NCBI GenBank assembly: GCA_963969365.1
Contig: OZ017748.1
Location: 4,151,001-4,215,000 of the forward strand
DNA length: 64,000 nt
Direction: 5' to 3'
DNA from: Asterochloris sp. CNOR1
Lineage: Eukaryota; Chlorophyta; Trebouxiophyceae; Trebouxiales; Trebouxiaceae
A program made the position numbers and the translations under genes. Below, in pieces: positions 1-64,000 of the stretch. A model generated the notes under the pieces. The model had not been told where the DNA came from. It saw nothing but the letters and a program-made list of their open reading frames with translations, and did no database searches. The first letter of the stretch is position 1. Every line of letters starts with the position of its first letter.

Positions 1-579
1 CGCTGCCTCTGCCTGGACCTGCTTTGTCCTAGGACTCCTTCTTGAGGCTGCGCTCCCCTGGTGGAGCCCAACGAAGTCCACGTCCAGCTTTATGGGCAGG
101 CTGGCTGTCAGAATGCAGCTGCGCGAGGTGCTCTGCAGGGGTAGGCCCTGCCCCTGAGCCTGCAGGAAAAGGATGAGCTTCAAGAAAATGTCAGATGCTC
201 ATGAGGGGAGCCTACTGGCTGACGTAGGGATGGAGCAATGGACACCACGACCGCAAGCACAGAGCAATGGGGCGAGGCAGCCAGCCCCCACTGCTGGTCT
301 AGACACCAGGACTGCACATGCAGAGCAATGGGGCTCGGCAGCCGCACACAACCGCTTTGTGCTCGGACATATGGGGCCCATGCACACCAACACGCTGCAG
401 CCACAGTCCTCATGAGGAACATACTTCTCCTGGGAAACAGCGTCTCTCCCAAGGAGTAAGAGCCAGGGGTCATTGCCTGCTCTCCCTGTTCAAATGTAAT
501 TTTGATGATCTTGCCATGGTTTTCACTCTTCAGGGCCTGGAGTGAGTGGCCCCAACGACACGATTGCAGAGAGGCTGAC

Positions 580-781
580 CTTTGCAATTGCCTCTGAGTC
601 GCTGCTGCGCCGCGGCTGCAGGCGGATGCCATGGCCCCCTGCCAAGGCGCCCTCCCTGGATGAGCCGAGGCTGCCGCTTGAGGTCCTTGAGCCGGCCAAG
701 GATGTCTCAGGCACTGCCAGGATGCTGTGCCTGGTGGGTGCAGGGCCGGCTGGGCTGCTGGCCTGGCCGCTGGTGCTGGTC
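580..781 (-). CDS. Tentative internal exon of an unidentified minus-strand gene
   Basis: On the minus strand a TGCAG acceptor ends at 782 and an AAAG|GTCAGC donor lies at 580/579. The stretch between is open in one frame and encodes a Ser/Gly/Ala/Pro-rich segment of about 67 residues with no recognised domain. The main support is indirect. The sequence just upstream on the minus strand (840-1075) holds several decayed copies of this exon's first 40-50 bases, each behind a GTGCAG, which is the pattern seen next to well-supported exons elsewhere in the window. The gene would extend past the left edge. Low-complexity coding sequence arising by chance is the alternative. Confidence 0.3.
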
Positions 782-839
782 CTGCACACAATGATTGCAG
801 GGCAGGGCTCAGGGCAATGGTGCAGCTGGCCTTGCCGCT

Positions 840-1075
840 GGCGCTCATTTTGCACAGGGTGTAGCACAGGGGTGGGGACTGTAGCACAGGGCTGGCCTGG
901 CAGCTGGTGCCGAGCTGCACAGGCTGCAGGGCTCGAAAGGTTCAAGCCATCACAAGGCTGGCCTAGCAGCTGGTACCAGCCTGCACGGGCTGCAGGATTT
1001 GAGAGCTGCCAGCCATCACAAAGCTGGTCTGGCAGCTGGTGCCAGCCCTGCACAGGCTGCAGGGCTTGAGAGGTG
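840..1075. repeat. Degenerate tandem repeat, possible exon-start echoes
   Basis: Three or four units of about 65 bases share a core that reads on the plus strand GGCTGGCCTGGCAGCTGGTG followed by CAGCCTGCACAGGCTGCAGG with variations. Read on the minus strand each unit begins with GTGCAG and resembles the start of the tentative exon at 580-781. Confidence 0.7.
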
Positions 1076-1780
1076 CGGGAGGGGCACATGCGCCCAGTAG
1101 GCAGCAGGCCAGACTGTGGATCCCAGACTTGGGTGTGGGCAGCGGGAAACATGTGCTGGGTAATCCACATAGTTATGCAGGAGGCATGCAGGAAGTGGAC
1201 ACCACATCCGGTGGCTGCTGTCACCTCGGATGAGCTCCGGACAGAGGGCCCACCAGCCTCACATGTGGCCAACTTGCTCACAATAACGTCATTGCATTAA
1301 GCTCTCGGTGCTCCTGTCAGCACCAAGGGCCACTCAGGTAGCTGACCCTCATTGTGTGAGCTGGTTTGCACAGGGTCAAATGGTGCGTCTAGGCCGGTCA
1401 GGCTGTCAGGCCTCTGCTGATGCGCTGCCTTTGCCAACCCTGTCAGTGTTGGTGTGGGCGCAGCACAGCAGCACAGCCCCTCCCACAGTGTTGGCGCCCC
1501 TGCCTACCTGCCTCTCCTGTCAGGCCTGATGGGGGCAGCCTGCCCAGAGGCAAGCCCTGCCCACAGTGCGGCACCACGCGCCCTCCGCCTCACCTCTCAG
1601 GTCTGGCGAGCGGCCCGCTCAGGCTGCTGCTGCGTGAGCGCATGACCACCTGGGCCTCCTGTCCCTCAGACGCCCCTTGCGCTTGCCTTCTGATCATGCA
1701 GCTGGCTGACTGCCCCGTAACGCCAAGCAGGAGGGCAGTCCTCACATCGCTCAAAGCAATGGACTCGACAGACCCTGCAG

Positions 1781-1853
1781 GGCGCCGCAGGAGCTTGAAA
1801 GGGCATTGCAGCAGCAGGCTGCTGAGGGCATGAGCGGTGTGCACATTGCTCAG
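1781..1853 (+). CDS. Doubtful plus-strand exon candidate
   Basis: Between an acceptor ending CTGCAG at 1780 and a donor CAG|GTGCGT at 1853/1854 one frame is open for 24 codons and reads like a Gln/Ala-rich helix (begins APQELERALQQQ). A second candidate piece at about 1915-1985 (VRRKPVHELDG) has a plausible donor but needs a different phase, so the two cannot be joined directly. No family was recognised. Confidence 0.15.
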
Positions 1854-2932
1854 GTGCGTTGCAGCCTAGGGGTCATCTCCAGCCTGGAGGGCGCTTCAAG
1901 GAGTGTATCTCGCAGTGCGCAGGAAGCCTGTCCATGAGCTGGACGGGGCAATAGGTCCAGAGGAGTTTGCAAGGCGTGCGCGGTGAGAGAGCTGCTGTGC
2001 AGGCACATACTGATCCACGCTGCAGGGTTTATAGGTCAGGTAACACTGCGTTGGTTGCACAGTCATCCTGCCCCGTAGGGGGCCTATTATCCCCAGAGCA
2101 GGCTGCTCTCAGCCATGCACCCATGTAAGCATTGCTGTGGGCCAAGAGCCTGTGTTAGGCAACCTGCACACAACTCTGCAATGCAGCTGCCAGTTAGGTC
2201 TCATACTGCGGCAAGTGAACTGGTTTTGGGCAGAGCCAGCTTCATGGCTTGCCACACAGTATATCTGCGAAGCAGTGCTGAATAGCTTAAGGGCGCAAAT
2301 CGAAGCCTGATAGTAGGGGTAAGGTGCACCCACCTGTAGTGCCATCCCTCTGTGGCAAGCGCCCTGGCCCTGTTCCAACACCCCTTTGATGAGCCACATC
2401 AGATGTTTCAGCCTCGAGGCTGTCCCTGCCCCCTCCACTGGTGTCGCTGAGAGTCTGGCTCGTAGCACAAGTTGAGCTTCTGCACACACTGAGGGCTGGG
2501 AGTCCGGGGCAGCTCTCTGTCGGAATTGCTGTGAGTTCGGAACGCTCAAGACACTCGGTCCCTGCATCCTGTGTGTGCCGCTCATGCTGCATGCTCTCTA
2601 CAGGAGAGGATTCTTTCAAAATATCCCTGCAGCTGCAATCATGCTGAGTCAGCTGTACGCGCTCCTCATTGCTCCCAGGTTGCGCGGAAGGAGGAAAACC
2701 TCACATGCCCTCAAAGCCTCGAGCTCCCGATCTTGACTTGCTCTTACTCCGCGCATCGGCGTCGACGTCGCCATGGGGCATTGATTCCGGATGAGCAGGC
2801 CCGCCTGCCATCAGCTTAGGGGCCTGATTCAGCAGGGTATTGTAAATGTGAAACCAGAAGTTCACCTTCTCCTCTATCCAGCAAGCTCTCCAACTGCGGC
2901 CCGCAGGCTGGAAAGGCGGTTGAGTGGCACAC

Positions 2933-3817
2933 ATGGGGGGAGGGAATGCACAGAAGACTGCCACTGCCAGGTAAATTTGTGTTGCTGCAGTTGCCACATT
3001 CTCGGCACCCACCTGCCTGCCTGCTCTGTCCACTGTCAATCCACAGAGCAGCAGCCACTCAATCCCTGCAGAGCAAAGAAGCAGGAGAAGGCTGCCAAAG
3101 GAGGCGCCGGCTCCCAGCTGAAGTCCAATGCTGCTGCATCAAATGTGGTGGTGAGCTTGTTATGTGCTGGTCTGAATCTGCGAGATGGCCAGCATGGAGC
3201 ATTAGACATGCATGCTGCAGCGCTGTGCATGTCATAAATTAGCGAGGCTGAACTATTTTGCCCCAACTGGGCTGGCGGCTGCTTTGGCTGGGTGCAACAT
3301 GGGCCCTGTGCAGGACTTGTGGCTGGCCACAATGCATGAGGTCTGCCCCTTTCCACCTGCAGTGCCAGATCTGCCGCTCATCCTTCCTTTGCACAGCCAA
3401 CGCAGCCAAGCTGCAGGAGCATGTAGACGGCAAGCACTCCAAGAACACATTCAAGGTGACAAGCAAGGGCAGCAGCTTACACCACAGCTGCATGTCTGCT
3501 CTGCGTCAAGCCGCAAGATGCATGCAGTAGAACACAGGCCTGGCAGTCCTCCCAGGTACAGTTGGTACTTCCACATCATGTGAGGCATGTATGGATATGA
3601 ACACTGCAATACACCTGATTCTGGCTGGATATTGGACCTTATCTGACCTGCAGGAGTGCTTTCCAGACCGCGACTCTCCCTGAGCATTGGCGCCTCAGTA
3701 GTATCGCAATTTGGCTGAAGCACAGTCAGAGGCAACATGCAGCTGTATAGGCAGGACATGAGCTCTGTCTCTGCGCACATTCACCCTCTTCGCCCATCTG
3801 CCTTACAGAATGCTTGA
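2933..3817 (+). CDS. Small zinc-finger protein of the ZNF706/At2g23090 family
   Basis: Four exons are proposed: 2933-2970, 3072-3150, 3363-3455 and 3809-3817. The first three join in phase. The product is about 72 residues. It starts MGGGNAQK, continues with a Lys/Gln/Ala-rich stretch ending in GSQLKSNAA, and then has one C2H2 finger (CQIC at about 40-43, with the HVDGKH histidines near 62-67). This is the layout of the small 4F5/ZNF706/At2g23090 proteins, which are basic, probably nucleic-acid binding, and otherwise poorly characterised. The start is chosen because the GGGN-Q-K opening is typical of the plant members. The last exon is uncertain: the best acceptor gives only two residues and a stop, shorter than plant homologues. 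It converges on the mL54 gene. Confidence 0.82.
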
Positions 3818-4095
3818 ACCTCTGTGACATCAGCAAGTCAGGATGCTCCTTGAGGTGCACGCACATTTCAGCGCTGCAAGTTGGAGTGTCTGTCATTCAG
3901 TAATGTAGTGCTGTCGCCTGCGTGTAGCTCCCATGCAGCAGCACCATGCAACAGCAGGGCTGGCATGCCTTCACAACAATCATCCTGAATAGCATCAATG
4001 GCTGATCTGCCCTGCTCCATGTGCAGCATGCTTCCGCTCTGTCTACCTAAGTGACAGTCCATTCTGCAGACCTTTAAACTGCGCTGATGCTCCGT

Positions 4096-4982
4096 TTAGC
4101 CCACGACTCCCAAGGTTTTGGTCTCATTTTGCTCCTTGATGGCAGCTCGCCGAGTCAGCTTGATAGTGCGCTGCACCTGCAAAGTGGTCCAGCAGCACAG
4201 CTTCGGTCCCTGACACCCAGCAACACAATTCAAGAAATGCCTGGAGTGCAGCAAAGTGGCCCTGAGAAAGCTCTGCAGCCATCCATGGGTTGCAGAGCAG
4301 GCAGGTCATGACCACAGATCGGAACTCACACGACAGTGCAAGCAAGTGACACCTTCAGGAGGCCTGCTCTGGGCCGCTCACACCTAAGCATACACTGGCC
4401 CCAGCTTGGCAGCCACTAGGCAGAGCTGCGGCGCATTTGAAGACATACAGCCAAGGTGGAGCAACTCGATGTGCCGCAGCCTAAGGCATTGGAGCACAGC
4501 AGATGTCAGCATGCCTGTATGTTCACCATTGTTGGTGCAGAGGTCCCCAGCACAGCCAGGTGGCCTCTGCAAGCTGCCAAGACGTGGAGTCAGGCGCTTC
4601 AGAATGCCACCACTAAGTGGCCTCGGCAAGCTGCTGCTGCACATGCAGCCATCTGCTGATTGTACTGCTGGGCCCAGTGACAGCTCTCACCTCTTCCATT
4701 GTGATTTCCTGCTCAGGATCCTCCTGCTCGCGATTGAGCTGGCTCAGCATCTTGCCAGGGCTGCCCACTTGCCACAACCACTGCGGATACTGCTCATCAG
4801 GCTTGACCTCAGGATCAGAGCCTGACTTGAGAATGTTGATGCCCTTGATGGCCTCAGAGGCGAAGCCTGCAGCACTGGCGAACATAAGATGGCTCACATT
4901 GCTGGTGCATCCGGAGCTTAAGCAGGTCCGCACCTCTTTGCAGCAGGAACTTGTGGCCAGTGAGGCGGTTCAGCGCGGCCAT
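4096..4982 (-). CDS. MRPL54: Mitochondrial large ribosomal subunit protein mL54
   Basis: Three exons (4934-4982, 4691-4866, 4096-4176) join with matching phases and encode 101 residues. The N-terminus (MAALNRLTGHKFLLQRGFAS) is an amphipathic Arg-rich mitochondrial presequence. The core reads GINILKSGSDPEVKPDEQYP followed by QWLWQV, the hallmark of MRPL54 (yeast Mrpl37). The C-terminus is a basic helix (IKLTRRAAIKEQN) ending GVVG. The protein is a structural part of the mitoribosome large subunit. The presequence exon is separated from the core by a 67-base intron, a common arrangement for an added targeting peptide. The start codon lies 131 bp from that of RFC2 on the other strand, so both must share one very short promoter. 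Confidence 0.9.
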
Positions 4983-5113
4983 GATGAGATCGACCTGACC
5001 TGCCAGCCTATCTGTGACAATGCGCAACGCAGCATGCCAAACTTGGATGTGTTGGGGGCCATGCCAGAGTGAGTCCCAGGATCCAGCTGCCTGCAGCAGT
5101 GCATGCAGGAGCC
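4983..5113. promoter_or_regulatory. Very short shared divergent promoter, mL54/RFC2
   Basis: Only 131 bases separate the start codons of mL54 (minus strand) and RFC2 (plus strand). Both 5' UTRs and both core promoters must fit here unless further upstream 5' UTR exons exist. No TATA box was seen. Confidence 0.6.
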
Positions 5114-8100
5114 ATGGCTGAGGCCATGGACGTTGATCTGACCGAGGAGGACAAGGGAAAGGCGCCAGCTGCTGCCCCATCAACCAGAAAGCCAGACTTT
5201 GATCTGCCCTGGGTAAGCAGCACTGCTGAACAGCTAAAAGCTGAAAATACCACTACAAGCCAATTGAGCTTTGGCTGAAGCTGTCAGCTATAGACAGTTG
5301 GTGCTGGGCAGAACTGCGTCACAGATCAGGGCTGCTGCTTGCTGCCAAAGCAGGGTGCCAAGCTGCCAAACTTGCTTCCCCAGTCGCCTACCAAAGCATT
5401 CTCATCTTGCTGCCTGTTGGGGTAGAGCAGCACGCCTGCCTCTGAAGGAAACAGCCTTCCTGCCAAAGCAGCGCACACAGCTCTGCTCGCTGCTGCATAC
5501 TGCCTGCAGAGGGAGCAGCACCGACGCCACCTAAGGCAGGCTTGGCGTCTACATCCGTCACTGCCTGACGCAACATGCACATGCCACACCATGACACACA
5601 CAATCTCACCACAGACTGCTTGCAGGTGGAGCAGTGTTGCCCTGCCTGACAAAGCACAAGGCTGCTGCCTGTGTGTGACACGGAGCATTGTGCAACACCA
5701 CCCACCTCTCACGCAGCTCTGGCAACATCTCAGTACCATGCTGCCTGTGCTGCTTGCCAGGTGGAGAGGTGGCGCCCCACCTGCTTATGCTGCCTGGGCC
5801 ACAGTTGCCTGAGCCAATCCCTGTTGGAGTGCAGCTGAGGCTCCCTGACACAATTGACTCCACTTCCTGCTCTTGACTGCCAGGTGGAGAAGTATGGGCC
5901 CCACTTGATGAAGTACAAGGCTGTTTTGTGTAATAGGAAGTTGTGCAACGCGCCCACCATTCAACACATCTTGTCAGTGCAACACTGCCTGTGCTGCCTG
6001 CCAGGCAGAGGTGTGGCCGCTTTACCTGTCTGGGCTGCCCAGGCCAGATGTGCCCATGCCAGCCCTGTCTGCTCTCACCCTCACTCAAAGCCCAGCTGCT
6101 GCCCGCCAGGTGGAAAAGTACCGCCCCCACCTGATCAAGGACATTGTGGGCAATGAGGAGGCAGTGGCGCGCCTGGCGGTCATTGCAGAGGAGGGCAATC
6201 TGCCCAATGTCATTCTGGCGGTGAGATATCCTGCTGGCAGGCTACCCACCCCCCTCTGACCTGCAGCACAGACGGCATCAGGCATCCATATGGGATCTAA
6301 GGCCTCCAGGTTGGTTCTGAATGTCAAGCGTGATCCTGGGTGACAAGGTCTGAGGAGGGCTTAGGCGGCAGCAGAAGCCCCAAGCCAGGGCTGGGAACGT
6401 CATGGCAGGCATGTTGCAGTTCCCGGCTGCAGCACACAGGCCAGGGTCCACTGCTCATCCTGCTGCGGTCGAGACGCCGGGGCCTGCGTGCTGTCCACAC
6501 CACCCTCACAGCAACTTGCTGCCCACGCCTTGCTTCCTGGTTGGTGCCAGCTTCCAGGCACCTTGTGCCGGTGCACAGCTGTTTGCCAGCCTCAGGGCCT
6601 CTGGGCATCGCATGACAGCACCTTGGTGCATGTCGACAGGTGGCCCAGCTTGGTCGCCGGTGATGCACCCACATGGCCTGCAACTGGCACAGGCTGGGGA
6701 TGTCCACGTATGGCCGCAACACAGCAAACTGGCTGCCCCCCCCTCCTAACAACTCCAGCATCAAGCAGCCCACAACTAGCACAGGCCGGGGACGGCCCAG
6801 TCATAGCCGCTACACAGCAAAGTGGCTGGCCCCCCCTCTCGTTGACTCCAGCATCAAGCAGCAGCAATCTAAGCCCCCTGGGTCAAGCTACCCTGCAGGG
6901 GCCCCCTGGGACCGGGAAGACCACCAGCATTCTCTGCCTGGCTCGCCAGCTGCTGGGCCCCTCCTGCAAGGATGCAGTGCTGGAGCTGAATGCCTCGGAT
7001 GACAGGTGCGTCGCAGCTCTGTGGGGGTGGGCGGTGCCACACAGCGCATTCATGCCCACAGCCCCAGCTGCAGCGTGTGCATGTTTGCATAGGCAGATGC
7101 ACCCCTCCTGTGCTCAGCTGTGGCGTGTGCGGCTGCTTTTGGAGCTGAACGCCTCAGATGACAGGTCAGGCAGAGGAATACAGCCCCAGCAGCACCTAGG
7201 GTACTTCCACAGCCATATCTGTCCACAGCATTGATGAGGCACCTCAGTTTGATGGATGTCCTTAAGCCTTCCTGGCGACCATACCTTACATGCAGTGGCT
7301 TTGACGTGGTGTGCGTCGGGACTCACCTGCTTGCTTAGAGAGGTTCACTCATGCTGTGCGCGCACAGGGCGCTGTCAGGTCGGCCACGCCTTGTGTGCAG
7401 GGGCATCGACGTGGTGCGCAACAAGATCAAGATGTTTGCGCAGAAAAAGGTTACGCTCCCGCCAGGGCGCCACAAGATCATCATTCTGGATGAGGCTGAC
7501 AGGTGAGGGCGGGGACCTGCTTTGCGGGGGTCCATTGAGGGCCTCCCACCTTGACGACAGGTAGCGCCAAGCAGAAGGCCCTGCGCTGCGCAGAAATGGA
7601 GGCTTACAACAACAGCAACAGCTTCTTGCAGGCCTGCAGTAGCCCACTGCTGCCCCGGCAGCGTGAATGTCAAGGACACCGCAAAGTAGAGCGCTGCTGA
7701 CTGAGCGCCGGTCACCTGCCTCCTGCACCAAGGCCACTTGGGCCCACAGGCCACAGTCAAGCTAATGGTTGTCATGACAAAGATTCGCCCTCTGCCACCT
7801 GCAGCATGACCAGCAAGCAGACAATGCCCCCCACGCCGATTGGCGCTTTTCAAATGGCTGACCTAGAGCCCGTGCCCGTTCTGCAGCATGGCAAGCTGGG
7901 TACAGCAGGTCCTGCACTGCATCATAGAGATGGAATGCACCGTTGCAAAGTAAGCCCACATGTCCTGCTGCTAGGCCGGTTGCCAGTGCAAGTCACAGGC
8001 GCTGCCAGCCCCTGTAGCCAGCTGGCGAAACTCCATCCCCGTGTGCCTTGCTGCAGCACCACCAGTGGGGCCCACGCAGACCTTGAAATTCAACAGCAAC

Positions 8101-11100
8101 GAGCATGGCTGTGCAATGCATGACTGTATGGTGCTGCCCATGCGCAACTCACAGGCCCTGCTAGCCCCTGCAGCCAGCCACTGGATCCCCTGCCTGACTG
8201 CAGCATGGTCAGCGGCGTCCAACAGGCGCTTGGCTGCATGAAGAAAACCTTCAGCAGCCGTACGTGCTTTGCGCTGGCCTGCAGTTGCTCTCAATATGGC
8301 TCATAATTCCTGCAGCATGACCAGCGGCGCCCAGCAGGCCCTGCGCCGCACGATGGAGATCTACAGCAACACCACGCGCTTCGCGCTGGCCTGCAACACC
8401 TCCACCAAGATCATCGAGCCCATCCAGTCGCGTTGCGCCATCGTGAGGTACACGCGGCTGAGCGACATGGAGGTCACCTCGCGTCTGCTGCACGTTATGC
8501 AGGTTGAAAAGGTGAGCTGCTGGGGTTTCAAGCCTCCTTGCCCGCCCAGGCCAGCCTCAGGGCACGCTGGCAGCAGAGGAATTACAAACATTGGTGTGGC
8601 TTGATTAGAACGTTGTGCCATGGTAACACATGTACTGCATGATGAGGATTTTGGATTGTGCATGCTAAGGTGGTTTGTGGTGGCTTGGGTCTGTGTGCTT
8701 TGCCGTGAGACCTGCCTGGCGTGCTGCTGGTGTGGCATGTTTTGTTATCCACAAAATCAATGTCTGGCACCAGATGGCGCTGCAGCTCTGCTCTCTGTCT
8801 CTCTGCACAAAGTCAAATCTGCGCCATCTCAGCACACTTTCAGTATGCTGTCAGCACCTCATGCACTGGGTAAGCACCTGCCTCAACCACCTTGTCACGA
8901 GCACAACAGCCACAGGCCTGCACGCCCTGCTTATGACACCGCCAAGCAAGCTTGGCACTTCTCCCGCAAATTAGTGGCTGGCATGCTGCTGAAGTGGAAC
9001 AGGTGGAGGAGGTGTGCTGCCTGCTGCCGTGTCTGCTGCAGATGGCCAACTTGAGGAGTCCCGCTGCCGCAGCAGATGTCCTGGTGCAGCCAGCGCAGCT
9101 GTTCCTGCATGATGGGTGCCCACATGACAAGTGTCATGTGTGCTGCGGGCGGTGGCTTCGACAGCAGGGACCTGCAGTGCTCTCCTGCGGCTATGGGCAT
9201 TCTGCTGGGTTGACACCCGTTCTGCTGCGGCGTTGCCTGTCCTGACAAGGCAGCCTTGATGCACTCCACTTGGATTGCTGAATGCTGGTCTGCTTTCTGC
9301 AGGTGGCCTACCAGAATGAGGGCCTGGAGGCCATCGTGTTCACAGCCGATGGGGATATGCGGCAGGCGCTGAACAACCTGCAGGTGGGCTCATTGTCATG
9401 TGGGCAAGTCTATGGCATTGTTACCAGTATGGTCCAGCAGGCAGCAGAGTGCCTGCTGTAGGGCATTGCCGCAGTCGTTTTTTAAGTGCTCCTGTCAGGT
9501 GGGGTGCACCTCCCTCAGACTGCCGGCTCTGGAGCTTGTACAGGCCTCTGCCAGCAACAACTGAAGGCCCTCTCGAAATGAGCATGTTGTCTAGCCATTT
9601 GCATGCACCTCATTAAAACAGTCTTTAGCAGGGCGTGCTGCTTGTTCGTAGCATTTCCACGCTGCTTGATGAACAGCGGTCATGACCGTAAGAAGATTCC
9701 AGAGTGGTTGAGACCAGCCACCTGAACCAGGCTGAGCCTGAGGTTTTCGAGGGAAGCGTGGCAAATTCAGGCCCCCCACACTGAGTGGAACAGGGCCCCT
9801 GCTCTTGGTGTAAGCGGGCTTGACCTTTTAGTGTCATGCAGGCTGGGGGCAGCAGCATGACTGCTGCCTGCGCAGCTAGGCAGGACATGCAGGTTTGATG
9901 TAACTGCCACCATGAGCCTGGCCCCTCCTGGCAACAGATGTACAAGCTCTGGGAACCACAGTAGTTGACAAGCTCCTGGACAAGCAGGATGCGCTAGTGT
10001 CCTCGGCTGCCGGGATCACAAACAAGGAGAAGGCCGCTGCATGAATTGAATGCTTGTTTGGCTGCTGCAGCCAGCATGTTCACCCCTTCAGGCCCTGTAT
10101 TCACAGGCCGTGACTTCCAGGCTGCCTGTGAGACAATGCATCGGTTGCCTGCACTGCCATTCCTTGCAGGCCATGGTCATTGACTTTTGCAACACAGACT
10201 CAAGGTGCCCACTTTGCACTGCCCACCTTCAGGCCACTTCAAGTAGTGCACCTGAGCCACTCACTCACTACTTCACTACAGCCCAGGCTGTGCTAGCAAG
10301 CTGTGCACTCATATGCCTGCAGGCCACTGTCAGCGGGTTTAGCTATGTAACCCAGGCCAACGTGTTCAAGGTCTGTGACCAGCCCCACCCACTGAAGATA
10401 GCCAAGGTGGGCACACCTCCAAACATCCATGGAAATGTGGCCTTTACCCTGTGAGGCTCTGCCATAAGCCTGCCTTCAAGAGACTAACCAAGGTGAGAAT
10501 GGTGCTAGGCCACGCTCCTGACCTTCTGACTGACAGGGCTCAGGTTGGCAAGCCTCCTTGCAAGCCAAATCTCAGGGTGCGGCCAATGCCGCATTGAAAG
10601 CTGCTGGGCACGCCTCCTGCTGTCCAGCAATCAGGTGGGATCTACGACAGCGTAATTGTGACCTCGTGGCTGTTGGAGACACCTATGGCCCCACCTGCAG
10701 GTGGTGCGAGATTGCCTACAGGTGGACCTGGTGGGGGCCAATGATGGCATGACTGAATTGTGGAACCTGGGCTACTCGGCCACAGACATCATCACTACGC
10801 TGTTTCGCGTCGTGCGCAACCTGGACATGCAGGAGTACTTGAAACTGGAGTACATCAAGGTGGGCTGAATGAAGGCAGCGTTGCATGCCGCAGATAGGGT
10901 TGGCGTGCTGCGCGCAGGGCCGCGCTGAGCTGCTGCACTGCATGGCCAGTCATGACGCCAACATGTTGTGTTCTCGTGCCAAATGCATGCTGTTCCAAGC
11001 CCGGATGTAGGGCATTTGGGTGCAACCTAGGTGCACAGTGGAGCTTAGAGCTTGTTGTGTTATACAGTGGGTTGGGGAATCATTGCAAGCTTTGCCAGGC

Positions 11101-11661
11101 ATGTGGTCATGCAGCAAGGTACTCCGGTGATGGCAGCATCACTCTGGCAACCAATTTATCATGTTGGGTATGTCAAGGTGCGTGTGGGCTGCGGATGCGC
11201 ATGGAATTCTGTTTTGCTTATCTAGGCTCAACGCTGTGGGGAGTGATGCAACCCGCAATATAGGAACTTGGGTGCAGGAACTAGGTACAGCAGGCCTCGT
11301 CTCCCTTGCGCTGCGACAGGTGAGCGTGCATGCCTGGGGACGTTCAAATGTGATGAGCCAGCAGCTACCCTGTAAGCATACACCAGAGAACCAGGCTTGC
11401 TTACACCCTAAGCAGGGGTCCTGGCTCCAGCGTGGGTGGGCCATGCCCCTTCATGCACGCCACGGCTCCCTTGCTTCTGCTATGTGGTCGTGTCCACCCT
11501 GGGTCTGGTAGTGATGCTGTCAAGCTGCGCTGACAAGCAGGTGTGTGTGCCCGCAGGAGGTGGGCTTCTGCCACATGCGCATCGTGGAGGGCGTCAACTC
11601 GCGTCTGCAGCTGTCAGGCCTGCTGGCCAAGCTGTGCCAAGCTGCCATCAGGAGTCGGTGA
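5114..11661 (+). CDS. RFC2: Replication factor C subunit 2 (clamp-loader AAA+ ATPase)
   Basis: Nine exons join in phase: 5114-5212, 6110-6220, 6899-7005, 7401-7502, 8316-8511, 9303-9383, 10323-10406, 10701-10859, 11557-11661. They give 347 residues (human RFC2 is 354). Motifs in order: VEKYRP box at the start of exon 2; Walker A GPPGTGKT at 71-78; [12 protein letters not shown]; Walker B DEAD at 136-139 followed by [15 protein letters not shown]; the SRC arginine-finger motif at 178-180; [11 protein letters not shown]; a C-terminal collar domain ending [18 protein letters not shown]. The product is a small subunit of the RFC pentamer that loads PCNA onto primed DNA. Match to RFC2 rather than RFC3/4/5 is strong along the full length. 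Coding sequence is only about a sixth of the gene, and introns of 300-940 bases are full of decayed exon-boundary copies. Confidence 0.96.
5620..6040 (+). repeat. Four decayed copies of the RFC2 exon 2 start
   Basis: The real exon begins at 6110 after CAG with GTGGAAAAGTACCGCCCCCA. Similar phrases after CAG occur at 5626, 5761, 5884 and about 6005, spaced 135, 123, 121 and 105 bases. The 5884 copy keeps most of the exon start (GTGGAGAAGTATGGGCCCCA) and is still readable as [11 protein letters not shown]. The copies also share upstream pyrimidine and TGCCTG-rich sequence. Confidence 0.85.
6620..6870. repeat. Degenerate ~110-bp direct repeats in RFC2 intron 2
   Basis: Two clear units share GCACAGGC(T/C)GGGGA near the start, ACACAGCAAA in the middle, then GGCTG(C/G)CCCCCC and CTCCAGCATCAAGCAGC at the end. 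A third partial unit lies to the left. Confidence 0.7.
7140..7170 (+). repeat. Decayed copy of the RFC2 exon 3 end with donor
   Basis: Exon 3 ends at 7005 with GAGCTGAATGCCTCGGATGA followed by CAG|GTGCG. About 160 bases downstream GAGCTGAACGCCTCAGATGA followed by CAG|GTCAG recurs, so the intron contains a second apparent exon end and donor. Confidence 0.85.
7560..8300 (+). repeat. Ladder of five decayed copies of RFC2 exon 5
   Basis: Real exon 5 starts at 8316 after TGCAG with CATGACCAGCGGCGCCCAGC. Related starts after an AG occur at about 7563, 7805, 7887, 8057 and 8204. The 7563 copy matches more than 60 bases of the exon, including the later phrase that in the exon reads GCTGGCCTGCAACACC. 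The 7887 copy keeps the spacing through GAGATGGAATGC. The 8204 copy includes the TTTGCGCTGGCCTGCA phrase. None is open over the whole exon length in the RFC2 frame. Confidence 0.88.
10100..10322 (+). repeat. Decayed copies of the RFC2 exon 7 start
   Basis: Exon 7 starts at 10323 after CTGCAG with GCCACTGTCAGC. CAGGCCRTG- or CAGGCCACT-like starts recur at about 10110, 10169, 10233 and 10284 in the preceding intron. The matches are short, so this ladder is weaker than those of exons 2 and 5. Confidence 0.5.
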
Positions 11662-12174
11662 TGGCTATGTCCACGGCTGCTGCAGATTTTAGACCCCCTG
11701 AGACCTGGCGCCAACATTCTGAAATAAATCATTCTGAAATAGTCTGAAAGGATCCATGAGGACAGAGGGCAATCATGGGAGCTGTGATCTCTAAGTGGCC
11801 ATGTTCCCTTCAGAGCTTGACAACGCAAAGCTCAACTTCTGGCCACTGTGTCTCTGCAAGCGACAGTGTGAATGCCTCTCATATTTGGCAGGGCTGAGGC
11901 CCATGATGATCAGAGTTGACGTCCCAAGGGCTACACACTTGAAGCGAACAGCTAATGTTCGGTTGACGACCAGGGCATTGCAGAGCGGATGCTATCAGGC
12001 GTTGGGTGGTAAACCAGGTGTGCCCACCGCTAGCGAATCTCCAAGCTCAGTACCGGCGCTGCAGCACCGAAGACAGCAGCACCCAATCACACTGTGTCAA
12101 GAGGCACGAAACTGTTTAGTGCCTGCAGTTGCACGAAGGCCCCCTAGAACCCCAGACTGTGAGAAAGGGCCCAG
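11662..12174. other. Intergenic region RFC2-CDF
   Basis: About 510 bases lie between the RFC2 stop and the first candidate CDF start. They should hold the RFC2 3' UTR and the CDF promoter and 5' UTR. Nothing else was recognised. Confidence 0.5.
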
Positions 12175-15094
12175 ATGTCCACCTCAGAAACAGGCATGGA
12201 CAGTCCTGCTCCCCAAGATACAGCACAGGCGTTTGAGAGGGCCACCTCTTCCAATGTGGTCATCAAAAACATGCCTCACTCTGCAAAGATGGCCAGCAGG
12301 AACAAGTTTGCCATGAACTTATCCTGGTGGGCTCTCAAGAACGTCACATTGGCATGTTGCTCCAGGCAACTTGCTGGAGCACATCTGTCCATGTCCATTG
12401 CTGGCTGCAGGGCTGTGAACATCCTGTTGTTCATAGCAAAGGTTGTCGCCTTTGCCCTGAGCAGATCCTTCTCCGTGCTGGCTTCAGCCGCAGACTCTTT
12501 TGTAGATCTGAGCTCTCAGGTGCAAGTCTGGCACTGCTATCTCTCAAGCTGGGGGCCTGCACCTGAATGCATTGCATCCTTGAGGGCTCCACCTGCAGGC
12601 TGTGCTTGCACTAGCGATCTGGCGCATGCACAAGGAGGACCTCAAATACCCCATCGGAAGGACTCGCCTGGAGACAGTTGCCGTGATCATCTGTGCAGGT
12701 GGGTCTCTAAGAAGAGCACTGCATCGATGTGGTCCGTGGTGTACTGCGTATCAATTCCCAAGGGTGAACCAACATCATGTTCCTGTGTTGCAGTCATCAT
12801 GTCCATTGCCACTGTTGAGGTCATCCATGAAGCAATACAGGCCCTGGTTGATGGCCTGGCTCATGGTGAGTCCAAGGACCATGCTGTGCTCTGCTCGTGC
12901 TAGCTGCATATGCCATGTTCTGCCGCTCTTGCGAGCTGCATCCTTGGCACCCTATATGAGGTAATCAAGCAAAAATGTTGGGGTATGCCAAGTCGTGAGG
13001 TAGCCCATGAGCCCCGTCAGTAACCAGAGTCACAGCTCCCCTTTGCTTGTGCACAAGAAACGTGCTCAAGGTAGAGGCAGTCCCTCAGGGAACTGTTTCA
13101 TGTGTACAGGTAACAAGCCAAACCTGGACGCCTCGGCCTTGACTTATGCCATTCTTGGTGTGGCGGTTGGGCTCAAAGTGGGGCTGTACTTGGTCTGTGT
13201 TACCCTGAGGAGGGAGTCAGACACCATGATGGCCTTGGCAGAGGACCATCTCAATGACATCTTCAGCAATTGTGAGCTGCTCTACTAACCCCTCCACCCT
13301 GATCAGCTGGTCGCAGCTGGTGCCATCTTCAGCAGAAGCATTGCGCTTGGACAGCGCCTGGCCTGCCTCAGCCTGCCTCACCTCCTTCTGACGCAGCAGC
13401 TTGAAATGGCATGCGGGCCGGATAACTTGTCTTGGCTGCATATGGCAAAAGAGGCACACCAACCACTTACAGTGCTCATCCTGAATTGCCAGAGGGGCTG
13501 ACATCAGCCTGGTGTTTTGCAGTGGTGGCCATTTTTGGCGCAGCCCTTGCCTCCAATGTCCGTAAAGTCTGGTGGATTGACCCAGCAGGCGAGTCCAACC
13601 AGCAAGGCTGCCAACTGGACTGGGTCCTTACTTTGTTGCCTCACTCGCTGTGTGTCAATGCAGGGGCTCTTGCCATTTCACTGTACATCATTTACAGCTG
13701 GGTACAGATCACAAGAGGCCAGGTGTGTCTCATTGATGCAGTTGTTTGACCCTTTGCTGCAGGCCAGGTGCCTAGGTCCATCACACCTGTTGCCCAAAGT
13801 CCTTTTCTCAATGCTCATGCAGCCTGTGTGTGATGCTTGCCTCACGCACGTGATGTCTCTGTTGCACCAAACTTGCTGTGTTTTGCCTAGGTTGACAAGA
13901 TACTGGGCAAGACAGCACCCTCCGAGTTCATTGGGGAGGTCCGGAGCCTGGCGCTTGCTCACAGTGACATTCTGCAAGTGGATGCAGTTCGCGCTTACCA
14001 CATTGGCAGCAAGTTCATGGTGAGATCCTCCTGGTTTGCAGCTGACATTCAACCTTGTGCAAGCTGTTGAGCTGTTGGGGGGCCAACAGCTGTTATACAA
14101 CCTTCCTGCAGCCTTGCTTGAAGACTAGGGGCAGCTGAGACTTTGCCCCATGTTGCAAGGGCAGGCCAACACTAGAACCCTAATGACAGAAGCTGTCACA
14201 TGCGCTCCGTTTGCTTGATCAAGACCTCATGCCCATGCATGCTTCTGTCCTCAGCATCGATTCATGTCAGGACCCTGATGCAAGTACGCTGGCTGGCTTC
14301 AATGTCACACAGCCAGTCATATGCAGGTGGAGCTAGAAATCATCCTCCCTGAAGGCATGACGGTCAAAGAGTCTCATGACCTGGCACTTCTCCTGCAACA
14401 CAAGGTGTGCATTCAATGCACACATGGGGTACATTCATGCGTGACACATGCCTGAGCATTAATTGTGCAAGACATACTGCAGTGTTCTTCACATTTGCTC
14501 CATGACAGCTACTGGCTCTGCACCAAGCACGCATTGACACAATTGCTGGCACTGACGGCGCCGCTTGCAGATCTGCTTTTTAATGTGTCACTTTCACAAA
14601 CCTTGCAGGTTGAGGCACTTGCAGAGGTAGAGCGTGCCTTCGTGCATGTTGACTACATACGAAGGGAGGAGCTTGAGCACAAGGTGAGAGGCCTCAGTAG
14701 CAATGCGATCCTGGTTTGTCTCTTTTGTGATGGTGTGCTTTTGCTGCACTGGTCTGCCCCTGCTCTATTTGACCGTCCCATTGCATGACACTACAGGTCG
14801 AGCGGAACCTTGCGTCAGGTGCCAAGGACTTGTTCATGCCACATCAATTGGTAGCTGAGCGGGTGAGTGCACCTGTGTCCTCAGTGCGAGTGAAAATCTG
14901 TGACTGAGCTCTTGCCCATTGCCGTAACTCTAGGTGCCCTTGAGAGTTGCACAACTGTTTCAGGTATGAGTGCAGCATCGTGACTGAGCTCTCGCCCATT
15001 GCCATATTTGTAGGTCCCTTTGAGAGCGGCACAACGTGCTGATGACCTCATCTTGGCTAGCAGACAGTCGCAGTCCAGCCCTACGAGTGTTTGA
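12175..15094 (+). CDS. CDF/MTP-family metal (probably Mn) transporter
   Basis: Eleven exons join in phase: 12175-12326, 12411-12519, 12599-12698, 12794-12865, 13110-13271, 13523-13588, 13664-13722, 13891-14019, 14327-14404, 14609-14683, 14797-14862 plus the last, 15014-15094 (twelve in all), giving 382 residues. Transmembrane helix 2 carries DSFVD (79-83) and helix 5 carries DHLND (190-194); this DxxxD pair is the signature of the Mn-CDF group (plant MTP8-11). Between them lie KYPIGRTRLETVAVII and several hydrophobic helices. The cytosolic C-terminal domain contains VDAVRAYHIG, VELEIILPEG and ERAFVHVDY. It should export Mn(II) from the cytosol by proton antiport into an organelle such as Golgi or vacuole. 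One intron has a GC donor at 13589. The start at 12175 is the first Met in frame, and residues 1-45 are poorly conserved. Confidence 0.9.
13589..13590 (+). other. GC-AG intron donor in the CDF gene
   Basis: The exon ends GCAG at 13588 and the intron starts GCGAGT. Only this junction keeps the frame from WIDPAG into ALAISLYIIY. Confidence 0.75.
14925..14960 (+). repeat. Decayed copy of the last CDF exon start and its acceptor region
   Basis: The last exon starts at 15014 after TTGTAG with GTCCCTTTGAGAGCGGCACA. About 83 bases earlier CTCTAG is followed by GTGCCCTTGAGAGTTGCACA. The 50 bases before both copies also match (TGTGACTGAGCTCTTGCCCA against CGTGACTGAGCTCTCGCCCA), so the duplicated unit spans intron and exon. 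Confidence 0.85.
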
Positions 15095-15118
15095 GAAAGC
15101 TGTCAGCTCTGTAGAGCT

Positions 15119-15123
15119 TGTAA
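15119..15123 (+). terminator. TGTAA polyadenylation motif after the CDF gene
   Basis: TGTAA lies 25 bases after the stop codon. TGTAA is the established green-algal poly(A) signal; the assignment is by motif and position only. Confidence 0.4.
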
Positions 15124-15390
15124 CAGGTACGTGATGATGTGAGCTGGGGTGTCTGAAGCAATGTCAGATTTGGCATGTCGCCAGCTGTCGTCTTGTGTCG
15201 CCCATTTGAGCAGCACAGGCAAGGCAAGAGTCTGAGATAGACGCTGGCTACAGTACACACTACATGCAGTGTCTTTTCATGACAGCAGCACATGCCCTTC
15301 CATTTTGCAGGCTGTGATGTTGAGCGGTCCACATCGGCGCCACCGTGAAGGTCAGGCACAGCAGGCGCACCTGCCATCAACAGCAGCCTA

Positions 15391-18300
15391 ATGGCCATCT
15401 TCAGGACCTACACGCCACTGTTCTGGCCCCTGTGTCTGGCTGTGAGCAGGACCATGCGGGGCGCCTCGCTTATGGCAATGCAGGGAGCACCCTTGCTGCC
15501 AAAGACCTGGCGGCCATTGTGGTACAGGCAGCCTTCCATCAAGCCCTTGGCGCATTTGCGCTCCAGTGGCATGTGGCAGGGCCTGTGTGGTGACAGAGCC
15601 TATGCGGGGGGCCTCAAAGCCAGCCACCGTGCCAGACCTCTTTCAGTATTCTCAGACAGGAATTTTCGTCCTTTACTCAGACTACCACCGCCTGTCTGCC
15701 CTGACCGCTCAAGGACGCTCTGCTGGCATGTGTACAGGCGACGCATGCAGATTCACTGCTTGATTTTAAGCTCTTGACTTGGATAAAAGGAAAAGATCTT
15801 GACCTAGGGCTCCCCTGCCTTCCAGCTGCTCCCGTGGTTGTCATGCACGGAGCAGGGTATGCCAGGTCTCAAATGCATGTAATTGCATTCACATCTTATC
15901 CTGCGCACCCCAGTGTTCGCGCTCATCGATCAGGGCAGCTCAGGGACCGGCAGGCCTTGCAGAGCCAGCATCTGCTGCAGTCCAGATCTGCTCTCGGGCA
16001 GCAACTCCCCCATGGGCAGGCCTCCCCATGCAGCCAAGGACGCAGCTCCCACATCACATGCGCCACTGCTAATGTAGAGGCTCCAACAGACAAAACCCCG
16101 GTCCACCTCAGAACAGTTGATGATGCTACCTGGGACGCCAAATGTGGGCTGCATGGCTAGCAATGCCTGATGCACATCACAGACCCAGCTTGGGGCAGTG
16201 TGCAGCAGCCAGCACATCAGGGCACATGCCATGCAACTGCAGTCAAGTCTCCTTACTTGGTCGAATGCACCTGCAATGCAGCGACTGTGCCAAGTTCTGT
16301 TTTGCCTGGTTGCAGATGGTGACAGCTATGGCACCCTGCAGTATGGGCTGGCAGCCCTGCAGGGCCCTCGGGAAAGCATGGAGGATTACGCAACAGTGGT
16401 GCCGCGGGGGCGCTGCGGCTTTCTCTATGCAGGCAAGCTCGCGTCTGATGCTGCTGTTTCAGGGGAAGCACTGCGTGTAGGTGTGGCCTGCACTTCCCAC
16501 AAAGCGGGAAAGCTCAGTGCTGATGCCGCCAGTCAATGGAGCACGTGCCATTGCATTGGTAGCAGTCAGACTCTGAATGCAGCTGTTGGCCCTTGTGGTG
16601 CTATGGGGTACTGTGGCTCCCTCTCTTCAGGAATGGCTGGCTCTGGTGCTGCTGGAGTCAGCAGCAGGCATGCAGGGCACTAACCCCATGCAGGCAGTAG
16701 TGGCCATGTTTGTATGACACACAGCTGTGGTGCTGCCGTGGGCTGCAGCTTCCTGTGTAACAGCAACTAGACGCTGCTAGTCTGTGGCAGAGCACCTGGT
16801 ACCTGCCGCACAGGCAGCAGCATGCCCAGTTTGCAGGTTGGCGCCTGGGTCCTGCTCTTGCATGCAGAAGGCTTTTGCATGGGGCTGGGCAGCAAGGAGG
16901 GCCATGGTCTGATGCATGCCAGCTGCAATGCTGCTGCGTATGGCACTGCGGGCAGCTTTTGGAAGAGTGGGGTAGCTATGCTGCACAGCGTCGCTGCCCC
17001 TGCAGCCAGCCACATGCTCGGACTGGGAAACCCTGTGCTACGAAAGCTGCACGCAAACAGCTGGCAATGGAGGCCCATGGGCTAGGCTGTGTCATGCCCT
17101 GCAGGTGCCTATGGGCACAGTGGAAGGGCATATCAGCGCGCATGCCGCCCTGCCTGACCTGCATCGACTCGAGCTTTGCAGGTGGACTGCACAGCCACTG
17201 AGGGCACTTTTTTGCTGCGCAGCCTAAATGCAGGCAGGAGATGCAAATGCAAGGCACGCCTCTGATCCACCAGGCTGTGCCATGCCGTGCAGGCGTCTGT
17301 GGGTGCTGTGCCATGCACACACCTGCACCCCCTGCCTGACTTGCGCTGATATAAGCTTTGCAGCAGCACTGCAAAGGCACTGGAGGCCCCTCTGCACTGG
17401 CACAAAACACAGGCAGGCATGAGACGCACTCGCCCTAGTATTGGCTGTGCCGCGCCCTGCAGGCGTCTTTGATGGGCATGGAGGCCACCTGGCAGCTGAC
17501 TACCTGAGCCAGCACCTGTACCAGACGGTATCTGACTGCATCGATGAGGACACATACGGGACGGAATGCTCTGTCACAGGTCAGTTCTGCAGCGAACGGC
17601 CAGGGCCGATGGCGCTTTGCCTGGTTGCGCAGCCTTGGATGATCTGCACAGCACTGACTGCTCTGCCAGGTGTGCCTCTTCAGCTACGCACACTCCTTGA
17701 ATCATGAGGAAGCTGGCTAGATGTGCACCATGGGGAACGCTGTGCTGTGAAGTCCTACAACGCACGCAGCATTCTTGAAGCAGCACCTGTCTGTGCTGCG
17801 TATGATGATGGTGCACAAGGGCCTGCCTTCAGGGTTTGTGCAGTTGCCATCAAAGCATAATTTAGCTGGGAAGGGGCCAGCTTGGGTAACAATGCACCCC
17901 TGTGCTGCTGGCCACGTCACTGCTGAGGCAGCCCTTCAGTTGCTGCCCTTCTTGTGCCGCTCACAGCGCCTGGGCAGACCAGGGTCATCATCTGAGCACT
18001 CCTGCAGTCTTCTTCCTGACTGTCTGAGCTGTTGGCTGCCTCTGAGTTGCGCACTTGCAAGTGCTGCCTCATGCAGCTGTAACTGGCGCTGGGGCAAGCC
18101 AGCAAGCTAAGACAGGCCTGAAAACTAAATACAGCCTGTTCACATTTTTGTGTGGCCATCCCCGCAGACCACTGCATTTGCTGCCCCACAAACCTAAGAA
18201 AGTCGCCCTCCCTACACAATCTCACTGTTCCTGCAATCCGCAGCACTGGGAGTGGCCGGTGCTGACGCCATGCCATGTGCTGTATCACCATGGCAGGCAC

Positions 18301-21300
18301 ATGCGGTGCGCCTCCAAACCAACAAGCTGTGACCCTCAGTACTCTTTCTTCTTCTAAACCTGCAGCTCTGAAACACAGCTATGCTGCTCTTCCCTTGTTG
18401 CTTTGGGGAACATCTGATAGTGGACCTTCATCATCGTGCAGTGCTGTGCCGCTCTTGCCCCGGCGGAACATGTGTGCCATGCCAGTGCAGACCAAGGCGC
18501 TGGACATGCTCTCTGTCAAGCCCATGCGTTGTACCATGCTATGCTGCTGACATCTCTCCCATCTGCTGCTTCTGCAGCAGGCAGCACTGAGACCGGGCTG
18601 TCCTGCCGTCACTGCTCTGACGTGAGGCGATGCCAGCTTTGCTGCTGTGCTGCTCCTGACTGCCACCAGACTGGGCCACTCAGCGCTGTCCTGTCGCTGC
18701 CTCTGCAGATCGCAGCGCTGGGACAGGGCTCTGCTGCCCCACGGAGCTCCAACAGGTCATGCGGGAAACCTTCAAAACCGCTGACGCCGAGCTCCTCAAG
18801 TGGCTGACAGGTGCGAGCACTGGGCCGGCAGGGCAGCCTCATGTCGGGGCCTCTGCTGACCAACCCTTGGCTCAGGGGCTGCGTCTCTGACCAGGCAGCC
18901 CTTTGGTGGCTGCTGTCAAACAAGAAAGCCTGTGGTCGGGGGCAACTTGTGGTGGCAGTGGCCAGCCAACCTGAAGCAGGCCCCTCCCTTGGAAGCGCCA
19001 CTTTGGTGGCGGGGGGTTGGTGCAGAGCACAGCGGCCACAGATGAGGCCTGTGTGTGTGCTTCCATGGCTTGTGCAATCCACAAATTTGGCTGCGGTGCT
19101 GGCTGGTTCCCTCCTGAAGGAGGAGCAGCAGTGAGGAGGCAAGTGGGCCTCCCCTTCCACACAAGAGCACTGCCAAGTGACCCTGCCAGCCTGCGTGAGA
19201 CAGTGGAGCAGGCAACAGACAGGAGCCACAGCTGCAGGGCTTATGATCATTTCCTGCAGAAGACAACCTGCAGTCGAGGAGTTCATATGCCTCCCTTTGT
19301 ATGCAAGAGCATGGTGGGCTGACCCATATCCTGCTGTGGAGTGCCGCAGGCTGCAGAGCAGATGAGGTGCCCCTGCAGCAGGTGCTAGAACTCAGTCACA
19401 TTTAAAGGTCACTGGCCCTGCTGAGATGGCGCGGCAGATCAGAGGGCGACTGCAGTAGGCACCACCGCCACAGCTGTGGTATCTCACCTGCGAGCCCCGC
19501 GCCTCCACCTATTGAGTGAGAGCTGCTCTGCTCACGCTGCAGAGGTGAACAGCTGGTGCCAATGGCTGCAGTGGTGATGATTGAATCTGCGAGTCATGTG
19601 GCCCCCACTCCTTGCTGAGCGCTGCTCTGCTCACGCTGCAGAGGACAACACAGCAGATCAGGGGGCTGCTGCAGCCGATGCAATGGTCATGGCGGTGATG
19701 AGTTAAGTTTTGCAATCCATGTACGCTTCACTCATTGTCGAGCGCAGCTCTGCCCACCCTGCAGAGGACAGTGGAGCAGATGATGAGGCTGCTGCAGCTG
19801 GTGCGACAGCCACAGTGGTGATGGTGCGCCAGGACAGAGTGGTGGTTGCCAACGTGGGGGACTCGAGGGCGGTGCTGTGCCGCGAGGGGCGGGCGATGGA
19901 CCTTTCCACAGAGCACAGGTGAGGCCAGGGCACACTTCGAGAGCTCTCACAGAGCGGCCTGCATCTGGCTGCTCAGGTTGATGTCGGGGCGGCGCTGTGA
20001 GTAAAGATCCAAGATTGTGCTTGCTGGCGTGGGGCAAGTAGAAGAGGCCGCTACTGTCTGCCCTTGCTGCAGGGGGACTTGCTGCAGGGGGACCTGGCTG
20101 CTGCAGGAACGCTTTGGCTGCGGCATGCTGCATGCAACCCAGCAGCTGGCTTTGGCATTGCAGTGCAGCTTCTTCACAAGCCTCGACGCCCTTGCCGCAG
20201 AGTCTATGACCAGGGCGCCCAACTGTCACGGCATAGATGACACCATCTGCTGAGGAAGTGACTGCATGCCGCATTGCAGGCGTCTCCTGTACAGCTCAAT
20301 GGTGCAGGGTGTACGGCAGGGGCATGTCTGTCAAGGCAGAAATTAAGCAGTGGGAGGGCAGTTATACACTGCCGCCCTGTCCTTGTCTCGAACCTGCATG
20401 CTGCAGCGCGATTCCTGCTGCTGCATGGCGTAGGCAGCACAATGGCGGGGAAGAAAGGAGGCTGGCCAGCAGCTGGCTCTTCACATTGCAATGCAGCCTG
20501 CTCACCAGTTTTTGCAAGATCCATGGCAAGGGCAAGATTGTGCCGCACACAGCAATACCTGCAGCCTATCAGGCTTGAGGCACAATGCAGCTATGAATAA
20601 AGGAAGGGCAGAGAAACCCTAAGCCCTAACCCTGCCCAAAGGGAGGCTTGTGTCCCTGCTAATCTCAGCCTTGCCTTCACGTCTGCTGCAGAGTGTATGG
20701 CAAGGGCAAGTCTGTGGAGGCAGAGAAGAAGAGGATAGAGGACGTGGGTGGCTGGGTGGAGGACGGGCGAGTGTGCGACGTGCTGGCCGTCACGCGCTCG
20801 TTTGGAGACAGAGAGTTCAAGGGGGAGGGCCTCCAAACTCTGCTCAAGAAGGGAGTTGCGTGAGTTCTGGTTTTGAGTGCATTCACTGCTAAGCTGCCGG
20901 GCATGCCATGACCGTGTCACATAGAGCAGGTGGGGCTACCAATGGTAGCCAGGCAGGGTGTCACGCATCTTTGGAGGTTGCCTGCGCCCTTGATCAGAGA
21001 CATAAAGAGTAAAGAGGCCTCCAAACCCTCTGCTCAAGAACAGAGCTTCGCGTGAGTGTCCATCTGCTTCGCTTGTGGTCACTTCACGTGGGGTGTAGGA
21101 TGGCGGCCTTGCACCTGACCAGCAAGCTTCACAAGGGCAGTCTGCAAGGAGCGCTGTCAAGGGTGACTTCCACTGTTGCCTTTGTGACAGCTCCTGCACT
21201 TGCCTGACCTGCAGCAGACCTTGTGTTGTGGCTTGCTGAGGACGCCTCCTTAAGAGGCTCAGGCAGCTTTTGGAGAACACCTCATGCAACAGGCTGAGGC

Positions 21301-22764
21301 AGCAGCATGACTTATGCATTTGACGCTGTATGCCTTGCTACCTTGCCTGAGAGAGCCTGTTCAACGTCTCCCAAGGAACAAGCAATTGCAATTGGGACCA
21401 ACTTTGACTGTGACTGACTCCCAGCAGCAGTGCTGCACCGACTTAGCTGCTCCAAATCGACTCCCAGTCTCCCAAGCAGGGGTGCGCCTGGGCATCTGCC
21501 AAGTTTATGCGGCCAGCCTCAGTCTCTTGAACTGTCCGCTTGCGTCCACCACTGCTGGGGCTGGACAAGGCACACCACACCTCAGCCTGTTGGCTCTCTT
21601 GGCCTCTCTGCTGATGTCTCTTGTTGGTGAGGAGCTCTGCTGGTTGAGACTGAAACCTGTGGTGGGCTCCCTGATCCCTGAAAGACACTTCTGTTTTCTG
21701 TCCGCGTGCAGGGCAGGCGCCTGGGATCAGAAGTTTGCGGATGGCATCAAGTTCACAGGCGACCCTGTTGTGTCCACCCCCGATGTGACAGAGCTGGTGC
21801 TTACAGAGGATGACGAGTTCCTCATTGTGGCTTCTGATGGACTCTGGTGAGTGCCTTGCTGCCTTCTCCGCCTTAAGTAGCCAACAGGCTGCGTGTCAGG
21901 AATGCAAAAAACGCTGGGGTCCCTGCAGCCTTTGACAGATTCTCGTCAGCTTGGTGCCTTGTTCAGAATTAAGATATGTGTCAGACCCCAGTGTGACTGT
22001 CAGCGGTAGCTGCCTCCCTATGTAATTGCCTTGGGTCAATCTGGGGCTGGAGTGGGGCGATTCCAACCCAATGGCAACAAGTCTGAGGCTCAGTCATGTC
22101 CATGACAGCAGCTGAGCAAGAAGTCACAGGCGCATTTAGCAGCTGGGAACGGTTTCAGGGCGTTTAGGGCAACCTCAGCAGCTTGGCAGTAGATCTTCGG
22201 CCGATTAGGGCTGCAATGTTGGTGCCAATGCCAGCAGCTGGGCAATTTATCCGAGGCCCATTCTTGAAGATGCCAGCAGTCGGCAGTGGCTGATAAAAGA
22301 GCCATTCCTCCATCCGTTTGCATTTGAGAAAAGGCCTCTCCTCTTGCAATTCAGCATTCGTGGCGAAGTTGCTCTGGCAGACACCAGCTGCTGCGCAAGG
22401 AACTTTGACACTCACCTTCTTCCATCACTGCAGGGATGTGATGCAGAGTAGCCAGGCTGTTTCCCTAGCCCGCGCCGATCTGAAGAAGGGACACAACCCC
22501 CAGCAGGTGGCGGAGAAGCTTGCGCAGCTGGCCTGCCGTCGACACACCACTGACAATGTGGCGGTTGTGATTGTTGACCTGGGGGGTGGAGTGGATGGGT
22601 GGACCCGCAGCAGCAGCAGGAAGAGAGGCAGCAGCGGCGGCAGCAGCAAGAACAGAGGCAGCAGCGACAGCAGCAGCCCGCAGCAGGGGGAGAGCTCTGA
22701 GTCCACAACTGTAGGCGGGGGCGACAGGCAGACCAAGAAGCGTGGCTTCCTTGGCATTTTCTGA
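15391..22764 (+). CDS. PPH1: TAP38/PPH1-like PP2C, thylakoid LHCII phosphatase
   Basis: The catalytic part is in exons 16316-16432, 17463-17579, 18709-18810, 19765-19918, 20692-20859, 21712-21846 and 22434-22764, all in phase. The proposed first exon 15391-15589 has the right phase and a Ser/Arg-rich transit-peptide character, but is tentative. The total would be 440 residues. PP2C motifs: [17 protein letters not shown] (107-113), [13 protein letters not shown] (near 211), [28 protein letters not shown] (Asp328) and [12 protein letters not shown]. Details such as ELLKWL, GGW-EDGRVC and LLKKGV match Arabidopsis TAP38/PPH1, which dephosphorylates LHCII and sets state transitions. The C-terminus is a Ser/Arg/Gly-rich tail ending [10 protein letters not shown], without the membrane helix of plant TAP38. 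A GC donor follows the exon ending at 16432. Confidence 0.88.
16433..16434 (+). other. GC-AG intron donor in PPH1
   Basis: The exon ends TATGCAG at 16432 and the intron begins GCAAGC. The next exon at 17463 completes [12 protein letters not shown] only with this junction. Confidence 0.75.
17090..17400 (+). repeat. Two decayed copies of the PPH1 exon carrying VFDGHGG
   Basis: The true exon starts at 17463. Copies start after TGCAG at about 17105 and 17293, spaced 188 and 170 bases. Both keep the leader GGCTGTG-C-TGCC-TGCAGG. About 60-70 bases into each copy a phrase (CCTGACCTGCATCGACTC in the first) matches the exon's TCTGACTGCATCGATGAG, so the copies cover most of the exon, not only its edge. 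Confidence 0.75.
18570..18630 (+). repeat. Decayed copy of the third PPH1 catalytic exon start
   Basis: After CTGCAG at about 18576 the sequence resembles the start of the exon at 18709 (shared GCAGC-CTG-GAC-GGGCT-TGCTGCC pattern), 130 bases upstream. Confidence 0.55.
19185..19720 (+). repeat. Decayed copies of the PPH1 exon at 19765
   Basis: The exon starts AGGACAGTGGAGCAGATGAT after CTGCAG. Related starts occur at about 19195 (GACAGTGGAGCAG), 19541 and 19639. The 19639 copy keeps the leader GCTCTGCTCACGCTGCAGAG and, further in, GGGGCTGCTGCAGC. Confidence 0.75.
20290..20560 (+). repeat. Decayed copies of the PPH1 exon at 20692
   Basis: The exon starts AGTGTATGGCAAGGGCAAGT. At 20310 GGTGTACGGCAGGGGCATGT continues with a GTCAAGGCAGAAATTAAG-like match to the exon's GTGGAGGCAGAGAAGAAG. 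A shorter copy (CCATGGCAAGGGCAAG) lies near 20520. Confidence 0.85.
20614..20633 (+). repeat. Interstitial telomere-like repeat
   Basis: AAACCCTAAGCCCTAACCCT resembles plant-type telomere units (CCCTAAA) in three imperfect copies inside a PPH1 intron. A related short piece lies at 31762-31779. Confidence 0.6.
21005..21060 (+). repeat. Downstream copy of a PPH1 exon 3' end with donor
   Basis: The exon ends at 20859 with GCCTCCAAACTCTGCTCAAG and a GC|GTGAGT donor. At 21015-21055 GCCTCCAAACCCTCTGCTCA continues to a TTCGC|GTGAGT junction, about 195 bases downstream. Confidence 0.88.
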
Positions 22765-23221
22765 ACTGGAATTTCTGAGACACCTCATGTTGCCATTTGA
22801 GAGAAGTGTTGCACCAGTCCGCCCCACCATGTCCCCCTGTACCTGTGCTACAAGCGCACTCCTGCTCCAGAAACAATCATTGGCCACCGAGAAGAATGCA
22901 GACTATTTTTCAACCCACTGTGTCTGCCAGGAATTGATCCTTGCCTGTGCCCCCTTCACCGTGACCCAGACTGCATGCTGTAACAGCAGCTTGTGAAGTC
23001 GTGGGCCAGCTGGAGTTGAGAAATAAGTGACAGCAGCAGCTGCATGGGTGAGAAGTAGGTTTGAGTCAAAAACAGTGCTGAGACCTGGGAAAGCCATGAT
23101 GGTCGGAACATGACGGCAGCAGCAATCAAAAGCGCACGTAAGGTGCAGCAGCTGGCAAGGTACTTGTTGCTTAGTCGTCTGCAAGCACATGGCGTTCATT
23201 TGCAGGGACAAGGGGGCCAAA
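22765..23221. other. Convergent 3' region PPH1/CGS
   Basis: About 460 bases separate two converging genes. TGTAA at 22979-22983 on the plus strand is a candidate poly(A) signal for PPH1. No coding sequence was recognised. Confidence 0.5.
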
Positions 23222-26200
23222 CTAAATGAGGCTGAGGGCCATGTCAATGTCACTGTATATGTTCTCAATGCCCTCCAGCCCGCAGCTGAACCTAATCAGG
23301 TTGTCCTTGATGCCCAGCTCAGCCCTCTTGGCTGGCCCCTGGTCCCAGTACGAGATGACAGTGGGCTGCTCAATCAGGGTCTCACACCCACCCAGGCTGG
23401 GCGCAATGTACGGGATTTTGACAGCGTCCACAAAGCGGGAGGTTGCCTCAAGGTCCCCATCCACCTGCACAATTGATTGGTGGTTGTGCAAGAGGGGCGG
23501 CAACGTAACATTTGATTTGAGGGACGACAAGCCGGCAGCAGCCAGAGGGACCCTGAGAACCTTTTACTAATGGCAACTGCACTCAGTCTTGTCTCAAGGA
23601 GTGAGAGATGCTGCAAATCAACAGCCCAGAGCATGGAGGAGCCCGCCATGGCTGACATCACACTTGCCAACAGCACCAATTGGGCTGCAGAATGCAGTGA
23701 ATGCAAGCATGCACATTATGGTTAGCAACAGCAGAATGGGCATGCAGCAACACTGTGGCCTGCAGGCAGACAGGGGCAGGGCAACCGGGACAGCCCCCAC
23801 CTCAAAACTGATGACGCCGCCAAAGCCATGCATCTGCTGCACGGCGATGCAGTGGTCGGGATGGCTGGGCAGGCCGGGGTAGTGCACGCGGGCAATGCGG
23901 GGGTGATCCTCCAGGCGCCGCGCAATCTCAAAGGCCTGTAGAGCCAGCATGAGGATGCACTGAGGATCATCCTCTTGAGCTGTGCATCAGCAGATTGCAA
24001 ACAGCAGAGTGATCCTCCAGGCGCCGCGCGATCACAGAAGGTCTGCAGGGACAGCATGGGGGTGCACTGAGGACGCCTGCTCGCCCGGGTCTCTCACCGT
24101 GGTGTGCTACTCTTCACCTGCGCCTCCACTGGGTTTGCATGCCCGGCACGTCAGGCAGACTGCACCTGGCTCAGCCCAGATTGGAAACTTTCATACGACG
24201 CAATGTCAGCGTCTTCATGCACAGTATGTGAGGCGGACTGGACCTGTCTCAGCATCAGATATTGACTTCTGACTGAACAGCGCATGCGAGGCACACTGCA
24301 CCTGTCTCAGCCCAGAGCTTTGTGCCCAGAGGTTGATACAGTCAGCCCCTGCTCACCGTCGCGTTCTGCTCCTTGACCCGCACCCCGAGGGTCTTCATGC
24401 CACGCAGCAGCATGTAGGCGCAGTGGGGGTCGATGGTGCCCCCCAGCACATTGTGCATGGCGCGCACCGCGTTGCACAGCTCCGACTTGCCGGCCAGGGC
24501 GCCTGCAGCCACCAGCGTAAGTGTTCAGTCCCAGAAGGGCCCGGGACAGGGTTGTCATGAGCAGCAGTGCACAGCTCACCGCATTGGGCAGCAACAGCGC
24601 CTGCAGGCTGTGTAAGCTTGCTGACCCCGAAATTGGCAAATTGCGCCCCAATGTAAGGCACTCATTCCAAGAGCAGAACTGGCTGCATCAGCCTGCACCT
24701 GAGTTTCCACCTCAGCTATGAGGTCAATAGGGTCCATTGAGGCCACTCGGGGCTGAAAGGGCACCAGTTGGCCCCAGAGCCTCAGCCCACAAAGAGTATG
24801 AGATGCCCAAGGACTGCTCCTCTGACCTGCCAGCAGGTCGTTGTGGCCCCCCAGGTACTTGGTGGCCGAGTGCAGCACCAGGTCGGCCCCAAAGTCGATG
24901 GCGCGCATGTTGATGGGCGTTGCAAAGGTGCCGTCGATGCAGACCACGGCGCCGCGGGCGTGGCACAGCTCGCTGATGCGCTGGATATCCACACACCTGC
25001 ATAAGGGGCCAGGCAGGCGGAGGTCAACACCGCTGCTGTGGCCAGCAGAGCTGACAGCATGGGCGCACGCCAGCTGGCTCTGTCTCGGCGACAGGCAGCC
25101 TCCTTGCACAGGTGTCCCCTGTTGCCGCACGGCGATGGGCGCATGCAAGCTGCACAGTGACTAGTGGCTGCTGAGACCTTGCAACGCAACTTTGCAGGTG
25201 CATGGCCTCATAGCCTGCTGCTCTCAGCAGACCCCCCTTTGGCTGCCACTGGAGTCATTGCCCAGCTCTCAGACGTGGAGTGACACCTTTGGCCTTTCCT
25301 GTGGAGTTCCTTCAAACACGCCAGTCATGTCACGACTGCCCAGCACTGCAGCTGTGTCTGCAGCCTACACGGGGGAGCCCCACTCAGGCAGGACTCCCTG
25401 AGGCCGGACAGCAGCCCAGGCGCTCCTGAACAAGCAACAGCTTGCCTGAGGTAGGGGTTGGTGGGCGACTCCGAGAAGTAGAGGGACACCACGTGCTCAT
25501 CCAGTGCCCTCTCCAGCGCCTTCAGGTCGCTGGGATCCACCACTGTGGCGGTGATGCCCATCTTGGGCAGCACCGTCTGTATGAACTGCCTGCAGGCCGA
25601 GGCAATGGTGTGGCTCAATGAGATAGGCCTGCTTATATTCTCAGGGCACACTGGCATCTGAATGTCACCGGTGCTCACCACTCTGACTGGAACACCCACC
25701 TTGATCAAGGCAGAGCGCTAGGGTGGGAACCAAAAACCAGAAATAGCGAACCACAGGAGGCAGAACACAAGATCTGCCGCCGCACCAGTGATGCTGCCTG
25801 CACCTGTGCAATGCACAGACCTGCAGGCCCTACAGTCAGGACCGGTCCTTGTCCAGAAGCACAGCCTGCACAGTCTGTTGGCAGAAATTGCTCTGTGGCT
25901 GACCTGGTGCGCCGGTAGCAGTCGGTCGTGGTCACAATGTGGCCCCCCGCGGGCACCAGCGCGAGCATCATGGTCGTGGCGGAGTTCATGCCCGAGCTGG
26001 AGACGAGGCAGTCCTCCGCCCCCTCGAGCTCACGAATCTTCTCCTCCACGACACGGGTAGTAGGGTTGCCGTACCTGCGGAGATGGGCCAATGAATGTTT
26101 GGTCAGACAAGGTCAGGTCAGGTCAGGACTTGCTCAGGAGGTGAGGGGGCAGTGGGGAAGCTGATACAAGAAGGTACCTGCAGACATGTGCAGGTGACCA

Positions 26201-27515
26201 CCCAGCACTTCTGCATCTCTATTAAGTACAAACAGAATGCGCTTGGGGAGTGAGGGGGCTGCGCTGATTGGGACCTGCAGAAAGATGCAGGCGGCACTCT
26301 GAGCACTTACCATCACATGCTCAGAGCTGGAAAAGCCACATACAAAGGCACATGTGCAGCCTGCAGGGGCCATATGTCCTGGTCAAACATACTCCACATT
26401 GACTGATCCAGTCAAGTTGGCGCAATCCCTCAACATGCCTTGGCTAGTGCCAGACCTCTGCAGACCTGCAGTGCCTGAGCCGACCGCACAGCTGCAGATG
26501 CCTGAGCCCACCTCCGCTTCAGCCTGCACCCTGCCACTCTACATCCGCAACTATGTCAACTCAAACAACCCAAACTGCCGAACTCTTGGCGTGTAGTTGG
26601 CGTGCCCCGTCTCTGCAACCCCTGCCAGGCCTCAACTGATGCCTGAGCGGATTGCAGCTCCAGATCTGGCCTCACCCAGTGCCAACTGCACACACCATTG
26701 TGAAGGCCCCACCTGCCATACTCATAGCTCCCATAGCGCCCCTCCTGGTACGCAATCAGCTCCGCAGTGTCCTTGAAAAAGTAGGTGCTGGTGAGGGCGA
26801 TGGGCGTTGTCAGCATGTCCTCAATCCGCGGCCTCCCAGCACGCTCCCCTGCATGAATGCTGACCAGGCTCTGGCTGAGCGGAGCCAGCCCCACGCCATT
26901 CCCCTTGCCGTTGGCTGGAGCAGCGCCATTGCCATTCCCGTTGCCAGCGCCAGGCTGGGCACCGTTGCTCGCTTTCTCGGGCTCGTCCAGCTGCAACACC
27001 TGCACGTGGAAAGCAGAAGGCGTGCACTGAAATGTGAAGTAGTCAGGCCCTCCTCTTGGTGGGTCGGCAGGGCAATGCCAACTGCGGCACAAAGCTGTGA
27101 GTCTACCAGGCTCAACACATTCGCAACAGAGAAGAGTCCCAGCTGCAGAAAGTTTGCAAATCACATGCCACGCTGTTCTGGCATATCAGCCAACGCCTAA
27201 AGGCATTCCAGCCTTTGACCAGAGCAGATGCAGAAGCAGCAATCTGCTTCTCAAATGTCATGTGGTAACAGCCACAGGTGAATTGCAGAGGCGGCGGCCA
27301 CACAAGGCCATTTGAATGAGTGTTTGTGGCTGCTGTGAATGGCTTCGCACCTCTTCAGAGACAGCCTGCACCCTCTGGGGTTGCTGACGCCCCCAGCGTA
27401 GTGTGTTGCTGCCAAGTTGCCTGTTGGAGCACTGGCTTAGGCGCTGGGCACTTGCTGGACCCCAACATGACGCTCTGAGCTGGCACGGCCCACTATGAAG
27501 GAGCAGGGCCGTCAT
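23222..27515 (-). CDS. CGS1: Cystathionine gamma-synthase, plastid type
   Basis: Eight exons join in phase: 27351-27515, 26713-26999, 25904-26074, 25446-25589, 24827-24996, 24357-24502, 23801-23935, 23222-23464, giving 486 residues. Exon 1 (55 residues, Ser/Arg/Gln-rich, no acids until its end) looks like a plastid transit peptide. Exon 2 begins with a Gly/Asn/Ala-rich linker and then SIHAGERAGRP. The catalytic domain includes SYEYGRYGNPTT, SSGMNSATTM, DGTFATP, the PLP-binding Lys in HSATKYLGGHNDLLAG (Lys302), YPGLPSHPDH, and SLGGCETLIEQPTVISYW. The enzyme makes cystathionine from O-phosphohomoserine and cysteine, the committed step of methionine synthesis in plastids. No plant MTO1 autoregulatory motif was seen in exon 1. 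One intron has a GC donor. Confidence 0.96.
24005..24066 (-). repeat. Decayed copy of the CGS exon 7 start
   Basis: Plus-strand text GATCCTCCAGGCGCCGCGCG at 24011 repeats GATCCTCCAGGCGCCGCGCA at 23906, which lies in exon 7. Matching continues through the CTGCAG/CTGTAG acceptor (minus-strand sense) and 25 bases of intron, so the copied unit spans the junction. Confidence 0.9.
25444..25445 (-). other. GC-AG intron donor in CGS
   Basis: On the minus strand the exon ends CTCAG and the intron begins GCAAGC. Only this junction joins NPYLR to CVDIQ in frame. Confidence 0.8.
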
Positions 27516-27746
27516 TTTGGCGGTGGATCTGTGGCCTGCTCAGTGCTCAGGAGAGTGCCTGGAACAGCCCCAGGGACTCGGGCAATCTGCAGGATCTGTT
27601 GAGTACTAGTGGGCTCAGCTGACGGGCTTGCGTGACCTGACAGCGAATGGAAATTGAATTATCGAAACGGCAGTCTCAAACGATGAATATAAGCCAGTAG
27701 CACAAAGGCAGTGGGTTGGGAGTGTATTGGCAGACCGCAGAGCAGA

Positions 27747-30700
27747 TCACTTTCGTCGACTGCTTCTGCCTGGGGGGGAGGCACCCCGCTTGTTGCCTAC
27801 AGATGGGGATGCTGCCCCAAAGGAGCTGCCGCCAAACATGCCGCTGCCCTGCGGCGTGCCAAAGGCACTGGGCCCCGCACTGGACTGCCCAAACAATGAA
27901 GCTCCACTCTGCGGCTGGGTAGCGCTGAAGGTGCTTGCCCCTGAGCTGGCTGGGCCTCCAAACAAGGATAGCTGTGCTGGGCCTGCTGGCTGCGAGCTAG
28001 CGCCACCATTGCTGCTGCTGGTGCCTGGCTGCGCTGCTGAGGAGCCAGCGTTGCGTTGCTCGCGTCGCTGCTGCCGCTCAGCATGAATCTGCGCCATGCG
28101 CTCGGCATCGGCGAAGGGATTGCTGCCGTCCCCCACCTGCGGTGGCTCATTTTGATGTTCAAACAGGACAAAAAACGTAAAGCAGCTGCCTGCATCGTAA
28201 GCTGTTGCAGGCGCTCGGCGCCGACAAAGGGGTCGCTGCCATGCCCCATCTGTAGCAACAGAATGTAACGGCACACCTGCGGGACAGCATTGAACAAGCA
28301 GCTGCCTGGACCTGCTGCTGAGCCCTGCAGGGTGCCTTGAGTGGCATTTCTCATTTTGTTTTGGCATCGGCATCATGACCAGCTGCCGAGCCCTTTCGCA
28401 GCACGTTAACCACTTGATGCGGAGTGAGGCGGACCTTCTCACGCATATCATGCAGCTGTTGAGCTGCTGTCCTGCCATCTGCGGCATCGCCGCAATAGCT
28501 GTTAGCCAGCAGACTCCAGAGGGAGAGCAGGATACAGACGCAAAGAGATCTGCAGTAATTGGCTGTGTGTGTTCATAAACCTGGGCGAAAGCACGCTCGC
28601 TACTCGCAAGTGTCCCTTGGCAGATGCATCCAGTCTGACAGCTGGAAAGTGCGCATGGGTCCCCTCAAAGTGGCCACAGTGCAAGACCGTAGGGGCTCAC
28701 CCGCCGACGCTCCAGCAGCATCTGATTCTTGGCCCCCTGCAGAGCCTGCGCGAGCGCATCCACCTTGGCTGCCACCAGCATGAAGCACCTGCAGGCAGGC
28801 CTTGCCTCAGCATGGACAGCACACAGGGCACACAGCAGGCCTGCTGAGACTTGTGGGCACCTGCAGAGGAAGTCTTTGGCTGGGGTGCTCAGAACTCCAA
28901 ACGACATGCCGGAACTGTTGACGGCCTGCAGCACCACTTTGCGGTGGGGCATGCAGCACCTCAGCCGCCGGGCATGAAGCGTCTGCAGACTCCAGACGGA
29001 TAGTGCTGCATCATTCAGCCCTTCCTTCTGCACGCAGCCTGTAAGGCTGCAGGCAGCAAGTTTACCTCGGCAGCCACCAGCATGAAGCTCCTGCAGACAA
29101 TGCCAAGCTTCATCTCCAGAGCCTGGAAGAGCCACCAACTCTTTAGATACCCGCCTGCCTGCTTGTGCAAGTACACTAGCACCACCAGAGCCTCTGCTGC
29201 CCACATCTGGCTGCCCCAAAGCCTTGGCAGGGAGGCCTCGGCCCTCCAGCTCTGGCCCCACCCTTTGAATCACAGCATGCATCCCTGGCCAGAGCTGCTA
29301 TCGCACCAGCTAGGGCCACCTCCAAACCGCGCAGGGCGGCAGTCTGCCACAGCCCACCTGTGGACATGCATCAGCAGCAGGGGCAGCTGCTCAAGGTCCT
29401 GCGAGTTGCCCGCCTCGGCTGCAGCGTCGATGGGCACGCACTCCTCCAGGGCATCAGCCGTCCCCTTGATCCTGATGCTGTCCTCCTGTAGGAGGGCGAC
29501 AAGGCACACATGTGACTCACTGCATGGGGAAGCTGAGATTGCCCAGCAGCCACAAAGTGGTCCCCTTGATCCTGATGCTGTCCTCCTGCAGGAGGGCAAC
29601 AAGGCACACATGTGAGTCACTGCATAGGGAGGATGTGTTTGCCCAGCAGCCACAAAGTGTTGACTTTGTTGAACGTCATTGCTGGTCCCCAAGAGCAATC
29701 TCAGGCTGTGCTCCTGCGGGTAAAAGCTATGCTGGTGGAAAGCTTGAAAACATGGCTGCACCACGGTAGGCACGCACTCAGGCACTCCTCCGACATCGGT
29801 TGAGTGAGGCCCTAGTGCTTGTGCAAGGAGCCCAGGTACAGGGTCATGCCAACCATTCCCAACTTGGCAGCAGAGTGCAGACATTACATCCGAGACCAAG
29901 CGCGAGGCAGGGCACCTATGCTGTCATGCTGCGTGTGCAAAGCCTCTCAGCAAAGAACACATGCAAAAGAGACTCCCATGGAGCAAGGTGTAGAGCCTGA
30001 CGCGAGTCTGATGCACTTGTGTGTGCAGGTTGCAGCTTCATCACATGCTCACCACATAGCCATGTATTTGGCAGCATTGAGCATCATCAGAAAGGGCAGC
30101 ATCAGCTCACCACGTAGCCATGTATTTGGCGCCGCAGGACTTCTGAGGGCAGGGTGATGATCCCTGACATCGCACAGTCCCGCACAGCTGGGTCGATGCC
30201 CGTTGCTGTCAAGCGTGCCTGCAGGGAGCACACCAGTGACCATGATCTGCAGCCAGAAGCGTTTGGCCATGGTGGGGCCAGCTACCAGAGTCTGCTGTGG
30301 TAATGCCTGCTCTCGAAGTCTGTCTTTGTCAACTCAGCTTGCATGAGGCTGGACCCTCGAGCAGGCCAGCCAACATGACCAGACCAACGGTGGGCGGCAG
30401 GCAAGCTCATGCCCCTGACGTCCAGACAGACACTTCAGGCACCAGCAAGGAGACCTCAAGGTCTGGCTGTACATGGACTGTCAGTCAATCTGATAAGTGC
30501 AGCGCACACCAGACCCACATGCCACCCAGGTCCAGGCATGGCAAGGTAGTGGCAGGCCTGCAGACTAAGTCAGCTTGCCTGAACGCCGACACCCTGTCAA
30601 GGACCCAGCACCAGCCAGGTATGCATAAGTACACAGATACGGCTGCGCACCGACTCAAGCTGCCTGAACGCCAGCACCTTCCGGAAGGACTGGTGCGCCT

Positions 30701-33700
30701 GATCTGCAGCGTGCTGCAGCCCCACCACGTCCTGCAGCACCACCGGAAAGTTGGTTCCAGAGCTTGACATGCCTGATGAGCGGGACCTGGGGAGCGCAAG
30801 CTGGTCAGCACATGCGTACCCGCCGAGGCAGCCTGCCCTGACAATGCCCATTCATAGCCTTTGTCTTGAGGGGCGTGAGAGACCGTCCTGCCTCCCTGTC
30901 AAAAATCTACTCAACCTACCTCGCGGATGCTTCCTGTGGCATCAGCCTCTGCCTGCACCTTGCCCCCCAGCGCCTGCAGCTGCCCTTGCAGCCTGCCATG
31001 CAGCGGGCCAAGACCCTGCAGACACCAGGGGTGAAGTCAGACTTGGGAAGCTTTGATTTAATGTGTGGATACTGTTCAGAACCCCCCCATTGTGCAGGTC
31101 CACTCAGCAGGTCCTGCCAGGGTGCCACTGCAGCCCGTCAGGCCAGACCGTCGGCGCCCCGAGTCCAGGTCCAGAGGCCTCCGTCTTTCTTGCCGGCCGG
31201 CACTCCACAGGGCCTGCTGAGCTGCCACCCCATCCAGTCTGCCCAAGCTTTGCAGGTGCACCTGACGGGTCCTGACAGGGTGCCACTGCAGCCTGTCAGA
31301 CCAAACATGCTGGCCAGCAAGGCTCTGTCTTCTTGCTGGCCGGCCCAACATTTGCCAGCCGCCTTTGCCGCTGGAGACACACTTCCGTGTGGCACTTGTG
31401 ACCACGCTGGTCTTGCAGGCCAATTTCGGACTGCTGCTGACCTGCCACAGGGTGCCACAGTGCCTATGCTGGACAAGCTGGTCATAATGCTCATGGTGCA
31501 GGGTGCACGCTCAGCCCATGCCCATGCTGCAAACCATTTGGCGAACCCCCTCCTGGCCCCCCCACACGCATCAGCACCCTGAGATTCACACCAGACATTC
31601 CCCACTGGGCACTGTGTGCAGTGTACACCTAGCGAGGCTGAGCCCTGTCCTGCAGACCCTGGGGACACACTTCCCTCTGGCAGTTGTGACTGCGCCTGCT
31701 GTGCAGGCCAGCTCCATGCCTCTGCCGAGCTGCCACTGGGTGCCGCTGGGTGCTGCTGGGTGAACCCTAAGCCCTAGACCACTGTCTGCAGGGCCCACCT
31801 GCCGAAGCTGGGCCCTGTCTTGCAGGCGCTCGCAGCTCTTCAGCTCCTCCCACTGTGCCCGCTGCTTCAGCACCAGCTGCTGCCTGCAGGGGAGAATGCA
31901 GTACTGAGTAACATGAGCAGAGGGCTCCCCTTGTTCAGCTGGGTGCACTGAAAGCTCGACTTCGGCACTGGCTGCAGCCTGCGCCTGGAGTGAGGTTTGC
32001 AGTCATGGCATGCATCTGAGACAGGCAGAAGTGTTGAGCGGTGCTTGAGCGCCTGCAGAGCCAGTGGCGTTGCTGACTGTGCGACTGCAGTGCAGATGTG
32101 TGGATGGAAGCACATGGCCGTTAGGCACATTCTGAGAGGTACGTATGCATCCGTCTGCTTCCTGGAGAAGTGGCAGCACTGCACTCCGATGACACGGCTG
32201 CCCCCGTGGGGGTGCTGGAGCACCAGCTGCAGCCTGCAGGACATTCTGCAGCACCGTGTCTGCCTGGAGCAGGACCAGGTGAGCAGACGATTGCCGCTGT
32301 CCAGCTTGGCACCCTGAGAGCACCATCTGCAGCAGCAGCAGCACTTCCCAGGCTGACATGAGCTTCAGCAGCAGCTTTGCGCTCGAAAGATGTAGCAGCG
32401 GCCTGGTGCAGCGCCATGCAGGTGAGGCCCTGGTTTAGTTTGCAGCACAGCCAGCACTGCTGCTGCTGTGCACACATCGCGATGCCAGCTTTGCAGGTGG
32501 CGCACACAGCAAAATGGGGAGTCGGAGATGAAGGGTGACGTCAGTACCTGCTGCCCATCTGGCCGAGCAGGTCCAAGACTGTGGGGACACGCAAGTGGCA
32601 GCACAGCACTCACAATGGCACTGCGCCTTGCCTGTGGCTGCCAGAAAGAGAGTCGGCCAGCCCAGAGACTTCCAGCCTGCCGATTTTAGGACAAGCAGGC
32701 ACAGCACAAGTCGAGACGGCAATGGATGTCACGTCATCGTGCACCAGTGGGCTCACTCGATCTTCTTGAGCACGCTTTGTGCATCCGGGCTCAGGTCGTC
32801 CCACGATGTGGCGCTAGTGATGGGCTGCCCCGCCTTGGTGGTCAAGGAGGGCCCCTGCTGCTGCTGCTGCTGCTGGGGCTGCTGCTGCTGCCCAAAGGGC
32901 ACCAGCTGCCCCTGTGCCGGCTGTGCTCCAAAGGTGGACTGGTCACCAAAGGGAGACGGGGCAGCACTGCTGCTGGGCGCCCCCCAGTTGAAGCCTGCCC
33001 CTGTGGACTGTGGGGCGCTGCCTGCAGCGGGAGATGCTGAGGTGGGTGGGCATGTTGAGTCTGGCTGCTCTGGGCGAGCCTTGCGCCCAAGGTATCCTGC
33101 TTGCAAAGAAGGCGCCGCTGCAGGGCGTATCTGGTTGGAGGTGCCCTCTCCTGCCTGCATCAGGGGAACAGAGAGGCAAGCAGCAAGGCATGCCTGACAC
33201 CGTCTCCCAGCCAAGTGGAATGTGACGTGCCGACGCTGAATGGACTGCTGCTGCCTTTGCGCAGGCAACCCCATGACGCACAGCACAGCATGTCTGACTG
33301 CGGCCAGCGCAGCTCTTGGTAGGCTTGAATGTTGCTCAGTCTGCACAGACAGCCTACTGACGCTGGAGGCGCTAGCCATCATGTAAACGTTGGCAATGCG
33401 TGTGGGCAGAGCTGGGCATGACTCCGACTTTCTGCAGCACACAGTGCCAGGCAGTGCTGGACTTTCTGCACAGGTAGCCTCACCAAAGCTGAAGGTGCTG
33501 CTGCTTGCTGGGACACCGAAGGCAGTGCTGGAGGCACCTCCAAAGTTGAAGGTGCTGCTGCTTGCCGGGGCACCGAAGGCAGTGCTGGAGGCCCCCCCAA
33601 AGCTGAAGGCGCCGACGCTTGCTCCAAAAGTGGGGGCAGCGCTTCCGCCAAAGCTGAACCCTCCAGAACTTGCTCCAAACGCCGGAGTGCTGCTGCCAAA

Positions 33701-33982
33701 GATGAAGCCTGCGGAGCTGGCCGGGCCTAGTGCAGGAGTGCTGCTTGCACCAAAAGGGCTAGGGGAACTCTGCAGACAGACATCGGTATTGTCGACAGCT
33801 TGGTGCTGTCCATGTACCAAGAATGCACTGCATGGCACTGTCGATATGTGCAGCATATGGCACTGCGCCCTGCAGTGTGTGAGGGAGGCACAGGTTGGAC
33901 TCACGGCGCCAAAGCCTTGAAAGCCAGGAATTGAGGATCCAAAGCTGGAGCTGGGTGTGCTGCTACTAAACGAAAAATTCAT
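27747..33982 (-). CDS. NUP58: Nucleoporin NUP58 (FG-repeat, Nup62-complex subunit)
   Basis: Supported exons, 5' to 3': 33905-33982, 33484-33769, 32757-33150, [unresolved centre], 30651-30772, 30111-30218, 29358-29485, 28701-28788, 27747-28136. The N-terminus (MNFSFSSSTPSSSFGS) and exon 2 carry FG repeats (FGASS, FSFGG, TAFGA). Exon 3 has a poly-Gln run and then TSWDDLSPDAQSVLKKIE, matching TKWADLHPDSQKLLLQIE of Arabidopsis NUP58. The coiled-coil end reads CFMLVAAKVDALAQAL then LLERRR joined to VGDGSNPFADAERMAQ, again matching plant NUP58. The last exon is FG-rich and ends NKRGASPPGRSSRRK; vertebrate NUP58 also ends with NKRG. The protein lines the nuclear pore with NUP54 and NUP62. Between 30772 and 32757 exon choice is ambiguous; 31799-31883 is a candidate (QQLVLKQRAQWEELK). 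Confidence 0.85.
28160..28250 (-). repeat. Readable copy of the NUP58 last-exon start
   Basis: The real exon starts at 28136 (VGDGSNPFADAERMAQ). A copy begins near 28250 behind CTACAG and reads MGHGSDPFVGAERLQQ in the same frame, with about 35 of 48 bases identical by hand count. It stays open past the matched part. Confidence 0.9.
29040..29100 (-). repeat. Copy of the NUP58 exon CFMLVAAKV
   Basis: Minus-strand translation of 29045-29098 reads CRSFMLVAAEVNLLPAAL, against CRCFMLVAAKVDALAQAL in the true exon starting at 28788. The copy also follows a CTGCAG. Confidence 0.9.
29462..29614 (-). repeat. Duplicated start of the NUP58 exon EDSIRIKG
   Basis: CCCCTTGATCCTGATGCTGT followed by CCTCCTGTAGGAGGGCGACA at 29462-29505 recurs at 29562-29605 almost unchanged, with about 20 more matching bases. 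On the minus strand this is the exon start with its acceptor and upstream intron. Confidence 0.92.
30045..30140 (-). repeat. Duplicated end of a NUP58 exon
   Basis: CTCACCACATAGCCATGTAT at 30046 repeats CTCACCACGTAGCCATGTAT at 30107, which is the donor and 3' end of the exon 30111-30218 on the minus strand; similarity continues for some 45 bases. Confidence 0.88.
31080..31340. repeat. Direct repeat in the NUP58 central region
   Basis: TGCAGGT-CAC-T then GGTCCTG-CAGGGTGCCACTGCAGCC-GTCAG occurs at 31095-31145 and again at 31252-31302, about 158 bases apart. Later parts of the units (CTTGCTGGCCGGC) also match. Confidence 0.8.
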
Positions 33983-35033
33983 GCCCTGCTGGTGTTTGGC
34001 TTGTGCTAAGGCCGTCAGGAGGTGCAGTGTGCACTGATGTTCACCATGCAAGGCCCTTGCTTTCTTCGTTGACCCCAACCTTCATGCGAGAGAATCTGCA
34101 GATTCATTTCAGTGGATCCATGTGCTTTGCTGTGCTTTCGTCAGCGGCCCCGGCCATGACTTGGAACGATCTGGTCAGTACGCCCAGATCAGACATAGCT
34201 GCAGCTGCACTGGATGCTTTCCCTTTAGATGTACATGGGAGCGCGTGGGGAAATGGAAGTCCTTGGCACACTTCCAATTGTGAGAACACATGATAGGTGG
34301 ATTTACCCCCTAATGCGTCAGAACAGACTTCGTATGAGTTCAGCAGCACTGCCTGTGCAGGCATGGGACAGGCTTCAGGGACTGTGCCATTGCTGGTGGC
34401 ATCCTGCTGGGGGGAATCACAGCTGAAGGAGGCATATTTCCTCACAGGGCCTGCCCTGCAGACACAATGGTTATAGCCATCTTGCTGCAGGGAGCTAATG
34501 TGCACCACAGTTATGACTCCTGCAAAGGCCTTGCCAATCCAGCTGCTTGGTCATGTTGTCAGATTGACTTGGCCCTTGGCTGGTCTTGGGGATGACCCCG
34601 CAGACCGCATGTCAATCCGTAGGATCAGGTGAACTGTGTCCACATGCTCTGCACCTTGAGCTGTGAATGCTGACCTGGTTAGCACTGCACATGGGCGATT
34701 TCATGGATGTGCCTGTTAAATTTGGCGGAGTCAACCCCTTTTCCTGTCTGCAAATCAAGGCTGCCCCTGCGCCTGGAGTTGGACCACACTATACGGTGGT
34801 GACTGGCCTCACGCTGGTTCACTGCATGTGTGCAGCATGAAGCAAGCTGCTTGTGCATTCAGCTCATTGCGCCACATCCTGCCCATATGGATATGCAGCA
34901 CATCAGGCAGTACATGAGCAGCCTTGCCCCCAGTCCATGGTGGTGGCCGCAGCTGTGTATTGATGTTGGTTTTCTTTTCCTGACCAAATCGGCACATTCG
35001 CTACCAGCTGGTTGCTCCTTTCACACTTTCGTC
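33983..35033. other. Intergenic region NUP58-PMP3
   Basis: About 1.05 kb lies between divergent starts. It should hold both promoters and possibly a PMP3 5' UTR. No conserved coding sequence was recognised. Confidence 0.5.
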
Positions 35034-35694
35034 ATGGCCGTCACGGCAGGTTGGTATTGGCTTGCAGTGTTCCCTGCCTGCGGACAGTCACACGTGTGCT
35101 GTCAGCCCGCCCAAAAGCTGCAGGCAGCTCCTGCTGCCCACCCAGATCACTGCCCTGGCTGTGGCACCCAAATCTCAAAGCCCTGGCTGCAGGTGATATC
35201 TGCAAAATCATTCTGGCTGTGCTGCTGCCCCCACTGGGCGTGTTCGCTGAGAAGGAGAAGTGTGACAGAGATCTGCTGATCAACATCCTGCTGTGAGTAG
35301 CCCTGCACATGCCGGCTCAGCGACACAAGCTGTACTGTTTGCTGTGTGAGCTGACTGGCTGCTGATTGGTTGCCTCCTGTGCTGCAGAACTATCCTGGGC
35401 TACATTCCTGGTAAGCAAATGCGCCTCACACAGCTGCATTTACATCATCATCCCGATCAATGTCAAAGTGCAATGCACCTGTGCTTGACCTTGCTCTGTG
35501 CATGTTTGCAGGAATCATCCATGGTGAGCTGTATGGTGGCAGCCTACTTCTGGCGGGCTGGTGCCGGGCTGCATGCACCAGGCTGCTGTGCCTTGCTATG
35601 TGCACAGCCTCTCAAGCTCTTTGCTTCCCATCTGCAGACGTGCTGACCGGCTTCCTTGCTGCTTGTAGCCCTCTACATCATCCTCAAGTACTAG
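35034..35694 (+). CDS. PMP3/RCI2/LTI6 plasma-membrane proteolipid
   Basis: Five exons, 35034-35049, 35193-35292, 35388-35410, 35512-35523 and 35669-35694, join in phase to give 58 residues. After MAVTAG the sequence has two hydrophobic segments, DICKIILAVLLPPLGVF and LLINILLTILGYIPGIIHAL, separated by the polar turn AEKEKCDRD, and ends ILKY. This is the UPF0057/PMP3 signature, including the LPPLGV and GYIPGIIHA motifs. Family members are tiny membrane proteins that affect membrane potential and salt or cold tolerance. Four introns in a 58-residue protein, with one exon of 12 bases and a first coding exon of 16, are unusual. The intron-spanning model is trusted because every junction restores family sequence. 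Confidence 0.95.
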
Positions 35695-35810
35695 ATGTCA
35701 AACTGGTACAAGGCAGACCCTCTCCAACTTGCCAGATGCTTCCATGTCCAGTCAGTCCCGTCATGAACACAGCTTTGTTGCCCTTGGGGCCAGTGCTCCT
35801 GCTGTTAGAA

Positions 35811-35815
35811 TGTAA
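35811..35815 (+). terminator. TGTAA polyadenylation motif after PMP3
   Basis: TGTAA occurs 117 bases after the stop codon of the PMP3 gene, before the converging RSP9 gene. Confidence 0.4.
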
Positions 35816-35899
35816 CCAAATTTTGGTGCTCTAGATGCTGTTGCACTGATGCATTCATTGTGAGGCTTCACACTGGTAATATTCCAGGAGCTCAAGTCA

Positions 35900-38800
35900 T
35901 CAGAGCATGAAGATGAGGTCGTTGTTCTTCACTCCAGTGCCCACGTACAGTCCGCCCCAGGAGCCAGCAGCACCATTGTAGTAGAAGGTGTATCCTGGCC
36001 AGATGAGGTTGCGCAGGGTGGTTGTCCCCAGGAAGCCATCATGCTGCAGCGACCACTCCCCCCTCACGTCTGTTGCCAGTGACTTCTGATCGTCCTGCAT
36101 GGCAGGCATACCTTGCGGTTCAGCAAGCTATAGCAGCAATATAATAGATGTGGGTGCAGGAAAGATGTGGAGTGCTACAGCCTGAGTGCACTCAGCTGCA
36201 AGCTGCCCTCAGCTGCCAAAGGGAGGCGCTTGGACGTCAAAGCTTTGCTGGACTCCACCCTCAATGATGCACCCTGAACTTGCAAGGCTGGCGCCAGCGC
36301 AGCAACATGAACAGGCAGCTGCATCCCACGCAGGCGGTAGTGGACAGGCCCACCCCTGTCTGGCCTACACATAGCGCTGCTGTGGCTGCATGAAGAAAAG
36401 TGCCGCAGAGACTGAGCCTGTGTCACAGATGGGAGACCCAAGCAGCTGTGCTGTAGGGTGGGCTGGAGGCCCCAGCCCAGTGTCAGCAACATGCTCAGGC
36501 AAGGGCAGCTATAGGGCGGGTGCCATGAGCCCGTCCCGCAGGTGGCAGTCGTGTAGACGGCTGCATGGTGGGCATCAAGCGTGACATATAGACCCGCCTG
36601 CTGCATGTGCTGGGGACATGCTGCTCATGGGAGCTGCACTGGCTTTGCGCTGGTGGCTACAGCGTGAGAGCCCGCCTCAGGACAGGCGCTTTGGCAGCGG
36701 TTTGCCAGTCCGCCACCAGAGACATCTTTGGCAATATTTTTCAAACCACAAACTACCCACTTCAAGTGCACAGAACTCTCCAGCTCGTGCCCAGCCTGGC
36801 CGTGCTGTGTGAGCAGTGTCTGACTCACCTTGCAGTGCACAAAGCTCTCCAGCTTGTCGGGGTAGGACACTTGTGAGAAGGCTGCATTGGACACCAACTC
36901 CCCGCTGCTGCCCATGACAAAGCTGTCCTTGGGCACGACATTTGTGGCGGCTGCAATGCTGTCAATGATGCACCTCAAACGCTGCAGCTCTGTCACCTCG
37001 CTGCCGGGCGCAGGTGGGGCGTCCTGCAGCAGGCAGACTGCCATCCTGTCAGTCATCAGGTCACAGCAGGAAGGGGTGGTTGTGGGGGGAGGAGGCACGT
37101 CAGGCGCTGCAGCTATGTCCCCTCGCTGCCCGGATGCAGTAGGGGTATCCGGAGAGGCGGACTGCAACCAAGTCGGTTGTCAGGCAATAGTAAGCTGTGC
37201 TTGAAATGCACCTCAGGCGCTGCAGCCGTGCCACCTTGCCGCTGAGCGCAGGAGGGACACCCTGCAGTAAGTGCAGTGCCATTGGTCAGAATGCCAGGTT
37301 GAAAGACACTGGAATCGATGTGGCATATCCTCAATGCAGCTGCTGCCAGTGACAGGCATGGCGTCCTGCAACACGTGCACTGACAGGCAGTCAGCGACCT
37401 GGGTGACAGATGAGTGCGAATGTGTGCCTGTTGTACAGCTCAGGCAGCCTTGTGCTGAGCAGCCAGGCTGCCGCTGTGCAGGCACGACTGAGGCGGGCCT
37501 GGACCTGCGGCAGGGCAGCTGCCCATGCCTGGAGCCTGCAGACGCCCCTAACCCTGGCCCTGACCTTCTCTCCCCATGGAATGAGTTCAAGCCCCACAAG
37601 CTTGTGGACACTGTCTGGGCTGAGCTACAGCAGGATGCCACAGCAGGATGCATACACAATGCAACTTCTAGAATGGGCATGAGTTGCACTCCGTCAGGTA
37701 GCAGTGTTTCTGCTGCAACCTGCCCAGCAATCCTGACCCCTGCCTGCTTCCCCAGCCCTTCCTGGCACCTACCAGTCCCAGTGCCCCTGGCCACGCTCAG
37801 GGTAAGTTTTGAGAGCTCTCTGTGTCAGCTTGATGTTGACTGTGGCAGCCTTGTTGACCACAGCCTCAGGCAGGCCCCGCTGCCGCAGATGCATGCCCGC
37901 CTCTCACACATCATCACACATTGCATTTCGCGCCCATTTCCCAAGCCCAGCACCCACCGCATCTGCCACAGGCAGTGGCGCCCCTGGCTGTGCCACAGGG
38001 TATGTCTTTGAGGGCTCCCCGCTCAGCTGGGTGTTGATGGTGGCAGCCTTCTCCACCACAGCCTCTGGCAGGGCCTCCAGGTCTATCCACTTGATGCCGT
38101 CCTGGCTGTAGCAGAACCTGGCGCCATCACCTGAGCGCCCCTGAGCCACCAAGTAGTCCTGCGAGACACAGAGAGCAGCTGTGAAGGAGGTGCATGAACG
38201 TCTGTCAGCTCCCCAGGTTGCAGGTGGTCCTGCATACGGAGCAGTGCACAGCACCTGGCGATGGCTGTGCCTGGCCCCGCTGCCTGTGCACCCCTGAGCC
38301 ACCATGCAGTCCTGCACAAGCAAAGCGAGGCTGCTGCATGGACAATTGGCAGTCGAGAAAACACTGGTCTGTCTGCTCCAACCTCCAAGGTACATCCGCA
38401 CTGGGGAGACGGAGCAGCTGTGGAGGGGCTGGCTTTGCATGTATGCCTGCAACTGTATTTTTGTGGCGCAAGGTAGGCCTGAACAGGGCACAGTGCAGCC
38501 TGCTGGCTGTAGCAAACTTTGGCAGCATCGTCTGTGTGACGCTGACACGCCCGATGTGTTGCAGGACACACAGACAGCACACAGATAGGGAGGAGTGCCA
38601 GGCAGTTGTAGTGAGGCGAGCCACTGAGGAGCCTGGCGTGTGCTGCGCTGTGTGCATGACATCTGCACAGCCTGAGGCTGCCAGGCAGTGCTGCAGGGCA
38701 GTGGTGCATCTGTGGCAATGCCTGTTTGGCCTGCAGCTGCGCCCATCAGGCGGCCCTGCAGGGCCCAGAGCACAGCAGTTGTTGGTGTGACAGTCTCGCG

Positions 38801-39252
38801 CCTGCACTCCTGCAACTGCACGTCTGAGACACCTTCACGCTATGCAGCACAGCGCTGTGCTGCAGCATGCACCTCAGCTCATCAATGGCATGCTGCCAGC
38901 CAGTGTGTAGCATGGTCTCCTGAGCCCCTGAGAACTCACACTGCATCCATCCAAAGCACAAGGTGTAGCAGCATTGAGGTAGAAGACAACAATACCGCTT
39001 TGTCTTACCTTGCCACTGCGCGTGAGGAAGCGGCCCCACAGTTGCAGACCAGCAAATCCTGCCTGGGCCTGCTTGATGGGCAGCGAGTGCTCCATTGCTG
39101 CCTGCAGATATGATAGTGTTGGCATCACACTGGCACAAGAAGGCTGCAAACAAGGACAAGTCAGAGCATGTTACCTTGTGCTCTGTGGTGAAGACGGCCC
39201 CGCTGGGAGCCAACGCCTCCAGACTCAGCGTCAGGATTGGCATTGCCACCAT
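35900..39252 (-). CDS. RSP9: Flagellar radial spoke protein 9 (RSPH9 homologue)
   Basis: Exons 39175-39252, 39009-39101, 37958-38158, 36829-37023 and 35900-36094 join in phase 0. One short exon is missing between the last two, by comparison with human RSPH9. Visible product: about 252 residues (human 276). Blocks: LQLWGRFLTRSGKDYLVAQG near the N-terminus, then WIDLEALPEAVVEKA, LQRLRCIIDSIAAATNVVPK, SYPDKLESFVHC, and the C-terminus GEWSLQHDGF..LRNLIWPGYTFYY..GGLYVGTGVKNNDLIFML, which matches WSIQ..LRSLLWPGLTFYH..YVYVGTGEKNMDLPFML. It is a head component of axonemal radial spokes in motile cilia. The start at 39252 gives the family's expected length; two in-frame Met codons lie just upstream. 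Its introns hold many echoes of exons 3 and 4. Confidence 0.9.
36755..36805 (-). repeat. Copy of RSP9 exon 4 end
   Basis: On the minus strand GAGCTGGAGAGTTCTGTGCA then CTTGAAG|TGGGTAG copies the exon end AAGCTGGAGAGCTTTGTGCA, CTGCAAG|GTGAGTC about 45-55 bases downstream of it. Confidence 0.8.
37090..37380 (-). repeat. Ladder of three copies of RSP9 exon 4 start
   Basis: Exon 4 starts at 37023 (DAPPAPGSEVTELQRLRCI). Decayed starts lie at about 37165, 37268 and 37374 on the minus strand. The 37268 copy still reads [20 protein letters not shown] and follows CTGCAG; the 37374 copy starts GACGCC after TTGCAG like the exon; the 37165 copy keeps GGCAGCGAGG and CTGCAGCGCCTGA. Confidence 0.9.
37800..37885 (-). 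repeat. Copy of RSP9 exon 3 end
   Basis: Minus-strand CTGAGGCTGTGGTCAACAAG, GCTGCCACAGTCAACATCAA, GCTGAC matches the exon 3 stretch that reads PEAVVEKAATINTQLS, 75-150 bases after the exon end. Confidence 0.85.
38250..38312 (-). repeat. Copy of RSP9 exon 3 start
   Basis: Behind GTGCAG at 38312 the minus strand reads DCMVAQGCTGSGARHS, against DYLVAQGRSGDGARFC at the real exon start (38158). Confidence 0.9.
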
Positions 39253-40908
39253 GCTGAAAGCCTGCAACACAGTCATCTTCATGTCAACAGGGCACTCCTG
39301 CAACATGCTGAGGCAAAGCTAACGGGGTACTGCACCTGATGTCAATCGCGAACTGCCAAGTAAGGCCTGCAGGACTCTAAATCAAAGAAGTTTCTCTACG
39401 AGGCAAGAAGTTAGCTCTTATCTCTGTACTGGCCACCATCGACTTCAGCATCCCTGAAATCATAGCAGATGGTCGCTTTGTTACAAAATGCATGTAGCAC
39501 ATGCTGCTGTGTAGACTGCTGCTGCATGTTTTACAAACACAACCACTACTGTGCTTAGGCCACTTTGGCAATTAGCACACCCTGCAACGGCAGCAGTGGA
39601 GTTATGCTTGGCATTGTCATCGCATAGGAGTGCGTCCTCGGAGCGGGTCCCACTGGCAAGCTAGGCTCAGTCCTTGGCTGTGGGCCTCGTCTAAGACCAT
39701 TCAGTGGGCACCTCTGTGCCTGCAAGCCTGAGCCTGGTCCCTGCAGCCCAGTCTGCAGTACTGGACACTGCCAAGAGCTGTTGCAGGTGCAGGCCCAGGT
39801 CACGCTGGCAGTCTTTTGACATTCTCTGCTTGTTGCTGCTTGCTGTTTGCATGCCAGGCTGTGCTCGCTAGGTGTCTGCAGCTGTCCTTTGATGCAGGGT
39901 CCAGCGTACAGCCGCTGAGATCGCATTGTCAAGGGCTCAGGCATCTGCCAGGCACAGAGTCTGTGAGCAGGCACCACCAGCCAGGGTGTTGGCCTTCAAG
40001 CACACATGCGCACTGCACGCCATTGCCGAGACTCAGCCACCCCTAGAGGCCTGGAAGCTGGTGTTGCACAGCCTGGTAGACCATGACTTGAAGGGATTGC
40101 AGGACCCTGAGTGCTGTGCAGGTGACTGCCATCAATCTCACCAGCTGAGATGCAGCGCTGCATCTCATCGCTTATCCTGGAGAGAGCAGCAGGTGTCCTG
40201 CCACGCTGCATTGCCTGCAACCTGCTTCATGACCCTGGTCTTCCAGTAAAGTTGGCAATGTGGCAGAGCAAAGCACTCCTGCACAGTCACCCCAGTAGCC
40301 CTCAGTCACCAGTGTGGCCTGCTGGAACACTGCGGCCTGGGGCTGCACCCATTGCAGGTGGATCATTCACACTTGCACCAGCTTCCAGACCTCTGCAGGC
40401 AGCTGGCTGTTGGGCATCAGCATCCAGCATGCAGAGACGCTTGAAGCCTACAACATGGTTGCCGCTGCTTCTTTGAGATCTTGGCCTGGCAACTCCCCTG
40501 GCCCTTTTACTGCTAGCAGCTCTGCTGCTGGCTCTGCCTTGCAAGCCACAATTGTGTTATTGTGGGTCCGCTGCTCCAAGGCCACAAGCAGATTATAGAA
40601 CTGAGCACAGTTCTCTGAGGGCACCCTTTCACCAGATGTGAGACGTATGTGCTATGAGAGCAGATGTAACAACATTCAAAGACACGCATGCTGTAGCCCC
40701 ATTCATGGATAGCCAAGCTTTGAGCACTGGGTGCGTGAAGTGAAGATCCGGCATCTTCAACTTCAGGCATGAACATGCGACGGCGGACATCTGTGTTGGA
40801 GACTTGGCAGCATTATGCCAGCAGGCTACCACAGAAAGTTTGCCCAGCTGAGCAACGTCTGTGCTGGTTTTGGGCTTGTCTCCCCTATGTCAACAGGTGC
40901 ACACTTAC
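39253..40908. other. Region between RSP9 start and the coiled-coil gene
   Basis: About 1.65 kb with no recognised family. The 3' exons of the minus-strand gene at 40909-42322 probably lie here; an open minus-strand stretch at about 40450-40620 (begins ENCAQFYNLLVALEQ) is a candidate, but its splice phase could not be tied to the gene. Confidence 0.4.
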
Positions 40909-42322
40909 ATGCCAGGAATGATATCCAGTGTCGCTCTGCAATCCAACTCAAGCTCATCAGGTAGCAGCAGCCGCTGCCTGACGATGTCGTCCAGATCCTC
41001 TATCAATACACTTTCGCCCAAGTATGGTTCGCGGTCCATTGCAAGGGCTGCACTTGTGAGGGCAATGATGCCAGGCCCATCACATCTTTCCATGGCTTGT
41101 TCCTGTAAATAGGTCACGACAAGAACTCGTTGGCTAAGGGTCTGCAGTGGCAGTGCTGCCCATATTTTGGAGGATGATGTCATTGCTTGCCTGCAGCACA
41201 AGTTCACAGCATCAGCAGCTGCTACTCAACAGAGCGCAAGCTGGAGGTAGGAGATGTCGAGCTGTTGCAGGCTTGAAGCAGCTTTAAGGAGGCAGAGGAT
41301 TTGGAACAGGAGCAGGGCACAGCTGCAGCAGCCAACAGGTGTTGTGAGGGCCTCTGCAGATGTGCAGCAGTCTGCTCAGCGCCTCATGGTAATGTATGCA
41401 GTGTGGCAACAACATGCGAGGCTGGCTATACAGAGCATGTTCTGACAGGGGGCTGCAGGCTGGGGCTGCAGGCTGGTGCTGTGGCTTGCTGTAAAAGCTG
41501 CTTGCTGCCATGGGTGCCTCCTCTGGGGTTGTCACGCCAGCATCTGTCACAAGTCAGGTTCGCATGCGGCAAAGCTGTGACTTGCGTGGTGCAAAGCTGC
41601 ATTGAGAAAGAGATCCTTACCTTGTCCTCTGCTTCAAGGTACTTCAGCTATCTGCTCAGGGGCTCGGAAAGAAGCGGATTGTCGAGCGTGCCGATGTACT
41701 TCGCCAGCGTGGTGGTGTCAATGGTTGCCTGAGCCTCATCAGCCACCCATGTGTCTCCAGGCTGAAGCCCACTCCTCACAAGAAGCTGGTAGAACCTGAT
41801 CAGTAGTCCCTCGGTTTCCCGTCCTTCCACCAGGGCCTGTGTGGACGCAGGGCAGATTGTGCTGACTGCACAGGCCATGCTCGACATGGCTCACCAGGCC
41901 TGCAATAATGCCATGGAACTAAGGCAGACTGTACTGACTCACACAGGTCATGCTTACCTGGGTGGCAGGTCTGATGAAAGATAGTTCATCAGCTGCCTGT
42001 TTTTCCTCCTGCTGCTGATGATGTATTCTGAGAACATGTCACAGAAGTCTACAAGAGACTTTGCCAGAAGCTGCAATGCGTAGCGCTCCCCAAACTTGTG
42101 CCTGATCTCATCTCGCAGCTGTCTTGCGATGACGCTGCCATAAGCACGGTCCAGTGCCATTATTTGCTGCCACTGTCTGCTGAGGCCCTCCTCCAACTTG
42201 TGCTGCCCGGCTTCCAGCCTGGCCTGCCCGGCTTCCAGCTTGTGCTGCCCGTCTGTCATCCTGGCTTCCAAATTGTCCAGCTTTGCGATGATGTCTCGCA
42301 AGAGGGCATCTGAGGAGCTCAT
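40909..42322 (-). CDS. Coiled-coil protein of unknown function, 3' end unresolved
   Basis: Exon 1 (41958-42322) encodes 121 residues. It starts MSSSDALLRDIIAKLDNLEA, continues with a short internal repeat (LEAGQ / LEAGQ / LEEG) typical of a coiled coil, then a folded-looking part with FGERYALQLLAKSLVDFCDM and a basic SSRRKNRQ. A second open stretch at about 41650-41860 (EGLLIRFYQLLVRSGLQPGD) and a third exon at 40909-41102 (ALTSAALAMDREPY, LPDELELDC) are probably parts of the same gene, but the exon 2 borders are not settled. No family was recognised. Its start is 418 bp from that of SPT16 on the opposite strand. Confidence 0.45.
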
Positions 42323-42740
42323 TGCAACAGCTCAGGAGGCCGCTGTTAAATTGTACCTTGTCAGTACAATCTTTAGTCCTTTCAGCATTCGCGCATACGC
42401 TGTCAGATGTGCGAAGTGCACAGATGGCACATGCTCCAGCAGCAGATTGTGCTAGGCCTTGCACACCTACAGGGGGTCAATGAACCTCAGGATGCACGAA
42501 CTACATGAAACATGCGAGGCTCATCAATTCTGCGGCTGGCCATTCATTTACACCTGGAAGCAGCCTCAGAGAAAAAGAGGGCATCAGCTGGTTCACGAGC
42601 ATGCAATGAAGGCGGACAAGATTTCTACTTGTGGGTTCACCTCTTTTCTGTGGTCAACCGCAGGCACTCGAGTTTGCTCGAGGTGCTCTTCAGGGCAGAT
42701 CCAGGCCAGCAGCTGAGGCTGGACAGCCCAGTCATACAAT
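42323..42740. promoter_or_regulatory. Shared divergent promoter region, coiled-coil gene/SPT16
   Basis: The 418 bases separate two divergent start codons and must carry both promoters and 5' UTRs. No specific element was identified. Confidence 0.45.
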
Positions 42741-57033
<14,293 letters not shown>

Positions 57034-57156
57034 CCTTACGCTGCAACACAGCGCTGTACCACTGTTATTGCTTAGGCAGGAACGGCGCCCGACAAACATT
57101 TGATTGCCATGGATTTCTGTGATTTCATGAGCGAGCTGCAACTGCACCGCTCGCGC

Positions 57157-57839
57157 TTACTCACGTCTTGTAAGACTGAGCAGCTCTTGCTTGAGACTGG
57201 TTGTCAGGTCCTGGCACTGCTCCTTGGTGGGGTGCTTTTTCAGGCGGCCATCCATCATTTCAAGAGCAGCAATTGCACCAGAGCTCTCATTGTCTGGGAA
57301 GGTATCAGCCTTCAGCTCCCTCACATCCTGCCTGAACCTGGAGAAGGGCGTCTCTCGCAGCAGCAGTCGGGCGGTGTCAAACTGCCCAATGCTGCACAGC
57401 GTTTGCACCTTGCCCAGCTGTGCGCTGGCTGCCTGCAGGGCCAAATGGCAGCTCTCTATGGCAGAAAGGTGTTCTCAGGGAGCAGTCGACTAAAGGTCTC
57501 CATGCATGGCCAGGTGGTGTAAGCATTCAGGCATGTGCAGAGGACGGTCAATGAGGTCCTCACCTGCAAGTCTTCGCCTGCTGAGGCTCTCAGCTGCTCT
57601 GCACCTGGCTGTGAGCGTTGCTGCAGCTTCTGCAGAATGGCAGCATTGCCTGCAGACGCCCACACCGGCAGAGTCACTGCCCAGCTTGTGAGGAACGCCG
57701 CAGCACATCTGTTTCTGACAGAGCTTGCAGAACAGATGGCCACTGGCGTGCATGCATACTGGGGATGCCTTGAGTTGCCTGCTCTCTGGAACAGTGGGCG
57801 TGCCGCAGGGTCACACCGCCCAGCCAGCATTGCAAGCAC
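57157..57839 (-). CDS. Predicted thylakoid-lumen protein of unknown function
   Basis: Two exons, 57564-57839 and 57157-57432, each of 92 codons, join in phase to give 183 residues. The N-terminus is bipartite: about 45 residues rich in Ala, Arg and Ser with no acids after the first ten, then a hydrophobic stretch AAAFLTSWAVTLPVWASA ending in an ASA cleavage site at 61-63. That is the plan of a plastid precursor sent on to the thylakoid lumen. The mature part of about 120 residues is helical and charged (SIGQFDTARLLLRETPFSRF, DVRELKADTFPDN, LTTSLKQELLSL) and recalls four-helix lumen proteins such as PsbQ in general character, but no family was recognised. It converges on SPT16 with 123 bp between stop codons. 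Confidence 0.7.
57169..57173 (+). terminator. TGTAA polyadenylation motif after SPT16
   Basis: TGTAA lies 136 bases after the SPT16 stop codon. It falls just inside the 3' coding end of the converging gene, so the two transcripts may overlap. Confidence 0.35.
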
Positions 57840-58558
57840 AAGAGTGTTAGAGGTGACATGGTCCAGTATAGGTCATATTATCACAGGCCATGTGACACCC
57901 TGCAACCGGTCATCATATCACAGGCCATGTGACACCCTGCAACTGTCACCGTTACAGTCGACATGCCAGACTGGTATCAGGAGCATGTCTCAATAGCACA
58001 GAGTGTGTACACTGTATAACAGTACAGCGTTACTTGTCAGCTGTAGCTGGTCTGAGAACAGGCTGGCCTGATCTGCTGTATGGCCCTTGTTGACAGAGGT
58101 GGTGTATGGTGGAGTGCCCTGTGGCAAACAAGTGTGCATGTCCCTGCCAGCTCCTTCATGCACTGCTACAGCAGCAGCCTTAGCCAGTCAGTGCACGGCA
58201 AGGGAGGAGCAGTACTGCTGTTTCAACTTAGGCCCACCACAACACCATTGCTCCGTAGGATGGTCATTGCTGTCAATGGTTCATCCAGCTGCTACTGTTG
58301 TCAAGTAGACAGCACGAGGCTTTACCTCCCTTTGTGCCATGTAGCTAGGCTGCTACCCTGATTGGACCAGAGGGACAATGTGCAGCCTGCAAAGAACATA
58401 TGCAAGCACGTGTCCTGATCCAGTGCAACTTATTGTGTAAATGTCAATATGAAGACATGAATGTGACCATGATGGCACCTCAAAGTACTTCAATTATATG
58501 TGGCGCCAGAATCAGATGAGAGTTCATTCACTGTCACCTAGGCTACTGCCAGCCCTGC
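57840..58558. other. Intergenic region with a short direct repeat
   Basis: No gene was recognised in about 720 bases. It includes a direct repeat (57871-57945) in which ATCACAGGCCATGTGACACC, CTGCAAC occurs twice, 36 bases apart. Confidence 0.5.
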
Positions 58559-61500
58559 TCAGGCAATTTTCCGGGCGCAAGAGGGAGTGCAGTGGAGCCA
58601 TTTGTGCTTCAAGGGTCTGTCAGCTGGTGGCACAGGCTGCCCGCTCTCTGCGTTGCACATGTCTGCCAGGCAGGATTGCCCATCTGCACTGGTCCCAACT
58701 TTCAAGGATCGCCCACCTTCACTGGTCACATCCAAGTCTTGCAGCATCTTGCCTAGTGCTCTGACATCAGGTGCCTCAGTGTAACAGGTGCCATCTGCCA
58801 TGATATCGTCTGGCCAGGTGTCCAGCTTGCCAAAAGCAGGCTTTCCCGGCTTCCCGCACAGCTCCAGATCCAGCAAAAAGTATATCTCCTTGGATTTACG
58901 AGCCACATCGGCCCAGCGTAGATCTCTGTGCACGTAACCTGCCTGCAGGCAAGGCGGCCAGGGCTCAGGTTGCCAGACTCTAGACACCCTGTTTCAAATC
59001 ACAGTCTGCACAGAGTGGCGTGCAACAAGGACTGCAGCAGTGCTCCACCAACATGCAGCAGCCAAGCATGAGGGCCTCAGGCAGAGCTGTGGCAGCCAAC
59101 ACAAGCTCCCGCCGCGCACAGCTCTGGATGCAAGGCTGAATGGCAAAATGTCGCTTACTTTGTGGATGGCAGCCAAGCCATGTAGCAGGCAATGTGCTGC
59201 ATGCTGGGCCTGCTGCTCATCGCAGGGCTTTGCATCTCCCGAGTGCTGCCCCACCGGCGCCAGGGTGACGCTGTACATGTTGCCCTTCACCACTGGGGGT
59301 TTGACAGCATGCACCAAGCCGCCAGCATCTCTCATCAGCCGATACGCCTTCGCCAGACTCTTAGCGTCGGCGCCCCACTTCTTGCAAAACTTGCTCCAGG
59401 GCTCGATGGTCTTGTGGGCAGTGAGCTCGCCTGTGAAGCGCCTGCAGCCGTACAAGTCTTAAGGCTGTCCGGCAGGCTGCTACAACAAGCAGAAGGAGCT
59501 TGGCACTGCTGCTCCACCTGCGGTGTTTCCAAGTGATGCCTTCTGCGTTACTGGCAAAGCACTATCTGTCAGGGGTACAGGCATGATGCTGCTGGCGTCA
59601 TCGTTTGCCTGATGCAGTCTGGCCCTGTGCATGCGTGCTCACAGTTTGCGCTTGTAGCCATCTTCGGCGCGGTCCCGCACATCCACATGGTCCACCGGCA
59701 GCACATAGGATGGCAGGCAGGCCTTCACGCCGTGCAGCAATCTGTGCAGGTTGATGATGGCAATCACTGCCTCCGCGCGGCCTGCCGGGGTTGCAAGCTC
59801 CAATTGGTCTGACACAGGGAGAGGATTGCTGGGAGCGTTGGGCAGAATGATGTGGAACTGCAGCTTCTGCTCCGCTGCGGTGGCTGCCATGAGGTAGGGC
59901 AGATCCCCATAGTACAACGGAGACCATTGCCCCTCTTGGCTGCAGGCGCAGAAAGCAGACAGGTGTGAGCTGGCAACTTCAGTGGGCATGCATGTCACAA
60001 TGTCAGCGACATGGCAGAGCTGTGACATGCAAGCTGGCTTGCTGCAGCTTTCTCCTGGATGGTGTTACAAGAGCCTCCTGCATTTGGGTTGCTTGACTCA
60101 CTTTTAAGGTCGTTCACTGCCTCCTGCATTGACACACCAGCAGACTTGACCTCCCACTTGAAAAGTAGCTGGAGCCCATTGATGCTGCGCAACTGCCATC
60201 TGGTCGCAAGCTACGGCCACTGTCTGAGAGCTCAGTCATTGTACTATCTTTGTCGCCTGCAACATGGAAAGCAGGTGTATAGCACAACCTCAGACCTGTG
60301 AGCAGGTCAATGAGGTGGCTGCAGATGACTCAATGGGCCAGCTTCACTGGCTGGTGGCGTTGGCAAAAGTATCAACAGGCCCTGCATCCTCAGCTGTGCT
60401 TACCCTCATTGAGCTTGGCAGTTAGCCCCAGCTTTTGCTTCCCAGTCACAAGGGCGTCCAGCGTTTGCACAAGCAGCCGCACCAGGAAGTGCGTTGCATC
60501 AAAGACCATCTTGTCCTCAGCTCCCTGCAGGCAGAGGCCACACCTCAAGCACAGGTCTAAGGGTGTCACAAGCTGCAGGCCCTGGCTGTGGCAGCAGCCA
60601 AGTAAGGATGCAAGTTGCAGACTTGTATGGCTCATGTGCAGCAATGCAGACTGCTGACTGGGTCCATGGCTTTCCACATAATGGAGTCGAACGCCGATGC
60701 GATGATGCCACATGAGTGATCCCTCAGCGTGAATGCGGCCCGCAAGTCTGCATGACCAGTGGCGCCCAGCGAGTCCAAGACAAACTGATCCACAGGTATC
60801 CCACAGAGCGGCTTGGCACGCAGAGCATCAGCCAGCGACTCGCACGTGCTGGGCAGCTTTCTGATCGGCTCTAGCAATTTTGCTGCCAGCAGGGCAGAAA
60901 CATCCTCCACGCGCGCACCTGCAGCATGCCACTGATGACTCAAGAGTGCAGCCCTAGGGACCAGCAGCATATGCTCAGGAGAGAATTGTCCATCCCTCAC
61001 TCTGTGAGGTCTCAGGATGCAGCATGCTCCAGACTTCTGGCTACACGCTTGACATCATGAAACAAGCAGCCTACGCAGCCACTCACCTTTCCTGATGTTC
61101 ACCTGCCGCAGCGCGCCAACAGCTTGCTGGACCCCAGAGAGCGATGCAGAGAGGCATCTATGACTTGCATCACATTTCACCAGCAGCAGCATGATGCTGG
61201 GCTGCACTATCAAGCGCCGCCCTCTGCTGCAGCACCCGCCACGCCAGCCCTTGATAGCGCCCATTCACAAAAAACCATAAGGGGCGCCCCTGCACTGGCC
61301 TTTGCAACAGAGTTGCAGGTGGCTTACCCGTCAGCGGGATGTCACCTGCAGGCTCCTGGGGCCATTGTGAGCCTGTACATACCCAGACCAAACAACATGG
61401 CCACATAGACTTGCCTCGCACTGCCAGTGACCCCTCGAGGCTGCATGCCCCATGCTACAGATCCTCGCAGAAAGCCAGAGGTGCTACCCCTTCACACCAA

Positions 61501-62707
61501 CCACTCACACCCCACACTGCAAACTCATCCACAGGGTGCAAGACAGAGCAGAACAAGAAGCATGCTTGAACACCTGTGCGTGGCTTCTTGCTGGGGCCTG
61601 CTTTGCCATCTTCCACGCTGCCAGCTTCATGGCTCCATTTGCCTGCACAGAGAAAAGAATCCTGTAATTCAGACAGCATGCCCACATGATTTCTTGCCAT
61701 AAGTCATTGTGCGGCAAAGGCAGTTGATGTGTCATGCTGCCTGCCTCAGCCTTTGAACGTGTGACAGTCGCAGGCAACCCTACAGTCTCAACGCACAGCT
61801 TCATTCAAACTTCTGTGCGCCTGCATCAAGCAGCCTGTGCAACCACTCACCACATCACGTCTCAGAGCGAAATACGCTTGCATGACACCAAAAAGATGCA
61901 GTCAAAAATCAGACGCTGCCTGCACTGACATGCACCAGGGCAACCAAACTTCACCAGCACCAGCATACACAATGTGCACCTACTCAACACACCTGTCTTT
62001 GGCTGTCTCAGTGCATCCACAGGCTTGCTACCTTCAACTACCACATGCAGCTGGCAGGAGGAGGCTGCTCACATCAGGGCAGCCATATGTTGTCAGCAAC
62101 AACAGAGCCGTGCCATCAGCGCCAGTTTCCCACCACACCAATGAGCCACTTTAGCCACCACCAGCACACAGCCATGTGGGGCACCCATGCACTGGCCTCT
62201 GAAATCTGCAGCCCACTTGCCCAGACCCATCACAGGTTGATCGTGGCCAGGCCCAGCCATGACCTTTTACTGTGGGCCCGCCATCAAAAAGTATGCATGG
62301 CTTGTCCAACTGACACAGCGTGGGCGGTGTGTTTGTAGGATGCAGGTGGATTTCGCTGGAGCATGATCTCACCTGAGGGCTCAGGCCATTGTTAGCCCGT
62401 GCACACCCAAGCCCATGTGTCATCCAGGTAGTGCCCAGCACATGATTGCCATGACTGATCAGGACAAGCAGCTCAACCACAGCTACCACGCAGGGAACCG
62501 GCTACACACCTCGGCGCTCAGACAGAAAGGCCCTGCTCCAGCCAGTGCAGGAGCATTGCGAAATCTCAGAACCAGGTTCTGCAGACGTTGACGAGCATCA
62601 GCGCTTGCGCCATAGAGCACGCCAAGTGCGGCGTCCCTGGATTCATCCTCCAGCCCAGAAAGAGCATCTGCGGCCAGTCCTGTATCGTCCGCCATATTCC
62701 AGAGCAA
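58559..62707 (-). CDS. Nuclease-like plus protein-kinase-like protein, possibly broken
   Basis: Proposed exons: 62510-62707, [gap], 61574-61642, 61236-61345, 61087-61126, 60659-60918, 60404-60524, 60102-60256, 59643-59934, 59159-59441, 58559-58942. From 61642 on, phases match except inside 60102-60256. Features: KKPRTGDIPLTGKPP; RPLWFFVNGRYQGLAWR; a helical part; then SLRPDG and, in another frame, LQLLFKWEVKS, which look like the PD and E-x-K parts of a PD-(D/E)XK nuclease fold; YYGDLPYLMAATAAEQKLQF; and a C-terminal kinase-like domain with GYVHRDLRWADVA (HRD-like), YFLLDLELCG (DLE in place of DFG) and EAPDVRALGKML. No obvious glycine loop was seen. No family name is certain. Nuclease-plus-kinase layouts occur in Crinkler-like eukaryotic effector families, but that is an analogy only. 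Confidence 0.5.
62200..62420 (-). repeat. Decayed copy of the kinase-like gene's exon 61236-61345
   Basis: Plus-strand GATCTCACCTGAGGGCTCAG, GCCATTGTTAGCCCGTGCAC at 62366 parallels GATGTCACCTGCAGGCTCCT, GGGGCCATTGTGAGCCTGTA at 61339. GGGCCCGCCATCAAAAAG at 62273 parallels the antisense of the FFVNGRYQG codons near 61260. The copy is about 1 kb upstream in the sense of the gene. Confidence 0.6.
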
Positions 62708-64000
62708 TTTACCCTGAGGGCAGGTGCAGCTGTGCGCTCAGAGCTCATCAAGAAGCCACATGAAATAGCAGACACTTGTTGTCAAGATGCTCACCGGCTT
62801 ACTGAGAGTAAAGTGACGGAGAAATGGGCTGCTGAGCCTTACAGTCACCAGCAGTTAGGTTCGTCTCAGAATTGCCTCCCCGACCTAGTTACCACAAAAG
62901 TCTCACATTCAATTCCAGGACGCACTTCATCAGCAGCACTCCACAGGCCATTTCAAGCAAGATCCAGGACGCACTCACATGCACCACAACCTCAAGCATC
63001 ATCTGGGCAAGACACACTGCCAACATCGTCATCATGGCTACCGTTGACCCACACGACACACCCGATTGCCAGCAGAAGGCCTACACATATGCAGGTGCCC
63101 CTGACGCAGATGGAAATCACCTTCTGCTCCCCTACACACAACCTCAGTATACACTGCAAGCAAGGGGAGCTGCTGCTCAACATGCTCTGCACCATAATCA
63201 GGCCTGTCCCTGGCAAGCAACTGCCTCACTTTGCAGCAAGGGGGCCGCGCCAGTACACACAACTGCTTCAAAACTGCAGAAAGGGGCAGCGCATGGCCCT
63301 TCACTCCACAGTCCGCCAGCGCAAGCTCTGCACGAGGAGGGGTTTGAAGCAGTCAGGATCTCACATGTAGGCCTGTGTACATTTGCTAAGCCCTCTCTGT
63401 AGAGATCTCCCGCGGTGATGATGATTTAAATTTAAAGTCCGTAGCCTCAATGCACGGGCATAGGACTATGATCATTTCATCCTACCAATGAACTTTGCTG
63501 AAGGTGTAGGGGTACAAAAAGAAGCAGTACAGGCATATCAAGCAGGTCACTGTACTTGGCTGGTAAAGAGGGAGCCGGCGCTCATAGCAGGCCTTGGCAC
63601 TGTGCTGGGCTTCATCACCACGTTGGACTGCTAGCTGAGGTTGCTGCCCGAAATGCAAACACCCTGGATCCTGTATGGCGCAGGGGGGGGCCCAGCCCCC
63701 CTGATTGGCTTGCCACGCCCTCTCAGCTCGTAGTCTTCGCAGTCATGAGAGAGTTGTGCGCGGTAAGCTGCAAGCCCTAGCTAGGTCGCCACAGCTGTGG
63801 GCTTACTAAAGGAAACCTATAGGAAGCAGTGTGACGCCCCGCAGGCACTTATAGAGCCACGAAGACGCAACTGCGAGGTTTGGGACCTCCAGTACAGGCT
63901 GAGAAAGGTGCTGTTCAAGGCATTACCAGCTGGCACAGCTGCACACAAAATCGACTTGGTTCGCGTAGCTCTGGAGTTGTTTCTGACACCCACAAGAGGG
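62708..64000. other. Right-end region without a recognised gene
   Basis: Nothing in this 1.3 kb could be assigned. A long plus-strand open frame (62588-63370) runs through it but has no family features. A short AT-rich palindrome-like phrase (ATTTAAATTTAAA) is at 63424-63436, and GGGGGGGCCCAGCCCCCC near 63684 could form a hairpin. Upstream exons of the minus-strand kinase-like gene could lie here. Confidence 0.45.

Follow-up and report, generated by a model that had tools for sequence, protein, structure and literature searches.

The window analysed here is a stretch of 64,000 nucleotides (C3:4151001-4215000) from the 56.4 Mb, 21-contig genome of Asterochloris sp. CNOR1. Among its genes are RFC, CDF, PP2C (termed PPH1 in the initial annotation), CGS, a NUP58-like gene, an RSP9-like gene and SPT16. 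Two independent samples were added, namely 200 kb of C1 (C1:1.0-1.2 Mb) and 90 kb taken as nine 10-kb stretches of C1, C3, C8 and C12, so that 354 kb of DNA was examined in total. Gene models come from a hidden Markov gene finder that was seeded with conserved window peptides and self-trained with the sequence of the window and of the C1 sample; all exon calls are predictions of this single home-made program, made from sequence alone. The gene finder converged on a median exon of 102 nt and a median intron of 215.5 nt (584 introns), with about 8-10 introns per gene model. The trained splice consensus is (A/C)AG|GTGAG at donors and CTGCAG|G at acceptors, the latter being unusually sharp. When seven window models were searched against Pfam, five showed good matches (RFC, cation efflux, PP2C, Cys/Met-metabolism enzyme and SPT16), the RSP9-like model showed a weak match below the cut-off, and one model had no match; NUP58 was not among the seven. 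In addition, the CGS model was aligned to the solved plant cystathionine gamma-synthase 1i41 (residues 4-41 and 79-418 of 420), and the second half of SPT16 to the solved SPT16 structure 9eh2 (residues 69-504 of 517). The exon copies discussed below are backed by protein homology in SPT16, CGS, RFC and PP2C. As for RNA genes, the window gave no Rfam match at the gathering score, and no tRNA was detected.

A repeat search of the window found 23 direct families; among the best 20, 18 have local spacing exclusively (30-302 nt), and families D5 and D7 have weak distant members besides local ones. Meanwhile, only five inverted pairs were found, three of which represent one CAG/CTG run. Copies that lie in an intron and resemble the edge of the adjoining exon are called echoes here, and they are collected in Table 1 together with other local duplicates of the window. 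The initial annotation had named seven genes carrying echoes. Six of them (RFC, PP2C, CGS, NUP58-like, RSP9-like and SPT16) were recovered; CDF was not, since its predicted model is without any intron scoring at least 24. The sole repeat found near CDF, a tandem pair of 80 nt at 14900-15035, lies beyond the predicted gene, though it might belong to a 3' portion that the gene finder missed. The array lying wholly inside an intron (46316..46467) and the repeat lying wholly inside an exon (33483..33653) are products of the same duplication process as the echoes.

Table 1. Exon-edge echoes and other local duplicates in the window (positions are those of the window).
Feature	Span	Strand	Copies and remarks
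RFC, acceptor-side echo	5866..6143	+	echo 5866-5917 of exon start 6092-6143, offset 226; spacer matches outer flank too (p 0.005)
RFC, donor-side echo	6981..7166	+	echo 7140-7166 of exon end 6981-7007, offset 159; exon within Pfam AAA match
PP2C, acceptor-side echo	18565..18738	+	18565-18607 copies 18696-18738, offset 131; exon in Pfam PP2C match
PP2C, acceptor-side echo	19606..19823	+	19606-19700 copies 19729-19823, offset 123; exon in Pfam PP2C match
PP2C, additional copy of locus 19606..19823	19517-19551		
CGS, acceptor-side echo	23903..24036	-	24009-24036 copies exon 23903-23930, offset 106; exon residues aligned to 1i41
NUP58-like, acceptor-side echo	28095..28252	-	28208-28252 copies 28095-28139, offset 113
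NUP58-like, exact 100-nt tandem pair	29460..29659	-	92% identical; acceptor at 29486 straddled
NUP58-like, donor-side echo	31610..31825	-	31610-31655 copies 31780-31825, offset 170
57-nt (19-codon) tandem repeat within FG-repeat exon	33483..33653	-	in-frame; third copy 65%
RSP9-like, copies	36967..37267	-	36967-37029, 37092-37133, 37206-37267; offsets 125, 113, 238; part of one copy called as 27-nt exon by the gene finder
RSP9-like, pairs	37825..38315	-	37825-37877 vs 38023-38075, offset 198; 38101-38162 vs 38254-38315, offset 153
SPT16, exon end and GT donor in three copies	44682..45013	+	at 44682, 44869, 44985
SPT16, acceptor-side echo	45194..45416	+	45194-45255 copies 45355-45416, offset 161; exon in Pfam Peptidase_M24 match
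31-nt tandem array inside intron	46316..46467	+	no exon involved
49-nt tandem pair inside intron	48779..48876	+	3 nt extra homology at ends
SPT16, array	53204..53557	+	five 69-nt tandem units (~90%), each with last exon bases and GTGAG donor
SPT16, acceptor-side echo	54184..54313	+	54184-54238 copies 54259-54313, offset 75, 93%; exon residues aligned to 9eh2
SPT16, echo	55448..55669	+	55448-55467 copies exon 55650-55669, offset 202; exon aligned to 9eh2
SPT16, donor-side echo	56338..56595	+	56559-56595 copies 56338-56374, offset 221
37-nt tandem pair inside intron	57871..57943	-	94%

Introns were aligned with the first or last 60 nt of the flanking exon, using coding bases only, and a Smith-Waterman score of at least 28 was counted as a match; exons below 30 nt, introns with an inner part below 50 nt and gene models below 210 coding nt were left out. 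Matches were obtained for 68 of 1168 intron-flank pairs (19/169 in the window, 28/716 in the C1 sample and 21/283 in the extra 90 kb). Non-flanking exons of the same gene matched in 5 of 2520 comparisons, that is, 0/1058 for random picks and 5/1462 for all such exons of the extra 90 kb (flank versus non-flank, Fisher p = 7e-29). Exons of other genes matched in 2/1066 cases and the reverse-complemented flank in 2/1168. The excess is therefore specific to the flank and to the strand, and amounts to about 30-fold. The initial annotation had stated that introns contain degenerate copies of the adjoining exon edge, on the strand of the gene and beside the parent exon, and had proposed self-alignment with non-flanking exons as a check; carried out over the 354 kb, this comparison gives a clear excess for the flank and agrees with the statement. 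The identity of matched segments ranges from about 0.67 to 1.00 and indicates mixed age. A strong CTGCAG|G is common to acceptors, and all junctions being alike, some likeness could have arisen by chance and shared splice consensus. However, the test was limited to coding exon bases, and the results for non-flanking exons and for control offsets, which yield few matches (see below), contradict this reading, to which we assign a negligible probability.

An exact diagonal scan (T at least 18) over offsets of 20-1019 gave 64 matches in the window and 49 in the 200 kb of C1, and no match in four control offset ranges in which one offset in five was sampled. All matches of C1 (49/49) and 63 of the 64 in the window have an offset below 500 nt. 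With T at least 16, 206 local matches were found in the 354 kb, against 11 in two control sets combined (780 offsets each); the window and C1 sample together had 8 inverted matches at most 800 nt apart. Segments of low complexity (3-mer entropy ratio <0.75) were excluded from repeat counts, save in the initial repeat search and the T at least 18 scan. The median offset of the local direct duplicates is about 100 nt. Repeat loci at exon edges are present on C1, C3, C8 and C12, and their density in the window, 1.07 loci per intron-kb, is the highest of seven samples, the remaining ones having 0.44-0.88. In the neighbouring sample L022, all 4 loci fall outside predicted genes.

Two other sources of such repeats were considered. 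An assembly or haplotype artefact would place alleles or collapsed repeats in tandem through mis-joined reads; this is very improbable, because copy identities are widely spread, the units differ by locus, and four of the 21 contigs in the assembly show the pattern. A dispersed, introner-like element was rejected because distant copies are few: distant-offset matches were rare within samples, and a genome-wide search with one array returned a single match, though a rough BLAST self-comparison of the C1 sample (score at least 24) gave 10 direct matches at least 3.2 kb apart.

The arrangement of the copies points to tandem duplication. Head-to-tail pairs or arrays occur at 29460-29659, 53204-53557, 48779-48876, 57871-57943 and elsewhere, and 19 of 121 loci are near-exact tandems, with a match spanning 0.92 or more of the offset. 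At other loci the copies are separated by a spacer. Among 69 non-array rows (score at least 20), which overlap one another and include short spacers unable to reach significance, 36 have a spacer that resembles the outer flank (p at most 0.05) and the other 33 do not; such resemblance is expected if the units originally abutted. The claim of repeated local tandem duplication, with many units across splice junctions, is accordingly sustained by the 206 local versus 11 control matches and, for part of the loci, by the abutting structure. Twelve two-copy tandems remained from the 19 near-exact loci after removal of seven (arrays of more than two copies, and a pair with identity 0.67). Extra homology of at least 3 nt at the unit ends was seen in 7/12, compared with 21% in simulation, although partial third copies could inflate this count, and homology of at least 7 nt in 4/12, compared with 3.6%. 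These end homologies, from 12 cases in which partial third copies are possible, suggest microhomology-assisted slippage or template switching.

The decay of echoes is free of protein constraint. We compared 50 exon-echo pairs of the window and the C1 sample, taken with the best score first and skipping exon copies that start less than 60 nt apart. Identity between echo and exon at codon positions 1, 2 and 3 is 368/432, 377/435 and 347/434, respectively, so that positions 1 and 2 have diverged nearly as much as position 3; the small excess of change at position 3 (positions 1 and 2 versus 3, p=0.007) fits synonymous changes of the exon itself. In addition, the offsets show no frame preference, leaving remainders of 0, 1 and 2 on division by three in 16, 14 and 20 of the 50 pairs. 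The splice signals were copied along with the exon bases. AG is retained in 19/22 copied acceptors and GT in 13/22 copied donors, and the splice-model score is above 0 for 23/25 echo acceptors and 12/18 echo donors. The mean score is 5.6 for echo acceptors versus 7.0 for real ones, and 1.1 for echo donors versus 5.6 for real ones; 22/25 echo acceptors and 6/18 echo donors lie within 3 nats of the real site. Decoy splice sites are thus left behind, as the initial annotation had proposed, and they are decoys at the sequence level.

The good acceptors, together with an open frame kept in some copies (SPT16 45212-45255), might be taken to mean that selection keeps echoes as functional alternative exons, of the mutually exclusive or the poison type, or as regulatory decoys. 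However, codon positions 1 and 2 diverge nearly like position 3, offsets do not favour multiples of three, donors are mostly degraded, and intron-internal duplications, in which no exon edge is copied, are about as frequent as uniform placement predicts (38 versus 42.9). Alternative exons are rejected as a general rule by the near-equal divergence at the three codon positions and by offsets on all three remainders, and selection for any such function is a quite improbable source of the pattern. As a rule, echoes are probably not working exons, judging from their sequence.

We consider it likely that frequent short tandem duplications, together with selection, explain most of the echo pattern. 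Under this explanation, DNA-level duplications would arise often, with units mostly of 25-400 nt (median about 100), probably through microhomology-assisted slippage or template switching in replication or repair, and would be placed near-uniformly along genes. Units wholly exonic, or out of frame, would mostly be purged by selection. A duplication would be neutral if the unit lay inside an intron, or if it straddled a junction while the copy adjoining the remaining exon stayed spliced. The intron would thereby become longer by one unit, and the outer copy, which carries an AG or GT and some exon bases, would be free to decay as an echo. Because the exon copy is fixed, an exon-echo pair should diverge about half as fast as a pair of intron copies, which makes echoes conspicuous.

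The placement of the loci agrees roughly with this geometry. Since units are about as long as exons (a 100-nt unit, 100-nt exons and 200-300-nt introns), random straddling of a junction should be about as frequent as a fall inside an intron. We compared the share of junction-straddling loci (J) among junction-straddling and intron-internal (I) loci with that of uniformly placed units of the observed lengths. Echoes called as exons seem partly responsible for a 'junction|junction' class (20/121 loci), which was therefore pooled with the junction class. At score at least 20, J/(J+I) is 0.66 versus 0.50 expected (47 J and 24 I of 80 loci; p=0.006); it is 0.62 versus 0.45 in the younger set (18 J and 11 I of 34; p=0.09) and 0.69 versus 0.53 in the older set (p=0.04). 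The one-sided decay of pairs with an exonic copy would give them about twofold longer visibility, which by our reasoning should suffice for a share of about 0.66. The special standing of the exon-intron junction in the initial annotation is thus not upheld, geometry giving 0.50 of the 0.66 seen and slower decay being expected to lift the share by about the remainder. Exon-exon pairs are depleted (2 versus 7.7 expected). Intergenic loci are also below uniform expectation (6 versus 18.2; p=0.02 versus intron-internal loci), a deficit that is non-significant in the younger set (3 versus 5.7) and that we assume to reflect constraint on promoters and UTRs.

Some of these figures could instead mean that duplication is targeted to junctions, with CTGCAG acceptors and CAGGT donors acting as microhomology, or with transcription or splicing opening the site. 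The junction share is above geometry, and the excess is as large in young as in old pairs, although persistence alone predicts little excess in young ones. A segment-rotation null is exceeded more strongly (junction|I, 40 versus 18.8 overall and 14 versus 4.6 at identity at least 0.90), and TGCAG- or CAGGT-like words occur in 3 of the 4 long (at least 7 nt) terminal homologies. On the other hand, the excess in the young set has p=0.09, its overall size is explicable by slower decay, readable breakpoints number only 12, and in 25 acceptor and 18 donor cases the exonic lengths inside matched junction segments are scattered over 1-99 nt, with no end anchored at the splice site. The lack of a fixed copy end at the junction also led us to reject splice-anchored copying by reverse splicing or retrocopy. 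Targeting to junctions is therefore unlikely in our estimate, and equally doubtful is its corollary, in which junctions are duplication hot spots and it is the splicing code that makes introns lengthen, by self-copying of their borders, and arise at a low rate. The similar excess in younger loci and the stronger rotation result make a mild preference possible; duplication may slightly favour junctions.

Local tandem duplication lengthens introns, as had been claimed. Counting one unit per recognisable locus, 13,525 of 195,365 intron bp are accounted for, i.e. about 7% of present intron length, and as echoes fade, total growth over time is probably larger. Repeat-bearing introns are longer (median 389 versus 226 in the window and 269.5 versus 202 in C1), although long introns also offer more room for repeats. 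A birth signature, in which donor and acceptor neighbourhoods are alike in register (score at least 12), was found in 3 of 679 introns versus 0.1 expected; intron birth by tandem duplication thus occurs as rare cases, not as the rule, and was rejected as the main explanation. The origin of intron length in compact, repeat-poor genomes is unsettled, and a simple, countable process contributes to it here. With a reference copy of every event preserved in the exon, echoes might be usable as a clock of intron insertions. Real splice sites arrayed beside nearly identical decoys are natural material for studying spliceosome choice. Echoes can also mislead gene predictors; our own gene finder miscalled some echoes as exons, e.g. 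in a ribonucleotide reductase R2-like gene of the C1 sample.

The initial annotation had held that no described system shows this pattern, which requires correction. One accepted way in which introns are gained is tandem genomic duplication (review PMC3443670). According to PMC4974935, the model of Rogers 1989 derives a new intron from the copying of an exon segment that bears AGGT. As in the present case, short tandem duplications fall in genes and the copies carry splice sites; however, that model makes a new intron, whereas here existing introns are mostly lengthened. For the potato RdRp gene, a tandem duplication across an intron-exon boundary has been published (PMC4974935). Its unit comprises the intron 3' end, CAG, polypyrimidine tract and exon start, as here, and a second, 83-bp duplication lies within an intron, like the intron-internal units of Asterochloris. 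The potato case, as described there, concerns a single gene in which the copy became a new exon and intron, whereas here dozens of loci carry a copy that decays in the intron. Chlamydomonas and Volvox have an excess of tandem repeats in introns and close to intron-exon junctions (PMC3887541); as in our samples, their density is highest in introns and raised near intron ends, and the lowest genic density, in 5'-UTRs, fits the intergenic deficit observed here. The relevant passages of that paper give repeat densities and a regulatory reading, and in them the units are not related to the adjacent exon. Introner elements likewise alter introns in green algae and in other lineages (PMC9860276); they form families copied into many genes, whereas the copies reported here are local and differ by locus. 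Judged by title and the start of the abstract, no paper on genome-wide exon-edge echoes was found among the matches listed by our literature search, in which subscription journals lay mostly outside. Junction-crossing duplication is therefore known from potato and repeat enrichment from green algae, and what looks new in Asterochloris is the genome-wide scale and the outcome of a known process.

The local tandem duplication process has an exon-internal counterpart in two in-frame coding tandem repeats, of which the longer lies in the FG-repeat exon (see table). In three introns, the surroundings of donor and acceptor are alike in register, and on this sequence likeness tandem duplication is a candidate origin of these introns. 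Splice-like words (TGCAG, ACTGCAGG and CCAGGT) were also found within the terminal homologies of three duplications.

Coordinates of the features (C1, independent 200 kb sample of contig C1; joined, along its concatenated stretches; L003, a stretch of C1; L024 and L029, other sampled stretches)
Feature	Location	Strand
Coding tandem repeat, 57 nt, FG-repeat exon	window 33483-33653	
Coding tandem repeat, 21 nt, another exon	window 42192-42265	
166-nt intron	C1, reverse-complement 2789-2955 (0-based)	minus
166-nt intron	C1, reverse-complement 33167-33333 (0-based)	minus
Third intron	L024:630-714	
Duplications with splice-like terminal homology	C1 joined 112562; C1 joined 129777; L029:5722	
R2-like gene	C1 joined 14799-15500 = L003:4799-5500	

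In the R2-like gene, which to judge by a motif resembles ribonucleotide reductase R2, one exon end is present three times (joined 14997, 15149 and 15456), and an echo was called as an exon by the gene finder. Loci of this kind will mislead annotation.

The window, 160-224 kb from the contig end, carries 1.07 repeat loci per intron-kb, more than the other samples (0.44-0.88); the density is not elevated (0.61) at the end of C1, another subterminal sample. Ten direct BLAST matches in the C1 sample lie at least 3.2 kb apart and perhaps represent a repeated gene or element.

Across the whole window and the C1 sample, the acceptor consensus, CTGCAG|G, is unusually sharp, the base frequencies ahead of AG being T 0.90, G 0.94 and C 0.95. 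The acceptor word CTGCAG is palindromic and is the PstI site.
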